Origin: Caulobacter sp. S45
GTDB taxonomy: Bacteria; Pseudomonadota; Alphaproteobacteria; Caulobacterales; Caulobacteraceae
DNA: 64,000 nt
Reading direction: 5' to 3'
Assembly (NCBI RefSeq): GCF_009765965.1
Contig: NZ_LMUL01000005.1
Location: forward strand, 20,561-84,560
The notes under the pieces are model-generated. The model did not search any database. It had not been told where the DNA came from and saw nothing but the letters and a program-made list of their open reading frames with translations. This document shows, piece by piece, positions 1 to 64,000 of this stretch (the first letter of the stretch is position 1; every line of letters starts with the position of its first letter). Both the position numbers and the translations under genes were made by a program.

Positions 1-316
1 ACCAGCCGATGAAGAACTCGGTGCGACCTCCTGTTCTGGCAATCTCCGCGAACAGGGACGAACCCGCTGCGACTGTATCGAGGGCTGCCGCGAGCGCCGC
101 ACTCAAGTCCTTCTCAGCGGACGCGCCGTCCATAATTCGGGCCGTCCAAAAGCCGGTCTCATAAGTCCCCGGCAAGGGCGTGTCTTTCGGCGTACGTCGA
201 GGCTGACCAACCTGCCAAACCACACGGGGCGTTATCCCCAGCACGTTCGTGATGGCCTTCAAATCCATTGTCGGGTGTCTGACCCGAAGGCTAACGCTGT
301 ATCGATATTCGGCCAT
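1..316 (-). CDS. DUF4279-family protein (3' end beyond window)
   Basis: An open reading frame on the minus strand starts at ATG 314-316 and runs off the left edge after 105 codons with no stop. The protein begins MAEYRYSVSLRV and reads on through a helix rich in Ala and Leu to TEFFIGW. This pattern (an N-terminal YSVSLRV-type strand, a VLGITP motif near residue 29, then ETGFW) resembles the small cytosolic DUF4279 family, whose function is unknown. The family assignment is by eye. It has no obvious operon partner here; the DNA behind its start is repeat-rich and non-coding. Confidence 0.65.
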   Translation of the reverse strand, partial: MAEYRYSVSLRVRHPTMDLKAITNVLGITPRVVWQVGQPRRTPKDTPLPGTYETGFWTARIMDGASAEKDLSAALAAALDTVAAGSSLFAEIARTGGRTEFFIGW

Positions 317-387
317 GCCGGGACGCAGCCCAACGAGGTTAGCAAGCGGTTTGTCGGGTTACGGCACCTTCGGCATCGTCCGCTCTC

Positions 388-462
388 CACCTTACCCGGT
401 CCGTTTCTATGTCCGCTCTCCGGCGACCGGGCTGGAGAGGTCCTCCCCGCGGCTCCGCGCCC
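388..462. repeat. Dispersed repeat R1, copy a
   Basis: About 75 bp that recur at 711-785. The shared core is TTTCTATGTCCGCTCTCCGG, followed by a GGGCTGGAGA block and a CCCCGCGGCT block with a few substitutions. It abuts repeat R2 copy a directly, so the two may be parts of one larger mosaic unit. Confidence 0.7.
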
Positions 463-465
463 TTA

Positions 466-563
466 GCGGTCCTCGGCCTTCCTCCAGGAACACGACATTG
501 CGAGCACCGGCCAAGCTCGATATCCGCAGCGCCCTGATGTCAAAAGCTGGGGGTCAAGCGGAC
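466..563. repeat. Dispersed repeat R2, copy a
   Basis: About 98 bp, also found at 2165-2262 and 10639-10738. All copies share CTTCCTCC-GGAACACGACAT in the first third, AGGCTCGAT/AAGCTCGAT in the middle, a TGATGTC or CGACGTC block, and end with AGCGGAC. Copies differ at about a quarter of positions and all lie between genes. Confidence 0.75.
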
Positions 564-710
564 TCGCTTGGAGCCAGCCATTGGATTTTCAACGAGCGCC
601 CAGATGTGGTGATTGCCGCTTTCCGTGAGATTGTCGGGGAAGCTCGTCAGCAGCCGACGGAGGCCTTAGCCAGATAACGAGCGCCTATGGGGGGCGCGAG
701 GTCTGCTTTT

Positions 711-785
711 CACCTTCCCCGGCCCATTTCTATGTCCGCTCTCCGGCGCGAGGGCTGGAGAAGCCTTCCCCGCGGCTTCGCGCCC
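711..785. repeat. Dispersed repeat R1, copy b
   Basis: Second copy of the R1 unit seen at 388-462, in the same orientation, sharing CACCTT, the CTATGTCCGCTCTCC core and the CCCCGCGGCT block. It is followed almost directly by an R3 repeat. Confidence 0.7.
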
Positions 786-800
786 AAAGCCGACCTCTCC

Positions 801-900
801 CTTCTGCCGGAATCCGGACGCCAGAGTCGTCCCCAAACCGCCGCGTGGGCCGCCATCAATGGCAGTTAATGGGGGTTGTCCGGACGAAGTTACCCCCGCC
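801..900. repeat. Dispersed repeat R3, copy a
   Basis: About 100 bp matched by 16284-16380. Both begin CTTCTGCC followed by ATTCCGGAC or AATCCGGAC, share TCAATGGCAG in the middle, then a TGGGGGT block and GTCCGGAC (itself palindromic), and end at TACCCC. Both copies lie in gene-free DNA. Confidence 0.7.
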
Positions 901-1091
901 GTGTTTCGGACATTACGCGTCTCCGACTTCGGACGGCGCCCGCTACTGATTTTCGGGCTGAAGGCCCCCCGCCGGTGGGCGACCATTTTTGGTTCTAGAA
1001 AGGTCCACTTGGAGGCTGACAACCTGACGTGAGGAAGGAGCGAAACTCCCCATGATTTTTCGCGTTCGGATTCGGCGGAATGGGGAGGGGC

Positions 1092-1673
1092 TCAGGTGCT
1101 GTGTTGGCGTCTCGCTCTCGCGGCTCGACCAATGAAGGCGCCCATTCCTGCCGCCGCCAAGTTAGGTATAACCAGAAGGGAAAAAAGAGCCAAAATGAAG
1201 AGCCAGCCCCATTTCACTCTGAAGAGAGATGGGGTGATTTTTGAGAAAACAGATTCGAGGTCGGGGTCGGTCAAGATAACCACGAATGCTGTCAGCACTG
1301 CCCGATCAGGACGGTAAACGCCGAGCGCGAGACAGGGGAGCGCAGTGATCAAGGCTCCCGCCAAGAGCACGCCCCCAAACAGGAGCGGAGACTGGAAGAA
1401 ATCGGGTAGGTGCACGAGAGGCATCAAGGGGTAAGCAAGGTAGGGCGTGACTATGACCGCGAACGCCAGCGCAAACAGATAGACGGCGTCGGCGTGGATA
1501 TTCCATAGTAGAGCGCTGGTGAAGCATCCGGCGGCCCAACTAAGAGCGGGGCCCTCGGCCTCAAGCGTTTCGAACTCACCTTGCATCGCTTGCAGCCAAG
1601 CGGCTCGGTTTGTCGGGGCGACGGTGGCTGCCCGACCCATGAGCCAATGGGCGAACACACGGGAAAGGCTCAT
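1092..1673 (-). CDS. Multi-pass membrane protein encoded with a PadR regulator
   Basis: 193 aa from the ATG at 1673, chosen because it overlaps the stop codon of the upstream PadR gene (ATGA). The N-terminus is soluble and helical (MSLSRVFAHWLMG, then a QAMQGEFETLE segment), followed by about four hydrophobic membrane segments and a basic tail (RAARARRQ). Small membrane proteins of this build are often the only partner of PadR-type repressors. The function is unknown; a permease-like or stress-response role is a guess. Translation is likely coupled to the regulator. Confidence 0.75.
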   Translation of the reverse strand: MSLSRVFAHWLMGRAATVAPTNRAAWLQAMQGEFETLEAEGPALSWAAGCFTSALLWNIHADAVYLFALAFAVIVTPYLAYPLMPLVHLPDFFQSPLLFGGVLLAGALITALPCLALGVYRPDRAVLTAFVVILTDPDLESVFSKITPSLFRVKWGWLFILALFSLLVIPNLAAAGMGAFIGRAARARRQHST

Positions 1674-1975
1674 CCGAGGGCTCCTTTTGCGAGGACATTG
1701 GCTGGCGTCGGTTGCATAGCCGCGCGCAGCGCCGCACGGCCTGCCCCGGTCATTCGATAGGTGTGACGCGGTGGCCGACCCGGTTTTTCCGGCTCCAGCC
1801 ATCGGCTCTCCAGCAAGCCCCGCTCATCCAACCGCACCAAGATCGGATAAAGGCTGCCCGATTTCAGTCCCGTAGCGGCGGCGATCTCCAGGCCGTAGCG
1901 CCATTGATCCGAGGAGGCGGAAAGCGCCTCTAGGACGGCGACGGTTTGAGGAGAGAGACGGCGATGGGCGACCAT
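1670..1975 (-). CDS. PadR-family transcriptional regulator
   Basis: 101 aa. The whole protein is one winged-helix domain: LSPQTVAVLEALS helix, YGLEIAAATGLKSGSLYPILVRLDERGLL (recognition helix, the classic PadR SGSLYPIL signature near residues 38-46), then a basic wing GRPPRHTYRMTGAGRAAL. It should act as a dimeric repressor whose ligand is not known. It overlaps the downstream membrane-protein gene by four bases, so the two form an operon that it probably regulates itself through the palindrome just upstream. Confidence 0.9.
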   Translation of the reverse strand: MVAHRRLSPQTVAVLEALSASSDQWRYGLEIAAATGLKSGSLYPILVRLDERGLLESRWLEPEKPGRPPRHTYRMTGAGRAALRAAMQPTPANVLAKGALG

Positions 1976-1983
1976 GAGTCCAT

Positions 1984-1997
1984 TCTATATATGTAGA
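1984..1997. promoter_or_regulatory. Palindromic operator candidate of the PadR operon
   Basis: TCTATATATGTAGA is an almost perfect 14 bp palindrome (one mismatched pair) only 9 bp upstream of the padR start. AT-rich palindromes in this position are typical PadR autoregulatory sites. The close position implies a short or absent leader. Confidence 0.5.
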
Positions 1998-2164
1998 GTT
2001 CCTCTTCAAGCTGAATCTCCTCCTTGTGAAGGCCGATTAGCTACAGCCCGACTTTGGGCGGGTCACTCCCGCAGAGGACAGAGTAGAACCTCGTATCCCC
2101 CGCCCCTCGACGGGAGCGCTTCCCCCCGACCCTCAGGCCAGCTGCCGGCCAGACCGCGCCCGTT

Positions 2165-2262
2165 GCGGACTCTGACCTTCCTCCGGAAACACGACATGCC
2201 GAGCGCCGGCTAGGCTCGATTTCCGCCACGTCCTGATGTCCGGAGCTGGAGGCGGAGCGGAC
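2165..2262. repeat. Dispersed repeat R2, copy b
   Basis: Second copy of the 98 bp R2 unit (see 466-563 and 10639-10738), bounded by GCGGAC at both ends. It lies in the gene-free stretch 1976-2591 between the PadR operon and the RND pump operon. The rest of that stretch holds the palindrome at 2449-2458 and no convincing gene. Confidence 0.75.
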
Positions 2263-2448
2263 CGCCCTCGGCGCGCGCGCAGCCCCAAATAACAGCATAG
2301 GCAATCATTCGTGCCTTAAACGCGTTCGGCGTTAGCGTGTGCATGGCCGAAGCGCCATTTACAAGGCGTAACAATAATAACTGTAATGCTCCACCGTCAT
2401 CGTCCACGGTGAAATCCGAGCTTGAGTTCGCCTCACACTCCATGTAAC

Positions 2449-2458
2449 TGCATATGCA
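2449..2458. promoter_or_regulatory. Palindrome upstream of the RND operon
   Basis: TGCATATGCA, a perfect 10 bp palindrome in an AT-richer patch about 135 bp before the pump gene. It could be the operator for the MarR-type regulator encoded at the end of the operon, but nothing in the sequence proves this. Confidence 0.35.
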
Positions 2459-2591
2459 ATTAGTGTTGCAGCGCTGGCGTTTGGCTGGCCCTGCGAGGTC
2501 GCCCCGCACCGGCAGTGCGAGTTCGGCCGCACACCTCTTTGTGCGGCTCGGATCGGCTCTGGGAACGGCATGGAAGGCAGGTCGGCGCGTC

Positions 2592-5797
<3,206 letters not shown>

Positions 5798-5801
<4 letters not shown>

Positions 5802-6961
5802 GCGACGTCCACGCCGGCCAAGGCCGCCGCCGGCTCTTGCTCTGGGGCGGCGCAGCCGCGGTTCTCGTCCTGGTCCTGGCCGGAGGCGGGATCTGGTCGC
5901 GGCTGCACACCGAACAGGCGCTAGCGGCGGACACCCAGGCCAACACCGCCCCCTTCGTCACCGTCGCCAAGGTCCGCCAGAGCCCCGCGGTCGAGGAGAT
6001 CGTTTTGCCTGGACAGGTGCGGGCCCGCTACGAGACCCCAATCTACGCCCGCACCAACGGCTACGTGAAGCGTTGGCTGACCGACATCGGGGCCCACGTG
6101 AAGGCGGGCCAACTGCTGGCGGAGATCGAGACGCCCGAGATGGATCAACAGCTCCGCCAATCCGAGGCGGACCTGAAGACCGCCCAGGCCAACGACGTGG
6201 TCGCCCAGGCCACCGCCAAGCGGGTGCGCGCCCTGCTGCCGACCCAGTCGGTCTCCAAGGAGCAAGACGACCAAGCCTCCAGCGACGCCGCCGCCCGTTC
6301 TTCGGCGGTGGTCTCCAACCAGGCCAATGTCGAGCGGCTGAAGCGGCTGGTCGGGTTCGAGCGCGTGGTGGCGCCCTATGATGGAGTGGTCACCGCGCGG
6401 TCCACCGACATAGGCAACCTGATCAACTCCGGCAGCGGCCAGGGTACGGAACTGTTCCGCCTCGCCGACGAGAAGACGCTGCGAATCTACGTCCAGGCCC
6501 CGCAGACCTACGCCGCCCTGATCCGCGCCGGGGCCGAGGTCTCGCTCCGGTTCCCGGAATATCCGGGCCGCGAGTTCAAGGCCACGCTGGTGCGCACGGC
6601 CACGGCCATCGATCCCTCCGACCAGACCCTGCTGGTCGAGCTGGAGGCGGACAACGCCAACGGCGAGCTGTTCCCCGGCGGTTATACCGAGGTCCACTTC
6701 AAGCTGCCCGTGGCGCGCCGGGCCAGCGTGATCTCCGCCAACGCCTTGCTGTTCCGCGCCGAGGGTATGCGGGTCGCCACTGTGGGCACGGACGGACGGG
6801 CGGTGCTGAAAGCCGTGCAGATCGGTCACGATCTGGGGACCGACGTGGAGATCGTCGATGGGCTCGGGCCTCAGGAGCAGGTGATCCTGAGCCCGCCCGC
6901 CTCGATCGAGACCGGCGACCGCGTGCGGATCGCCACCGCGACCCGGCAGGCGCCGCGATGA
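5798..6961 (+). CDS. RND efflux periplasmic adaptor (HlyD/AcrA-type)
   Basis: 387 aa starting at ATG 5798, inside the stop of the pump gene (ATGA) and behind a TGGAGG ribosome site. There is one N-terminal membrane anchor (LLLWGGAAAVLVLVLAGGG). It is followed by a lipoyl-like half motif (YVKRWLTDIGAHVKAGQLLAEIETPEMD), a helical hairpin rich in Ala and Gln, the second lipoyl half (VVAPYDGVVTARSTDIG), and beta-barrel and membrane-proximal domains. It bridges the pump to the outer-membrane channel. Its stop overlaps the next gene by four bases. Confidence 0.93.
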
Positions 6962-8406
6962 TCGCCCGCCGACGCCTCCATATCCTCCTGACCTGTGCGG
7001 GGACCCTGGCGCTAACCGCCTGCAACCTTGCGCCGCCCTATATCCCTCCGACGGTCGACAAGCCCCCCGCCTTCAAGGAGACCGACGGATGGGCGCTCGC
7101 CCAGCCGCAGGACACAGCCCCCAGGGGCGCGTGGTGGACGGTGTTCGCCGATCCCGACCTGGACCGGCTGGAGGAACAGACCACCGCAGCCAACCAAGAC
7201 CTGCAGGCCGCCGTCGCCAACTACGATTCAGCGCGCGCCCAGGCGCGCATCGCCAAGGCGGGGCTGTTCCCGACCCTGGACGCCGACGGCTCGGTCTCGC
7301 GGGTCAGGCTGTCGCGCGATGCGGCCAATCCGCTGCCGAACAAGGACTACGCCAATTACGGCCTGGGCCTCGACCTGCAGTATGAGGTCGACGTCTGGGG
7401 CCGGGTGCGCAATCAGGCGCGCGCCGGCCGCGCACGAGCCCAGGCCGCCGGCGGCGATCTGGCCGAGGTCGGCCTCAGCCTGCATGAGGAGGTGGCGGTC
7501 GACTACTTCACCCTGCGCGGCGACGACGCCCAGCAGCAGGTGCTCGACGATACCGTGAAGGCCTATGACAAGGCCTACGAGTTGACGCGGGCGCGCTTCG
7601 ACGCGGGGTACGCCGGCGAGCCGGAAGTGGCCGCGGCCGAGGCGCAGTACAAGCTGGCCCAGACCCAGACCGAGGACATCCGGCTGCAGCGCGCCCAGCT
7701 GGAACACAGCCTGGCGATCCTGACCGGCCAGCCCCCCGCCAGGTTCAGCCTGGCGCCGCGGACAATCTCCGCGACGCCGCCTGAGGTGGCTGAAGTGCTT
7801 CCGGCGGCGCTGCTGCAGCGGCGTCCGGACATCGCGGCGGCCGAGCGACGGGTCGAGGCGGCCAACGCCGATATCGGCGTGGCGCGTGCGGCCTATTATC
7901 CGGCGTTTAACCTGAACGCTGTGCTTGGGCTGCAGGCGGCCGAGCCAAGCCGGGTGTTCAGCGCCCCGGCGCAGGCCTGGTCGGTCGGCCCTGAGGGACT
8001 GGTCAACCTTTTCGACGGCGGACGCCGCCGGGGCCTGAACCAGCAGGCCAGAGCCGCCTACGCCGCCACCGTCGCCGCCTACCGCCAGACTGTCCTGGAC
8101 GCCTACGGCCAGGTGGAGGACAGCCTGGCCAGCGTTCGCCAGCTGCGCAAGGAGGCGGATAGCCAGGACGCCGGCGTGGCCGCGGCAGCCCGTTCGACCG
8201 GCCAGGCGAACCGGCTGTTCTCGGGTGGGCTCTCGACCTACTACGACGTCGTGACCGCTCAGAACGTCGAGCTGGCCGCCAAACTGACGGCGGTGCGGAT
8301 CCACGCCCAGCGAATGGTCGCCGCGGTGCAACTGATCCGCGCGCTTGGCGGCGGCTGGGAAGCGGCATCCGCCCCGCCGCCTCCGGCGGGACGGTCCGGG
8401 GCCTGA
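6958..8406 (+). CDS. Outer-membrane efflux lipoprotein (NodT/OprM family)
   Basis: 482 aa. The N-terminal signal ends in a lipobox (LTAC, Cys about residue 21), so the protein is probably lipid-anchored. It contains the two TolC-type repeats expected of the family: WWTVFADPDLDRLEEQ then the helical hairpins, and RRPDIAAAERRVEAANADIGVARAAYYP in the second half. It forms the exit duct for the pump and adaptor encoded directly upstream, with translational coupling through ATGA. Confidence 0.93.
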   Translation: MIARRRLHILLTCAGTLALTACNLAPPYIPPTVDKPPAFKETDGWALAQPQDTAPRGAWWTVFADPDLDRLEEQTTAANQDLQAAVANYDSARAQARIAKAGLFPTLDADGSVSRVRLSRDAANPLPNKDYANYGLGLDLQYEVDVWGRVRNQARAGRARAQAAGGDLAEVGLSLHEEVAVDYFTLRGDDAQQQVLDDTVKAYDKAYELTRARFDAGYAGEPEVAAAEAQYKLAQTQTEDIRLQRAQLEHSLAILTGQPPARFSLAPRTISATPPEVAEVLPAALLQRRPDIAAAERRVEAANADIGVARAAYYPAFNLNAVLGLQAAEPSRVFSAPAQAWSVGPEGLVNLFDGGRRRGLNQQARAAYAATVAAYRQTVLDAYGQVEDSLASVRQLRKEADSQDAGVAAAARSTGQANRLFSGGLSTYYDVVTAQNVELAAKLTAVRIHAQRMVAAVQLIRALGGGWEAASAPPPPAGRSGA

Positions 8407-8492
8407 TTGCGCGGCCCAACATCGCCAACATATACAAACCTGTCCGGGGTCGCCGGACTCCGAGGGAGGCGTCCCGCAGAAGGGTGAAGCAG

Positions 8493-9020
8493 ATGGTTCG
8501 GTCTGACAGGGAAACGGGTGCGGATGCGGCGGGCGGACCCGGGATCGATCCCAGCATCGGCCTTTGCCACTGCGGCGCACTTCGCAAAGCCTCGCGCAAG
8601 ATCTCGCTGCTCTACGACGCGGCCCTTGCGCCGCACGGGATCAAGGTGACCCAGCGCTCGATCCTGAACCATATCGCCGGCGCGGGCGCGCCGGCCATCA
8701 ACGAACTGGCCGCAGCCATGGTCATGGACGCCGGCGCCATGACCCGGTCGCTGCGGCCGCTGGAGCGTGAGGGTTGGGTGCAGAGCCTGGCCGACCCGAA
8801 GGACCGGCGCTTCCGCCACGTGGTGCTGACCGAGGCGGGCAAGCAGAAGCTGGCCGAAACCGCCGCCGCCTGGGCTCTGGCTCACGACTCGTTCCAGTAC
8901 GCCTTCGGCGACGACGCCGACGCCGACGCGCTAAAGATGTTGCTGGCGCGGATCATCACTCGGGACTTCTCCGACGCCTTCACTAGCCACGCCCATTCGA
9001 GGCGCGCGGCCCGGGCCTGA
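8493..9020 (+). CDS. MarR-family transcriptional regulator
   Basis: 175 aa from ATG 8493, which has GAAGG eight bases upstream; a GTG at 8484 in the same frame is an alternative. The winged helix is clear: GIKVTQRSILNHI, INELAAAMVMDAGAMTRSLRPLEREGWVQ (recognition helix), then the wing DPKDRRFRHVVLTEAG with the conserved DxRxR. An N-terminal CHCG pair may be redox- or metal-sensitive. It lies about 85 bp behind the efflux operon in the same direction and probably represses it. Confidence 0.9.
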   Translation: MVRSDRETGADAAGGPGIDPSIGLCHCGALRKASRKISLLYDAALAPHGIKVTQRSILNHIAGAGAPAINELAAAMVMDAGAMTRSLRPLEREGWVQSLADPKDRRFRHVVLTEAGKQKLAETAAAWALAHDSFQYAFGDDADADALKMLLARIITRDFSDAFTSHAHSRRAARA

Positions 9021-9549
9021 CGGGCTCAAGCGGTGGAGCTTAACCGATGGCTATGAATTTCAGCCTGCGGCGCCGCAAAAGACATGACATTGCGGAAGAG
9101 GATGACGGCCACCTCGCCCGCAGAGGCCTCAAACTCCCGCTGAACCGCTTCCCACAAAGACAGGCCCTCTTCGGTTTTGCTCAAGCCGGCAGGAGAGAGA
9201 TGAAAGGTTACAGCCCTTCCCACCTTTTTCATCGCCCTCCACCAGGTGAGGCGGAATTCGAGACGCCACGGCAGTTTCGCGCCCTGTGTGGACGGCTCTC
9301 CGTTGGCAAGGGTTTCGTTGAGCTTCGTGCAGAGATGGTCGGTGCGGCCATGTGTACGGCCTGGTGATGCGGTGCTGAAGACCGCAGGCCATGATGCCAT
9401 TCTCGCGGATCGAGCCCCAACCATTTGCACGCACTTGATGTGCTGGGCGCAAAAACGGGGTTTCTCAATCCGGCGGTTCTAACCGGCTTTCTGCGTCAGC
9501 TCAGTTCGCCCTTTCCAACCTCTTCAGCGCAGCCAGTGTGCGCCTAGCT
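9021..9549. other. Gene-poor stretch before the IS110 transposase
   Basis: About 530 bp with short ORFs on both strands. The most plausible gene-like part is on the minus strand at 9026-9232. Around 9430-9480 a plus-strand frame reads like a short coding remnant but has no start. The end nearest the transposase may include the non-coding end of the IS110 element. Confidence 0.4.
9026..9232 (-). CDS. Possible small hypothetical protein
   Basis: 68 aa from ATG 9232, which follows a GGTGGAGG ribosome-site-like stretch. The product (MKKVGRAVTFHLSPAG, then LSLWEAVQREFEASAGE and VILFRNVMSF) has a balanced composition. I recognise no domain. A plus-strand ORF overlaps the same DNA, so either or neither may be real. 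Confidence 0.3.
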   Translation of the reverse strand: MKKVGRAVTFHLSPAGLSKTEEGLSLWEAVQREFEASAGEVAVILFRNVMSFAAPQAEIHSHRLSSTA

Positions 9550-10572
9550 TTAGGCGGCAAGCGGTTCGCGATAGCGCTCGCCGCTTGTCATTATCGCCCA
9601 GATTGTGCGTGCGGTCTTGTTGGCCAGAGCCACGGCAGCGACCTTCGGCCTACGCCGGGTCAGAAGCTGCGTCAGCCAAGGCCGCCGCTCAGCGGAGCGT
9701 GCGGCTTGCCTGACGACGGCCATGGCGCCGACCACGAGCATCTGGCGCAGGTAACGATGACCCGCCTTGCTGATCGAGCCGAGGCGCTCTTTCCCGCCGC
9801 TGGAGTTCTGGCGAGGAACCAAGCCGATCCACGCGGCGAGGTCGCGCCCGGATCTGAAGATGGCCGGGTCGGCGACCGCCGCCACCAAGGCGCTGGCCAG
9901 CACCGGCCCAACGCCGGGGATCCCCATCAACCTGCGCCCGAGTTCGGTGCGCCGCGCGTCGGCGATGACGCGCCGATCGTTCTCAAGGATCTGCTCCTTT
10001 ACGACGGTGAGCTGGGCCGCCAGCATCTTCAGACAGGTGCGCGCGTCGTTTGGGACACGCCGGTCTTCGGTGCTCTCGATGACGCCGAGGAGCCGCTCCA
10101 TGCCGAGACGCCCGATGGGGGCGACAATGCCAAACTCGGCCAGATGGGCGCGCATGGCGTTGGTCAGCTGAGTACGCTGCCGGCAGAGGACGAGCCTCAC
10201 ACGATGCAACATCATGGCGCTCTGCTGTTCAGGGGTCTTGATGGCCACAAAACGCATCGTTGGACGGGTGACTGCTTCGCAGATCGCCTCGGCATCCGCC
10301 GCGTCGTTCTTCCCGCGTTTGACGTAGGGCTTCACGTACTGTGCGGGCATGAGCTTCACTTGATGGCCAAGCGCCATCAGCTCGCGGGCCCAGTAATGCG
10401 ATGAGGCGCACGCCTCCATGCCCACCAGACATGCCGGCTGCTTGGCGAAGAACGCCACCAACTGAGATCGTCGGATCTGCCGGCGGACCACCACGCCGCC
10501 CGCCGCATCCACTCCGTGCACCTGGAACACCGACTTCGCGAGGTCCAAACCAATCGTGACGACCTGACCCAT
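9550..10572 (-). CDS. IS110-family transposase
   Basis: 340 aa. The N-terminal RuvC-like DEDD domain shows GLDLAKSVFQVHG (first Asp), VGMEACASSHYWA (Glu) and KRGKNDAADAEAICEA (two Asp). The C-terminal half has the GIPGVGPVLASALVAAV helix-hairpin-helix and the RSGRDLAAWIGLVPRQNSSGGK motif of the transposase_20 domain, whose catalytic Ser is typical of this family. IS110 elements lack ordinary terminal inverted repeats, so I cannot set the element ends. An inverted repeat (GGTGGA, six-base loop, TCCACC) lies upstream at about 10612-10629. The frame is intact, so the element could be active. Confidence 0.92.
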   Translation of the reverse strand: MGQVVTIGLDLAKSVFQVHGVDAAGGVVVRRQIRRSQLVAFFAKQPACLVGMEACASSHYWARELMALGHQVKLMPAQYVKPYVKRGKNDAADAEAICEAVTRPTMRFVAIKTPEQQSAMMLHRVRLVLCRQRTQLTNAMRAHLAEFGIVAPIGRLGMERLLGVIESTEDRRVPNDARTCLKMLAAQLTVVKEQILENDRRVIADARRTELGRRLMGIPGVGPVLASALVAAVADPAIFRSGRDLAAWIGLVPRQNSSGGKERLGSISKAGHRYLRQMLVVGAMAVVRQAARSAERRPWLTQLLTRRRPKVAAVALANKTARTIWAIMTSGERYREPLAA

Positions 10573-10638
10573 AGCTCTCTCCTGTTCTGCAGAAGCCTAT
10601 GCTCCCGCGGGGGTGGAGAGCCGTCCACCGCATCATTT

Positions 10639-10738
10639 GCGGACTCGAGCCTTCATCCGGGAACACGACATCACGAGCGGCGGACAGGCTCGATTTCTGC
10701 TGCGGCGCGACGTCCGGGAGCCGGAGGGTAAGCGGACT
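10639..10738. repeat. Dispersed repeat R2, copy c
   Basis: Third copy of R2, about 100 bp, between the IS110 transposase and the DUF2339 gene. It starts GCGGACTCGAG, contains GGAACACGACAT and AGGCTCGATTT, and ends AGCGGACT. Its closeness to the upstream end of the IS110 gene makes it hard to say whether it belongs to the element or flanks it. Confidence 0.75.
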
Positions 10739-10803
10739 TGCCAAGGGGGCCTTTCAACAAATCTATTCGTCGGCGTAAAGCCACGCTTTCTAGCTTAGGA
10801 TGT

Positions 10804-13800
10804 CTACGTCAGCGGACTGCCTGCGGTCGCCAGACGGCGAGCCGCCAGCGCCCCCACCAGCAGGATGGCGCCCAGGGCGATGAAGGAGGCGGCGCGGATA
10901 GCACCGGATAGATGTGCCATGTCGAACAGAAATACCTTGGCGGCAGTGAACAACAGCACTCCCAGCCCGACCCCAGTCACGGCGCCGATCCGTGTTCGAG
11001 CGCCTGCAACCAGCACGGCGAGCCCGTACAGCGCCCAGGCCGCGGAGAATGTCCAGGTCTCCAGGCTCAGCTCGTGCTGAGCCACGCGCATAGCGCCACC
11101 GTGGAATGCGAACCGGACTGCCAAGGTCAAGGCCGCGAACAGCTCCACCGCCGACACGGTCCAGGCCGCCGCCGCCAGCGGGCCCGATGTCCGACGCGCG
11201 GTTCCGACCGCCAATCCCACGCCGAGCCCATAGCCCAAAGCCAGCAGCAGAGGCGCGCGGAGTCTGCCCTCTACCGGCCCCCACCAAGGACTGGCGAAAT
11301 AGCAGAGCAGCAGGCCACTTACAGCGAGCAGCCCCCAGGTCAGGGCGTCGATGATGGGATCGCTTGCTCCTTCGACCACAATGTCGAGCCGGCTCCGCAA
11401 GGCCTTCAGCCCCACCGCAAAGCCTATAGCCGCCGCGCCGTATGCAGCAATCTCGGCGTAGCTGAACCCGCCGCTCAGGTCCGCGCCATGGAATAGCCGT
11501 CGCAGCTCGCTCACCAGCCAGAGCGCCACGAAGAGAGCCCCCGCCCCTACCGAAACCCGCGCGGCCAGCCTCGACACCCGTATCAGCCCTCGCGCGGTCC
11601 AGATGAGCAGCAGCCCAGGCGCCAGCAGGCCCGGCAGGAGGTCGTCGGCCATCGGCGGCCCGCCTACGACGCCGCCCTCGCCCCACCAGGGATGCAACAT
11701 CCCACCTTGCAGGACCAGGCCGTGGAGGAGTCCGACCCCGACCAGGACGGGTCCGCGCCACTGACCAAGCCGACCCGAGCCCCGCCGAGCGGACAGGGCT
11801 AGGCCCGAGGCAAGCAGGAGCAGGGTGCGCAGCGAAGCGTCCATGAAAGTGTCGATCGGGCCTGCGGACGCGCCGTGCGGGGCCGTTACGACCCGCAGCG
11901 CCAGGAAGCCGCCCAGCAGGGTCGTCAGCACCACCAGGGTCGAGGCCGTCTCGGCCACGTTGGACCCCGTCCTGGCGCGCCTCAGCATCGCCCAGGCTCC
12001 GAGTTGGACCAACGCCGCGCCGCCGCCGGTCCCGAGGATCGTCAGAAGGTGTCCGGAGCCGTCCAGCGCTGGACGCGCGATCTGCGGGTTCAGCAGGGCT
12101 GCGAAGCTGGCGAGGCCGGCGACGGCGGCCGCTTCGGCCAGGCCCCGCCACCGCAGGCGAGCGGCCAGCGCCGCCAGGGCGAGGCCCAGGCCCGCATAGG
12201 CCACCGGCGACCACTCCACGGGCGTGACCGCATGGATCGCGAGCGCTACGGTCTCCGCCGAAGCGCCGACCCAGGCTGCCACTCGCAGGTCGCTCTCCGC
12301 GGCCTTCGTCTGGCGAGCGAAGCCGGCCGCGCCGAGAGCGAGGACGAGGCCGACGGCGGCCTCCAGGGCCGCATGGCCTAGCGGCAGGGTGCGGGCGAGG
12401 GTCCGGTCGGCCAAGGTCAGGGCGACAGCCACGCTCGCGGCGGAGATCGTGGCGGAGACCAGCCCCCTGACGCCGCGCCCAGCCGCGAAGCCGGAACCCG
12501 CAACGGCGGCCAGCATGAGCGCGAACCAGAGGAACAGGCTAGGGGCGATGGTCCCATCGCCGCTGATGGCGACCGCAGCCAGCAGGACCACGCCGGCGGG
12601 CGCGACGAGCAGGTAGCGGGGCGGGTATCCGCGCCGCAGAGTGATCGCCGCCGTCCCACAGGCGGCCACCATGGCGAAGGCCGATAAGATGGGGCCATGG
12701 GACTCGGCCGCCGTCCACCCTAAAGCCAGCACCCACAGCACGATGGCGAACAGGCTCGTCAAGGCCACGGCTACCGTGGGAAGCCAGGCGACCAGGCCGC
12801 TCAACGTCCCGCGACGCTGGCTGAGGATCGCGGCGCTCAGGGCCAACATCGGCGTGGCGCATACCAGCACCCCTGCCCCGTCCACATCCGCCGCGTTCAG
12901 CCGCGCCACGATCCAGATCGAGGCGCCCGCCAGCGCCAGCATTCCGGTCCGCCCCCAGGCCCGTAGCGCGGCAACCCCGAGGCCGGTGGCCAGGATCAAG
13001 CCGGCGTAGCTGTCGACCACCCCGCCCCAAGCCCCCGCATCGGTGACCACGGGAACGGCATAGGCCGCAGCAACCGCCAGCAGGCCCAGCGCTTCGCCGT
13101 GCAGCACGGCCAGGGCCAGCAAGCCCAGAGAGACCGCTATCAGACCCACCGCCGCCGGCGCCGCTGGGATGAAGCCATAGAGGCTGTGCGCCGCCCAGAA
13201 GGCGCCATAGAGCGTCGCCGCCCCGGCGGCCGTGACCAGGGCCGAGACCAGGGCGGTATTGTCGCCCTCGCCGCGCGGGCGGCGGCGCAGCATCTCGCCG
13301 AGACCTAGCGCCCCCAGGCCCAGGGCGAAAGCCGCGGCGATCCGGAATGCCGGCGTGAAGAAGCCGCGCTCGGCCGCATAGGCCACCAGCAGCACGCCGC
13401 CTAGGGCCAGGGCCCCGCCGCCCAACCAGGCCAATCCGTTCTCGGTTAGCCAGTTCGTGGCCGAGCGGATGAGCTCCACGGGAGTCTGGGTTGCTATGTC
13501 GGGCGCCGGAAGCGGTCTCGCGGGGCTCGCGGCTGGCTGCTTTTCGGCTGGAGTTGTGGGGGATTGTTCCGGGCCCGCCAGGTGAGACCAGGCGAAATCA
13601 GGGATTCTGTCAGGTTGCCGCAGGAGCCCAGGTTCAGGCTCCGGGGCCGGCGTGGGTTCAGGCCGATGCTCCGACGGGACAGTCGCAGCCGTTCGACGTG
13701 CTTCAGCGGATTCCACAAGCTGAGCGACCTGACGGCTAAGCCCATCGATCCGCCGATGCTGCCAGAACACCGATAGGCCAAGCCCCAGAACGACAAGCCA

Positions 13801-13806
13801 GAGCAT
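10804..13806 (-). CDS. DUF2339 large multi-pass membrane protein
   Basis: 1000 aa. Residues 1-20 form a membrane anchor, followed by a short coiled segment (QHRRIDGLSRQVAQLVESAEA), a Pro/Glu-rich linker (residues about 45-100) and then more than twenty Leu/Ala/Gly-rich helices to the end. This layout, including the GLAWLGGGALALGGVLLVAYAAE start of the membrane part, is that of DUF2339. No biochemical function is known to me. It is a single-gene unit; the palindrome at 13856-13868 lies in its likely promoter. Confidence 0.85.
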   Translation of the reverse strand: MLWLVVLGLGLSVFWQHRRIDGLSRQVAQLVESAEARRTAATVPSEHRPEPTPAPEPEPGLLRQPDRIPDFAWSHLAGPEQSPTTPAEKQPAASPARPLPAPDIATQTPVELIRSATNWLTENGLAWLGGGALALGGVLLVAYAAERGFFTPAFRIAAAFALGLGALGLGEMLRRRPRGEGDNTALVSALVTAAGAATLYGAFWAAHSLYGFIPAAPAAVGLIAVSLGLLALAVLHGEALGLLAVAAAYAVPVVTDAGAWGGVVDSYAGLILATGLGVAALRAWGRTGMLALAGASIWIVARLNAADVDGAGVLVCATPMLALSAAILSQRRGTLSGLVAWLPTVAVALTSLFAIVLWVLALGWTAAESHGPILSAFAMVAACGTAAITLRRGYPPRYLLVAPAGVVLLAAVAISGDGTIAPSLFLWFALMLAAVAGSGFAAGRGVRGLVSATISAASVAVALTLADRTLARTLPLGHAALEAAVGLVLALGAAGFARQTKAAESDLRVAAWVGASAETVALAIHAVTPVEWSPVAYAGLGLALAALAARLRWRGLAEAAAVAGLASFAALLNPQIARPALDGSGHLLTILGTGGGAALVQLGAWAMLRRARTGSNVAETASTLVVLTTLLGGFLALRVVTAPHGASAGPIDTFMDASLRTLLLLASGLALSARRGSGRLGQWRGPVLVGVGLLHGLVLQGGMLHPWWGEGGVVGGPPMADDLLPGLLAPGLLLIWTARGLIRVSRLAARVSVGAGALFVALWLVSELRRLFHGADLSGGFSYAEIAAYGAAAIGFAVGLKALRSRLDIVVEGASDPIIDALTWGLLAVSGLLLCYFASPWWGPVEGRLRAPLLLALGYGLGVGLAVGTARRTSGPLAAAAWTVSAVELFAALTLAVRFAFHGGAMRVAQHELSLETWTFSAAWALYGLAVLVAGARTRIGAVTGVGLGVLLFTAAKVFLFDMAHLSGAIRAASFIALGAILLVGALAARRLATAGSPLT

Positions 13807-13855
13807 CGCCGCCGTCTCCCATCATGCCCGCCGGCTCGCCTCTCGGCCAGCATAT

Positions 13856-13868
13856 TGAACATTGTTCA
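13856..13868. promoter_or_regulatory. Perfect palindrome upstream of the DUF2339 gene
   Basis: TGAACATTGTTCA is a 6-1-6 perfect inverted repeat 50 bp before the DUF2339 start, in a small AT-richer pocket. It looks like a dimeric repressor site; the protein that binds it is unknown. Apart from this, the gap 13807-14063 holds nothing I can identify. Confidence 0.4.
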
Positions 13869-14063
13869 GTTTTCCGCTGCAGGTCAATGGCAAAACTGAG
13901 CACTGATCATTAACTGTTCGGCAAGCGGACCGGCGGAACTTTACGCATAGGCAATCGATGTCGGCGTCTAAATGCGCTCATAACGGACTCTAGCTTTCGG
14001 CCGGCAAGGCGACATTCGAAGCCGCGCGGAACGCGGTCTGGTCCACTGGTTCGGAACTGCACG

Positions 14064-15056
14064 TCATGCGCCAAACCGCGCGCGATAGGCCTGCGGGCCG
14101 ACACCCTGTACGCGCAGGAAGCTGCGCCGCATCGTTTCTTCTGTGCCGAAGCCGCAGCGGTCGGCGATGCGCTTGTACGGCAGGCCGGTTTCCGTGAGGA
14201 GCTGGCGCGCCGCCTCCACCCTGAGCCGCTCGACAGCACGCCCTGGCGTCAGCCCCGTCGCTGCGCGATAGCGCCGCGCGAAGGTACGTTCGCTCATGCC
14301 CGCCTCCGACGCCAGCCGGGACAGCGTCAGCGGCGCGTCGAGGTGACCGGCGATCCAGGCGTGCAGGGGGGCGAAGCGGTCGTCGGCGGACTGTAGCGCC
14401 AGCGTCTCGCTGAACTGCGCCTGACCGCCAGGCCGTTTGAGGAACACCACCAAGTGGCGCGCCACGGCCAAGGCCAGAGTGCGGCCATGGTCTTCCTCCA
14501 CCAGCGCTAACGCCAGGTCTATGCCGGCGGTCACACCCGCCGAGGTCCAGACTCCATCGTCCTGAACGAAGATCGGGTCGGGGTCGACGCGGGCGCGTGG
14601 ATAGCACCGCTGCAGCTCGAGGCAGTACTCCCAATGCGTCACTGCCCGACGCTCGTCCAGCAGCCCCGCCGCACCAAGAAGGAAGGCGCCGGTGCAGACG
14701 GAGGCCACTCGCCGCGCGCGCCCCGCCCGCCTTCGCAGCCAGTCGACCAGCGCCGGATCCTCGGCCGCCCGCCGCACCCCCTGGCCGCCGGCGATCACCA
14801 GGGTGTCGACAGGCGTTTCGTACGGCGGCAGGGTTGCGGCCGAAAAGACCAGGCCGGCTGTGGCTCCCACCTGCGTCTCCGGCGCAATCACCTGGGCGTC
14901 GTATAGGAAAGGTCCTCCCTGTTCCGCCGACCGTTCATTGGCCGAACTGAAGACCTGCAGCGGTCCGGCGACGTCCAGGAGCTGGACAAAAGGAAAGGCC
15001 AGCACCTCCACCCTGCGCGGGGCATCTGGCGGGATCGGTGGGGTATTTGGCGACAT
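14064..15056 (-). CDS. GlxA-type AraC-family regulator with DJ-1/PfpI domain
   Basis: About 330 aa. The N-terminal DJ-1/PfpI-like domain (VEVLAFPFVQLLDVAGPLQVF, then SVCTGAFLLGAAGLL with the nucleophile-elbow Cys) is followed by an AraC double helix-turn-helix (LTLSRLASEAGMSERTFARR and YKRIADRCGFGTEETMRRSF). I chose the start at 15056, which has AGGG just upstream; an in-frame ATG at 15116 would leave only 14 bp to the divergent gene. It probably controls the divergent NTF2-like and DJ-1 genes. Confidence 0.88.
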   Translation of the reverse strand: MSPNTPPIPPDAPRRVEVLAFPFVQLLDVAGPLQVFSSANERSAEQGGPFLYDAQVIAPETQVGATAGLVFSAATLPPYETPVDTLVIAGGQGVRRAAEDPALVDWLRRRAGRARRVASVCTGAFLLGAAGLLDERRAVTHWEYCLELQRCYPRARVDPDPIFVQDDGVWTSAGVTAGIDLALALVEEDHGRTLALAVARHLVVFLKRPGGQAQFSETLALQSADDRFAPLHAWIAGHLDAPLTLSRLASEAGMSERTFARRYRAATGLTPGRAVERLRVEAARQLLTETGLPYKRIADRCGFGTEETMRRSFLRVQGVGPQAYRARFGA

Positions 15057-15130
15057 CGCCATCCCTAGGCGTGCGACACCGGTTCTGTCGAGGGCGGATG
15101 CAACCTTCGTCGTCATGAGGAAACAGGCCG

Positions 15131-15520
15131 ATGACCAGCAAGACCTTCGAGAACAAGCCGGCCCCGCAGTGGCTGTTGGATATGTGGAGGGAGATCGACG
15201 ACAAGACGTTCGGCGCCGGCTTCGACTGCTTCGCCGAGGACGCCATCTGCAATCTCGGTGTCGCGGACTGGCATGGACGCGAAGCGATCAGAGCAAACCT
15301 GAAGGCATTCATCGATACGGGCTTCACCGCCCTGCACGAGGTGAGGGAGTATTGGGACGGCGGTGAGCTGAAGGTGTTCCGTGGGACGGTGACCATGACG
15401 CCGGACAATGGCGGCCCCATCGTGCGTCCGACCATGACGCACTTCTTCTACATGGACGAACGCGACCCTACCAAGGTCAAGCGCTGGTGCGGCGCGGTCG
15501 GCCCCGTGGCGTTCGGCTGA
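15131..15520 (+). CDS. NTF2/SnoaL-like small protein
   Basis: 129 aa behind a GAGGAAACAG ribosome site. The fold signature is seen in FAEDAICNLGVADWHGREAIRANLKAFIDTGF, followed by the beta-sheet half KVFRGTVTMTPDNGG and MTHFFYMDE. Proteins of this fold are small cone-shaped enzymes or binding proteins; no catalytic residue set is obvious. It is divergent from the GlxA-type regulator and 9 bp upstream of a DJ-1/PfpI gene, so it probably acts on the same, unknown small molecule. Confidence 0.75.
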   Translation: MTSKTFENKPAPQWLLDMWREIDDKTFGAGFDCFAEDAICNLGVADWHGREAIRANLKAFIDTGFTALHEVREYWDGGELKVFRGTVTMTPDNGGPIVRPTMTHFFYMDERDPTKVKRWCGAVGPVAFG

Positions 15521-15529
15521 GGGCGCGCC

Positions 15530-16228
15530 ATGACGTCGGAGCCACCTACCCTGAAGATCGGTTCGCTTCTCTACGAGGGCGTTGACCAGATTGATCTCAC
15601 AGGACCCTTTGAGGTCCTGTCTCGTCTGCCCGACGCGTCACTGACGATCTACGGGGTGGAGCGCGGCACAGTGCGGGACGTAAACGGCCTGCGACTTGCG
15701 CCGGACGCGGTGCTGGAGGACGCCCCGCAACTCGACGTGCTGCACGTCCCGGGCGGCTCTGGGCAAGAGGCGCTGATGGGCGACGCCCGGGTGCTCGGCT
15801 GGCTACGACGGCAGGCGGAGGGCGCGCGCTGCATCTTTTCCGTCTGCACCGGGGCGCTGCTCCTCGGTGCGGCGGGGCTCCTCGAAGGGCGGCGCGCTAC
15901 CACATACTGGGCGGTTCACCATCTCCTGCCGCTCTATGGAGCGGAGGCGGTGGACGCGCGCGTGGTAGCAGATGGCCGCTTCCTCTTCGCCGCGGGCGTC
16001 ACGGCTGGGATCGACGGGGCGCTCCGCCTGGCCGCCGATCTCCGCGGCGTCGAGGCGGCCCAGCGCATCCAGCTGGAGATCGCCTATGCGCCTGAACCGC
16101 CCTTCCTGAGCGGTCGACCGGATCAGGCGCCGCCAGCGGTGCTCGAGAAGGTGAAGGCGTCCATCGCGGAGCGTACCGCCCGGCGAGCTGCGGCCGCTGA
16201 GCAGTACGCCGCTGCCAGGCCTCGTTGA
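15530..16228 (+). CDS. DJ-1/PfpI-family protein, isonitrile-hydratase-like
   Basis: 232 aa. The class I glutamine-amidotransferase-like fold shows LLYEGVDQIDLTGPFEVL at the start (with the Asp used by isonitrile hydratases), VLHVPGGSGQEALM, and the nucleophile elbow FSVCTGALLLGAAGLLEGRRATTYW (Cys near residue 106). Most of the family hydrate or hydrolyse small nitrogen compounds. It is co-directional with the NTF2-like gene and faces a related DJ-1-domain regulator. The C-terminal tail is Ala/Arg-rich and probably disordered. Confidence 0.85.
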   Translation: MTSEPPTLKIGSLLYEGVDQIDLTGPFEVLSRLPDASLTIYGVERGTVRDVNGLRLAPDAVLEDAPQLDVLHVPGGSGQEALMGDARVLGWLRRQAEGARCIFSVCTGALLLGAAGLLEGRRATTYWAVHHLLPLYGAEAVDARVVADGRFLFAAGVTAGIDGALRLAADLRGVEAAQRIQLEIAYAPEPPFLSGRPDQAPPAVLEKVKASIAERTARRAAAAEQYAAARPR

Positions 16229-16283
16229 AAGCGAAGCTCCCTTCTGGCGTTTCGGGTCCCCTGCGCCCATAGCCGCCATGCGC

Positions 16284-16380
16284 CTTCTGCCCGATTCCGG
16301 ACATCTGAATCGCCGCGAGGCCTCGGCTTGAGCCGATCTCAATGGCAGATGTTGGGGGTAGTCCGGACCAGAATACCCCT
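16284..16380. repeat. Dispersed repeat R3, copy b
   Basis: Second copy of the R3 unit (see 801-900) in the gap between the DJ-1 gene and the convergent DUF2269 gene. It shares CTTCTGCC, ATTCCGGAC, TCAATGGCAG, TTGGGGGT, GTCCGGAC and TACCCC in the same order. Confidence 0.7.
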
Positions 16381-16447
16381 TCCCTGCCTCGAACATTGCC
16401 GGAGGCGGCTTTCGGGTTGAGTCCAAAAGGCAAACGGCGACAACGGC

Positions 16448-16915
16448 TCAGAACGTGGGCTTGACGACCATGAGCCAGATTATTCCAACAACCGCAGCGA
16501 AGGCGGGAAACCCACTCACGAACCAAAGCTGCCACAGGCGGTGATAGTCGGCCCTAAGCGGTTCGCCCGCCCGAACCGCCTCGCGCGCCAAGTCTCGCAT
16601 CCGCAGCTGCAGCCACACCACCGGTAGCCAGAACACCCCTGTCACCACGTAGAGCGCCAGGCTGAGGGCGATCCAGCCATGCAGGATCGGATAGCCTGCC
16701 ATCATGGCGAGCAGGCCGCCTGTGATGGGCTGAAGGACCACGGCGGTGGCGGTGAACAGCGTGTCGGCGACCACGACCACGCCGGCTGTATGGGCGATGA
16801 GGCGCGGATCACCCGTGCGGTGCGCCATCAGCATGAAGAAGGCGATCCCGGCGCCCGTTCCGAACAGGACCGTCGCCCCGATCACATGCAAGACCTTGAG
16901 GATCAGGTAGGCCAT
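16448..16915 (-). CDS. DUF2269-family membrane protein
   Basis: 155 aa with four hydrophobic helices. It starts MAYLILKVLHVIGATVLFGTGAGIAFFM and has GGLLAMMAGYPILHGWIALSLALYVVTGVFWLPVVWLQLRM in the middle, the DUF2269 pattern including the conserved KVLHVIG histidine. The start overlaps the stop of the upstream SDR/DoxX-like gene (TGATG), so they were one operon. The insertion sequence upstream has cut that operon from its original promoter. Confidence 0.85.
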   Translation of the reverse strand: MAYLILKVLHVIGATVLFGTGAGIAFFMLMAHRTGDPRLIAHTAGVVVVADTLFTATAVVLQPITGGLLAMMAGYPILHGWIALSLALYVVTGVFWLPVVWLQLRMRDLAREAVRAGEPLRADYHRLWQLWFVSGFPAFAAVVGIIWLMVVKPTF

Positions 16916-17847
16916 CACCGCTCATCCATGATCGCGAGCACCAAGCAGACCAGGACCATGGCCGGCACGATCTTGAGAAAGGGGCCGAGTGGATCGGCCC
17001 ATAGGTCTGGCCGCCATATCGTCGCGCCAAGCAGGTATGCCCCACAGACCAGCAACATCGCCCTCAGGGCGGTCGGCGCGAACCTACGGACGCAGACGGC
17101 TAGGCCAAGCAGGACGTCCACCAACCCACCGCCAACCACGCACGCCAACGCCGCGACATGGGGCAGTCCCGCGTTGACGAGCAGGTCGCTCGCGGCGTCG
17201 CGGCGTAGCAAACCGATCAGGCCAGACGCCGTCCAAAACAACACCAGGGCGCCCAACGCCAAAGGTTTGCAGAAATACATCCGGGCGAACCAGCGCTCCT
17301 GCACACCGGACGGCGCCTGCGCCAGGATCTCGTGCAGCGAACTCAGGCGCACACCGGGAAGATCGTGCGAAGTCGGGCCGCCGACGACACCCTGTCCGAG
17401 CTGTTCGACCGCGGTGGATCGCATCGGGCTGCGCCAGCCGAGCCAAGCCAGGCCGTCAGCCGCCTTGCCCGTCAGCCTAGCTAGCCCGACCGGAACGGCC
17501 ACCACGGGCGCCGACTTCAATCCCAGCCATAGCCGCAACGCGACCAACAACTCCCCCAGCTGATGGACGCCCGGCGCGACCAGGTCGATCGTGACCCGGC
17601 AGGCGGTCTCCGGCGAAATCGCACAGACCACGGCCCGCCCGATGTCCCGGGCTGACACCACTTGGATCGCCGCGTTGGCGCGGATGGCTGGGATCGCAAA
17701 GGGAAACGCGGCGAGGCCTCGAAGCAGGGCGCTTCCTCCGAACGCCGCCGGCGCCAGAACCAGGCCGGGACGCAGGATGATCCAGTCCAGGCCCTCGTCC
17801 TTCAGGGCCTGCTCGCCCAGCGCCTTTGTGCGGGCGAACGCCTGTGC
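16915..17847 (-). pseudogene. SDR-type NAD(P) epimerase fused to DoxX-like domain, 5'-truncated by IS
   Basis: The open frame continues upstream to the insertion sequence without a start codon. The remaining 310 or so residues begin in the middle of a short-chain dehydrogenase/epimerase (ARTKALGEQALKDEGLDWII, then LRPGLVLAP, where the Rossmann core should precede them). They end in four helices resembling DoxX (FCKPLALGALVLFWTASGLIG to the end). The NAD-binding GxxGxxG half and the catalytic Tyr are missing. The break coincides with the left end of the IS6-type element at 17848. Confidence 0.85.
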
Positions 17848-17913
17848 GGGTGCTGTCAGTCCAACGCGAACTTGTCTCCGCTTGGACGTAGCTCTCCCAA
17901 ACCCGAGCTAGCT

Positions 17914-18630
17914 CTATCCCATGACTGCCCGCCACTCAGCCAAGGCGGCTGAGCGTCGGTCTTTGTAGGTCTGTCGGCTGACGAGGTGGCGCTCCTGATT
18001 GAAGTGGTTGTGGAAGGATGCATGGACCGAGGCGAACTGTTGGAGTGTCTTCATCCTCCTGAACCTGAGCATCGCCCGTTCTCGTCGTCGGAACGGCTGG
18101 TGGGAATTCTCCGCCCTGTTGTTGGCCCAACGGCCTACCTCCTGACGATCTTCAATGCTCAGCTCTTTCATAGCTGCTCGATAGGACCGTAAGCCGTCGG
18201 TGGTGATGGTCTTGGCGCAGCCGTGCCGCTTCATCAGCTTGCGCATGAACTTCAGCGCTGCGGCCTTGTCCCGATCCTTGGTGGCGAAGGATTCGAGCAC
18301 TTCGCGCTCGTGATCCACCGCCCGCCAGAGGTAGTGCATCTCGCCGTTGATCTTCACGTAGACCTCGTCGAGGTGCCACTTCCAGTGGGTATGCTGGCGC
18401 ATGGCTTCCACCCGTCGCTTGCGGATCTCGGAGGCGAACATCGGGCCAAAGCGGTCCACCCACTTGCGAACCGTCTCGTAGCAGATGTCGATTCCTCGCT
18501 CGTGCAGGAGATCTTCGACGTTTCTCAGCGAAAGCGGGTAGCGCACGTACATCAGCACCACCAACCGGATCACTTCCGGCGAGCTGTCGAACCAGCGAAA
18601 CGGGTTGGGCGGGGGCTTAAGCTTGGCCAT
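17914..18630 (-). CDS. IS6-family transposase, copy 1
   Basis: 238 aa from MAKLKPPPNPFRWF; the longer open frame upstream only translates the IS end. The DDE catalytic residues are visible: Asp in WHLDEVYVKI, Asp in ITTDGLRSYRAA, and Glu in NNRAENSHQPFRRRERAM. An N-terminal helix-turn-helix (RYPLSLRNVEDLLHERGI) binds the ends. It differs from the copy at 57125 at roughly one residue in six, so the two are relatives and not a fresh duplication. Confidence 0.93.
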   Translation of the reverse strand: MAKLKPPPNPFRWFDSSPEVIRLVVLMYVRYPLSLRNVEDLLHERGIDICYETVRKWVDRFGPMFASEIRKRRVEAMRQHTHWKWHLDEVYVKINGEMHYLWRAVDHEREVLESFATKDRDKAAALKFMRKLMKRHGCAKTITTDGLRSYRAAMKELSIEDRQEVGRWANNRAENSHQPFRRRERAMLRFRRMKTLQQFASVHASFHNHFNQERHLVSRQTYKDRRSAALAEWRAVMG

Positions 18631-18749
18631 AGGTCTTTGCCTTAACCCCCTCCCCTGCCAGCCGTCAATTTGCGCTGACAAAGCCCTTGGCCATGGGCTT
18701 GGCCCTATCGCCCTTCCCCGCAGGTCGTCACTTTCTGCTGACAAAGCCC
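18623..18749. repeat. Tandem duplication of the IS right end, copy 1
   Basis: Two imperfect units of 63-64 bp (18623-18686 and 18687-18749). Both start TTGGCCAT, which in unit 1 includes the transposase start codon, and both end CTGACAAAGCCC. The same arrangement is found at the right end of the other IS copy. Confidence 0.75.
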
Positions 18750-18788
18750 ATCAAGACTCGCAACAGCGGGTGATGAGGAGACCCGACC

Positions 18789-19835
18789 TCAGGGCTTCGC
18801 GCGCCCATCGCCGCTAACCGCCACTTCGAGCGAGTCGTATCCTCGCAGATGGTAGATCAAAGCGGAAACCAGCCAGCTGGCGATGAAAAGCCCGATGATG
18901 CCGAAGCCGATGGTCCCAGCATCTCGGGTCAGGGCGCCGATGCTTTCCCACACCCGGCCTTTCAGCTCGAGCTTATCGACCGCCAGGCCGAGCACCTCCA
19001 TCCCCCCGACCGCGACGGCGATGACGACCGACAGGAAGGTCATCGTCATGTTGTAATAGAGTTTCCGGATCGGCTTGATGAACGCCCAGCCGTAAGCGCC
19101 CAGCATGAGAATGCTGTCGGTGGTATCGACCAGAGACATGCCGGCGGTGAATAGGGCGGGATAGATCAGGATCGACCACATCGACGTGCCCTGAGACGCC
19201 TGGGTCGCCGAGATGCCGAGAAGCCCGATCTCGGTGGCGGTGTCGAAGCCCAAGCCGAACAGGAACCCCAGCGGGTACATGTGCCAGCTTCGTCGGATCA
19301 GGCCGAACAGCGGCCGCAGCAGTCTCACCAGCAAACCGCCGCCGGCCAGGGCCTCGTCCAGGGTCTCTTCCCGGTAGGGCCGGCCCTCCTTTACGCGCCA
19401 GAACGTCCGGCAAATCGTCGCGAGGATCACCAGGTTCATTGCGGCGACGGCCAGCAGGAACGAGGCCGACACGATCGTTCCAAAGGTGGCGCCGATCCGA
19501 TGCAGGGCGTCGAGTTGCCTGTGCAGCAGAGAGCCCGCGAACGCCAAGGCCACGCAGGCCAGGACCACCACTGTGGAGTGGCCCAGCGAGAAGAACAGGC
19601 CAACGCCGGTTGGCCGCTGGCCCTCCTGCATGAGCTTGCGGGTCACGTTGTCGATGGCGGCGATATGATCGGCGTCCACGGCATGACGCAGGCCCAGGCT
19701 ATAGGCGAGCAGAGCCGTCCCCAACATCAGCGGCTGATGCGGAAAGGCCATCGCCGCCCAGGTCCACGCGCCGAGGTTCAGGCCGATCAAGCCGATATAG
19801 ATGGCGGCGATCCGTGGGGCGATGGGCCCGCTCAT
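18789..19835 (-). CDS. High-affinity nickel/cobalt permease (NiCoT family)
   Basis: 348 aa with about eight membrane helices. The NiCoT signatures are all present: RHAVDADHIAAIDNVTR (metal selectivity filter in helix II), FSLGHSTVVV, LGFDTATEIGLLG and GMSLVDTTDS. It imports Ni2+ across the inner membrane. It is divergent from the CODH/hydrogenase operon, both of whose enzymes need nickel. An FNR-type box between the two start sites is well placed for this gene (TTTATC -10 at 19879-19884, 22 bp from the box). Confidence 0.93.
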   Translation of the reverse strand: MSGPIAPRIAAIYIGLIGLNLGAWTWAAMAFPHQPLMLGTALLAYSLGLRHAVDADHIAAIDNVTRKLMQEGQRPTGVGLFFSLGHSTVVVLACVALAFAGSLLHRQLDALHRIGATFGTIVSASFLLAVAAMNLVILATICRTFWRVKEGRPYREETLDEALAGGGLLVRLLRPLFGLIRRSWHMYPLGFLFGLGFDTATEIGLLGISATQASQGTSMWSILIYPALFTAGMSLVDTTDSILMLGAYGWAFIKPIRKLYYNMTMTFLSVVIAVAVGGMEVLGLAVDKLELKGRVWESIGALTRDAGTIGFGIIGLFIASWLVSALIYHLRGYDSLEVAVSGDGRAKP

Positions 19836-19906
19836 CTCTTATTCCAATCCGCAGACCGTCCGGCCGAGCACTCGTGGCGATAAACATCGCCTCGCCCGGC
19901 GGCGAC

Positions 19907-19920
19907 ATGACCTAGGTCAA
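19907..19920. promoter_or_regulatory. FNR-type box between the nickel permease and cooM
   Basis: ATGACCTAGGTCAA contains the perfect 12 bp palindrome TGACCTAGGTCA and fits TTGAY-N4-RTCAA at all but the first base. It is the only strong palindrome in the divergent region 19836-20017. For cooM on the plus strand the downstream -10 is weak (TCAATG), so the box may serve both directions unequally. Confidence 0.6.
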
Positions 19921-20017
19921 GGCGGAGCCGAATCCGTCGTGGTCAATGCGCTGCGATGACGGAGCCGCTCAACCTCTCGCCCATGCCGGCGGACACGACA
20001 GATCGCGCGGGACCGCC

Positions 20018-23000
20018 ATGACGCACATGTCGGTGCTTGCCTGGTGCGGCGTGATCCTCGTCCTTTGCGGGGAAAGTCTCGCGCTCGCCTCCGCCCGCGA
20101 TTTCAAAAGAATGCTGTTCTTCTCGACCGCGGCCGAAGCCGGCTACGTCCTGATGGGTTGGGGCGTGCCCACGCCGCTTGGGCACACCGGCGCGGTCATG
20201 CACCTGATGTATCAGATCGTGATGCGGGCGCTGGTGTTCGTGACCGCATGGCGGCTGATGCGACGCGCCGGCTCCTCGCGGACGGACGACATGGTCGGGA
20301 GCTTCGCGGCCGCCCCGCTCACCTCCCTCATGTTCGGGTTCGCCATGTTCTCGGTCATGGGCCTTTCGCCGTTCAAAGGCTCGTTCTCGAAATTCGTCGT
20401 CCTCTATGCGGGCATCGAAAACGGAAGCTGGATCATCACGGCGGCCGGCACGGTCGGCAGCATCCTGGCGGCGGTCTACTTCCTGCGTTCGGTGCAGATG
20501 GTTTGCTTCCAGCAGCCGCGTCCCGACGAGCTGCCCCGCCTCACAGCGCAGCCGTTGCGCCTGGGCGTCGATGGCGTGGCGATGCTGTTGCTGGGCGCAG
20601 TGACCGTGCTGATGAGCCTCGATCCCAAGCCATTTCTGGATGCCTCCGCCCACCTCGTCCACGTCTCCGACACGGCCCGCTTCCCCGAGTTCGAAGCCCC
20701 CTGGAGCCTGCAAATCCTGCTGCCCAGCGTCGGCGCCTTCGCAGTCTTCGCTGCGGGTCGGATATCGGCGCGCCTGCGTGAAGTCGCCGCCGCCATCCTA
20801 GCGACCGCAACGTTCGCGCTGGTGGCGGCCACCCTGCATTCCGGCGACCTGGGCGATCTATTCGCCCTGCTCTTCGCGGGCGTGGGTCTGGCCGTGACCG
20901 TCTACTCGCTGAGCTACATGCGCCAAGGGCGTTCGCTCGGCCGCTACTACTTCTTTCTCTTCCAGATGATCGGCGCCCTGATCGGCGTCGCCACCTCGCG
21001 CCACCTCGGCAACTTCTATCTGTTCTGGGAGCTGATGACCTGGGCCTCCTACATCCTGGTCATCCACGACCAGAGCGAGGCCACGCTCAAGGCCGGCGCG
21101 CAATACTTCCTGATCTGCACCTCGGGCGCCTATGTCATGCACTTCGGCATCCTGATGCTGCATGCGCGACTTGGCAGCTTCGAAATCGGCGCCATAGCGG
21201 CAGGTGTCGGCCACCTTCCGCTGCCGGTCCTGATGCTGATCACGGCGACGTTCATGGTCGCCTTCCTCGCCAAGGCCGGCCTATTCCCCTTCTACACCTG
21301 GGTGCCCGAGGCGGAGCGCGTCGCGCCCTCGGGCATATCGGCGCCGATGTCGGCCATCTTGGCCGCCGCCGGCCTGCTGGGGATGATGAAGATCCTCTTC
21401 GCCGTCTTGGGTGCGCCGGCACTGGCGACGGTCGGTACGATCGGCGGCCTGAACGCACCGGGCGCGACGCTCGTGTTGCTGGGCGGCGTCACCCTGCTGA
21501 TCGGCGAGATCGGGGCTTACCGGCAGACCGACATCAAGCGCATGCTCGCCTATTCGACCCTGGCCCAGATGGGCGAGGTGGCGATGGTGCTGGGCGTCGG
21601 CAGCACCTTGGCGCTGACCGGGGCGCTGATGCACACGGTCAACCACGCCCTGATGAAGTCGCTGCTGTTCTTCTGCGTCGGCGCATTCGCCTTGCGTACG
21701 GGCGCCCAGTCGCTGAAGGACCTGCGCGGGATCGGAAAGGCGATGCCCCGGACCGCCCTGGCCATGGCCATCGGCATCCTCGCCATCATGGCGGTTCCGC
21801 CGTTCGGCGGGTTCGTCAGCAAGTTCCTGATGATCTACGCCTGCGTTCAGGCCGGGCAGATCCCGGTGGCCGCGCTGATGCTCGTCGGCGGCGTGATCGC
21901 GGCCATGTACTACGCGCGCATCCTGCGCGTCGTGTTCTTCGAGCCCTATCGCGGGCCGCTGGTGGCCGAGGCGCCGCTCTCGATGCAGTTGGTGATGGGC
22001 GTGCTGGCCGTCCTGATCATCCTCAACGGCTTGTATCCAACCCTGCTGCTCCGCCTACTCGTTCCCGTCGTCGCGTCGCTGGCCGGACACAGCGCGCTCG
22101 CGCCCCTCGCCCTGCCGCCGGTGGTGATGCACTGGTCGATCGCCGCGCTGATCGCCGCCCTGGGATCGCTGGTGGTTTTCCGGCTCGGCCGAAAATCGGC
22201 GGCATGTGCGGGCGGCCTTGCGGTCCTGACCATGGCCCTGGCGCTGGGCGGCGTCCTGTTCGAAGCGGGGCGCTACGATCTCCTGTCGTTCTGGTTCGCC
22301 ATCCTGATCGCCGGCGTCGCCGTGCTGAACCTCGCCTACTCCGTCGGCTATATGGCGCGCGGGCATTCGCCGAACCGATACTTCTTCCTATTCACGATGA
22401 TGGTCGGCGGCCTGCTGGGCCTCGTCGCCAGCAAGGACCTGTTCAGCTTCTTCGCCTTCTGGGAGCTGATGAGCAGCTGGACACTGTATCTCGTCACCAT
22501 CCACGAGGAGACGGAAGAGGCGCTCAACGAGGGCTACAAGTACTTCATCTTCAACTTCGTCGGCGCGAGTTTCCTCTTCCTAGGCGTGACCACGCTGGCG
22601 GCCCAGACCCACACCTTCCGCATCCCCGAGCTCGCACATGCGGCGAGCTCCGTCCCCGCGCTTGGTCTTTGGGGTTCGCTGGCGTTGATCCTGACCGGAT
22701 TGCTCATGAAGGCGGCCCAGCTTCCGCTGCGAATCGACTATCAAATGCACCCTGTCCCCGCGCCCACGCCCGTCAGCGGCTACATCTCCGCGGTGCTGCT
22801 GAAGGCCGGCCCCTGGGGCGTGCTGAAACTGTTTGTCGCGGTGGGGGCCGCGGCCACCTTCGCCCGCGCTGCGCACGGCTCGCCCTGGACCCCGGAGCTC
22901 ATGCACGTGGTGGCGCTGGTGGCGACGGCCACCCTGCTCTACGCCGGCGCGAAGGCCATGGTGGAGACGGGCATCAAGCGAGTGCTGATCTACAGCACCG

Positions 23001-23815
23001 TCAGCCAGCTGGGTTATGTCCTGCTGGGCCTCTCGCTCGGGACGCCGCTCGGGATCGCCGGCGGGCTGATGCATGCGGTTAACCACATGCTGCTCAAGAA
23101 CACCCTGTTCCTGGTGGCGGGCTGCCTGATTTGCCAGGCGCCGGTCACGACCCTGGATGAGCTGGGCGGCCTGGGACGCCGCATGCCGGTGACTTTCGCC
23201 ATCTTCTTCTTCGCCGGTCTTTCGGTGTCGGGGATACCGCCGCTGAACGGCTTTTCCTCCAAGTGGATGATCTATCAGGCGGCCTTCCAGAGCGGCCATT
23301 ACCTGCTGGGCCTGGCTGCGATGCTGTCCAGTCTGTTCACCCTGGCGGCCATACTGAAGTTCGCCCACAGCGCCTTCATGGGACCGCCGTCGGCAGCGGC
23401 GCTGCTCATGACCGAACCGCCCCTGGTGATGCGCGTTCCCATGCTCATCCTGGTAGCCGCGAGCGTGGCCATCAGCGCCTTCCCCGGCCTGCTGCTGACG
23501 CCGATTTCCCACGTGCAGACTAGCCTCGGCCTACCGGCCGTGCCGGCCACCTGGCTGGGCGGCCTGCCAGGTCCGCTGCCGTGGCATCCGCTGGCCCTGG
23601 TGCTGGCCCTGGTCGCATCGGGCGGCCTGGGCTGGGCCTACCGGCACGCGTCCAACAGGCAGCGCGCGACAGGTCCGATCTACACCGGCGGCGCCGTCGC
23701 CATCGCCTCCGGCCGGATGGAGGTTCCCGCCTCATCGCTCTACGAGACGCCGGCGCGCCTGATCCGTCTGGCCCTGGGCGGCCCCACGCGCCCAGCGGAA
23801 GGCGGCCCGAAGTGA
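20018..23815 (+). CDS. cooM: CooM-like hydrogenase membrane subunit (fused antiporter-type modules)
   Basis: 1265 aa from MTHMSVLAWCGV. It is the large ion-pumping subunit of an energy-converting [NiFe] hydrogenase, homologous to NuoL/M/N. Three stretches follow one another. Residues 1-140 match only the second half of an antiporter module (RDFKRMLFFSTAAEAGYVLMG, SPFKGSFSKF). Residues about 300-690 are a full module (FWELMTWASYIL, KAGLFPFYTWVPEA, DIKRMLAYSTLAQMG, HTVNHALMK, PPFGGFVSKF). Residues about 830-1130 are another (FWELMSSWTLYL, GIKRVLIYSTVSQLG, HAVNHMLLKN, PPLNGFSSKW). The conserved Glu and Lys of ion channels are retained. Its stop overlaps cooK. Confidence 0.9.
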   Translation: MTHMSVLAWCGVILVLCGESLALASARDFKRMLFFSTAAEAGYVLMGWGVPTPLGHTGAVMHLMYQIVMRALVFVTAWRLMRRAGSSRTDDMVGSFAAAPLTSLMFGFAMFSVMGLSPFKGSFSKFVVLYAGIENGSWIITAAGTVGSILAAVYFLRSVQMVCFQQPRPDELPRLTAQPLRLGVDGVAMLLLGAVTVLMSLDPKPFLDASAHLVHVSDTARFPEFEAPWSLQILLPSVGAFAVFAAGRISARLREVAAAILATATFALVAATLHSGDLGDLFALLFAGVGLAVTVYSLSYMRQGRSLGRYYFFLFQMIGALIGVATSRHLGNFYLFWELMTWASYILVIHDQSEATLKAGAQYFLICTSGAYVMHFGILMLHARLGSFEIGAIAAGVGHLPLPVLMLITATFMVAFLAKAGLFPFYTWVPEAERVAPSGISAPMSAILAAAGLLGMMKILFAVLGAPALATVGTIGGLNAPGATLVLLGGVTLLIGEIGAYRQTDIKRMLAYSTLAQMGEVAMVLGVGSTLALTGALMHTVNHALMKSLLFFCVGAFALRTGAQSLKDLRGIGKAMPRTALAMAIGILAIMAVPPFGGFVSKFLMIYACVQAGQIPVAALMLVGGVIAAMYYARILRVVFFEPYRGPLVAEAPLSMQLVMGVLAVLIILNGLYPTLLLRLLVPVVASLAGHSALAPLALPPVVMHWSIAALIAALGSLVVFRLGRKSAACAGGLAVLTMALALGGVLFEAGRYDLLSFWFAILIAGVAVLNLAYSVGYMARGHSPNRYFFLFTMMVGGLLGLVASKDLFSFFAFWELMSSWTLYLVTIHEETEEALNEGYKYFIFNFVGASFLFLGVTTLAAQTHTFRIPELAHAASSVPALGLWGSLALILTGLLMKAAQLPLRIDYQMHPVPAPTPVSGYISAVLLKAGPWGVLKLFVAVGAAATFARAAHGSPWTPELMHVVALVATATLLYAGAKAMVETGIKRVLIYSTVSQLGYVLLGLSLGTPLGIAGGLMHAVNHMLLKNTLFLVAGCLICQAPVTTLDELGGLGRRMPVTFAIFFFAGLSVSGIPPLNGFSSKWMIYQAAFQSGHYLLGLAAMLSSLFTLAAILKFAHSAFMGPPSAAALLMTEPPLVMRVPMLILVAASVAISAFPGLLLTPISHVQTSLGLPAVPATWLGGLPGPLPWHPLALVLALVASGGLGWAYRHASNRQRATGPIYTGGAVAIASGRMEVPASSLYETPARLIRLALGGPTRPAEGGPK

Positions 23816-24771
23816 TCGGCGAGTTTTTCCGAATCCTGTTCGCCGTCCTCGTCTTCCCGGGCGGCCTGTTCGCCATCGCGCTCGGGCTGTTGCTCAAGGG
23901 CGTGGAGCGGCGGTTGGTGGCCAGACTGCAGCGGCGGATCGGGGCGCCGCTGCTGCAGCCCTTCTACGATCTCGTAAAGCTGATGGGGAAGATCACCTTC
24001 GTCCCGGACCTGGCGGACACGAACGTCTTCCTCATGACGCCCCTGATCGGGGTCGCCAGCATGAGCCTCGCCATGGCCATGCTGCCCATCGCAGGGGTGT
24101 ACGCGCCATCGCCCATGCTCGGCGATCTGCTAGTCCTGTTCTACGTGATCTCGCTGCCGGCATTGTCGCTGATGCTGGCGGGGTCGGCGTCCGGCTCGCC
24201 CTTCGGCGCCATCGGCTTCTCACGCGAGATGGCGCTGATGCTGGCCTATGAGGGGCCGATCCTGCTGGTCATCGTCAGCGTCGCCTTGCACGTGGGCGCC
24301 GCCTCGGGCCGCGGCCCGATGTTCAGCCTCGCCGAAATCGTCCAGTACCAGATCCGACACGGCCCCCTGATCCTTGACTGGCGGATGGTTCCCGCCGCCC
24401 TGGCCTACGCCGCCTTCATCCCGGCCAACCTCGGCATGCCGCCCTTCGACATCGCGGAGGCCGAGACCGAACTGCTGGAAGGGCCGTTGCTCGAATATAC
24501 CGGCGCCTCGCTCGGGTTGCTCAAGCTCGCATCGGCGATCAAGACCGTGGCCATAGCGGGGCTGGGCGTCGCCCTCTTCTTTCCCAATGGGCCCGGCGGC
24601 GTCCTCGGCGTTGTGGCGTTTGCAGCCAAATGCCTGGTGATCGTGGGCTGCCTGTCGGTCCTGAAGGCCGCGGTGGGGCGCATGCGCATCGACCAGGCCG
24701 TGGTCTTCTATCTGAGGTGGCCCGTCCTCTTCGGTGTGCTCTCGCTCGCCATGGTGGCGATCCATGTTTAG
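23812..24771 (+). CDS. cooK: CooK-like hydrogenase membrane subunit (NuoH/HycD type)
   Basis: 319 aa from GTG 23812, which overlaps the cooM stop (GTGA). Eight or so helices surround the NuoH-family loops LQRRIGAPLLQPFYDLVKLMGK and GMPPFDIAEAETELLEGPLLEYTG, the acidic loop that lines the quinone-like cavity in complex I and couples electron transfer to pumping in group 4 hydrogenases. It anchors the soluble CooLXUH module to the membrane next to CooM. Confidence 0.92.
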   Translation: MIGEFFRILFAVLVFPGGLFAIALGLLLKGVERRLVARLQRRIGAPLLQPFYDLVKLMGKITFVPDLADTNVFLMTPLIGVASMSLAMAMLPIAGVYAPSPMLGDLLVLFYVISLPALSLMLAGSASGSPFGAIGFSREMALMLAYEGPILLVIVSVALHVGAASGRGPMFSLAEIVQYQIRHGPLILDWRMVPAALAYAAFIPANLGMPPFDIAEAETELLEGPLLEYTGASLGLLKLASAIKTVAIAGLGVALFFPNGPGGVLGVVAFAAKCLVIVGCLSVLKAAVGRMRIDQAVVFYLRWPVLFGVLSLAMVAIHV

Positions 24772-24786
24772 CACAAGGGCACGGGC

Positions 24787-25215
24787 ATGAACTTCATTTC
24801 CAAGGCTGCCAAGAAATCCCCGTGGATTTACCGGATCAACGCGGGGTCCTGTAACGGCTGCGACGTCGAGCTGGCCACCACCGCCTGTATTCCCCGTTAC
24901 GACATCGAACGCCTGGGCTGCCAATACTGTGGCAGCCCCAGGCATGCCGACATCATTCTGATCACCGGGCCGATAACGGTCGGGGTGAAGGACAAGCTCC
25001 TGCGCGTGTATGAGCAGGTGCCGGACCCCAAGGTCACCGTTGCCGTTGGCATCTGCCCCATCTCCGGTGGCGTCTTCCGGGAGAGCTACGCCATCGCCGG
25101 CCCGCTCGATCAGTTCGTCCCCGTCGACGTCAACATCGCCGGCTGTCCGCCCCGCCCGCAAGCCATCATCGAGGGCCTGGCGATGGCGATCGACATCTGG
25201 GCGTCGCGGGCCTAG
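24787..25215 (+). CDS. cooL: CooL-like hydrogenase small subunit (NuoB type)
   Basis: 142 aa. The four ligands of the proximal [4Fe-4S] cluster are visible as Cys22 and Cys25 (GSCNGCDVE), Cys90 (GICPISGG) and Cys120 (AGCPPRP). There is no twin-arginine signal, as expected of the cytoplasmic-facing group 4 enzymes. It passes electrons from the CooX clusters to the NiFe site in CooH. Confidence 0.93.
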   Translation: MNFISKAAKKSPWIYRINAGSCNGCDVELATTACIPRYDIERLGCQYCGSPRHADIILITGPITVGVKDKLLRVYEQVPDPKVTVAVGICPISGGVFRESYAIAGPLDQFVPVDVNIAGCPPRPQAIIEGLAMAIDIWASRA

Positions 25216-25217
25216 CC

Positions 25218-25718
25218 GTGAACTTCCTCCAGGTCCTGATCGACAATCTGCGCAAGGGGCCGGCGACCGAGCCCTTCCCGTTCGGCGACGCGTCCACGCC
25301 GGCCGCCTACCGCGGCCGCGTCGCGATCGACCAGGACGCCTGCGTCGGGTGCAGGATGTGCGAGCACGTCTGCGCCGGCGGCGCGATCCGCTTTGCGGAA
25401 GACAACGAGGCCCTGCACCTGGTGATCTGGCACAACACCTGCGTTTCGTGCGGACTGTGCGCTGTGTATTGCCCGACCAAGGCCATCACCCTGACCAACA
25501 ACTGGCATGTCTCCCATCGGCAGGAAGACAAGTACAAACAGGTGGATCACGTGACGATCCCTTATTCGGCCTGCACGTCATGCGGGGTTGTCTTCCTCAA
25601 AGCCCAGGATCCACTGATGCAGCTGGCGTACAAGACCGTGGGCGCAAACGAGACGCGCCTGCGTGACCTTTGCCCCGATTGTCGGCGCGTCGAGAGTAGC
25701 CGAGGCGCACGGCCATGA
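25218..25718 (+). CDS. cooX: CooX-like ferredoxin subunit (NuoI/HycF type)
   Basis: 166 aa from GTG 25218, two bases after the cooL stop. Two ferredoxin motifs hold two [4Fe-4S] clusters: CVGCRMCEHVC and CVSCGLCAVYC. It links CooF to CooL. An extra pair of CxxC motifs in the C-terminal third (CTSCG near residue 118 and CPDC near residue 152) could bind a metal ion or a further cluster; this part is longer than in a minimal NuoI core. The gene overlaps cooU by four bases. Confidence 0.9.
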   Translation: MNFLQVLIDNLRKGPATEPFPFGDASTPAAYRGRVAIDQDACVGCRMCEHVCAGGAIRFAEDNEALHLVIWHNTCVSCGLCAVYCPTKAITLTNNWHVSHRQEDKYKQVDHVTIPYSACTSCGVVFLKAQDPLMQLAYKTVGANETRLRDLCPDCRRVESSRGARP

Positions 25719-26227
25719 GCGATGCGCCCTCCAGTTCGACCGAGCTGACGCCTGTGCTCAAAGGCATACGAGGCGAATTGACCTTCACGACCACCTCGCG
25801 GGGTCCGATGACCGCCTGGGTGACGCTCGTCGACAAGGCCGATCTAAGCGTCGCTGCGCGAGCGTTGAAGATGGTCGGCGCCCGGCTGAGCGTCATCACC
25901 GCCTTCGTGCGCGACGCTTCGGGCGCCAACCCGCTGGCCTATCTCTTCGACGTGGACGGCGCCAACGTGACCCTCAGGGTTCGGGTCGCGCCTGGGGATG
26001 CCGTCGAAACCCTCGTGCCGATGTTCCGGAACGCAGACTGGCTCGAGCGCGAGTTGATGGAGCTGTTCGACATCCAGGTCTCGGGCCGGGCCAACAGCCC
26101 TCGCCTGTTTTTGGACGAGAGCGTCGACGCCCATGTCATGGATCGGCTGGTCCCGCTCTCGGTACTGGCCAACGCCGCCAGCACGGAAGTGCTGTTCCAG
26201 CGTATCGCCGAGACTGGAGAGGGCTGA
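25715..26227 (+). CDS. cooU: CooU-like hydrogenase subunit (NuoC / HycE N-terminal type)
   Basis: 170 aa starting at ATG 25715 within the cooX stop. The family hallmark is the helix NADWLERELMELFDIQVSG (the NuoC WxERExxDxFG region), placed near residues 107-125, after beta strands such as AYLFDVDGANVTLRVRV. It carries no cofactor and holds CooH in place. Its stop codon overlaps the cooH start (TGATG). Confidence 0.9.
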   Translation: MSDAPSSSTELTPVLKGIRGELTFTTTSRGPMTAWVTLVDKADLSVAARALKMVGARLSVITAFVRDASGANPLAYLFDVDGANVTLRVRVAPGDAVETLVPMFRNADWLERELMELFDIQVSGRANSPRLFLDESVDAHVMDRLVPLSVLANAASTEVLFQRIAETGEG

Positions 26228-27315
26228 TGACGCGCACCTTCGACATCCCCATAGGACCGCTCCACGTCGCGCTCGAAGAGCCGATGTATTTCAAGGTGGG
26301 CGTCGAGGGAGAAACCATCACGGCGCTGGATCTGTACGCCGGCCACGTGCACCGCGGCATCGAATATCTAACGGCCAAGCGGAACATCTACCAGAACATG
26401 GTGCTGCTGGAGCACGTCTGTTCGCTCTGCTCCAACAGCCACCCCGAAACCTTTGCCATGACGCTGGAGGCCATCGCCGGGATCGAAGTGCCGCCCCGCG
26501 CCCACTACCTCCGCATGATCGCCGACGAGATCAAGCGCACCGCCTCGCACATGTTCAACGTGGCCATACTGGCCCACATCATCGGCTTCGACTCTCTGTT
26601 CATGCATGTGATGCAGGCGCGCGAGATCATGCAGGACGTCAAGGAGACGATCTTCGGCAACCGCATGGATATCGCCGCCAACATCATCGGCGGCGTCCGC
26701 TACGACCTCGACGCGACGTCCATCGCCTTCCTGCTGAACCAGCTCGATCAATTGGAACCCGTGCTGCGCGACGAGATCATCCCGATCTACGCGACGAACC
26801 GAAGCGTCCTGTCCCGGACCAAGGGGATCGGTCACATCAGTCGGGCGGACTGCGTCGACTACGGCCTGATGGGGCCGACCGCGCGGGGATCGGGCTTGGC
26901 CTACGACGTGCGCCAGGTCGCACCCTATTCCGCCTATGGCGAGATCGAGTTCGAAGCCCAGAGCCTGCCCGACGGGGATGTCTGGTCGCGCGCCATGGTC
27001 CGCTTGAAGGAAGCGCTGAGCTCCATCGCCATTCTGCGCGAGTGCGTGCGGCGGCTGCCGCCGGGTCCGATCTCAGCGGGACCCCTGCCCCGGATTCCCG
27101 CCGGGGAGGCCATCGCCAAGACCGAAGCGCCCCGCGGCGAGCTCGTCTACTACGTCACCACCGACGGAACCGACGTGCCCGCCCGGGTGCGCTGCCGTGT
27201 GCCCAGCTACATGAACTGGGAGGCGCTCAAGGTGATGATGAAGGGCGGCCACGTGTCCGACATCCCGCTGATCGTCAATAGTATCGATCCCTGCGTCTCC
27301 TGCACCGAACGTTGA
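26227..27315 (+). CDS. cooH: CooH-like [NiFe] hydrogenase large (catalytic) subunit
   Basis: 362 aa from ATG 26227. The open frame runs further upstream, but that part translates cooU DNA in another frame. The NiFe ligands are Cys65 and Cys68 (HVCSLCSN) and Cys356 and Cys359 (DPCVSC). The enzyme reduces protons to H2 with electrons from CO. The protein ends DPCVSCTER, exactly at the position where other hydrogenases are cut by a maturation protease, so it lacks the removable C-terminal tail. No hycI-type protease gene is present. An FNR box overlaps the stop codon and begins the next transcription unit. Confidence 0.94.
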   Translation: MTRTFDIPIGPLHVALEEPMYFKVGVEGETITALDLYAGHVHRGIEYLTAKRNIYQNMVLLEHVCSLCSNSHPETFAMTLEAIAGIEVPPRAHYLRMIADEIKRTASHMFNVAILAHIIGFDSLFMHVMQAREIMQDVKETIFGNRMDIAANIIGGVRYDLDATSIAFLLNQLDQLEPVLRDEIIPIYATNRSVLSRTKGIGHISRADCVDYGLMGPTARGSGLAYDVRQVAPYSAYGEIEFEAQSLPDGDVWSRAMVRLKEALSSIAILRECVRRLPPGPISAGPLPRIPAGEAIAKTEAPRGELVYYVTTDGTDVPARVRCRVPSYMNWEALKVMMKGGHVSDIPLIVNSIDPCVSCTER

Positions 27316-27353
27316 TCGAGATCAAAGCCGCGTCCTGGAGGACCCGTTATCTA
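27312..27353 (+). promoter_or_regulatory. FNR-type class II promoter of hypA-cooFSCTJ
   Basis: TTGATCGAGATCAA (27312-27325) is a full-consensus FNR/FixK box. TATCTA at 27348-27353 lies 22 bp further on, the spacing that puts the box at -41.5. The box overlaps the cooH stop codon, so the distal genes can be transcribed without the hydrogenase genes. hypA starts 63 bp downstream. Confidence 0.75.
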
Positions 27354-27415
27354 ACCCTCAGTCGGGACGCACATATCGTGTGAGGCGCCCCTGTAGGAAG
27401 TTAGGAGCGGTCGCC

Positions 27416-27784
27416 ATGCATGAAGTCGCGATCGCCTGCGCCCTGTTCGACACCGTAAGCGCCCAGGCGGCGCGGTTTCCGCGCGAGCGGGTGGTCGGCG
27501 TGACCCTCAGCATCGGCGGACTCCAGGCCCTGGAGCCGCACGCGATCCGCACCTGCTTCGCCCTGCTGGCGGAAGGCACCAACGTGGCGGGAGCGGAACT
27601 GGTCGTCGAACGTCAGGCAGTGAGGGTGTTTTGCCGATCGTGCGATGGCGAACATACCGCCGACACCCGCTTCCACTGCCGCGCCTGCGGAGGCGACCAG
27701 GTTCGATTGCTCCCATCCCGCGGCATGACCGTGGACAGGATCGTGATGCGGGAAGAAGCGACCACCATGGAGAAGGCGGCATGA
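27416..27784 (+). CDS. hypA: Hydrogenase nickel-insertion protein HypA
   Basis: 122 aa from ATG 27416, giving MHEVAIACALF with the N-terminal Met-His nickel site; the longer frame upstream would bury it. The zinc site is the two CxxC pairs in FCRSCDGEHTADTRFHCRACGGD (residues about 72-95). HypA receives nickel with HypB and passes it to CooH. It stands at the head of the CODH genes, directly after cooH, and overlaps cooF by four bases. Confidence 0.93.
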   Translation: MHEVAIACALFDTVSAQAARFPRERVVGVTLSIGGLQALEPHAIRTCFALLAEGTNVAGAELVVERQAVRVFCRSCDGEHTADTRFHCRACGGDQVRLLPSRGMTVDRIVMREEATTMEKAA

Positions 27785-28359
27785 TCACCGAAACCACGCC
27801 CGTCCGAGAGAACCTGATCATCTATGCGGAGCCGGACCTCTGCATGGGCTGCCACTCCTGCGAACTGGCCTGCGCAGTCGCCCACGCCGATGGCCACGAC
27901 CTGCTGAGCGCGATCTCCGCGCACCTGCCGCTGCAGCCCCGCAACCACGTCGTCAGCGTCGACGGCGCCACCATGCCGCTCCAGTGCCGCCAGTGCGAGG
28001 ACGCGCCCTGCACCTCGGTATGCCCGACCGGCGCCTGCCGCCAAACGGACGGCCAAGTCGAGATCATCGAGCAGCACTGCATCGGCTGTAAGCTCTGCGC
28101 CATGGTGTGCCCCTTCGGCGCCATCACCGTGCGCTCGGAAGTCCCGGCGGAAGGCGCCGTCCTGACCAATCACGGGGTCGCCACCAAGTGCGACCTCTGC
28201 ATCGACTGGCGGGCTGAAACGGGATCGACGGAGACCGCCTGCGTCCAGTCCTGTCCCACCAAGGCCATCAAGCTCGTCGACCTCGATGTCTATCGCACCG
28301 CGCTCCGCGAGGCGCGCGCGCGCGAACTCGTCGAAGCCACCCGCCACATCCGTCTTTAA
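27781..28359 (+). CDS. cooF: CooF-like electron-transfer ferredoxin
   Basis: 192 aa starting within the hypA stop (ATGA). Four cysteine groups for [4Fe-4S] clusters are present: CMGCHSCELAC, CRQCEDAPCTSVC, CIGCKLCAMVC and CDLC followed by CVQSC. This is the HycB/CooF arrangement. It takes electrons from the CO dehydrogenase CooS, encoded next, and delivers them to the membrane hydrogenase. No signal peptide is seen, so it acts on the cytoplasmic side. Confidence 0.93.
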   Translation: MITETTPVRENLIIYAEPDLCMGCHSCELACAVAHADGHDLLSAISAHLPLQPRNHVVSVDGATMPLQCRQCEDAPCTSVCPTGACRQTDGQVEIIEQHCIGCKLCAMVCPFGAITVRSEVPAEGAVLTNHGVATKCDLCIDWRAETGSTETACVQSCPTKAIKLVDLDVYRTALREARARELVEATRHIRL

Positions 28360-28379
28360 TCGCCACTCTGGAGATTCCA

Positions 28380-30377
28380 ATGGCTTGCGCTACCTGCTCC
28401 AACGGCTCTGCGGACGCCTGCGCGACCCATATGCTGGACGTGGCCGAAGCCGACCACATCGAGACGGCCTTCAGCCGTTACGCCAAGCAGCAGCCCCAAT
28501 GCGGCTTCGGCACCGCCGGCCTGTGTTGCCGCATCTGCCTGCAGGGACCCTGTCGGATCGACCCGTTTGGAAACGGCCCGCAATACGGGGTCTGTGGCGC
28601 GGACCGCGACACCATCGTCGCCCGCCACCTGGTGCGCATGATGGCGGCGGGGACCGCGGCCCACTCCGAGCATGGACGTCACATCGCCCTGGCGCTGCTG
28701 CATGTCGGCGACCACAAGCTGGTCGACTACGATGTGCATGACGACGAAAAGCTCCATGTCGTGGCGACGCGTATGGGCGTCGAGACCGAAGGGCGCGAGC
28801 AGTCGGCCATCGTCCATGACCTCGCTGAGCTTACGTTGGACGATTATCAGAACCAGGACTACGACAAGCCCTGCCACTGGCTGAGTGCGTCCCTGCCCCC
28901 CCCACGGCTAAAGAAGCTCAACGACCTGGGCCTGCTTCCGCACAATATCGACGCCACCATATCGCAGTCCATGTCGCGCACCCACATGGGCTGCGACGCG
29001 GATCCGGGCAATCTGATCCTGGGCGGCCTGCGTGTGGCCCTGGCGGACCTCAACGGCGAGATGCTCGCCACCGAACTTTCGGATGTGCTGTTCGGCACCC
29101 CCATGCCGGTCGCGAGCACGGCAAACCTCGGCGTTCTCAAGCGCAACGCGGTCAATGTCGCGGTGAACGGCCACAACCCGCTGCTCAGCGAGATCATCTG
29201 CAACGTGGCCGCCGACCTCCACGACGAGGCTGTCGCCGCCGGCGCCCCGGACGGCATCAATATCGTCGGCGTCTGCTGCACCGGCAACGAGTTGATGATG
29301 CGCCACGGCGTGCCGCTGGCGACCAACTACCTGTCCCAGGAGCTGCCGATCCTGACCGGGGCGCTGGAGGCGATGGTGGTGGACGTGCAATGCGTCATGC
29401 CTTCGCTGCCCCGGGTCGCGGCCTGCTTCCACACCAAGATCATCACCACCGACAAGCAGAACAAGATCACCGGCGCGACCCATATCGAGTTCGATGAATA
29501 CCGGGCCAGCGAGATCGCGCACGAAATCTTGCGGGTCGCCATCTCCAACTTCAAGCGGCGCGACCAGAAGCGCATCGACATCCCCAACATCAAGCAGGAA
29601 GCTCTGGTCGGGTTCAGCACCGAGGGCATCATCTCGGCCCTGGCGAAGGTCAACCCGCAGGACCCGCTGCAGGCGCTGGTCGACAACATCGCCAACGGAA
29701 ATATCCAGGGCATCGTCCTGTTCGCCGGCTGCAACAACGCCAAGATCAAGCAGGACGAAAACTATCTGGTCATGGCCAAATCGCTCGCCAAGCGCAACGT
29801 CCTGGTCATCGCCACCGGGTGCGCGTCGGGCGCCTTCGCCAAGGGCGGCATGATGACCAGCGCCGCGACGGCGCAGTATGCAGGCGAGGGCCTGGCCGGG
29901 GTGCTAACCGCCATCGGCGAGGCCGCCGGCCTGGGCGGGGCGCTCCCGCCGGTCCTGCACATGGGCGCCTGTGTCGACAACAGCCGCGGCGTGGCGCTCG
30001 CCACCGCGCTGGCGAACAAGCTGAAGGTCGACATCTCCGATCTTCCCCTCGTCGCCAGCGCGCCCGAAGCGATGTCGGAGAAGGCGATGGCCATCGGCAC
30101 TTGGTCGGTAGCGCTGGGGATCCCGACCCATCTCGGCACCGTTCCGCCGGTGGTCGGCTCCGACACCGTGACCGATCTGATCACCAACGCGGCGAAGGCC
30201 CAGCTCGGCGGCTACTTCATCGTCGACACCGATCCCAAACGCGCCGCCGACAAGCTTTTCGCGGTCATTCAGGAGCGCCGCGCCGGGCTCGGGCTCTCGA
30301 CCGTCGCACTGGCGCCCAAGCCGGCCACCTTCCAGTTGGCCCAACCGCGCACCGCTTCCGCATTGTTGGCGTCATGA
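28380..30377 (+). CDS. cooS: Anaerobic Ni-Fe carbon monoxide dehydrogenase CooS
   Basis: 665 aa. It oxidises CO to CO2 at the C-cluster. The cluster ligands can be counted off. D-cluster: Cys41 and Cys49. B-cluster: Cys50, 53, 58 and 72. C-cluster: His265, Cys300, Cys338, Cys451, Cys481 and Cys531. Lys568 and the histidines around 95-101 (HSEHGRH) provide proton transfer. As I recall, these positions coincide with those of the Rhodospirillum rubrum enzyme. A tail of about 25 residues (from ALAPKPATF) extends past the core. CTGGAG precedes the start, and the stop overlaps cooC. Confidence 0.96.
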   Translation: MACATCSNGSADACATHMLDVAEADHIETAFSRYAKQQPQCGFGTAGLCCRICLQGPCRIDPFGNGPQYGVCGADRDTIVARHLVRMMAAGTAAHSEHGRHIALALLHVGDHKLVDYDVHDDEKLHVVATRMGVETEGREQSAIVHDLAELTLDDYQNQDYDKPCHWLSASLPPPRLKKLNDLGLLPHNIDATISQSMSRTHMGCDADPGNLILGGLRVALADLNGEMLATELSDVLFGTPMPVASTANLGVLKRNAVNVAVNGHNPLLSEIICNVAADLHDEAVAAGAPDGINIVGVCCTGNELMMRHGVPLATNYLSQELPILTGALEAMVVDVQCVMPSLPRVAACFHTKIITTDKQNKITGATHIEFDEYRASEIAHEILRVAISNFKRRDQKRIDIPNIKQEALVGFSTEGIISALAKVNPQDPLQALVDNIANGNIQGIVLFAGCNNAKIKQDENYLVMAKSLAKRNVLVIATGCASGAFAKGGMMTSAATAQYAGEGLAGVLTAIGEAAGLGGALPPVLHMGACVDNSRGVALATALANKLKVDISDLPLVASAPEAMSEKAMAIGTWSVALGIPTHLGTVPPVVGSDTVTDLITNAAKAQLGGYFIVDTDPKRAADKLFAVIQERRAGLGLSTVALAPKPATFQLAQPRTASALLAS

Positions 30378-31150
30378 AGATCGCAGTGACCGGCAAGGGC
30401 GGGGTCGGCAAATCCACCATCGTGGGTATGCTGGCGCGCGCCCTCAGCGAGCAAAGCTGGAAGGTGCTCGCCATCGACGCCGATCCGGACGCCAACCTGG
30501 CCTCGGCGATCGGCGTCCCCCCAGAGTTGCTCGCGGAGTTGCGGCCGATCTCGGCGATGAAGGATCTCGCCTTGGAGCGCACCGGGGCGACCCCGGGCTC
30601 CGGCGCCTTCTTCATCCTGAACCCCAGGGTCGACGACATCCCCGATCGCTTCTCGGTCGAACACGCGGGGGTGAAGCTCCTGGCGATGGGAACGATCGAG
30701 CATGCCGGCGGCGGATGCGTCTGTCCGGAGCACGCGCTCGTGCGGACCCTGCTGCGCCATATCCTGACCCGTCGCGACGAGAGCGTCCTGATCGACATGG
30801 AAGCCGGCATCGAGCATTTCGGGCGGGGGACCATCGAGTCGGTGGATCTGCTGATCATCGTCGTGGAGCCCGGAACCCGGAGCTTCCAGACCGGCCAACA
30901 GATCGAACGGCTCGCGCGCGAACTCGGCATCAAGCAGATCTGCTACGTCGCCAACAAGGTGGCGTCGGCCGAAGATCAAGCCTTCATCCTGGAGCACGCC
31001 GCCGGGCGCGATCTTCTGCTGTCGATGCCGTTCGACCGGGAAGTCCAGATCGCCGATCAGGCAGGCGTATCGTGTTACGACCAGAGCAAAGACTTTCGCG
31101 AGCGGGCCCACGCATTCGCCCAAGAAGTGACCCGCAGGGTCGTACACTAG
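30374..31150 (+). CDS. cooC: CODH nickel-insertion ATPase CooC
   Basis: 258 aa from ATG 30374 inside the cooS stop. It is a MinD-type deviant Walker A ATPase (GKGGVGKST, residues 8-16) with a second Asp motif IDADPDANLA and the metal-binding CVCPEH (Cys115 and Cys117), where dimeric CooC binds Ni2+ or Zn2+. It matures the C-cluster of CooS using ATP. No other candidate for this job is in the window. Confidence 0.94.
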   Translation: MKIAVTGKGGVGKSTIVGMLARALSEQSWKVLAIDADPDANLASAIGVPPELLAELRPISAMKDLALERTGATPGSGAFFILNPRVDDIPDRFSVEHAGVKLLAMGTIEHAGGGCVCPEHALVRTLLRHILTRRDESVLIDMEAGIEHFGRGTIESVDLLIIVVEPGTRSFQTGQQIERLARELGIKQICYVANKVASAEDQAFILEHAAGRDLLLSMPFDREVQIADQAGVSCYDQSKDFRERAHAFAQEVTRRVVH

Positions 31151-31163
31151 AGTGGAGACGACT

Positions 31164-31367
31164 ATGTGCATGGGAAAGGTCATCGTCATGGGATCGGGGA
31201 CCGATCCGCGGGAAATCTCCGACGTCATCGACATCACGACGGATGGATCGACCGTGAAGATACTGACGCTGTTTGGCGAGGAGCACCGATTTTCGGACGT
31301 TGCGATCGACCACGTGGCGATGAACGCTGGCGTAGTCATCTCCCTGATCCCGGCGGCGCCCCAATGA
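31164..31367 (+). CDS. cooT: CooT-like nickel-binding protein
   Basis: 67 aa from ATG 31164, giving MCMGKVIVMG. An ATG 12 bp upstream is in frame, but this start has GTGGAG at a suitable distance and places Cys at position 2, the nickel ligand reported for R. rubrum CooT. The rest is a small beta-barrel-like sequence (ISDVIDITTDGSTVKILTLFGEEHRF). It helps deliver nickel to CooS. It overlaps cooJ by four bases, as expected from the coo gene order. Confidence 0.85.
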   Translation: MCMGKVIVMGSGTDPREISDVIDITTDGSTVKILTLFGEEHRFSDVAIDHVAMNAGVVISLIPAAPQ

Positions 31368-31642
31368 GCCCCGCCGAAACCGACGAACGCGGGCGGCAAA
31401 GGTTCGCCGTGATGCTCGCCCATCTCATCGAGCACACAGAGAGCCATACCGCCGAACTGGCCTATGGGAGCGGCGCGCTGGCCACCGACGCCGTTGCGAC
31501 CCGCCTGCTGGATACCGCCCTTGCCGACCTCGCCGTCGCTCACCAGTCACTCGGGCGCCTGTTGGAGCTGCTCAGCGGGGATCGGGGCGGGGCTGAGCCG
31601 CATATGCACGCGCATACGCACGCCCATTCCCACGCAACCTAG
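31364..31642 (+). CDS. cooJ: CooJ-like histidine-tailed nickel chaperone
   Basis: 92 aa from ATG 31364, inside the cooT stop. A helical body (RQRFAVMLAHLIEHTESHTAELAYG, then LADLAVAHQSLGRLLELL) is followed by a tail with alternating His (HMHAHTHAHSHAT, six His in thirteen residues). The tail is much shorter than the His-rich region I know for R. rubrum CooJ, so storage capacity is probably lower. The position after cooT and the His tail support the name; the body diverges strongly. Confidence 0.78.
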   Translation: MSPAETDERGRQRFAVMLAHLIEHTESHTAELAYGSGALATDAVATRLLDTALADLAVAHQSLGRLLELLSGDRGGAEPHMHAHTHAHSHAT

Positions 31643-31703
31643 AGTTCGACGCACGGCGGGGCCGCGTTTGGCGACCCGCGGTTTGCAAGGTGGATGAACG
31701 ACG

Positions 31704-31940
31704 ATGTGTCTGGCCGTTCCAGCCGAGGTGATCGAACTGCTTGCCGGGGACATGGCGCGGGTCAGCGTCGGCGGCGTCGTCCAGGTCGCGAGCATGATTC
31801 TACTCGAAGATGTGCAGGTCGGCGACTACGTGCTTCTGCATGTCGGCTTCGCGCTGAGCCGTATCGATATCGCGGCGGCGCGGGCCACCATGGGCCTGCT
31901 CAGCGAACTCGGGATGGTGCGCCAAGGCGTGACCCCATGA
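31704..31940 (+). CDS. hypC: Hydrogenase assembly chaperone HypC
   Basis: 78 aa. It starts MCLAVPAEVIEL, with the essential Cys2 that carries the Fe(CN)2CO unit, followed by the HypC beta-barrel (GDMARVSVGGVVQVASMILLEDVQVGDYVLLHVGFALSRID). It works with HypD and then docks on CooH. It overlaps hypD by four bases. Confidence 0.94.
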   Translation: MCLAVPAEVIELLAGDMARVSVGGVVQVASMILLEDVQVGDYVLLHVGFALSRIDIAAARATMGLLSELGMVRQGVTP

Positions 31941-33076
31941 GGTTCATGCACGAGTTTCGCGACGGCGAACTTGGCCGCGGGATCTGCACCACGATCGCCG
32001 AAGCCTGCCGCCCCGGCCGCAACTACGTCTTCATGGAAGTCTGCGGCGGCCACACCCATACCATTGCTCGCTATGGGCTGGAGGCGCTTCTGCCCGCCCA
32101 GGTCCGCCTGGTCCACGGGCCGGGCTGCCCGGTCTGCGTCCTGCCGACCGGGCGGATCGACGGCGCCATCGCGCTCGCCCGCGACCAAGGCGTGATCCTG
32201 TGCACCTACGGCGACATGATGCGGGTGCCCGGCTCCCATCGCACCTCTCTGATCCAGGCCAAGGCTGCTGGCGCCGACGTGCGCATGGTGCTGTCGACGC
32301 TCCGTGCGCTGGAGATCGCCAAGGAAAACCCGGATCGACAGGTGGTCTTCCTGGGCATCGGCTTCGAGACCACCAGCCCCGCCACCGCCATCGCGCTCAA
32401 GATGGCCAGGCGCGAGGCGTTGGCGAATTTCAGCGTCCTGTGCGACCACGTCCTGACCCCTCCGGCGATCCAGGCGGTGCTCGGTGAGGGCGGCGAGGCG
32501 CTGCAGGGGCTGATCGCGCCGGGCCACGTCTCGGCGGTGATCGGGACGCGGCCCTACCAGGCGTTCGCCGACCGCGGCCAGGCGGTCTACGTCGCTGGCT
32601 TCGAGCCGCTCGACATCCTGCAGGCCGTGCTGATGCTGATCCGGCAGGTGAACGAGGGCCGCCCTCGGGTCGAGAACGGCTACGCGCGGGCCTTGACGGA
32701 GGATGGCAACCTGCGGGCGCAAGCCGCCATCGCCGAGACGATGCCCGACCTGCGCTCATTCGAATGGCGCGGTCTGGGCGTGCTCCCGCAAAGCGCGCTG
32801 CAGATCGGCGAGGCGTTCGCCGACTTCGACGCCGAACGTCGCTTCGCTCTGACTTACGCCCCCGCCCCCGACGCCAAATCCTGCGCCTGCGCCGATGTGA
32901 TCCGAGGCCGTCGGCGACCCGAAGAGTGCAAACTGTTCGGTAGCGTCTGCACGCCGGACGACCCGATCGGCTCCTGCATGGTGTCCAACGAGGGCGCATG
33001 CGCCGCGCACTGGCGCTATGGCCGCCATCGTCCGCAGCGTGGCGGCGAAGCTAGCGCCGCCCCCGCAGCGGCTTAG
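31937..33076 (+). CDS. hypD: Hydrogenase maturation protein HypD
   Basis: 379 aa from ATG 31937. The diagnostic motifs are MEVCGGHTHTIARYG, VHGPGCPVCVLP, GFETTSPATA and the C-terminal [4Fe-4S] cysteines (CACADVIRG, then EECKLFGSVCTP and GACAAHW). HypD is the scaffold on which the Fe(CN)2CO group is built, with HypC and HypE. The tail is Ala-rich. An FNR promoter begins 33 bp after its stop. Confidence 0.95.
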   Translation: MRFMHEFRDGELGRGICTTIAEACRPGRNYVFMEVCGGHTHTIARYGLEALLPAQVRLVHGPGCPVCVLPTGRIDGAIALARDQGVILCTYGDMMRVPGSHRTSLIQAKAAGADVRMVLSTLRALEIAKENPDRQVVFLGIGFETTSPATAIALKMARREALANFSVLCDHVLTPPAIQAVLGEGGEALQGLIAPGHVSAVIGTRPYQAFADRGQAVYVAGFEPLDILQAVLMLIRQVNEGRPRVENGYARALTEDGNLRAQAAIAETMPDLRSFEWRGLGVLPQSALQIGEAFADFDAERRFALTYAPAPDAKSCACADVIRGRRRPEECKLFGSVCTPDDPIGSCMVSNEGACAAHWRYGRHRPQRGGEASAAPAAA

Positions 33077-33109
33077 GCTTGGTCCCTTCTCCTGCGCTGA
33101 GCCTCGCGA

Positions 33110-33151
33110 TTGATCTGGGTCAAGTCGGCTGATCGCGTTCGCGCCTACCCT
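33110..33151 (+). promoter_or_regulatory. FNR-type class II promoter of hypBFE
   Basis: TTGATCTGGGTCAA (33110-33123) fits the FNR/FixK consensus, and TACCCT lies at 33146-33151 after 22 bp. It would start a transcript about 65 bp before hypB, making a third oxygen-controlled entry point into the cluster. Confidence 0.7.
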
Positions 33152-33220
33152 GGCGCGGCTTCACCCTTGCGGCGTGTGGCTTTCCGACAGACGCCGCCCG
33201 ATGAAGTTGGAGGACGGCGG

Positions 33221-34054
33221 ATGTGCACGGTCTGTGGATGCGACGGGGCGACGATCGAGGTGGCGATCGCGGGACGCGCTCACGCCCATCCAACCCACGA
33301 CGCCCCTCCTCACCACCATGACGCCGAGACCGGCGACATCGATTTCGGCGCGGGCGTCGCGGGCGTCCAAGTGCCCGGCATGAGCCAGGACCGGATCATC
33401 CGGCTCGAACGCGACCTTCTCTCCAGCAACAACACCTATGCCGCGATCAACCGGATGCGGCTGCACGCGGCGGGTGTCTTCGCGCTCAACCTCGTCGCCA
33501 GTCCGGGTTCGGGCAAGACCACCCTGCTGGTGCGCGCCATCGCCGACCTCAGGTCTCGGTTTCGAATCTCGGTGATCGAAGGCGACCAGCAGACCTCCAA
33601 TGACGCCGACCGCATCCGCGCCACCGGCGCCCCCGCCATTCAGATCAATACCGGCAAGGGATGTCATCTGGACGCGCACATGGTCGGCCATGCGCTAGAT
33701 AAGCTTTCGCTACCGACCGGCGCCCTGCTCTTCATCGAGAACGTCGGCAATCTTGTCTGTCCCGCCGCCTTCGATCTGGGCGAGGCGCACAAGGTCGTGG
33801 TGCTTTCGGTGACCGAGGGCGAGGACAAGCCGATCAAATATCCCGACATGTTCGCCAACGCCGACGTCATGCTGCTCAACAAGGCCGATCTACTGCCGTA
33901 TCTGGATTTCGACGTCACCGCTTGCCTGAAATTCGCCCGGCGTGTGAACCCAAGGATCGAGATCTTCGTGGTCTCTGCGCGCACGGGAGAGGGCTTGGCT
34001 CCCTTCTACGACTGGATCGAAACCCACGCCCGGCCCCGAGCGGCGGCGGAATAG
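33221..34054 (+). CDS. hypB: Nickel-handling GTPase HypB
   Basis: 277 aa from ATG 33221, preceded by TTGGAGGACG. It starts MCTVCGCDG, the CxxCxC high-affinity nickel site, followed by a short His-rich stretch ([14 protein letters not shown]). The GTPase domain shows [10 protein letters not shown] (P-loop), [13 protein letters not shown], the Cys/His metal site in TGKGCHLD, and NKADLLPY for guanine. HypB gives nickel to HypA for CooH; the modest His stretch adds some storage. Confidence 0.95.
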
Positions 34055-34060
34055 ACCGCC

Positions 34061-36343
34061 GTGGCCGCCGCTCTCTCCATCGCCGCCGAGGCGCTCAGCG
34101 AGCGGCGCCGCCTGCGTGTGCGAGGCGCCGTCCAGGGCGTAGGCTTTCGTCCGTTCGTTCACCGACTGGCCTTGCGCTATGAACTCTCGGGGTTCGTATT
34201 GAACGACAGCGACGGCGTGTTGATCGAGGTCGAAGGCGTGCGGCTCGACGCCTTTATCGGCGCGCTCGAGCAGGAGCCCCCGCCCCTCGCCCGCATCGAC
34301 AGCCTGGAGATCGCCACCGTCCCGTCCACGTGGCGCGGCGGTTTCGAGATCCGCGAGAGCATCGGTGGCCGCACACAGACACGGATTGTCCCGGACGCCG
34401 GCGTCTGCTCGGTCTGCCTGGAGGATCTGTTCGATCCTAGCAGCCGCTTTCATCTCTATCCCTTAGTCACCTGCACCGATTGCGGCCCGCGCTTCACCAT
34501 CGTCCGCGCGCTTCCCTATGATCGGGCGCGAACCGCCATGGCGACCTTCCCGCCCTGCGAAGCGTGCGCCTGCGACTACGCCGATACGACCGGGCGGCGC
34601 TTCCATGCCGAGACCATCGCCTGCCCGGCCTGCGGGCCGAGCCTCAGCCACCCGATCGAAACGATCGCCGAAGCTTTGGCCAAGGGCCGCATCGTGGCGC
34701 TGAAGGGAATCGGGGGATTCCACCTGATGTGCGATGCGCGCAACGAGACCGCCGTGGCGGAGCTGCGACGGCGCAAGCGGCGCGACGCCAAGCCGTTTGC
34801 GGTCATGGTCGCCAACCCAGCCTCAGTCGACCAGATCGCCGTCCCCAGCGCCGCCGAGCACGCGCTCATGGCGCTCAGCGCAAGGCCCGTCGTGCTGCTG
34901 CGCCGCCGGGAGGGTCTCGCGCCCTCTGTCGCTCCCCGGCTGGACCGGCTCGGCGTAATGCTTCCCTACGCGCCCGTGCACCATCTGGTCTTCCACGCGA
35001 TGGCGCGAGGCAGCGTCGAGCCGCTCTCGCATTCGGCGGCGCAGCCGACCGTCCTGGTCGCCACCAGCGCCAATCTCGGCGGCGAGCCCCTGATCATCGA
35101 CGACGAGGACGCCAGGCGACAGCTTGCCGGCGTCGCCGATCTGACCGTCACCCATGACCGCCAGATCGTGGTCCGGACCGACGACTCCGTCATGGCGGTG
35201 ATCGCCGGCGCGCCGGCCTACCTGCGGCGCGCCAGGGGCTTCGTCCCCGAACCCATCGAGCTGAAGGGGGACGGACCGCCCGCCCTCGGCGCCGGCGGAT
35301 TGCTCAAGGCGACGGTCACGGTCGTGCGTGGCCGCGAGGCCTTTGTCTCCCAGCACATCGGCGATCTCCGAAACGCCGCAACGATCAGTTTTTACGAGGA
35401 GACCGCGCGACGCCTGCTCGAAACCCTCGACGTCCGGCCCGAAGCGATCGGCTGCGACCTGCATCCGGACTTCCCATCCACCCGCTTCGCCGCGCGACTG
35501 GCGCAAGGCCATGGCGCTCGGCTGGTCCAGGTTCAGCACCACGTCGCCCATATAGCCGCCGTGGCCGCCGAGCACCGGCTGACCGGCCCGGTCCTGGGCG
35601 TCGCGCTCGACGGTCATGGCCTGGGGGCGGATGGCGGCGCGTGGGGCGGCGAGCTCGTGCAGCTCGACGGCGCGGATTGGGTCCGGCTCGGCCATCTGGC
35701 GCCGCTCCCGCTGCCCGGCGGCGACCGCGCCGCGCGGGAGCCTTGGCGCATGGGTGTCGCGGCCCTGACCGCGCTCGGCCGAGCGGACGAGGCGGCGCGT
35801 TGGTTCGCCGACATCCCTCTAGCGGTGGATGTCGCGCACCTGTGTTTGACGCCCGCAGGCGTGTCGACAACCACCAGCATGGGCCGCCTGTTCGACGCTG
35901 CCGCAGCCCTGCTGGGCGTTTGCCCCTATCAGAGTTATGAGGCCCAGGCGGCGATGGAGCTCCAGGCCTTGGTGCGCACGCCGCGCGTCCTGCCGGACGG
36001 CTATCGGCTCGCGGCGGGCGTCTTGGATTTCCGGCCCTTGCTAGCGACCCTCCCGGAGCTTCGCAGCGACCCGGTTCTCGGCGCCGAACTGTTTCACGGC
36101 GTCGTGGTCCAAGGCCTCACCGCATGGATCGCCGAGGCCGCTTCACGCCGACATCTAAAGCAAGTAGCGCTGGGAGGCGGCTGTCTAATGAACGCGGTAT
36201 TGGCCGAAGGGCTTTCGGCGGCGCTGCGTGACCGGGGTCTCGAGCCCTGGCTGCCGCGGGCGGCGCCGGCGAACGACGGAGGCCTCTCGCTCGGTCAAGC
36301 GGCGCTAGCCCGCATCCACGCCGGCCATGCCGTCGCCTCATGA
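34061..36343 (+). CDS. hypF: Carbamoyltransferase HypF
   Basis: 760 aa from GTG 34061. Domains in order: acylphosphatase (RGAVQGVGFRPFVHRLA, residues about 20-100); two zinc fingers (CSVCLEDLF, CTDCGPRFT, CEACACDY, CPACGPS); a YrdC-like domain that makes carbamoyl-adenylate (about 205-390); and a Kae1-like domain (HHVAHIAAVAAEHRL, ALDGHGLGADG, GGCLMNAVL). It moves the carbamoyl group onto the last Cys of HypE for cyanide synthesis. The hypE start lies within its stop. Confidence 0.95.
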   Translation: MAAALSIAAEALSERRRLRVRGAVQGVGFRPFVHRLALRYELSGFVLNDSDGVLIEVEGVRLDAFIGALEQEPPPLARIDSLEIATVPSTWRGGFEIRESIGGRTQTRIVPDAGVCSVCLEDLFDPSSRFHLYPLVTCTDCGPRFTIVRALPYDRARTAMATFPPCEACACDYADTTGRRFHAETIACPACGPSLSHPIETIAEALAKGRIVALKGIGGFHLMCDARNETAVAELRRRKRRDAKPFAVMVANPASVDQIAVPSAAEHALMALSARPVVLLRRREGLAPSVAPRLDRLGVMLPYAPVHHLVFHAMARGSVEPLSHSAAQPTVLVATSANLGGEPLIIDDEDARRQLAGVADLTVTHDRQIVVRTDDSVMAVIAGAPAYLRRARGFVPEPIELKGDGPPALGAGGLLKATVTVVRGREAFVSQHIGDLRNAATISFYEETARRLLETLDVRPEAIGCDLHPDFPSTRFAARLAQGHGARLVQVQHHVAHIAAVAAEHRLTGPVLGVALDGHGLGADGGAWGGELVQLDGADWVRLGHLAPLPLPGGDRAAREPWRMGVAALTALGRADEAARWFADIPLAVDVAHLCLTPAGVSTTTSMGRLFDAAAALLGVCPYQSYEAQAAMELQALVRTPRVLPDGYRLAAGVLDFRPLLATLPELRSDPVLGAELFHGVVVQGLTAWIAEAASRRHLKQVALGGGCLMNAVLAEGLSAALRDRGLEPWLPRAAPANDGGLSLGQAALARIHAGHAVAS

Positions 36344-37386
36344 ACCGGGCGGGCTATGCACGCCGGTTGGACCTTCAGCATGGGCGGGTGGACATGTCGC
36401 ACGGCTCGGGCGGACGGGCCATGGCGCAGCTAATTTCGGAAGTCTTCCACCCGGCCTTCGCCAATGAATGGCTGAGCCGGGGAAACGACCAGGCGGCCTT
36501 CGACGCCCCCGTGGGGCGAATGGTGATGTCGACCGACGCCTATGTCGTCTCGCCCCTGTTCTTTCCAGGCGGTGATATCGGCTCCCTCGCTGTCCACGGC
36601 ACCATCAACGACGTGTCCATGGCCGGCGCGCGGCCACTCTATCTGTCGGCGAGCTTTATCCTCGAAGAAGGGTTTGCGCTGGCCGATCTCAAGCGCATCG
36701 CCGACAGCATGGGCGCCGCAGCCCGCGACGCTGGCGTACCGATCATCACCGGCGACACCAAGGTGGTGGAGCGGGGCAAGGCCGATGGCGTCTTCATCTC
36801 CACCACGGGGGTGGGCGTCGTGCAGGGAGGCCTGGACCTCTCGGCGGACAAGGCCCGGCCGGACGACCAGGTGCTCGTATCGGGTTTTATCGGCGACCAT
36901 GGGGTCGCGATCATGTCCAAGCGCCAGAACACCGCCTTCGACACTGATCTGGTCTCCGACTCCGCCGCCCTGCATGGCCTGGTCGCCGACATGGTAGCGG
37001 CGGCAGGCCTGGGGCTTCGCGTGATGCGCGATCCCACCCGCGGCGGCGTCGCCGCGGTCTTAAACGAACTGGCCCAGCAGTCAGGCGTGGGCTTCCTCAT
37101 CGAGGAGTCGGCCCTGCCAATACGACCACAGGTCGTCGCCGCCTGCGAGCTTCTCGGGCTCGATCCCCTCTGCGTCGCCAACGAGGGCAAGCTGATCGCC
37201 GTCGTCGCCCCGGAGTTCGCCCAATCGTTGATCGAGGCCATGCACGCCCATCCACTGGGCCGGGACGCGACGATCATCGGCAAGGTCGTGGAGGACGACC
37301 ATCACTTCGTGCAGATGACCACCAGCTTCGGCGGGGACCGGATCATCGATTGGCTATCGGGCGAACAACTACCCCGCATCTGCTGA
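36340..37386 (+). CDS. hypE: Carbamoyl dehydratase HypE
   Basis: 348 aa. A PurM-like ATP-binding protein (MSHGSGGRAMAQLI, STDAYVVSPLFFPGGDIGSLAVHGTINDVSMAGA, then DPTRGGVAAVLNELA). It ends in PRIC with the terminal Cys that carries thiocarboxamide and is dehydrated to thiocyanate. With HypF it makes the CN ligands of CooH. It is the last gene of the coo-hyp run. The following 217 bp to the convergent ackA hold no gene I can support. Confidence 0.95.
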   Translation: MNRAGYARRLDLQHGRVDMSHGSGGRAMAQLISEVFHPAFANEWLSRGNDQAAFDAPVGRMVMSTDAYVVSPLFFPGGDIGSLAVHGTINDVSMAGARPLYLSASFILEEGFALADLKRIADSMGAAARDAGVPIITGDTKVVERGKADGVFISTTGVGVVQGGLDLSADKARPDDQVLVSGFIGDHGVAIMSKRQNTAFDTDLVSDSAALHGLVADMVAAAGLGLRVMRDPTRGGVAAVLNELAQQSGVGFLIEESALPIRPQVVAACELLGLDPLCVANEGKLIAVVAPEFAQSLIEAMHAHPLGRDATIIGKVVEDDHHFVQMTTSFGGDRIIDWLSGEQLPRIC

Positions 37387-37603
37387 GAGACGGCGACCGC
37401 GCAACTCCATCGATGCGGGATTGGTCACGAGGCCGGAGGATGATGTTGTGCGCCTTTTCAGCCAACGGCGACCTCGTCGCCCCGCTGGAGGAGACCGATC
37501 CGGAGAAGCGCGCTGCTCCGAAAGCGGGTCTGTGAATAAGCGCACCGATGTATGCTTTCGAAATTTCGACGAACGCCGCCCTGTAAACCACCACGAAAAG
37601 CGC

Positions 37604-38755
37604 TCAGTTGGTCAGTCTGACAGCATGCCGCGCGATTTCCTCCTCCTCGTTCGCACGGAGCGCGCAGGCGTTGATGAAGGGGGTCGGATCGCCAACCACG
37701 AGGTGGGCACCGGCTTCCCTCACGCCTAACCAGGCGAGACCGCTACAGATATCCGTCCGGATCTGAGCGTCGTTTTGGCCGATGCCTCCTGTAAAGACCA
37801 GAAGGTCCAGCCCCTCAAGCGCGGCGCTCATGGCGGCGATCTGTTTGCGAACAGAATAGACGTACATGTCTATCGCCAGTCGTGCAGCGTCCCCGGTCGT
37901 GTCCCGGAGCGATCTGAGATCGCCGGAAGAACCCGACACGGCCTTCATCCCGCTTTCGCGATTGACCAAAGCTTCCAAACCGTCGGCGTCCAGACCGTGC
38001 TCGCGGAGTAGATAGATCAGGAGTCCTGGATCAAGATCGCCGGTCCGTGTCGCCATCATGACGCCGCCGGTCGGCGTCAGCCCCATGCTGGTGTCGATGG
38101 ATTGGCCCGCCCTTACGGCGGTTATGCTCGACCCACCTCCAAGATGGGCGATGACAATGCGCCGAGGCGCGTCGCCGCCGAGCTGGCGCAAAATCGATTC
38201 GCAGGACAGCCCATGGAAGCCGTAGCGCTCGATTCCCACCTGCAGAAGGGATTCGGCCATCGGAAAGCGGCGAGCCACCTCGGGCAGGTTCCGGTGGAAA
38301 GCCGTGTCGAGACAGGCGACGTGGGGGCGCTCGCTAAACCTCTCCCTTGCTGCAGCAAGAACGGAAAGCGCGGCAGGTGCGTGAAGCGGCGCAAAGACCC
38401 GCGCCGCCTCCAGCGCCCGCAGGACACGAGCATCGACGACACAGTGCCCTCGCACATCTGGCCCGCCATGCACGATACGGTGCCCGATGACGCTTGGAAC
38501 CGAGGCGCCGCGCTCATCCAATAGATCGAACAGCCGGGCTGCGGCCGCTTGGTGATCCGGAACGGAGCCGACCTCGGAGACGATCTCGTCCTGCTTGTCG
38601 CGCGCGGAAAATCGGCTTTGCGGCGTTCCGATCGCCTCCGCCTCGCCCTCGATTTGGACTTCGAAGACGTCGCCGGATCGGTTGAACAGCGTGAACTTAA
38701 ACGAAGAAGATCCGCAGTTCAGACTGAGAACCACCTGATTTTCGGTCGAAGCCAT
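37604..38755 (-). CDS. ackA: Acetate kinase
   Basis: 383 aa from ATG 38755 (MASTENQVVLSLNCGSSSFKF). The open frame goes 18 codons further, but that would overlap the phosphoketolase stop. The ASKHA motifs are clear: LNCGSSSFKF (phosphate 1), GHRIVHGG, CLDTAFHR, YGFHGLSCESI, HLGGGSSITAV (phosphate 2) and FTGGIGQND (adenosine). It turns acetyl phosphate and ADP into acetate and ATP. It lies 4 bp behind the phosphoketolase gene, whose product acetyl phosphate is its substrate. Confidence 0.94.
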   Translation of the reverse strand: MASTENQVVLSLNCGSSSFKFTLFNRSGDVFEVQIEGEAEAIGTPQSRFSARDKQDEIVSEVGSVPDHQAAAARLFDLLDERGASVPSVIGHRIVHGGPDVRGHCVVDARVLRALEAARVFAPLHAPAALSVLAAARERFSERPHVACLDTAFHRNLPEVARRFPMAESLLQVGIERYGFHGLSCESILRQLGGDAPRRIVIAHLGGGSSITAVRAGQSIDTSMGLTPTGGVMMATRTGDLDPGLLIYLLREHGLDADGLEALVNRESGMKAVSGSSGDLRSLRDTTGDAARLAIDMYVYSVRKQIAAMSAALEGLDLLVFTGGIGQNDAQIRTDICSGLAWLGVREAGAHLVVGDPTPFINACALRANEEEEIARHAVRLTN

Positions 38756-38759
38756 GCGA

Positions 38760-41126
38760 CTAGGTCGCCGACCATCGCCAGTCACGAACCTCGGGCATGT
38801 CGTCGCCATGTTCGCTCACATACAGTTTGTGACGCTGCATGGTCGTCCAATAGCGCTCCTGAGCGGCCTGCACCTGGTCGCTGAAGCGCGGCACGTATGA
38901 GATCGCGTCGAGCGCCAGTTGATAGCGGTCGAGATTGTTCTGCACGACCATATCGAAGGGCGTCGTCGTGGTTCCCTCCTCCCGATATCCGCGAACATGG
39001 AAATTGTCATGGTTGCGCCGATTATAGGTGAGCTGGTGGATAATGCCGGGATAACCATGGAAGGCGAAGATCACCGGACGGTCCACCGTAAACAGCGCAT
39101 CGAAATCGGGATCGCCGAGGCCATGTGGATGCACGGTCTGGGGCTGCAGGCTCATCAGGTCGACGACATTGACCACGCGGACCTTGAGGTCCGGAGCGTA
39201 GTCTCGCAGCAACGTCACCGCCGCCAGGGTCTCCGTCGTGGGCACATCCCCACAGCAGGCCAACACCACGTCCGGATCATCGGCCCCCGAGCCGGCCCAA
39301 TCCCAGGCGCCCGCGCCGTCAGCGCAATGGCGGGCGGCCGCCTCCACGTCGAGCCACTGCCATTGACTGGCTTTGCCGGCGACGATCAGGTTGATGTAGT
39401 TGCGGCTGCGCAGGCAGTGATCGGCGACCGACAGCAGGCAGTTGGCATCCGGCGGTAGATAGATCCGCACCACATCGGCCTTCTTCTTGGCCAGATGGTC
39501 GATGAAGCCTGGATCCTGGTGGGAAAACCCGTTGTGATCCTGCTGCCAAACGTGGGAGGTGAGCAGGTAGTTGAGCGAGGCGATCGGCTTGCGCCACTCG
39601 ATCTGCCGCGTGCTCTTCAGCCATTTTGCGTGCTGGTTGACCATCGAATCCACGATGTGGATGAAGGCCTCGTAGCAGGAAAACAGGCCGTGGCGGCCGG
39701 TAAGGAGATAGCCCTCGAGCCAACCCTGGCAAAGGTGTTCGCTCAGCACCTCCATCACCCGCCCGTCGGCGGCGAGATTGACGTCGACGTCCTCCACTTC
39801 CGCCAGCCAGGTCTTGCCCGTCGCCTCGAACACGGCGTCGAGGCGGTTCGACGCCGTTTCGTCGGGGCCAAAGAGCCTGAAGTTCTTGGCTTGCGCATTT
39901 TGCCGGATCACGTCTCTCAGGAATCCGCCCAGCACCCGGGTCGCCTCGGCCGACACCGAGCCGGGCCCGTCCATCGCGACGCCGTAGTCGCGGAAGTGCG
40001 GCATCAGCAGCGGCGCCAGCAGCTCCCCGCCGTTGGCGTGGGGGTTGGCGCTCATCCGCCGGTGCCCCGTCGGCGCGATCGCCGCGAACGCGTCGCGAAA
40101 CTTCCCCTGCTCATCGAACAGCTCGCGGGGGCGATAGCTCAGCATCCAATCCTGCAGTTGGGTCACGTGCTGCGGATTGTCGAAGCCGGTCAGGGGCACC
40201 TGGTGCGCCCGCCAAGTCCCTTCGACCGGTAGCCCGTCGACGACCTTGGGACCGGTCCAGCCCTTAGGCGTCTTGAGAACGATCATCGGCCAGCGCGGCA
40301 GCTCGACCGGCGCATCCTGCGGCGCTTTGCGTGCAGACGCCTGGATGGCGCGAATATCCCCAAGCACGGTGTCCAACGCTGCGGCGAGCATCTGGTGGAC
40401 GACCGGCGGATCGTCGCCTTCGACGAAGTGCGGCTCATAGCCATATCCACGCAGCAGGCTGGTCAGGTCAGCTTGCGGGATTCTGGCCAGGACGGTGGGG
40501 TTGGCGATCTTGAAGCCGTTCAGGTGCAGGATCGGCAACACCGCCCCATCGCGACGCGGATTGAGAAATTTGTTGGAGTGCCAACTGGCCGCGAGCGGCC
40601 CCGTTTCCGCCTCGCCGTCGCCGATCACGCAGGCGACGATGAGATCGGGGTTGTCGAACGCCGCACCGTAGGCGTGAACCAGGGAATACCCCAGCTCACC
40701 GCCCTCATGGATCGAGCCGGGCGTCTCCGGCGCGACATGGCTTGGGATGCCGTAGGGCCAGGAAAACTGCCGAAACAGTCGCTGCAGGCCGTTTCGGCCT
40801 TGTTCGACGTTCGGGTAGCGCTCGGTGTAGGAGCCTTCGAGATAGCTTTGCGCAACCGGGCCCGGGCCGCCATGCCCAGGTCCCATGACATAGATCATGT
40901 CGAGATCGTGCTGGACGATCAAACGATTCAGATGGACGTAGATGAAGTTGAGACCCGTCGTCGTGCCCCAGTGGCCAAGAAGCCGCGGCTTGATGTGCTT
41001 TCGCTGCAGCGGCTCCTCGAGCAGGGGATTGTCCTGCAGATATATCTGCCCGACAGAAAGATAGTTGGACGCTCGCCAATAGGCGTCCATCAGTCCGAGC
41101 ATCTCAGTGGATAAGGGACCGGTCAT
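38760..41126 (-). CDS. xfp: Phosphoketolase (xylulose-5-P / fructose-6-P)
   Basis: 788 aa from ATG 41126. A thiamine-diphosphate enzyme that splits sugar phosphates with phosphate to acetyl phosphate. Features include [65 protein letters not shown] (ThDP/Mg site), and in the second half [22 protein letters not shown] with [17 protein letters not shown]. Length is normal for the family. It is cotranscribed with ackA, giving one ATP per acetyl phosphate without oxygen. Confidence 0.94.
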
Positions 41127-41300
41127 AACGGGAGCACCTGGGGGATGAACGCCTAACGCACAGCTCGTCCGTTCGATCACGGCGATCGGCGATTGCGCAG
41201 CGGCCAGAAAACGGCGTCGACAAGAAGCTATCCGGTGAACAGCGTCCGCCTGCCTGATGAATGGACGATAAAGGTCTTGGCCCGGTGCGCGCGACCCTCG

Positions 41301-42353
41301 TCATGCGGCCGCACGGGAAACGCCGGCGTCTACAAAGTCGAGCACGACACGGCCTTCGATTTCGCCGCGGCGCATGCGATCGAACACGTCGTTGATGTTG
41401 TCGAGCACATCGGTCTTCACCGTCGCCCGCACCTTGCCGGCGGCGGCGAAATCCAGAGCTTCCTGCAGATCGAGGCGCGTTCCCACGATCGAACCCCGCA
41501 CTGTGACGCCGTTGAGCACAGTATCGAAGATCGACAGCGGGAAGTCGCCCGGCGGCAGACCGTTCAGGGAGACCGTGCCGCCGCGGCGCACCATCCCCAT
41601 CGCCTGTTGAAAGGCCTTGGGCGAGACGGCGGTGACCAGGACGCCCTGCGCCCCGCCGATCTCCTTCTTGATGAAGGCGGCCGGGTCGGCGTCGCGTGCA
41701 TTCACGGTGAGGTCCGCGCCCAGCGTTCGGGCGAGCGTGAGTTTGGCGTCGTCGATATCCACGGCGACGACATTTAGGCCCATCGCCTTGGCGTACTGCA
41801 CGGCCATGTGTCCAAGACCGCCGATCCCGGAGATGGCCACCCAATCGCCAGGCTTGGTGTCGGTGACCTTCAGGCCCTTGTAGACCGTCACGCCTGCGCA
41901 GAGCACCGGAGAGATCTCCACGAATCCGATCTTGTCCGGCAGGAGCCCGACGTAGTTGGGATCGGCGAGGACATATTCGGCGAAGCTCCCGTTGACCGAA
42001 TAGCCCGTGTTCTGCTGCGCCTCGCACAGCGTCTCCCAGCCGCCCAGGCAGTGCACGCAGTAGCCGCAAGCGGTGTAAAGCCAGGGCACGCCGACACGGT
42101 CGCCCTCCTTCACGTGCGTTACGCCGCCGCCGACCGCGACCACATGGCCGACGCCCTCGTGGCCGGGAATGAAGGGTGGCTTCGGTTTGACGGGCCAGTC
42201 GCCCTCCGCGGCATGGAGGTCGGTGTGGCACACACCCGTCGCGGCGACCTTGACCAGAATCTGGCCGAGCCCCGGTTTGGGAACCGTCACTTCCTCGATG
42301 ACGAGCGGCTGGCCGAACGCACGAACGACGGCCGCCTTCATGGTCTTCTGCAT
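41301..42353 (-). CDS. adhP: Zinc-dependent alcohol dehydrogenase, AdhP type
   Basis: 350 aa. The catalytic zinc ligands lie in [10 protein letters not shown] (Cys about residue 42) and PGHEGVGHV; the structural zinc site is [15 protein letters not shown]. The NAD-binding loop is [19 protein letters not shown]. It interconverts primary alcohols and aldehydes. It lies 50 bp behind the aldehyde dehydrogenase gene in the same direction. The pair could reduce acetyl-derived aldehyde for redox balance at low oxygen, which is inference. The 174 bp between this gene and xfp hold no clear site. Confidence 0.92.
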
Positions 42354-42403
42354 CTGGGTTTCCTGTGGTCCGTGATCCGGGAATGACAGCGCGTCGACAG
42401 CGC

Positions 42404-43801
42404 TCAGAACGGCGCGTCGATATCGACGACGTCGATGAGCTTGTGGTTGACGAACTCCTTGATGCCGAGGCCGAGCAACTCGCGGCCATAGCCGGACCGG
42501 CGGACACCGCCGAACGGGAGGTCGGCCTTCACCATGGTGGGGTGGTTCACAAACACCATGCCGGTGGAGATCTTCTTGGCCACCTCGGCGCCGTGCTTGG
42601 CGTCGCCGGTGAACACCGAGCCGCCAAGGCCGAAGGGCGAGTCATTGGCGATGCGGACGGCGTCGTCCTCGTCCTTGGCCCGGAAAAGCATCGAGACGGG
42701 CCCGAAGAACTCCCAATGGCGCGCCGGATTGTCCTCTCCGACCTCGGTCAGGATCGTCGGCTGCACGAAGGCGCCCTGGTTCGGCACGCTCGGCCCGACC
42801 TCGGTGGCCGTCGCGCCATGCTCGACCGCCTTATGGATCATCGTCTTCAGCGCGTCGGCCGCGCCTTGGGAGGACAGGGGAGCAAGCGTCGTTTCCGCTG
42901 CGAAAGGATCGCCTGCGCGCAGTGCGGCGACACCCTTGATGTATCGCTCGAGGAACGCGTCGTAGACCGCGTCGACGATGATCATCCGCTTGGACGAGAC
43001 GCAGACCTGTCCGCCGTTCCAGTGGCGACCGAACACCGCCCACCGGGTCGTCTTCTCCATGTCGGCGTCGGCCAGCACCACGAACGCGTCGGCGCCGCCC
43101 AGTTCCATGGTCGACTTCTTGAGCGCCTTGCCGGCCTGCGCCGCGACCACGGCGCCGGCCGCCTCGGAGCCCGTGAGCGCGACGCCCTGGACACGCGGAT
43201 CGTTGATGATCAGTTCGACCTGGTCGTGGGCGGCGTAGAGGTTGATGAAGGCGCCGTCCGGCAACCCGGCCTCGCGCATCAACGCCTCGAACGCCGCAGC
43301 GCTCTGGGGCACGTTCGCGGCATGCTTGAGCAGCATCGTGTTGCCGGCGGAGAGCTGAGGCGCGATGATGCGGGCGATCTGATAGTAGGGGAAATTCCAC
43401 GGTTCGATCGCGAGCAACACGCCGAGCGGCTCGCAGATCAAAGTCGCCTCCCCTTCGGCCGGATCTGCGACAGGAAGCTTTTCAGGCGCCAGCAGAGCCT
43501 CGGCGTTGCGGGCGTAATATTCGAAGATCGCCGCCGACAACTCGACCTCGGCCTTCGCCTCCGAAAACAGCTTGCCCATCTCCAGGGTAAGCAGTTTGGC
43601 GTAGGCGTCGATCTCCCTGCGTAGAATATTGGCGGCGGTCTGCATGATCTGCGTGCGCGCAGCGAAGGGGGTTTCGCGCCAGGACAGAAAGGCGTCATGC
43701 GCCTTCTCGATCGCCTGCCGGACCTCAGCGTCCGTGGCGCTCGGGAAGGTCTTCAGCAGCTCGCCCGTATAGGGATTGATGGTGGCGAATGTCATTGTCA
43801 T
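42404..43801 (-). CDS. NAD(P)-dependent aldehyde dehydrogenase (succinate-semialdehyde type)
   Basis: 465 aa. The aldehyde dehydrogenase fold shows [63 protein letters not shown] (general-base Glu) and [15 protein letters not shown] (catalytic Cys), and ends with [18 protein letters not shown]. It resembles the short succinate-semialdehyde dehydrogenase branch, so substrate assignment is open. It is first in a unit with adhP, driven by the FNR-type promoter at 43945-43985. Confidence 0.88.
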
Positions 43802-43944
43802 CTTTCCTCATGAAGGCGTGGACGTCCGCGCACGGACGGCGCCCGACTGCCAGCAGCCTTTCGAAGGAGGCGCCTGCCGGCTTCCGACTCGACAAGGGAT
43901 GGCGCAGGGAGCGCTCACCTCGGCGAACAGCCGGTCATGCGTCA

Positions 43945-43985
43945 ATTTATGCCGCCGATCGCTCAAATGAATTGATGCAGATCAA
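43945..43985 (-). promoter_or_regulatory. FNR-type class II promoter of the aldehyde dehydrogenase unit
   Basis: TTGATGCAGATCAA (43972-43985) is a full-consensus FNR/FixK box. On the minus strand ATAAAT follows at 43945-43950 after 21 bp. The transcript would have an untranslated leader of about 140 bases before the start at 43801; I see no riboswitch in that leader. Confidence 0.72.
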
Positions 43986-44008
43986 TCTGAGAAAAAGTCG
44001 CGATCAGC

Positions 44009-44050
44009 TTGACCTATGTCAAAGCTCACCTTGTACTATCTCGCTATGTC
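44009..44050 (+). promoter_or_regulatory. FNR-type promoter of the lipoyl-like small gene
   Basis: TTGACCTATGTCAA (44009-44022) fits TTGAY-N4-RTCAA. TATGTC at 44045-44050 lies 22 bp downstream, and the ATG of the small gene is at 44076. It lies only 24 bp from the oppositely acting box at 43972, so the two promoters diverge from a shared region. Confidence 0.65.
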
Positions 44051-44075
44051 TGGCGCTTCTAGCGGAGGCAAAACA

Positions 44076-44330
44076 ATGGACGTGCGGCTTTCTGAGGATC
44101 TATGGGCTACCAGCATGCTCCCCGAAGGCGTCCTGGTGCGATGGCGCCGTGGCGAAGGCGCCTTCGTCGCCAGCGGCGCTCCCTTGGCGGAGGTTCGTAT
44201 CGAGGGGGGCCTGCACGAGATCATCTCCCCCTGCTGGGGCCGTCTCGACGCGCTAGCCCGGGAAAACGCCGTGGTGGAACCGGGGATGGTTATCGCGCGC
44301 GTCACGCCCGATCGTCCGGTCGCAACATGA
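44076..44330 (+). CDS. Lipoyl/biotinyl-fold small protein without the modified lysine
   Basis: 84 aa from ATG 44076, preceded by GGAGG. It reads as a barrel-sandwich hybrid of the lipoyl type: VLVRWRRGEGAFVASGAPLAEV, then HEIISPCWGRLDALARENAVVEPGMVIARV. At the hairpin where lipoyl or biotin Lys should stand the sequence is VRIEGGLHEI, with no Lys, so it is probably never lipoylated. Function unknown. Its FNR-type promoter and place beside the fnr gene tie it to the low-oxygen response. Confidence 0.7.
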   Translation: MDVRLSEDLWATSMLPEGVLVRWRRGEGAFVASGAPLAEVRIEGGLHEIISPCWGRLDALARENAVVEPGMVIARVTPDRPVAT

Positions 44331-44390
44331 GTTCTCTCGCGCCATTCCCGTCTTGGGCGCAGCGAAAACCTTGTGAACTTCCCTAATCGC

Positions 44391-44413
44391 AAAAGCCCCG
44401 CCGCGCCCGGCGG
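44391..44413 (-). terminator. Rho-independent terminator behind the FNR-type regulator
   Basis: On the minus strand, CCGCCG and CGGCGG pair around a four-base loop (44398-44413), and GGCTTTT follows. It lies 32 bp after the regulator's stop. It also stands between the two convergent genes and may stop readthrough from the plus side weakly. Confidence 0.6.
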
Positions 44414-44444
44414 TCCAGATGAGTGGCGCGCGGGTCGGCGCGGC

Positions 44445-45170
44445 TCAGGCGGCTTCTGCGCTGGTTTCCAGATCGGCGCGGCGTAGAAACCGCACGCCGC
44501 CGTGCTCGAGAAGCTGGATTACCTGCTGGCGCTTGAGGCTGGAGATGACCCGGCTCACGGTTTCCGTGGTCAGGCCCAGGAAATCGCCCATATCCGCCCG
44601 TGTCATCGGCAGGAAGGCGAGGTCGGGCGCCCCGCCGACCTTCGCCTCACGGTCGGCGATGTAGAGGAGAAAGCTTGAGACGCGCTCCACAGCAGTCTTT
44701 CGACCGAGCAACGTCAGATGTTCGCGCGCGCTCATCAGCTCATCCGAAGCGCGGGAGAGCAGCTCTTCCTCCAGCCGAGGCGTCTCGAGCAGCAGTCTGC
44801 GGAACGGGACACGAGGAAAGCGGCAACTTTGAACACTAGTGAGCGCCTGAACGCCGAACTGATAATCGACACCGCCCGTCAAACCCAGGAAATCCCCCTT
44901 GAAAAGGAAACCGAGCACCTGACGCCGCCCATCGCCGAGCAGCTTGAACAGCATGACCATGCCTTCGGTAATGTTGAAAACGTGGTCGAATGTATCCCCC
45001 TCCCGGATGAGCAGATCGCCTGGGGCATAGGTCTTCACCGTGGCGCAATCGGCCAGCTGGCGCAGTTCCGGGTGCGGCAGCACGCTGCAGATGCTGGTGG
45101 TGCGCGCACCGCACTGGTTGCACATTTCGAGACAGGACACCGCCTCACGTTCAAGCGTAGCAACGTGCAT
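44445..45170 (-). CDS. FNR-type oxygen-sensing transcriptional regulator
   Basis: 241 aa from ATG 45170, which has AGGAG about ten bases upstream; ATG 45197 is an alternative. N-terminal Cys13, Cys17, Cys20 and Cys28 (SCLEMCNQC, then SIC) plus one Cys in SVQSCRFPRVPF match the ligand pattern of an oxygen-labile [4Fe-4S] cluster. A cyclic-nucleotide-type beta roll follows (YAPGDLLIREGDTFDHVFNITEGMVMLF). The helix-turn-helix MTRADMGDFLGLTTETVSRVISSLKR has the Glu-x-x-Ser-Arg residues that read TTGAT. It has its own FNR box and probably drives the whole island in the absence of oxygen. Confidence 0.9.
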   Translation of the reverse strand: MHVATLEREAVSCLEMCNQCGARTTSICSVLPHPELRQLADCATVKTYAPGDLLIREGDTFDHVFNITEGMVMLFKLLGDGRRQVLGFLFKGDFLGLTGGVDYQFGVQALTSVQSCRFPRVPFRRLLLETPRLEEELLSRASDELMSAREHLTLLGRKTAVERVSSFLLYIADREAKVGGAPDLAFLPMTRADMGDFLGLTTETVSRVISSLKRQQVIQLLEHGGVRFLRRADLETSAEAA

Positions 45171-45247
45171 GGCCTCGGCTCTCCTGAGGATTGACATCCT
45201 ACGCTCGCCAGCGCTCCCGCACAGCCGCCTGGATATTGATATGCGCA

Positions 45248-45289
45248 CACATATGCGTGGCTGAGGGCAAAATCCTTGATCTGGATCAA
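45248..45289 (-). promoter_or_regulatory. FNR-type class II promoter of the regulator itself
   Basis: TTGATCTGGATCAA (45276-45289), a full-consensus box. On the minus strand TATGTG (45248-45253) lies 22 bp away. This suggests that the regulator activates its own gene. Confidence 0.7.
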
Positions 45290-45336
45290 ATCGCCTCCGT
45301 CAGCACGCTGAGCCGCTGCCGAATGGACCGCCGGAT

Positions 45337-45379
45337 TTGATACAGGTCAACGCGCCTCGATCCGCTTCCCGCCTATTCT
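45337..45379 (+). promoter_or_regulatory. FNR-type class II promoter of the BON-usp operon
   Basis: TTGATACAGGTCAA (45337-45350) with TATTCT at 45374-45379 after 23 bp. The BON gene begins about 45 bp downstream behind a GGAGG ribosome site. Confidence 0.7.
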
Positions 45380-45425
45380 CCCAATCTGGCCCCGTCCTTG
45401 GGATTGGCGCCCGGAGGAGATGAAG

Positions 45426-46082
45426 ATGGACGATAAGATCCTGCGTCGGCACGTCATCGACGAGCTGGACTTCGAACCTAGCGTCGACGCCGCCAACATC
45501 GGTGTAGCGGTCGACCAAGGCGTGGTGAGCTTGACCGGCCATGTGCCGAACTACGTCCAGAAGTCGCTGGCCGAGCAGGCCGTCATGCGCGTCAAAGGCG
45601 TGCGCGGTATCGCCGAGGCGCTGGAAGTGGGCGGCGACGGGACCACTCCCCATAGCGATGACGACATCGCCAGACGCGCCTTGACCCTGATCGATCTGAA
45701 CGTGCTGATTCCGGCGGGCAAGATCCAGATCAAGGTCGAGCAAGGCTGGCTGACCCTCACCGGGGCGGTGGAGTGGGACTATCAGCGCACCGCCGCGAAC
45801 AATGATCTGCGAAAGATGCGCGGGGTCATGGGCATTCGTAACAATATCACGGTCGCGCCCTACGCCAGTGCTGCAGACGTCGAGCGTCGTATCAAGGCTG
45901 CGCTCGAGCGCAGCGCTGAGATCGAGTCGAAAGGCGTCCGTGTCACGGTTCAGGACGGCCGGGTGAAGCTGGAAGGCCGCGTGAATAGCTGGGCCGACCG
46001 CGACACGCTGGAGCGCGCGGCCTGGTCGGCGCCCGGCGTCTGCATGGTCGAAGACGACGTGCAAATCGGCCGCTTAGCCTAG
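45426..46082 (+). CDS. BON-domain protein with three repeats
   Basis: 218 aa from ATG 45426, eight bases behind GGAGG. Three BON (bacterial OsmY and nodulation) units are seen: IGVAVDQGVVSLTGHVPNYVQK, IQIKVEQGWLTLTGAVEWDYQRTAA and VRVTVQDGRVKLEGRVNSWADRDTLERAAWSAPGV. No signal peptide is evident, unlike OsmY. BON domains bind phospholipid or other proteins; the exact job is unknown. It is followed by a universal stress protein gene 30 bp on, and both seem to be under an FNR box. Confidence 0.88.
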   Translation: MDDKILRRHVIDELDFEPSVDAANIGVAVDQGVVSLTGHVPNYVQKSLAEQAVMRVKGVRGIAEALEVGGDGTTPHSDDDIARRALTLIDLNVLIPAGKIQIKVEQGWLTLTGAVEWDYQRTAANNDLRKMRGVMGIRNNITVAPYASAADVERRIKAALERSAEIESKGVRVTVQDGRVKLEGRVNSWADRDTLERAAWSAPGVCMVEDDVQIGRLA

Positions 46083-46112
46083 GCGCCGGCCTCTGGCCAT
46101 CACCGTCACCCC

Positions 46113-46940
46113 ATGGACTCGCTCATGTCGTTCAAGACCCTGCTCATTCACGTTCGATCCGACCTTGCGTCCGACGACGCCCTGCGCACCGCTGTGGCCT
46201 TCGCGCAGAGCCAAAATGCAAACCTGATCGGCCTGGGGGCGCGGGCGCGCATCCTCGTCGAAGACCCCGGCCTCGCCTACCTCGATGGGGCGACCCTTCA
46301 GGCGATCGTCGACCAGGAAGTCAGGGATGGAGCCGAAACCCATAAGCGCTTCTCAACCCTGACCCAGGCCTTGGGCGAGCGCGCCCACTGGCGGGCGAGG
46401 CGCGACTTTCCCACGACCGCCTTGATCGAGGAGGCCGCAGGCGCGGACATCATCTTGGCGGGTCTGGAGCGCGAGCCCTCCGACGTCGGGATCGACGTCC
46501 CCACGATCGTCTGTGAATCAGGACTTCCGGTCCTGGCCCTGCCGCCGGGCGGTGATGTGGTTCGTCTTCGATCGATCGTGGTCGCCTGGCGCAACACCCG
46601 CGAAGCCAGACGCGCCCTGTCCTGCGCCTTGCCGTTGCTGAAGCAGGCCGAGCAGGTCCATCTGCTTCAGATCGCACCGGTGAAGGACGCCGACGAGGCG
46701 TGGGGGAGCCTGAACGCCGCTGTCGCCGGCCTCGCGCGCCACGGCGTCAAAGCGTCGGCCGAGACCCGACCTTGCGCCGATGGCGCGGCCGAGGCTCTGA
46801 TGGACGAGGGCCAGGCGCGTGCGGCCGATCTTCTGGTCCTGGGCGCCTATGGCCACTCCCGCGCGCGGGAGTGGGTGCTGGGCGGCGTCACCAAAGCGCT
46901 GCTCGCCGGCTCCTCCATTCCCCTGTTCCTGGCGCACTAA
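46113..46940 (+). CDS. Universal stress protein (UspA family)
   Basis: 275 aa; ATG 46125 (MSFKTLLIHV) is another possible start. It contains two Usp-like halves. The C-terminal one has the ATP-binding motif GAYGHSRAREWVLGGVTKALLAGSSIPLFLAH. The first half (LLIHVRSDLASDDALRTAVAFAQ) lacks an obvious nucleotide loop. Such tandem Usp proteins accumulate under low oxygen and energy stress. It is coupled to the BON gene. Confidence 0.9.
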   Translation: MDSLMSFKTLLIHVRSDLASDDALRTAVAFAQSQNANLIGLGARARILVEDPGLAYLDGATLQAIVDQEVRDGAETHKRFSTLTQALGERAHWRARRDFPTTALIEEAAGADIILAGLEREPSDVGIDVPTIVCESGLPVLALPPGGDVVRLRSIVVAWRNTREARRALSCALPLLKQAEQVHLLQIAPVKDADEAWGSLNAAVAGLARHGVKASAETRPCADGAAEALMDEGQARAADLLVLGAYGHSRAREWVLGGVTKALLAGSSIPLFLAH

Positions 46941-47273
46941 GCCCAGGCGCGGCGACGGACCAATCGGGGCCTCGCCGCTAAACAGGTCTGTCACGCCTCG
47001 CCGGGTTGATCAGCGGTTCAATTCGTTGCAGCTAGTAGTCCCTCCGGGGCCGGGCTCAAGAGAACGGTTGTGGCTTAATCCCGCCCCGCGAATGGCGTGT
47101 CGAGGGTGTGCTGTCCATCGCGCCAGCATCGCGCACGGCGCTCGAAAACGACCACAGCGAGGCTAAATTCTACACCTTATGCTTACGCCTTGAGATAGCT
47201 CAAAGCGTAATTATCCACCCTCTCTTATGCCTCTCATCAACGCCAATGTTGGCGGTAAATAGGGGCGCTAGCT
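46941..47273. other. Intergenic region before ompW
   Basis: About 330 bp without a gene. Its start contains a possible weak hairpin (GCGGCGA pairing with TCGCCGC around 46951-46980, no T-run). Its end carries the FNR-like box at 47190. The middle shows nothing I recognise. Confidence 0.5.
47190..47231 (+). promoter_or_regulatory. FNR-like promoter of ompW (variant box)
   Basis: TTGAGATAGCTCAA (47190-47203) has intact TTGA and TCAA arms but G/C at the fifth positions. TATGCC (47226-47231) lies exactly 22 bp downstream. The spacing argues for a real, possibly weaker, FNR site; ompW is FNR-controlled in enteric bacteria. Confidence 0.5.
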
Positions 47274-47935
47274 ATGCAGAGAAAATACGTCAATACATCT
47301 ACCGTGTTCGCGCTCAGCGCAGGAGTTTTCCTTTTCGTCGGAAGCGCGGTGGCGCAGGATTACACCCCCCAAGGGCGCGGAAGCTTCATCATCGACCTTC
47401 GGGCCAGCGACGTCTCACCCGATACGTCTAGCCGCATCGTCACCGCATCCGGCGTCGACAGCGGCCTGCACGTGCACGTCGGCGATAGTGTCATGCCGAC
47501 CCTCGGCTTCACCTATTTCTTGACCAATCAACTCGCCGTGGAAGCGATCCTCGGTACGACAGAGCATACCATCTCCGCTCAGGGAGCCGGGACGGACGTG
47601 AAAGTGCGCAGCACCTGGGTGCTGCCGCCGGTGTGTCCTTGCAATACCACCCGTGGCCCAAGGCTCGCCTTAGTCCCTACGTCGGCGCAGGCGTGAACGC
47701 CATGATCTACTATGGCGGTGACAACGCCAATGGCTTCAAGGTCCGCCTCAAGGACAATGTCGGCGAGGCGGTGCAGGGCGGCGCGGATCTGGCCTTGAAA
47801 GGGCCTTGGGCGCTGAATGTCGACGTGAAGAAGGTGTTCGTGGAGACCGACGCGGTAATCAACGACGGAGCGCTCCACTCCAATGTACATCTGGATCCCT
47901 GGGTGGTCTCCATGGGAGTGGGTCGCAGGTTCTGA
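47274..47935 (+). pseudogene. ompW: OmpW-family outer-membrane protein, frameshifted
   Basis: The first frame gives a signal peptide (VFALSAGVFLFVGSAVAQD) and the first OmpW strands (SGLHVHVGDSVMPTLGFTYFLTNQLAVEAILGTTEHTI), but then becomes nonsense and stops at 47696. The second frame, open from 47633, continues the protein (VSLQYHPWPKARLSPYVGAGVNAM to the terminal Phe in GVGRRF). Loss of one base near 47625-47635 (or a sequencing error) explains it. Intact, it would be a small eight-stranded barrel for hydrophobic compounds. Confidence 0.85.
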
Positions 47936-47985
47936 CCGATATCGGCGCGGTTCCCCAAGAGCCGCGCCCTCGCCGTCATACGGAC

Positions 47986-49608
47986 CTACGCCGCGTGGCG
48001 CAGAGCGACGTCTTCATCCAGCTTCAATTCGCGGGCGCATAAACTCAGCGCAGCAGTGCGATGACTGACCAGGATCAGACCCTGGCGGGTGCGCTGCAGC
48101 CGGCGTTCCAGCCGCGCGATCACCAGGGCTTCGGTCGCGGCGTCAAGCCCTTCGGTGGGCTCGTCCAGCAGCAGCCATGCAGCAGGCCGGAGCAGTGCTC
48201 GCGCCAACGCCAGTCGCCGCCTCTCGCCTCCGGAAAGCCGCTCTCCCCCCTCCCCGATCGGGGTGTCGAGTCCCATCGGCAGCGCCCGCACGCGCACGTC
48301 CAGGCCCGCATCGAACAGGACCGCCCACAACGCCTCGTCCTCGGCCTGGGGATCGGCGAGCCAAAGGTTGTCCCGCACGCTGCCCGACAGCAGCATCGCC
48401 TCCTGTGGCGCGTAGGCGAAGACGCCACGGGCCGCGGCGGGTGCAAGCTCGGTCACGTCCACGCCGCTGATGCGCAGCTGTCCAGGCGCAATCTCACGCA
48501 GCTTGAGGAATTGCTCGATCAGGGTGGTCTTGCCGCAGCCGGAACGCCCCGTGATCGCCAATCGCTCCCCGAGCGCGAGCATCAGCGGTGGCGAACCGGA
48601 AAGGTTCATAGCAAGGGCGGCGCACGCCGGCGCCGCCAAGGACGGCGCGTCCGGTGCGGCCGTCGCGGAGTTCAGCACGGGGTCCAGCCGGCGCGCCGCC
48701 TCCTCCACCGCACCATCCTGCAGAAATCCACGGACCAGGCCAGATGCGCCGTCCACGGTCGCCGCCGCCGCCAACGCGGCGAGCGCGGCGAGCGGCAACG
48801 GTGCACCTTGTGCGAAGAGCAGCACAGCCACGGCGCAGATCGCGGTCATGATCGCGGACCAGCAAGCTTGCCACCCCTCGGCACGATGGGCCGCCAGCCG
48901 TGCGATGGCCAAGGCCTCCCCCTCGGCCGTGACCCGCGCCTCGGCCCAGTCCTGCAATCCGTAAGCGACGATCTCAGGCGCGGCGGCCAGCATGACAGCG
49001 CAGGCGTCCTTCAGACGACCCGCCGCCTGTTGCAGCGCCCCGCCTGAATAGCCCGCCGTCCGACGGGCCAGCGCCCAGGCTCCAAGCACGGTCAGCACGA
49101 ACACCACTGCCGTGGCCACAGCGCAGCGCCAGCCTGCCAGGCCGGTCAACAGCACGCCCGCGGCCAGCGCAGCTGCGGCTCCCCAACGGCCAGAGATGCG
49201 CACGAACAGGGTCTCCACCGCGTTGACGTCCTGCACTAGCCGGGCGCAGGCCTCGCCCGTGGATAGGGCCAGCGCTTCGACCGGCGGCGCGGCGGCGAGG
49301 GCTGCAAACAGAGCCGGACGGATGCGGGCCAGGGCGCCGAGCGCCGCGCGATGGCCCTCCAGCCGCTCGCCGTAGCGGCAGGCGGTACGCACGATCGCAA
49401 ACAGCCGGATCGCCGCGCTCGGCAACATGTAGTTGAAGGCCAGCGCCGTCCCGCTCGCACCGGCCAGGGCGGCGCCGGTGATGAACCAGCCCGACAGGCC
49501 GAGCAGCGCACTCGACGCCGCGCAGACGCCCACTGCCGCCGCGCAGGCGATCAGGAGCGAACCGCGCTGCCGGTGACGCTCGGTGGCGATCAGCTGGGCG
49601 AGGCTCAC
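47986..49608 (-). CDS. cydC: Heterodimeric ABC exporter subunit CydC
   Basis: 540 aa. Six membrane helices (residues about 1-310) precede an ATPase domain with GRSGCGKTTLIEQFL (Walker A), YAPQEAMLLSGSVRDNLWL (Q-loop), LSGGERRRLALARALLR (signature) and WLLLDEPTEGLDAATE (Walker B). With CydD it exports glutathione/cysteine to the periplasm and is needed to assemble cytochrome bd, whose genes are divergent next door. It starts 10 bp after the cydD stop. Confidence 0.92.
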   Translation of the reverse strand: MSLAQLIATERHRQRGSLLIACAAAVGVCAASSALLGLSGWFITGAALAGASGTALAFNYMLPSAAIRLFAIVRTACRYGERLEGHRAALGALARIRPALFAALAAAPPVEALALSTGEACARLVQDVNAVETLFVRISGRWGAAAALAAGVLLTGLAGWRCAVATAVVFVLTVLGAWALARRTAGYSGGALQQAAGRLKDACAVMLAAAPEIVAYGLQDWAEARVTAEGEALAIARLAAHRAEGWQACWSAIMTAICAVAVLLFAQGAPLPLAALAALAAAATVDGASGLVRGFLQDGAVEEAARRLDPVLNSATAAPDAPSLAAPACAALAMNLSGSPPLMLALGERLAITGRSGCGKTTLIEQFLKLREIAPGQLRISGVDVTELAPAAARGVFAYAPQEAMLLSGSVRDNLWLADPQAEDEALWAVLFDAGLDVRVRALPMGLDTPIGEGGERLSGGERRRLALARALLRPAAWLLLDEPTEGLDAATEALVIARLERRLQRTRQGLILVSHRTAALSLCARELKLDEDVALRHAA

Positions 49609-49618
49609 GGCAGGATCC

Positions 49619-51259
49619 TCAGGCGACCAGGCGGACGATGCGGTCGGCCAGGGCGGCGACCGCTTCGGAATGGGTGGCGATCAGGGTGGTGCGGCCCCTC
49701 GCAGCCCCAGCGATCACCGGTAGAAGTTCGGCCTCGGACACCGCGTCGAGATTGGCGGTGGGCTCGTCCAGCAGCAGCACCGGCGCATCTCGCAACATGG
49801 CCCGCGCCAGGGCCAGCCGCCGTCGCTCGCCGCCTGAGAGCCCGCCGCCCCGCTCGTCCAGCTGGCGCGACAGCCCACCCGCGATTGTCGTCAGCCCGGC
49901 CAGCTCGGCCGCGCGCGCCACCTGCTCAGCCGGCGCGTCGCGGCGCCCCAGCGCGATATTCTGCGCCAAAGTACCAGGAGTCACCACCGGCGCCTGTCCG
50001 GCCCAGGCGGCCGAGATCGCGCCATGGAGGACCGCGCCGTTGACCGTCACCTGTCCCGTCGCCGCCTCAGCCAAGCCCAGCAACAGGTTGAGCGCGGTGC
50101 TCTTGCCCGATCCCGTCGGTCCCATCAAGGCCACCATCTCTCCAGGGCGCAGCGCCAGATCGAAGCCGTCGAGCGCCGGCCGGTCATCGCCCGGATAGAC
50201 CACACCCACATTCTCGAACCGGATTTCAGGTGCGACGGTCCCGCTCGCCGCCGCGTCGATGCTCCGGCGCGGCGCGGTGTCGGCGGCCATCAGTCCGTCC
50301 ACGGCGGCTTCGGCGGCTTGGCGATCATGGTAGACGGCGGCCAGCCGCCGCATCGGCAGATAGGCTTCAGGCGCCAGCGCCAGCACGAAGACGGCGCGGC
50401 CAAGGTCGAGCTTTTCAGGCGCGGGAAACGGCAGCAGCCCCAGCAGGCTGAAGCCGCAATAGACCGCCACCAGCGCCACCGACAGGGCGGCGAAGAATTC
50501 CAGCGCCGCCGATGAAACGAAGGCGATACGCAACACCCGCAGGGTCCGCTCGGCGAAGCTTTCCGCGGCTTGACCGAGCACCTCCACGCTCCGCTGCTCC
50601 GCGCCGAACGCGAGCACCACGGGCAGCGCCCGAACACGATCGGCGAACAAGCCGGACAGCCGGCTCAAGGCGTCGAACTGGCGACGCGACTCCGCGCCCG
50701 CTGCGCCGCCCGCCAGCGCCATGATCAGGACGAACGGCGCAAAGGTGGCGAGCATGATCGCCGCCGAGACAGGACTGGCGAAAGCCATGGCGAGCGCAAT
50801 GATTATCGGGGCCAGGCTTCCCGCCACACGCGCGGGAAGGAAGCGGGCGTAGTAGCCGTCGAGCGCCTCCACGCCCTCCACCACCAGCGTCATCGCTTCG
50901 CCAATGGGCGGCCTTGAACCCGGCCGTGCGTCCAGCGCGGCGCTCAGCACCCTAGCGCGAACCGTCGCCTTCACCTTCGCCGCGGCCCGGCCAGCGGTCC
51001 CGGCCGCGGCGCGCGACAGCATCCCCCGCACCACCCCTGCCAAGACGGCGAGCGTGGCGCCGGGCAAGGCGGCGGAGATCCCGTGAGGCAGCGAGGTGAG
51101 GGAGAGCGCTAGGCCGGCTGCAAAGGCCACCGCGGCCGTTGCATCGAGCAAGGTCAGCGCTGAGGCCGTACGCCCTTCGCGCGCCGCGAGTCGCCCGGTC
51201 GCACGCAACCATGCGCCCTTGCAACGGAGGGGTTCGGCATCGAGATTGGAGCCACGCAT
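49619..51259 (-). CDS. cydD: Heterodimeric ABC exporter subunit CydD
   Basis: 546 aa. A six-helix export domain is followed by an ATPase domain with GPTGSGKSTALNLLLG, LSGGERRRLALARAML and VLLLDEPTANLDAVSE. The N-terminus (GAWLRATGRLAAREGRTASALTLLDA) is typical of CydD. It forms the transporter with CydC. It is divergent from cydAB; the FNR box at 51293 lies 34 bp upstream but its spacing suits cydA better. Confidence 0.92.
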   Translation of the reverse strand: MRGSNLDAEPLRCKGAWLRATGRLAAREGRTASALTLLDATAAVAFAAGLALSLTSLPHGISAALPGATLAVLAGVVRGMLSRAAAGTAGRAAAKVKATVRARVLSAALDARPGSRPPIGEAMTLVVEGVEALDGYYARFLPARVAGSLAPIIIALAMAFASPVSAAIMLATFAPFVLIMALAGGAAGAESRRQFDALSRLSGLFADRVRALPVVLAFGAEQRSVEVLGQAAESFAERTLRVLRIAFVSSAALEFFAALSVALVAVYCGFSLLGLLPFPAPEKLDLGRAVFVLALAPEAYLPMRRLAAVYHDRQAAEAAVDGLMAADTAPRRSIDAAASGTVAPEIRFENVGVVYPGDDRPALDGFDLALRPGEMVALMGPTGSGKSTALNLLLGLAEAATGQVTVNGAVLHGAISAAWAGQAPVVTPGTLAQNIALGRRDAPAEQVARAAELAGLTTIAGGLSRQLDERGGGLSGGERRRLALARAMLRDAPVLLLDEPTANLDAVSEAELLPVIAGAARGRTTLIATHSEAVAALADRIVRLVA

Positions 51260-51292
51260 GACGCTTCATGCCCGTGCGAGGCCAAACTGGCG

Positions 51293-51334
51293 TTGATCCA
51301 GATCAACGCTCCCATAGCAGCCGACGCGTACTCC
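51293..51334 (+). promoter_or_regulatory. FNR-type class II promoter of cydABX
   Basis: TTGATCCAGATCAA (51293-51306), a full-consensus box, with a weak -10 (TACTCC, 51329-51334) after 22 bp. cydA starts 43 bp later. The box sits in the only gap between cydD and cydA, so it could also influence cydDC. Confidence 0.68.
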
Positions 51335-51376
51335 GAACACCGAAGCGCGGCCTCCGCAGCGCCCAGGAGCCTGCCG

Positions 51377-52981
51377 ATGGACCTCGGAGTCGTCGATCTT
51401 TCCCGTCTGCAGTTCGCCCTGACGGCGCTTTACCACTTCCTGTTCGTGCCGCTGACCCTGGGCATGTCCATGATGCTGTTCATCATGGAAGGCGTCTATG
51501 TGATGAGCGGGCGCGAGATCTGGAAAACGATTACTAAGTTCTGGGCCACCATCTTCGGCATCAACTTCGTCCTGGGGGTCGCCACCGGCCTGACCATGGA
51601 ATTCCAGTTCGGCACCAACTGGTCCTATTTCTCGCACTATGTCGGCGACATCTTCGGCGCGCCGCTGGCGATCGAGGGGCTGATGGCCTTCTTCCTGGAA
51701 GCGACCTTCGTCGGCCTGATGTTCTTCGGCTGGGAAAAGCTGTCCAAAGGCAAGCACCTGCTCGTCACCTTCCTGGTAGCGCTGGGGACCAACCTGTCGG
51801 CGCTGTGGATCCTGATCGCCAACGGCTGGATGCAACATCCTGTCGGCGCTGCGTTCAATCCTCAGACCATGCGCATGGAAGTCACCAACTTCGAGGCGGT
51901 GATCTTCAATCCGGTCGCCCAGGCCAAGTTCGTGCACACGGTCAGCGCCGGCTATCTGATCGCGTCGGCCTTCGTCTTCGGCATCTCCTCGATCTACATG
52001 CTGCGCCGCAAGTGGATGCCCGTCGCGCGTCGGTCCATGACCGTGGCCGCCGCCTTCGGCCTACTGGCGGCGCTCTCGACCGTCGTGCTTGGCGACGAGT
52101 CCGGCTACACGCTCACCGACAACCAGAAAATGAAGCTGGCGGCGATCGAGGCGGCCTGGACGCCAGAGCCGGCTCCGGCCAGCCTCACCCTGTTCGGCCT
52201 ACCCGACGTGAAAAACCGCACCACCCACCTGGCGGTGCGCGTCCCCTGGGTGCTGGGGGTGATCGCCACGCGCAGCTTCGATAAACCGGTCGCCAGCATC
52301 TACCAACTCGTCGCCGTGGCCCAGACCCGGATCACGTCAGGCGTTCAAGCCTATGACGCCGTCGAACATCTCAAGCGCAATCCCGACGACCCGGCCGCGC
52401 GCGCCGTGTTCGCCGAACACGGCCGCGACCTCGGTTATGGGCTGCTGCTCAAGAAATATGTCGCCGACCCGCGCCGGGCCGACGCCGCCCTGATCGAGAA
52501 GACCGCCTGGGACACAGTGCCAAACGTCCCGCTGATGTTCTGGAGCTTCCGGATCATGGCCTTCACTGGGTTCTTCTTCATCTTCCTGTTCGGCGCAGCC
52601 TTCCTACTCACCTCGCTGCGGCGACACGACACCCGTTGGCTGCAATGGCTGGGCGTGATCGCTATCCCGCTGCCGTGGATCGCCATCGAACTTGGGTGGA
52701 TCCTGGCCGAGATCGGCCGCCAACCCTGGGCCATCGACGGCGTCCTGCCCACCGCGCTCGGAGCCTCAAGCCTGACGCGGCCGGAGCTGTGGACCACCAT
52801 CGTCGGCTTCACGGCGATCTATGGCGCCCTGGCGGTGGTCGAGGTGGGGCTGATCATCCGCACGGTGAAGAAGGGACCCTACACAGCGGATCCCGAGCCC
52901 GATCGTCCGCCGCTGTACCCTAATCCGGACGCCGGCCCGCGGCGTGGCTTCGCCACCCCTTCCGCCCTTCCAGCCGAGTGA
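51377..52981 (+). CDS. cydA: Cytochrome bd oxidase subunit I CydA
   Basis: 534 aa from ATG 51377 behind AGGAG; the longer frame upstream would run through the FNR box. It begins LSRLQFALTALYHFLFVPLTLG, with the heme b595 His. Then come the axial-ligand region, the quinol-binding Q-loop (short type, around ITSGVQAYDAVEHL) and the signature GWILAEIGRQPWAIDGVLPT. It oxidises quinol and reduces oxygen to water with high affinity, protecting the oxygen-labile CODH and hydrogenase. Confidence 0.95.
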   Translation: MDLGVVDLSRLQFALTALYHFLFVPLTLGMSMMLFIMEGVYVMSGREIWKTITKFWATIFGINFVLGVATGLTMEFQFGTNWSYFSHYVGDIFGAPLAIEGLMAFFLEATFVGLMFFGWEKLSKGKHLLVTFLVALGTNLSALWILIANGWMQHPVGAAFNPQTMRMEVTNFEAVIFNPVAQAKFVHTVSAGYLIASAFVFGISSIYMLRRKWMPVARRSMTVAAAFGLLAALSTVVLGDESGYTLTDNQKMKLAAIEAAWTPEPAPASLTLFGLPDVKNRTTHLAVRVPWVLGVIATRSFDKPVASIYQLVAVAQTRITSGVQAYDAVEHLKRNPDDPAARAVFAEHGRDLGYGLLLKKYVADPRRADAALIEKTAWDTVPNVPLMFWSFRIMAFTGFFFIFLFGAAFLLTSLRRHDTRWLQWLGVIAIPLPWIAIELGWILAEIGRQPWAIDGVLPTALGASSLTRPELWTTIVGFTAIYGALAVVEVGLIIRTVKKGPYTADPEPDRPPLYPNPDAGPRRGFATPSALPAE

Positions 52982-52993
52982 CGGGAGATCCTC

Positions 52994-54142
52994 ATGCACA
53001 TACCTCTCGACTATGAAATCCTACGCGTGATCTGGTGGGGTCTGCTGGGCGTGCTGCTGATCGGATTCACCCTTACCGACGGCTTCGATCTGGGCGTCGC
53101 CACCCTGCTACCCTTCGTGGCGCGCACGGACGACGAGCGCCGCATGGTGATCAACACCATCGGCGCCACCTGGGAAGGCAACCAGGCCTGGTTCATCCTC
53201 GGCGGCGGGGCGATCTTCGCCGCGTGGCCCTTCGTCTATGCGATCGCCTTCTCCAGCTTCTACCTCGCCATGTTCCTCATCCTCGCGGCGCTGATTCTGC
53301 GGCCGGTCGGCTTCAAGTACCGCTCCAAGCGTGAATCGAAAGGCTGGCGCACGACCTGGGACTGGGCGTTGTTCGTCGGCGGCTTCGTACCGGCGCTGGT
53401 GTTCGGAGTCGCGGTGGGCAATGTGCTGCAAGGCATCCCCTTCAGGCTCGACGACGACCTGCGCAGCTTCTACCTCGGCTCATTCCTGGGCCTGTTCACC
53501 CCGTTCACCCTGCTTTGCGGCCTGCTGTCGGTCGCGATGGTGGTGCTGCACGGCGCCGCCTGGCTGGCGATCAAGGCGGAAAAAGGCGTGGTGCGCGAGC
53601 GCGCCTGCCGCATCGGGACGCTCGCCGGCGGCGCGGGCATCGCACTCTTCGCCGCGGGCTGGGCGTTCGTCCGTTTCGGGGGTCTGGGCTACAAGATCGT
53701 CGGGGCCGTAATGCCCTTCGCTCCGTCCAACCCGTTGCACACGCTGGTGGCCAAGACGCCCGGCGCCTGGCTGGACAACTTCATCGCCCATCCCTGGATG
53801 TTGATCGCGCCGGTGCTCGGCTTTGCCGGCGCAGCCGCCGCCGTACTCGGTATCCGCGCGCGCAGAGAGTTCGCGGCGATAGCCGGGTCCTCGGCCTCCG
53901 CGCTGGGCATCATCGCCACGGTGGGATTGTCGATGTTCCCCATCATCCTGCCGAGCTCACTCGATGAGCACTCCAGTCTGACGGTCTGGAACGCCTCATC
54001 CAGCCACATGACCCTGTTCATCATGCTGATCGCCACGATCCTGCTGCTGCCGGTCGTGCTCGGCTACACCTTCTGGGTGTTCAAGGTCCTGTGGGGTCGC
54101 GTAGACACCCGCACGATCTTGGCCAGCCACGACTACTACTGA
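52994..54142 (+). CDS. cydB: Cytochrome bd oxidase subunit II CydB
   Basis: 382 aa, twelve bases after cydA. Eight or nine helices, with the family opening LRVIWWGLLGVLLIGFTLTDGFDLGVATLLPF, TIGATWEGNQAWFILGGGAIFAAWP and the C-terminal FPIILPSSLDEHSSLTVWNASSS. It pairs with CydA and takes part in oxygen and proton conduction. Confidence 0.95.
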   Translation: MHIPLDYEILRVIWWGLLGVLLIGFTLTDGFDLGVATLLPFVARTDDERRMVINTIGATWEGNQAWFILGGGAIFAAWPFVYAIAFSSFYLAMFLILAALILRPVGFKYRSKRESKGWRTTWDWALFVGGFVPALVFGVAVGNVLQGIPFRLDDDLRSFYLGSFLGLFTPFTLLCGLLSVAMVVLHGAAWLAIKAEKGVVRERACRIGTLAGGAGIALFAAGWAFVRFGGLGYKIVGAVMPFAPSNPLHTLVAKTPGAWLDNFIAHPWMLIAPVLGFAGAAAAVLGIRARREFAAIAGSSASALGIIATVGLSMFPIILPSSLDEHSSLTVWNASSSHMTLFIMLIATILLLPVVLGYTFWVFKVLWGRVDTRTILASHDYY

Positions 54143-54158
54143 GCAAGGAGATCCGATC

Positions 54159-54305
54159 ATGTGGTATTTCACCTGGGTTCTCGGTCTTGGCCTTGCGCTG
54201 GCCTTCGCCATCCTCAATGGGCTGTGGCACGAAATGCGTCTGCCGCGGGACGATGGGGCGGAAGACGCCCCCCTCTCCCCGGTCCGGCCTGCGACCGAAA
54301 TCTGA
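54159..54305 (+). CDS. cydX: Cytochrome bd small subunit CydX/YbgT
   Basis: 48 aa from ATG 54159, behind AAGGAG and 16 bp after the cydB stop. It begins MWYFTWVLGLGLALAFAILN, the invariant CydX helix with its early Trp-Tyr, followed by GLWHEMRLP and a short acidic tail. It packs against CydA and stabilises the heme centres. Confidence 0.9.
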   Translation: MWYFTWVLGLGLALAFAILNGLWHEMRLPRDDGAEDAPLSPVRPATEI

Positions 54306-54383
54306 TGGGACGATTGCAGCGAAGCGGCGCAACGTCGAATGTCTTGAACATGCAGGGTTGAGACTAGAGTCGCTGGAGAGCTA

Positions 54384-55697
54384 ATGACCGACGCCTCGCC
54401 GGCAGCCGCGCCCAACCCACCGGATGCAGTCAAGCAACCCGTGCGTCCACCCCTGCTCTCGGTGCTGGGGCCCGGGCTCATCACCGGCGCCTCCGACGAC
54501 GACCCCAGCGGCATCGCCACCTATTCCCAGACCGGCGCGCAGTTCGGCTACGACCTCGGCTGGACCCTACTGTTCAGCTGGCCGCTGATGTGCGCGATCC
54601 AGGAAATCAGCGCCCGGATCGGACGCGTCACCGGTCGGGGCGTCGCCGGCAATCTGTTGAAGCACTACCCGCGCTGGGTACTCTACAGCATCGTCTCCCT
54701 GCTGCTGCTCGCCAACACCATCAACCTCGGGGCCGATCTCGGCGCCATGGCGGCCGCGCTGAAGCTGGTCATCGGCGGGCCGGAGCTGCTCTATGTCGGC
54801 CTGTTCGCCTTGGTCTCGGTGCTGCTCGAGGTGTTCGTCCGCTATGCGCGCTATGTCTCGATCCTGAAGTGGCTGACGGTGGTGCTGTTCGCCTATGTCG
54901 GGGTCGCCTTCGTGGTGCACATGCCGTGGCTGGACGTCGCGCATCATCTGCTGATCCCCAAGCTTTCATTCAAGGCCGATTACCTGACCGTGGTGGTGGC
55001 GATCCTGGGCACCACCATCAGCCCCTACCTGTTCTTCTGGCAGGCGGAAGAGGAGGTAGAGGAGGTCAAGGAGCGAGACGGCGCCAAACCGCTGGAGCGC
55101 GCACCGGACCAGGCGCCGGCAGAGTTCGCGCGCATCCGCTGGGACACCTATCTCGGCATGGGTCTGTCAAACTTGGTCGCCCTGTTCATCGTGCTAACCA
55201 CCGCAGCGACCCTGCACACCCACGGCGTCACCAACATCCAGACCTCGTCCCAGGCCGCCGAGGCCCTGCGGCCGATCGCGGGTCCAGCGGTGTTCCTGAT
55301 CTTCGCCTTGGGTATCATTGGCACCGGCCTGCTGGCCGTGCCCGTGCTCGCCAGTTCGGCCGCCTATGCCGTGGGGGAAAGTTTCGGGTGGCATGTAGGG
55401 CTGACCCGAAAGCTCGGTCGCGCACCGCGATTCTACGGGGTGGTGGCGCTGGCCACCCTGATCGGCGCGATCATGAACTTCACCCCGCTGGACCCGATCA
55501 AGGCCCTGTTCTGGAGCGCTGTGGTCAATGGCGTGGTGGCCGTTCCGGTGATGGTGATGATGATGCTCCTGGCCCGTCGACATGACGTCATGGGCCGCTT
55601 CACGCTGCCCCCGCTCCTACGCGGGATCGGCTGGCTGGCGACCGCAGTGATGGCGGCGGCGGCGATCGGGATGTTCGCGACCATGGGCCACGGTTGA
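54384..55697 (+). CDS. Nramp-related divalent metal transporter
   Basis: 437 aa with about eleven helices in the LeuT-like fold. Helix 1 reads GPGLITGASDDDPSGIATYSQ where true Nramp proteins have the metal-binding DPGN. Helix 6 reads LGTTISPYLFFWQAEEEVEE, with no Met-Pro-His-Asn. The missing Met points to the Nramp-related branch that carries Mg2+ or other hard ions, and away from Mn/Fe transport. CTGGAGAG precedes the start. It lies 78 bp behind cydX in the same direction. Confidence 0.85.
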   Translation: MTDASPAAAPNPPDAVKQPVRPPLLSVLGPGLITGASDDDPSGIATYSQTGAQFGYDLGWTLLFSWPLMCAIQEISARIGRVTGRGVAGNLLKHYPRWVLYSIVSLLLLANTINLGADLGAMAAALKLVIGGPELLYVGLFALVSVLLEVFVRYARYVSILKWLTVVLFAYVGVAFVVHMPWLDVAHHLLIPKLSFKADYLTVVVAILGTTISPYLFFWQAEEEVEEVKERDGAKPLERAPDQAPAEFARIRWDTYLGMGLSNLVALFIVLTTAATLHTHGVTNIQTSSQAAEALRPIAGPAVFLIFALGIIGTGLLAVPVLASSAAYAVGESFGWHVGLTRKLGRAPRFYGVVALATLIGAIMNFTPLDPIKALFWSAVVNGVVAVPVMVMMMLLARRHDVMGRFTLPPLLRGIGWLATAVMAAAAIGMFATMGHG

Positions 55698-55826
55698 AGA
55701 CGCGGTCGCCATTGCGTCGTTCGAAGACTAGCGTGAGCGCCCTCAGAGGATCCCGCAACCAGTGACTCCGAGCCGCCTTCTCGCCGACCGTCCGATCATT
55801 TCGAGATCGCCATCGGGCGCCGCCCC

Positions 55827-56573
55827 ATGCTGATCAGCCAGGGCGACGCACGCAGCGTCGATGCGGACCGGCGGCTCGCCTGCACGCTGGCGGCGGTCGC
55901 CGGCGCGCTCAACGCGGCGGCGTTTCAGGCGGTCGGGTTCTTTTCCGCCAACATGACCGGAAACGTATCGGCCTTATCGGCCCATTTGGCCGTCAACGAC
56001 CTGCTGACGGCCGCCTTCTACCTGTCGATCGTGGCCGCCTTCATCGGCGGCGCCCTGGTCTCGACGCTGCTGATCAACCTCGGCAGACGCCGCCGCGTCC
56101 ACGCCATCTATGCGTTCAGCATCCTGGTCGAAGCGGTCCTGCTGGCTCTACTCGGCTGCGCGGACCTGTGGTTGTCCGCCAGTTTGCGCGGCCCGGTGCT
56201 GATCGTCGGGCTCAGCTTTCTGATGGGCCTGCAGAATGCGACGGTGACCCGGATCTCCGACGCGCGCGTCCGCACCACCCACGTGTCCGGGATGGTCACC
56301 GACATTGGTATCGAACTCGGCATGCTGGTCGACATCGCCCGGGGACGCGAGCGCGCGGACGCGCCGTATCACACGAGGCTTCGCCTGCATGGCCAGACCG
56401 TCTTGGCGTTCTTGGCCGGCGGCGTCGTCGGTGTATTCGTCTATCGCATGGTAGGCGGCTTTCTGCTCATCGGCGCCGCAGGGCTCCTGCTCGCCCTCGC
56501 CTCGACAGCGATCCTCCGCGTCCACAGAACGCCGAACGCCGCAGCGTCTCCATCCCCACACGGGGCTGACTGA
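55827..56573 (+). CDS. YoaK/DUF1275 membrane protein
   Basis: 248 aa with six hydrophobic segments. The family motifs are AGALNAAAFQAVGFFSANMTGNVSALS and FLMGLQNATVTRISDARVRTTHVSGMVTDIGIELG. Role unknown; some members are suspected transporters. It stands alone between the Nramp-related gene and an IS-truncated gene. Confidence 0.88.
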   Translation: MLISQGDARSVDADRRLACTLAAVAGALNAAAFQAVGFFSANMTGNVSALSAHLAVNDLLTAAFYLSIVAAFIGGALVSTLLINLGRRRRVHAIYAFSILVEAVLLALLGCADLWLSASLRGPVLIVGLSFLMGLQNATVTRISDARVRTTHVSGMVTDIGIELGMLVDIARGRERADAPYHTRLRLHGQTVLAFLAGGVVGVFVYRMVGGFLLIGAAGLLLALASTAILRVHRTPNAAASPSPHGAD

Positions 56574-56644
56574 CCCCACCACCGTGAGTCGGGCCGCCAG
56601 CTCGTCAGAATTCAACATCCTCGACATTTTTACTTCAATCTGAG

Positions 56645-56709
56645 CATCATCTATGATGTTTTTTATGTCACATATGATGTATTGACGGCCTTCATTCAGG
56701 CTTTATACG
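56645..56709 (+). promoter_or_regulatory. AT-rich promoter with TATGATG operator-like repeats
   Basis: TTGACG (56682-56687) and TATACG (56704-56709), 16 bp apart, form a good sigma-70 promoter. Upstream are CATCAT-CT-ATGATG, a perfect inverted repeat (56645-56658), and a second CATATGATG at 56671-56679. This suggests cooperative binding of an unknown repressor. It serves the IS-truncated gene at 56750. Confidence 0.5.
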
Positions 56710-56749
56710 ATCTGACGGTCATGAGGCCGCCACACCCGTTTCGGCGCGC

Positions 56750-57058
56750 GTGACGGAGCAGCTTGGCTTTTTGAGTGGAACCGCGGTGATGAAGGTGCTG
56801 GCCCACCGCAGTGAGAACGGCCGAAGCGTTCGCGTCGTCGAGTACAGGTTCGACGGGTCACGGCTCTATTTCGAAGGCCCCTCCCTCTACACGCACGTCG
56901 ACGCGAACGGGACCAATCAGCTCGACTACATCGCCGCGATGGGACAGGCGATGGCCGGCAAGCCGAGCGTCCTGCTACTCGGCACCGCGGGCGGCGCTCT
57001 GGCGACCCAACTCAGCCGCGCGGGCGCATCGGTCACAGCCGTCGACGATTGTTCGGCT
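56750..57058 (+). pseudogene. Spermidine-synthase-like / methyltransferase gene, 3'-truncated by IS
   Basis: From GTG 56750 about 103 codons remain. They show an N-terminal beta domain (VRVVEYRFDGSRLYFEGPSLYTHVDANG), then YIAAMGQAMAGKPSVLLLGTAGGALATQLSRAGASVTAVDD, the start of a Rossmann fold with a GTAGG nucleotide loop as in spermidine synthases. The frame then enters the insertion sequence at 57059 and stops in it. The catalytic part is lost, so the gene is broken. Confidence 0.75.
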
Positions 57059-57124
57059 GGGTGCTGTCAGTCCAACGCTAACTCGTCTCCGCTTGGACGT
57101 AGCTCCCCCAAACCCGAACTAGCT

Positions 57125-57841
57125 CTACCCAACGACCTGCCGCCACTCAGCCAGGGCGGCTGAGCGTCGGTCTTTGTAGGTTGTGCGGCTGACGAGGTGG
57201 CGCTCCTGGCTAAAATGATTGTGCACGGTCCCGTGCACAGAGGCGAAGGTCTGGAGTGTTTTCATCCTCCGAAACCTCAACATGGCCCGTTCTCGTCGTC
57301 GGAAGGGCTGATGGGAGTTCTCAGCCCGGTTGTTGATCCAACGGCCAACCTCCTGACGTTCGGTCCCGCCGATCTCCTTGAGTGCGGCGCCGTAGGACCG
57401 GAGCCCGTCAGTGGCGATCGCTCTCGGTTTGCCGTGACGCTTCATGGCCTTTTTGATGAATTTCAGCGCGGCCGCCTTGTCCCGCTCCTTGGTGACAAAG
57501 GATTCCAGCACCTCGCCCTCGTGGTCGACGGCTCGCCAGAGGTAGCGCATCTCGCCATTGATCTTCACGTAGACCTCGTCGAGGTGCCAGCGCCAATGGG
57601 TGTGCTGGCGCATCGCCTCCACCCGCCTCTTACGAATCTCCGAGGCGAACATCGGACCGAAGCGGGTCCACCACAGCCGCACCGTCTCGTGGCAAATGTC
57701 GATGCCCCGCTCGTGCAGGAGATCCTCCACGTTCCTCAGCGACAGAGGGTATTTGACGTAGAGCATCACCACCAGACGGATCACCTCTGGCGATGAGTCA
57801 AACCAGCGAAACGGATTGGGTGGTGGCTTCCGGCGGGGCAT
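57125..57841 (-). CDS. IS6-family transposase, copy 2
   Basis: 238 aa from MPRRKPPPNPFRWF. The DDE residues are in WHLDEVYVKI, IATDGLRSYGAA and NNRAENSHQPFRRRERAM. It is intact, and the same length as copy 1 but with many substitutions (for example RLWWTRFG where copy 1 has RKWVDRFG). It may act on the ends of both copies and so move the region between them. Confidence 0.93.
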   Translation of the reverse strand: MPRRKPPPNPFRWFDSSPEVIRLVVMLYVKYPLSLRNVEDLLHERGIDICHETVRLWWTRFGPMFASEIRKRRVEAMRQHTHWRWHLDEVYVKINGEMRYLWRAVDHEGEVLESFVTKERDKAAALKFIKKAMKRHGKPRAIATDGLRSYGAALKEIGGTERQEVGRWINNRAENSHQPFRRRERAMLRFRRMKTLQTFASVHGTVHNHFSQERHLVSRTTYKDRRSAALAEWRQVVG

Positions 57842-57972
57842 GCCCTTCCCTACCCTCGACCGCGCTCATCGCAAGGTACATTTCACCTGACAGAGCCCCT
57901 TTCGGCGGGGCATGCCCCTTCCCTACCTCCGGCCGCGATCACCGCAAGGTACATTTCACCTGACAGAGCCCC
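57831..57972. repeat. Tandem duplication of the IS right end, copy 2
   Basis: Two imperfect units of about 72 bp. Both contain CGGCGGGGCATGCCC (which in unit 1 includes the transposase start codon) and end GGTACATTTCACCTGACAGA followed by GCCCC. Confidence 0.8.
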
Positions 57973-58009
57973 GGGGACGACTGAATGACAACTCGGGTAC
58001 GGACCTGGC

Positions 58010-58549
58010 TTAATTGTGCGAACCAACGGAGCGGTTATGTTGATCGCTCGGGCGCAAACGAGCCGAATCCATCTCCAATATATCAATATATCTTAGCGTA
58101 TGCTCATCATCCGCATCTGTTATCATGCGAGCAATCGTAGCTGCCGACTCTGACGTCGCGAAGTCCTCCGAGAAGATTAGCGGCAAGATCATGGCTTGAT
58201 ACATTCTGGAAGAGAATGCTATAGATAGCGCGCCAAGGATGTATACCTGCTCTTGAGCGCTCACTCGACCGTCGCGACTGAGAAGAAAATCCCGAGCCTT
58301 AACTCCATGGCCGATGGCCAAGGCTAGATACAAGTAGTTTCTAACCCCCATCGCTCCTTCCCGTTCGATCCATATGATCATTGAGCGACAATCGAGCGAA
58401 GGGTGTTTAACGCAGCTTTGGGCGGCTATCTCGCGAACATCCTCGTCACTATTTTCACTTAAACGAAGCACTACTCGCGCTCGTTCAGCGACTGGCACAT
58501 GCTCAGCTTGAACGACACGGAGGTCTGCGACAGAGGCATCACTTATCAT
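58010..58549 (-). CDS. Hypothetical protein, candidate immunity protein of the Rhs gene
   Basis: 179 aa with no signal peptide. It looks all-helical and repeat-like (VAERARVVLRLSENSDEDVREIAAQS, then LYLALAIGHGVKARDFLLS, VYILGALSIAF, SAATIARMITDAD). No family is recognised. The start lies one base after the stop of the Rhs gene, so the two are translated as a pair. The DNA is clearly AT-richer than its surroundings. Position, size and composition fit an immunity protein against the Rhs C-terminal tip; this is inference. Confidence 0.6.
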   Translation of the reverse strand: MISDASVADLRVVQAEHVPVAERARVVLRLSENSDEDVREIAAQSCVKHPSLDCRSMIIWIEREGAMGVRNYLYLALAIGHGVKARDFLLSRDGRVSAQEQVYILGALSIAFSSRMYQAMILPLIFSEDFATSESAATIARMITDADDEHTLRYIDILEMDSARLRPSDQHNRSVGSHN

Positions 58550-58550
58550 T

Positions 58551-61500
58551 TCAAGTCACCGAGCATACAGCTTGCTTTGGGTCGGTCCTGCACAAAATTT
58601 CTATGTCAACGGTCGGCGGCAAAATGAAAAGGGGCTCCATTCTAAATTTTCCAAGACCGCGAAGCTTATTAATGTTGCGCGCACCGGCAATTTTTAGCTG
58701 TTTGATAATACGCTTTACAAGCTGAGTGTCACCAGCCTTCTTCGCCGCATCCAGCATTTCTTGAAGCTCCTCCACATCGCGAGGAAGCCCGCTATCCCAC
58801 TCATTTCCGATTAAGATGATGCCCGGCGGGGGCTGTATTCGCTTCGCCGTCACCGTAATGCCTGGCACCTGCGTTGACCGAGATGTGCCATCCAATGCTT
58901 GCTGCTGTTGTGCATTTTGAACGTTTTGCAGATTTGATAGATTATTAGCGTCAATTTGGTTAAGTATGTCGTTGGGGCTCGTTACAGTTACCCCCGGAAG
59001 CTCGGTGGGGGTGGGCGTGCCGCCTCCCTCAACAGCCGGCTGCGTATCGTCGCCGCTGCTTCCATCCAGGCCCATCGGATCGGCCATGTTGACCGGGTCC
59101 CCGTGGACGTAATTGTACCAGTTCATCCCGTCGCCGTAGCCGATGGGGTCGGTCTGCATGAACCGGCCGAGGGTGGGCGAGTAGGATCGGGCCATGTTGT
59201 CGTACAGCCCGGCCTCGGGTATCCACGGCCGTCCCGCGAACCCGAACCGTCCGAGGTTCGACGGCCCCGGCATGCCATAATCGTCGTAGGTGTTGATCGC
59301 CAACGCCGTCCCCGTGCTGCTCCCCACCGCGATCACCGAGCCGATCTGGTCTTTGAGTAGCCAGCGCCGGTCCGACGTGCCCGCCCCCTCATACCATACC
59401 AGCGGCGTCCCATCCGGCCCAGGCACGTAGCGGCGGAGCAGGTTGTTGTTCCCGTCGCGCTCCTCGGCGATGGCGGCGCCATTATAGGTGAACCGCGTGG
59501 TGGCGCTGCCTGAGGTCTGCACCAGCCGACTCAGCCCGTCATAGGTCAGGCTCGCGGTGTTGACGGTGGTCAGCTTGTTGTCCACCGAATACCCGTAGCC
59601 GTTTAGCCCATCGGAAGTAAGGTTTCCCTTGCCGTCGTAGCCGAACGTGTAGGGCGACGCGGACGTGATGCGGTTCAATCCATCGATGCCGTAACCCTGC
59701 GCCCCGTTCGTGTAATCGCCAAATTCATAGATGTCGTTGGTGAGACTGCGCACGTTAATCTGGCCGGCGGCGTTGTAGCTGAGGTTGCCCGACACGTTCT
59801 GGCCCGCGTCGCCGCTGAAGCTATGCCCCCAGGCGGCTAAACGGGACAGGCCGTCGTATGCGAAGCCGTCGACCAGCAGGCCTGAGCCGTAGCTGGCTTG
59901 AGTTGGCCGACCGAGGCTATCGTAGCTGTAGGTGGCCAAGACGCCGGGTCCAGAGGTCGCGCCCTGCTCGGCGATCTGCGTGACATGGCCCACCGCATCG
60001 AGCTGATAGTTGACCGCGAAACCGTCTTCCCAGACCAAGCGGTTCAGCTGGCCGGTCGCTGCGTATCCCAAGTACACCGCGCCGTTGAAATTGTTGGATT
60101 CCTCAGCCTTCCGCCCCAGGGCGTCGTAGATCATGGTCGACCCAAATCCGTTGGCGATAGCCGTGGTTATTCTGCCCTTGTTGTCATAGGTGTAGGTGTG
60201 CACGCCATCGTTCAATAGGTTGCCTAGATTGTCGTAACTAAAGGTTCGGCTAGCGCCGTCGCGCGTTCTGAGCCCTGTCAGATTTCCATCGGCGTCGTAG
60301 GCATAGCTGGCATAGTCGTTGGGGTTCCCCGACCCTGGCGAGTTGGGCGATGGATAGATAGTTGTGATCAACCGGTCGAAACCATCGCGGCTATAGGTCG
60401 TCGCGTTGCCGGCGCCATCCTGAACGATAAAGGGCTGTCCATTCTTAGTATATGACACCACCTGCATATCGTCACGCTGACTGGGCGTGCCGACGCCGGA
60501 GGTCACCGCTGTCACCTCGTCAGCGGCGTCGTAGGTGTACTGGGTGATGCGGTCCGGGCCGTCGCCACCGGCCTGTCCCGCGGCGCAGGCGCCCGCCACG
60601 GTGAAGAAGGCGAGCGCATTCATGCGGACGGCCTTGCAGGTGAGCCGATTGGCGGCGTCATAGGCGTATTGGTGTTCGTTTTGTGCGCCCGCGCCCGTCT
60701 GCTGGTCGTAGTCGACCACTTTGCGGCCCGCGCCGTCATAGCCGTTGGTATGTTCGATCTGCGAGCTGAAGTTCGCCCAGTCGGCGTCGGATGAACTGTT
60801 GACCGTGCCCGCCTCGACCATGGTCACCCGACCGTCGGCGTTATAGGTGAACCGCGTGGCGGCCGGCGTTAGCGGGCCGCTTCCATCCGGATCGGGCGTG
60901 ACCATCCCGAGAAGCTCACGATCCGCGTCGTAGCGAAGGCTGGTGACGGCTCCTAGAGCGTCGACCTTGCTGGTGACGTTGCCGAAGACGTCGTAGCCGA
61001 AGCTTTGGGTGGTGCTGACCGAGTTGTCCCCGGCGGCCGTGGTGACAGCGATGGGCGCGAGGTTCTGATTGGGATCGTAGGTGATGGCGACCCGCGTCTC
61101 ATCGGCGGTTCCGACACATGAGGCCGTCGCGTTGCAGCTGGAGACGCCGGTCAGTAGATAGATGGGCGACCCGGCCTGGAATGTGCCGACGATGTTGTAG
61201 TAGTTGGCCGACATCGGCGTGTAGCTGTAACGGGTCTGGGGCCGCACGCCGTTGGCGCCCGCCGGCTTGGTCACGGTGAGCGCTACGCCGGTGGTGTTGT
61301 CGTAGGTGTAGTCGGTCTCGTTCCCGTTGGCGTCCTTGGTCCATTCCGGCTTGTTGCACCAGACCGTATAGGTGCAGCCGGCGTCATAGCCCGCCGTGGT
61401 GACGATGTCGGCCAGGGGGGAGCCGGGGTAGGGAAAACGGTCGGTCTGGGTGATGTTGCCCCGGCCGTCGTAGGTGTAGCGGACCCCGTTTCCCTCGGGA

Positions 61501-62660
61501 TAGGTGATGGTGGTCACGCGACCGAAGCCGTCATAGGCGTAGCTGGTGGTGCGGTTCAGTCCGTCGGCGCTGGAGGTGATGACGCCCAGGGTCTTGTCCG
61601 ACACGATGGTGTTGGTGTGCCCGAGGGGATCGGTCACCGTCGTCGTGCGCGTCGAGCCGCTATCGGAATAGCCATAGGTCCAAGTCCCGGCGGCGGTGGC
61701 GTACGAGGTCACCTTGAGGGGCGCCACGGACGTGTCGTAGGTCACGGTATAGCTGTTGCCCGAGGGTGATGTCGTCGTGCGGGAGAGATTGGGTGCAGGG
61801 TTTGCCGTTGCGCCGAACGTCGTCTGCCTGCCGAGCGGATCGACAAACGTATCTCCCGCAGTGGTGAGATTGGGACTCGTATAGGACACCGCATCCCAAT
61901 TTTGCGAATAAGTGCAGCCTATGGGCGAATAGCAGGGGTCGTAACGGTTGTTTACCGCCACAACCTTCAGGTCGACGCCTGTATAATTGGTTGGCGAAGG
62001 CGGCGCCGCGGAATTATATGAGCTGAGCTGATATTGAATCGAATATCCACGATTGCTGTAAACGCCAGTTAAATATACGAGTCCGGTCGAGTTTGCTCCC
62101 GAGTAGGTTTGATAATTGTAAATCAGGCTTTCGCCTGTTGGCTTCGTCAGCAGTTCGATGCGCGCGACGTAGTTGGGGCTATTGTTGAAGTTTCCGAATG
62201 TGGCGACCGTCCCGTCTCGCATCGTGTAGGTGAAGCTGTATTGGCTGGGGCTGGCGGCGTTGCCAGTGGTCGGATCGCGGTGCGGAAGCACACCCGTCAG
62301 GGTGGACCCGCTGCCTTGATTGTTGGTGAAAACCGGCGCAGCGGCGGTGCCGGAGAAGGTGAAGGATTCCGAGGCCGTAGCCATGTTGACCGTATAGATC
62401 GAGCCGTTGACGGTGATCTCGCCGTAGAAGTTGTCGCTGCCCTGCGCGCCCATATAGGAACGCGACAGAGCGCCAGCGCCTTGGCCGACCGACACCTGAG
62501 CGCTTGACGCCAGAAACTGCCCCGTGATCAGGTCGACGCCGTTCCCATCGACCGCAGGATGCACGGGCGGAATCGGGGCCACGATCACTTGAGCCGTCGC
62601 TGCGCTGCCAATGAGCAGCGCACACCCGAGCGCGCTCAGGCTCACACCCCATCGCCACAT
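58551..62660 (-). CDS. Secreted Rhs/YD-repeat protein with variable C-terminal tip
   Basis: 1369 aa from ATG 62660, which gives a signal peptide (MWRWGVSLSALGCALLIGSAATAQ); the frame extends 76 codons upstream without such a signal. Dozens of YD repeats follow (YTYDGRGNITQ, TTSYAYDGFGRVTTITYP, YSYDSLGRPTQASYG), then the Rhs core end GRFMQTDPIGYGDGMNWYNY and VHGDPVNMADPMGLD. The last 170 or so residues form a different tip: two PGVTVT/PGITVTA linkers, a Gln/Asn-rich coil, and a helical region ending in CRTDPKQAVCSVT. Such tips are often toxins; this one is not recognised. Confidence 0.88.
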   Translation of the reverse strand: MWRWGVSLSALGCALLIGSAATAQVIVAPIPPVHPAVDGNGVDLITGQFLASSAQVSVGQGAGALSRSYMGAQGSDNFYGEITVNGSIYTVNMATASESFTFSGTAAAPVFTNNQGSGSTLTGVLPHRDPTTGNAASPSQYSFTYTMRDGTVATFGNFNNSPNYVARIELLTKPTGESLIYNYQTYSGANSTGLVYLTGVYSNRGYSIQYQLSSYNSAAPPSPTNYTGVDLKVVAVNNRYDPCYSPIGCTYSQNWDAVSYTSPNLTTAGDTFVDPLGRQTTFGATANPAPNLSRTTTSPSGNSYTVTYDTSVAPLKVTSYATAAGTWTYGYSDSGSTRTTTVTDPLGHTNTIVSDKTLGVITSSADGLNRTTSYAYDGFGRVTTITYPEGNGVRYTYDGRGNITQTDRFPYPGSPLADIVTTAGYDAGCTYTVWCNKPEWTKDANGNETDYTYDNTTGVALTVTKPAGANGVRPQTRYSYTPMSANYYNIVGTFQAGSPIYLLTGVSSCNATASCVGTADETRVAITYDPNQNLAPIAVTTAAGDNSVSTTQSFGYDVFGNVTSKVDALGAVTSLRYDADRELLGMVTPDPDGSGPLTPAATRFTYNADGRVTMVEAGTVNSSSDADWANFSSQIEHTNGYDGAGRKVVDYDQQTGAGAQNEHQYAYDAANRLTCKAVRMNALAFFTVAGACAAGQAGGDGPDRITQYTYDAADEVTAVTSGVGTPSQRDDMQVVSYTKNGQPFIVQDGAGNATTYSRDGFDRLITTIYPSPNSPGSGNPNDYASYAYDADGNLTGLRTRDGASRTFSYDNLGNLLNDGVHTYTYDNKGRITTAIANGFGSTMIYDALGRKAEESNNFNGAVYLGYAATGQLNRLVWEDGFAVNYQLDAVGHVTQIAEQGATSGPGVLATYSYDSLGRPTQASYGSGLLVDGFAYDGLSRLAAWGHSFSGDAGQNVSGNLSYNAAGQINVRSLTNDIYEFGDYTNGAQGYGIDGLNRITSASPYTFGYDGKGNLTSDGLNGYGYSVDNKLTTVNTASLTYDGLSRLVQTSGSATTRFTYNGAAIAEERDGNNNLLRRYVPGPDGTPLVWYEGAGTSDRRWLLKDQIGSVIAVGSSTGTALAINTYDDYGMPGPSNLGRFGFAGRPWIPEAGLYDNMARSYSPTLGRFMQTDPIGYGDGMNWYNYVHGDPVNMADPMGLDGSSGDDTQPAVEGGGTPTPTELPGVTVTSPNDILNQIDANNLSNLQNVQNAQQQQALDGTSRSTQVPGITVTAKRIQPPPGIILIGNEWDSGLPRDVEELQEMLDAAKKAGDTQLVKRIIKQLKIAGARNINKLRGLGKFRMEPLFILPPTVDIEILCRTDPKQAVCSVT

Positions 62661-62905
62661 ACCGCCCCCAAAATGTGCGCGCCCTAAGTTCGCGCCATCC
62701 GCGCCCCCCGGCCGCATGCAATCTAGCTTGACAGTTTCGGGAGGCAAGGCCAAAACTGCGTCGCGGTTGAGTATTTGGAGTAGTCTGGGCACTATGCACT
62801 TAGCGTGATGAAGATAAAACCATATACCTACTGTGAATTTTACGTAAATCGCAGTGTTTAGCATCGACAATCTAATATTAGCCCACAAAAGGCGGAGTTA
62901 TTTCT

Positions 62906-63289
62906 ATGATTGTCGCTACACTCTTAGCGGCCATCGCAGCCGTTAGCTCCGCGACGCCGTCGTCAGCTCTGCCGATGTTGAAATTCGTGTGCACGGGGAC
63001 GCAGACCTCATCGCGCAGCGACGTTGCAGGCAAAATCCAGATGCCCTGGAAGCGAAGCTATCGCATCAATCAAAAGACGCTCATGGCCTGCACGGCCGTC
63101 TGTCGTGGAACCCATGTTGAGCTTTCCGCTCAGAAAGTTGTCTTCCGGAGCCTGGACGACGGGCGCCTCTCACAGCCGCTCACCCTGGACCGCGCCTCGA
63201 TGAATGTCGTTGGTCATCAAGTGACCCCGCTCGGCCTAAAGGTCACCCTCACCGTCGACACAACTGGTCAGTGCGCGCCAGCCGCCTAG
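62906..63289 (+). CDS. Small secreted hypothetical protein
   Basis: 127 aa. An N-terminal signal peptide (MIVATLLAAIAAVSSATPSSA) is followed by a beta-rich domain with four cysteines (KFVCTG, MACTAVCRG, TGQCAPAA), which probably form two disulfides in the periplasm or outside. No family is recognised. GGCGGAG lies upstream. It is divergent from the Rhs gene, 245 bp away. Confidence 0.65.
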   Translation: MIVATLLAAIAAVSSATPSSALPMLKFVCTGTQTSSRSDVAGKIQMPWKRSYRINQKTLMACTAVCRGTHVELSAQKVVFRSLDDGRLSQPLTLDRASMNVVGHQVTPLGLKVTLTVDTTGQCAPAA

Positions 63290-64000
63290 GCCGCCGAAGT
63301 TGCGATGGGGAGATCGTCATTCGCAGACCGCGTCTACCTGCCTTAAGCCTGACGATAGGGATTGGACGTCGAGCGAAGCGTTGGCGCCGTCCCGCCGGTC
63401 GCGTCGGGGCTGCCGGCGCGGCGATTACACTGCACGGGCTCCTGTTGTTGGTGCTTCTGCAGGCGGCGAGGGGCGCCTTGATGACCGGCGGGGTGGCCGG
63501 TGATGATCGTGGTGTGCTCGCCGTCAGCATGATCCGCGATCTGCCTGGAGATCGGCCCGACGCCGCCGGCCGCTCGACACTCAGTTCCACGCCGCGGGAC
63601 ACCGGCGCTACAGATGCCAACACCTCCGATCAACCGGCGCCAGACACCTCCAGCGAGACGGCCGCTCAGAAGGACTCTGCAGCCGGCGCCCGGCAGGCCT
63701 TGGCCGACGCCCACGCCTTGACCGACGGCCCGGAGAAACCGGCGCTCGATCAACCCAATCCATGGTCCCAGGCCTCTTTCCTGGCCCAACACGATCAATA
63801 TGCCTCGTCGCTCTGGCGGGACGTCGCGCCCTGCTGGAAGGCCGCGACCCATTCAGGCGGGATCAGTGTTCGTGTAGTGTTGGATCAAGACGGCAATCTC
63901 ATGCGCGCCGACCTGCTACGCGACCACAGCGTCTCCGGACCGGCCCTGGACGAAGAGGCGCTCGACAGCGCGATTGACGCGCTTCAGGCCTGCGGACCCT
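63271..64000 (+). CDS. TonB/TolA-like membrane-anchored protein (3' end beyond window)
   Basis: An open frame from GTG 63271 to the edge of the window, 243 codons without a stop. A basic cytoplasmic segment (IGIGRRAKRWRRPAGR) is followed by a membrane helix (AAITLHGLLLLVLLQAA) and a long Asp/Ala/Pro/Thr-rich periplasmic linker. A C-terminal domain then starts with SLWRDVAPCWKAATHSGG, VRVVLDQDGNLMRADLLRD and ALDEEALDSAIDALQACGP, which resembles the TolA/TonB C-terminal fold. The start is uncertain because no better start lies before the helix; it overlaps the previous gene by 19 bp. Confidence 0.7.
   Translation, partial: MRASRLGRRSCDGEIVIRRPRLPALSLTIGIGRRAKRWRRPAGRVGAAGAAITLHGLLLLVLLQAARGALMTGGVAGDDRGVLAVSMIRDLPGDRPDAAGRSTLSSTPRDTGATDANTSDQPAPDTSSETAAQKDSAAGARQALADAHALTDGPEKPALDQPNPWSQASFLAQHDQYASSLWRDVAPCWKAATHSGGISVRVVLDQDGNLMRADLLRDHSVSGPALDEEALDSAIDALQACGP

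Follow-up and report, generated by a model that had tools for sequence, protein, structure and literature searches.

The array of 18 genes described here is probably a complete Rhodospirillum rubrum-type CODH/ECH module that is gated by oxygen through FNR-type boxes and operates without CO sensors, a reading to which we give a probability of about 65%. The pattern of genes and boxes suggests that lack of oxygen, rather than CO, turns the cluster on. It is also probable, if slightly less so, that the CO switch of the R. rubrum-type module has been swapped for an oxygen switch, which would place CODH and hydrogenase in the ordinary anoxia response of an alphaproteobacterium that has a terminal oxidase of its own, and yield maintenance energy from trace CO.

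Gene content of the cluster

The 18 genes run uninterrupted from 18789 to 37386 of the window (the whole stretch of 64,000 nucleotides analysed), in the order NiCoT, cooMKLXUH, hypA, cooFSCTJ and hypCDBFE. NiCoT lies on the minus strand and points away from the remaining 17 genes. The conclusion that this is a complete hydrogenogenic CO-oxidation cluster is supported by all the sequence tests applied. The reaction, in which CO and H2O give CO2 and H2 while ions are pumped, belongs to a kind already known. The preliminary description had claimed just such a complete and intact cluster, with nickel import, a membrane hydrogenase, the CooS ligands, CooCTJ and six Hyp proteins, and every one of these is found, in the order that it gave.

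Table 1. Features of the window, with their positions and the matches or locations that identify them.
Feature	Position	Strand	Evidence or location
IS6-family insertion sequence (17849-18686) with repeated 63-bp right-end copy	17849-18749	-	left border
NiCoT nickel/cobalt permease	18789-19835	-	TIGR00802 400 bits, cut-off 333
FNR-type box ATGACCTAGGTCAA, one mismatch	19907-19920		NiCoT-cooM gap; centre ~105 nt 5' of cooM ATG
cooM, large antiporter-like membrane subunit, 1265 aa	20018-23815	+	NuoM/MrpD-like, two halves; start refined
cooK, NuoH-like membrane subunit	23812-24771	+	family match; start refined, GTG
cooL, NuoB-like hydrogenase small subunit	24787-25215	+	closest solved relative MbhJ 6cfw, E 6e-48
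cooX, NuoI-like iron-sulfur subunit	25218-25718	+	family match
cooU, NuoC-like subunit	25715-26227	+	E 1.7e-9, weakest of the subunit namings
cooH, [NiFe] large subunit	26227-27315	+	NuoD-family match, both CxxC motifs; start refined
FNR-type box TTGATCGAGATCAA, exact	27312-27325		overlaps cooH stop codon; centre ~98 nt 5' of hypA ATG
hypA	27416-27784	+	TIGR00100 69 bits, under cut-off 88; MHE start, refined
cooF, electron-transfer ferredoxin	27781-28359	+	HydN-like family match
cooS, Ni-CO dehydrogenase, 665 aa	28380-30377	+	TIGR01702 808 bits, cut-off 478
cooC, nickel-insertion ATPase	30374-31150	+	solved CooC 3kje, E 3.1e-43; start refined
cooT, nickel chaperone	31164-31367	+	6y8v, E 1e-10; start refined
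cooJ, His-rich nickel chaperone	31364-31642	+	6hk5, E 1.8e-12; His-rich tail
hypC	31704-31940	+	NCBIfam match above cut-off
hypD	31937-33076	+	NCBIfam match above cut-off; start refined
FNR-type box TTGATCTGGGTCAA, exact	33110-33123		hypD-hypB gap; centre ~105 nt 5' of hypB ATG
hypB	33221-34054	+	NCBIfam match above cut-off; Cys-rich and His-rich N-terminus; start refined
hypF	34061-36343	+	NCBIfam match above cut-off
hypE	36340-37386	+	NCBIfam match above cut-off
Acetate kinase	37604-38809	-	profile match
Phosphoketolase	38760-41180	-	profile match
Alcohol dehydrogenase AdhP (41301-42353) and aldehyde dehydrogenase (42404-43801)	41301-43801	-	
Two exact FNR-type boxes (43972, 44009)	43972-44022		5' of aldehyde dehydrogenase
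FnrL-like regulator	44445-45197	-	Cys cluster at the N-terminus and one Cys in the centre; candidate activator
Two exact FNR-type boxes (45276, 45337)	45276-45350		between regulator and BON-domain gene
BON-domain protein	45420-46082	+	
Universal stress protein	46113-46940	+	
cydC (47986-49608) and cydD (49619-51259), CydDC exporter	47986-51259	-	
Exact FNR-type box	51293-51306		between cydD and cydA; conserved in relatives
cydA and cydB, cytochrome bd oxidase	51377-54142	+	
Second IS6-family copy	57059-57841	-	right border; 81% identical to left, same orientation

HypC, HypD, HypB, HypF and HypE each score above their own NCBIfam cut-offs. For the hydrogenase subunits and CooF, matches are confined to broader families (NuoM/MrpD, NuoH, NuoB, NuoI, NuoC, NuoD and HydN-like), and their names come from these matches combined with gene order. 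CooC, CooT and CooJ have no equivalog match in NCBIfam, each matching a solved structure instead; against the Pfam CooT family, CooT scores 24.8 bits, slightly below the cut-off of 27.

An ungapped alignment of CooS with 5-639 of chain 1jqk shows 467 of 635 residues to be identical (73.5%). 1jqk, like the CooT and CooJ matches 6y8v and 6hk5, is an R. rubrum structure. Cysteines 41, 49, 50, 53, 58, 72, 300, 338, 451, 481 and 531 are all present, as are His 265, His 95/98/101 and Lys 568, and among them are the ligands of the B, C and D clusters. CooH has the motifs C66xxC69 and C357xxC360 and ends three residues past the last cysteine, so that it has no C-terminal tail. Hence the array holds what marks the R. 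rubrum-type CODH/ECH: a CooMKLXUH hydrogenase with its [NiFe] ligands, a CooS with the ligands of all its clusters in place, and CooF, CooC, CooT and CooJ encoded together with CooS. A tRNA scan of the window called a tRNA-Ala antisense within cooH, which is most likely a false positive.

An aerobic Mo-CODH in the same genome is rejected, as the search revealed no form I CoxL. The best of 11 CoxL matches scores 434 bits, against a form I cut-off of 991, and AYxCSFR, the form I CoxL motif, is absent from the two longest frames at each of four CoxL-like loci.

FNR-type boxes, CO sensors and the low-oxygen neighbourhood

In the FnrL/FixK anaerobic regulon of Alphaproteobacteria, boxes of the form TTGAY-N4-RTCAA are found together with an FnrL-like regulator, and one of them stands before cydAB. 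The window is alike in all three respects. In a scan with this consensus, the array's three longest gaps hold one box apiece, two of them exact and one with a single mismatch, and a box precedes each array unit. The window has eight exact boxes, whereas 100 shuffles average 0.12 and never exceed 1; there are none in ten 20-kb chromosome stretches (200 kb) or in the remaining 100 kb of the contig, and 80 other CooS loci hold seven in a total of 1.17 Mb. Six further sites in the window have one mismatch, and five of these, all except the cooM site, fall inside genes. The shuffles yield 2.6 sites once a single mismatch is tolerated, so that among the three array boxes the one before cooM carries the least weight. 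The exact box at 5283 lies within an efflux-pump gene, so not all boxes mark promoters. The box 5' of cydA is exact in six of nine family relatives, or in seven if one mismatch is allowed, at a nearly equal distance, and is missing in two; such recurrence points to a functional role of the motif in the family.

The best NCBIfam match of the regulator is FnrL, at 178.6 bits, short of the NF045989 cut-off of 300. Its best solved match is FixK2, ahead of FNR, over a stretch that excludes the N-terminal cysteines. The sequence has the cysteines of an FNR-type regulator, spaced by the rule for such proteins, and these would hold an Fe-S cluster. The protein that actually binds the boxes may be another CRP/FNR protein of the genome.

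Between 5 and 17 kb downstream of the array come this regulator and the genes for cytochrome bd and for fermentation, accompanied by boxes of the same form, and the cydDC-cydAB order is the same as in family relatives. The downstream neighbourhood is low-oxygen and fermentative. The preliminary description had read the neighbours as those of an otherwise aerobic host, which does not fit cytochrome bd, CydDC, the phosphoketolase-acetate kinase pair, the alcohol and aldehyde dehydrogenases, the universal stress protein and the FnrL-like regulator.

The genome was also searched for the CO sensors CooA and PAS-LytTR RcoM. It has no match to CooA better than E 0.01, the three weak matches being restricted to the C-terminal DNA-binding half, and neither of its two LytTR proteins has a PAS match at E 0.001. 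One regular expression for a CooA-like DNA site finds none in the window, and no regulator gene lies within the array. CooA control, as in the R. rubrum-type CODH/ECH, and RcoM control of the Rubrivivax type are therefore rejected, no CooA-like protein and no PAS-LytTR protein having been found in the genome.

These searches also count against the alternative that survives best, namely a conventional CO-inducible cluster acting through an unrecognised sensor, be it CorQR, some divergent heme regulator or a CRP-family protein recruited for CO, with the FNR boxes providing anaerobic permission. The boxes are compatible with CO control on top, and in a 2026 survey CO regulators adjoin the locus in 99 of 179 Ni-CODH/ECH genomes and are absent from its surroundings in 80 (PMC13077300). 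On balance we consider such a sensor unlikely.

It is distinctly improbable that the complex is mainly reversed or detoxifying, that is, engaged in H2-driven CO2 reduction or in clearing CO so that haem proteins, for instance the terminal oxidase, are spared. The CO/H2O to CO2/H2 chemistry is reversible, and the oxidase is indeed encoded close by, but no acetyl-CoA synthase gene lies within the array, and the antiporter-like CooM, CooK and the full nickel supply suit energy conservation. The role reported for Parageobacillus is survival and not growth or detoxification (PMC13077300).

Borders, composition and host lineage

Two IS6-family copies bracket a 38-kb segment holding the cluster. The left copy, whose ends were taken from aligned genomic copies, scores 180 bits against NF033587 (cut-off 125), truncates an SDR-DoxX gene and has 35 matches in the genome, 11 of them on the cluster's contig; those on other contigs are 91-93% identical on C12, C13 and C14, and 82% identical on the 2.76-Mb C9. 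Translations from C19, the contig that carries the cluster, taken outside the window and inspected by eye, include transposases and a serine recombinase, and no replication or transfer gene was recognised among them. The preliminary description passes over three points: the IS6 element bordering the cluster on its left, the boxes of FNR type, and that neither CooA nor RcoM was found.

That description had considered such a cluster unexpected in this lineage, and had proposed searching relatives for CooS and CooH and comparing gene order. The CooS search bears it out: of 398 genomes sampled from the order, one has CooS, and no other sampled genome of the lineage does, including the two genus mates, whose completeness is 96% and 85%. 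CooH has matches at 28-30% identity (E 1e-40 or better) in five of 198 other family genomes searched. The four loci that give a frame (the fifth is L088) have no CxxC, which makes their identity as [NiFe] hydrogenases unlikely, and they are rejected as such. The comparison of gene order tells less. Among 80 other CooS loci, a CooH-like neighbour above 120 bits occurs at one and a match to CooT or CooJ at none, but the scan used exact short-peptide seeds, many loci were incomplete and R. rubrum-type clusters were not returned, so that it says little on close relatives. In two distant CooS matches, an apparently internal TGA is located 3' of CooS in their frames. Two plasmid records hold a CooS, 34 and 42% identical, and no viral contig has exact peptide seeds of CooS. 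The 16S gene places the host no more closely than in Alphaproteobacteria: its best full-length match on a plasmid record is 90.6% (Rhizobium), no match among 549 such records is above 95%, and the 20 listed ones are all alphaproteobacterial. Three chromosome stretches compared with plasmid records have mixed best matches, one of them to Asticcacaulis.

The bracketing copies, the truncated gene and the rarity of CooS in the order would fit a passenger, carried in by insertion sequences and kept intact but unused by the host. We regard this as very doubtful, as all eighteen genes are intact with their ligands kept, and the three array gaps carry boxes like those before cydA in relatives. The composition is host-like as well, with a GC content of 66.5% and a tetranucleotide distance of 0.136, against 0.145 +/- 0.018 among chromosome pieces. 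There is least to be said for a contig mis-binned from another organism, a very remote prospect: bins can mix contigs and the genus mates lack CooS, but estimated contamination is 0.67%, the same IS6 element is on other contigs as well, the cluster and its flanks have chromosome-like composition, and cydDC-cydAB is ordered as in relatives.

Known systems and the proposed working

There is a close likeness to the R. rubrum coo genes, which encode the same protein set with the same three nickel factors. There the hydrogenase module lies more than 400 bp from the CODH genes (PMC13056359), and control is by CooA, whose gene adjoins those for CODH, while the vicinity has no hyp genes (PMC4257681). 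Here, by contrast, a single continuous array includes NiCoT, hypA and hypCDBFE, CooA is absent, and the boxes are of FNR type. The preliminary description had singled out the hyp genes among the coo genes, and hypA between cooH and cooF. Both do differ from R. rubrum, but neither is peculiar to this cluster, hyp genes amid coo genes being known from Carboxydothermus and Rubrivivax (PMC4257681). In Carboxydothermus hydrogenoformans CODH-I/ECH, hypA likewise lies between cooH and cooFS, whereas cooA and hypC precede cooM; the present array lacks cooA, has hypC further downstream and places cooCTJ after cooS. The coo/hyp1 region of Rubrivivax gelatinosus CBS also contains a full hyp set, with rcoM in the cluster, cooA elsewhere and cooFSC named (PMC4257681).

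Parageobacillus CODH/Hyf resembles the present cluster in having no CO regulator. The survey describes its CODH expression as CO-independent and tied to electron-acceptor limitation, not CO; it also takes R. rubrum CooS as its clade F query (PMC13077300). The Parageobacillus hydrogenase is of the group 4a Hyf type with predicted Rex control, whereas here it is of the Coo type with FNR-type boxes. A coo cluster as a member of the FnrL/FixK regulon was not found in the literature searched.

Judged by homology and intact motifs, CooS would oxidise CO to CO2, CooF would pass the electrons to the membrane hydrogenase, and CooMKLXUH would reduce protons to H2 with ion pumping, while NiCoT, CooCTJ and HypABCDEF would supply nickel and assemble both metal sites. 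The CO sensors CooA and RcoM would have been lost or never present. In R. rubrum, CooA acts at two promoters, one ahead of cooM and the other ahead of the cooF unit, and FNR boxes stand at both places here, with a third before hypBFE. To go by these boxes, an FnrL-like oxygen-sensing activator may act before cooM, hypA-cooF and hypB, so that the module would be made at oxygen depletion alongside cytochrome bd and fermentation enzymes, and CO would give a small energy yield during anoxia.

The 2026 survey leaves open what triggers sensor-less CODH/ECH systems (PMC13077300, section 12). For the present cluster of the R. rubrum type, a candidate answer lies in its three FNR-type boxes and in the regulator 7 kb off, and the same box scan can be applied to other sensor-less CODH/ECH genomes. 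If the oxygen-gated reading is true, hydrogenogenic CO oxidation would be part of the general anoxia programme in some Alphaproteobacteria, and not a speciality confined to CO-sensing carboxydotrophs.

The coo array and its proteins

The array consists of a divergent NiCoT permease gene and seventeen co-directional genes, cooMKLXUH-hypA-cooFSCTJ-hypCDBFE, with every frame open. It lies on a contig of 163,864 bases (C19), of which the window forms bases 20561-84560, in a genome of 4.89 Mb and 19 contigs (completeness 98.98%, contamination 0.67%). Overlaps of 4 bases join cooM/K, cooX/U, hypA/cooF, cooS/C, cooT/J, hypC/D and hypF/E, while cooU/H share 1 base, an arrangement that resembles translationally coupled operons. 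CooS aligns without gaps to chain 1jqk, the R. rubrum enzyme, with identity at 467/635 residues, and holds the full complement of metal ligands. CooH keeps both CxxC motifs and is without a cleavable C-terminal tail; HypA begins with MHE, HypB carries stretches rich in Cys and in His, CooJ ends in a His-rich tail, residue 2 of CooT is a Cys and CooC contains a P-loop. The complete CO-oxidation cluster proposed in the preliminary description is thus borne out by the open genes and the intact CooS ligands and CooH motifs. Because the protein set fixes the chemistry, the array is predicted to catalyse CO + H2O -> CO2 + H2, in that direction and with ion pumping. A tRNA-Ala called by ARAGORN antisense within cooH is likely to be a false positive.

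It is worth adding that family relatives encode HycE/NuoD-like proteins (loci L085, L086, L087 and L089) that are 28-30% identical to CooH. As these are without any CxxC motif, they possibly represent hydrogenase-related complexes unable to hold a [NiFe] site.

Features of the window (nucleotide positions)
Feature	Position	Remarks
RND-type efflux set	2454-8406	AcrB-like pump, HlyD-type adaptor, outer membrane protein
Exact box	5283	inside the AcrB-like efflux-pump gene
SDR-DoxX fusion gene	16915-17848	5' part absent at start of IS6 element
IS6-family element, left cluster edge	17849-18686	repeated end to 18749; cuts SDR-DoxX gene
NiCoT and coo/hyp array	18789-37386	
One-mismatch box	19907	in 182-nt NiCoT-cooM gap; centre ~105 nt before cooM ATG
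tRNA-Ala call	26631-26708	likely false positive
Exact box	27312	overlaps cooH stop; centre ~98 nt before hypA ATG, 100-nt gap
Exact box	33110	centre ~105 nt before hypB ATG, 144-nt gap
Exact boxes	43972, 44009, 45276, 45337	gaps before genes
FnrL-like regulator	44445-45197 (-)	
Exact box	51293	~78 nt before cydA ATG
Second IS6-family copy	57059-57841	same orientation as left copy, 81% identical
RHS-repeat protein	58551-62888	1445 residues; adjoins right IS6 copy

Rarity and possible origin of the cluster

CooS was found in 1/398 genomes sampled from the order (1/60 genera), 1/385 from the class (1/277 genera) and 1/3 of the genus, these samples overlapping and the sole carrier in each being the S45 genome itself. 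Two further genomes with CooS, 46-47% identical, were found in the phylum sample (n=398). A wider published survey gives CODH/ECH in 179/306,260 genomes, 42 of the 179 being Pseudomonadota (PMC13077300). Literature searches joining CO or CODH with Caulobacter, Caulobacterales or Caulobacteraceae yielded nothing beyond PMC8921683, and a search on CooS and CooH gene transfer with CODH in Alphaproteobacteria found no paper.

The composition of the cluster is host-like, since its GC content (66.5%, against 66.9% and 64.0% in the window flanks and 64.1-69.2% in ten chromosome stretches) and its tetranucleotide distance to the chromosome (0.136, somewhat lowered by the cluster being longer than the comparison pieces, against 0.145 +/- 0.018 among 10-kb chromosome pieces) match chromosome values. 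Both the patchy occurrence of CooS and the IS6-family element at the left edge suggest horizontal transfer. Because another copy, oriented like the first, starts at 57059, the two enclose 38 kb in which lie the coo array, the genes for fermentation, the regulator and cydDC-cydAB; with 81% identity they do not make up a fresh composite transposon. The IS6 element has 35 matches in the genome, 11 of them on this contig, which makes up 3.3% of the genome.

Insertion sequences are abundant on the contig, with IS110-type and IS6-type transposases (for example at 9550-10572 and in the right IS6 copy). The IS6 elements have a second, imperfect right end in tandem, located at 18687-18749 (63 bp), after 57829 and at contig bases 145378-145522.

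Predicted control of the array

The window contains 8 exact matches to the FNR-type box TTGAY-N4-RTCAA, where 100 shuffles gave 0.12 on average and never more than 1. The box is absent from 200 kb of sampled chromosome and from the remainder of the contig; 80 other CooS loci (1.17 Mb) hold 7 occurrences. All but one of the exact boxes (7/8) lie in gaps before genes. Allowing up to one mismatch raises the count to 14, where 2.6 would be expected, and 5/6 of the one-mismatch sites are inside genes, the sixth being the cooM box. The three longest gaps of the array carry one box apiece, that of cooM being the weakest. Among nine family relatives whose cydAB loci were compared, a subset of those with cydAB matches, the cydA box is at the same place as an exact match in six and with up to one mismatch in seven, and two have none.

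Genes associated with low oxygen accompany the array, namely fermentation genes, the FnrL-like regulator and cydDC-cydAB. The regulator carries clustered cysteines at its N terminus and one more at its centre. In NCBIfam, FixK and Fnr score lower than FnrL, whose match (E 1e-52) falls short of the curated cut-off, and among solved structures FixK2 is the best match, with FNR next. No CooA-like protein was found in the genome, the best of three matches having E 0.011 and all three covering only the C-terminal, DNA-binding half. Nor was RcoM found there, since neither of the two LytTR proteins shows a PAS domain.

Because FNR-type boxes precede cooM, hypA-cooF and, as a third, hypBFE, we infer that oxygen would be the main switch of the array, acting through the FnrL-like protein as the putative binder. 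According to PMC4257681, R. rubrum has two operons, cooMKLXUH and cooFSCTJ, both driven by CooA, whereas the S45 array has FNR-type boxes at cooM and hypA-cooF, plus hypBFE. Boxes of this type on a coo cluster are not described in the consulted passages of two papers bearing on cooS, FNR and Rhodospirillum rubrum. Oxygen gating would agree in spirit with Parageobacillus, where PMC13077300 describes CODH/ECH expression without electron acceptors and independent of CO, with Rex control predicted. In gene order, the array has cooFSCTJ as in R. rubrum (PMC4257681, PMC13056359), hypA after cooH as in Carboxydothermus and hyp genes within the coo region as in Rubrivivax (both PMC4257681). The gene order is thus a mix of known themes, and the new element of the array is its predicted control.
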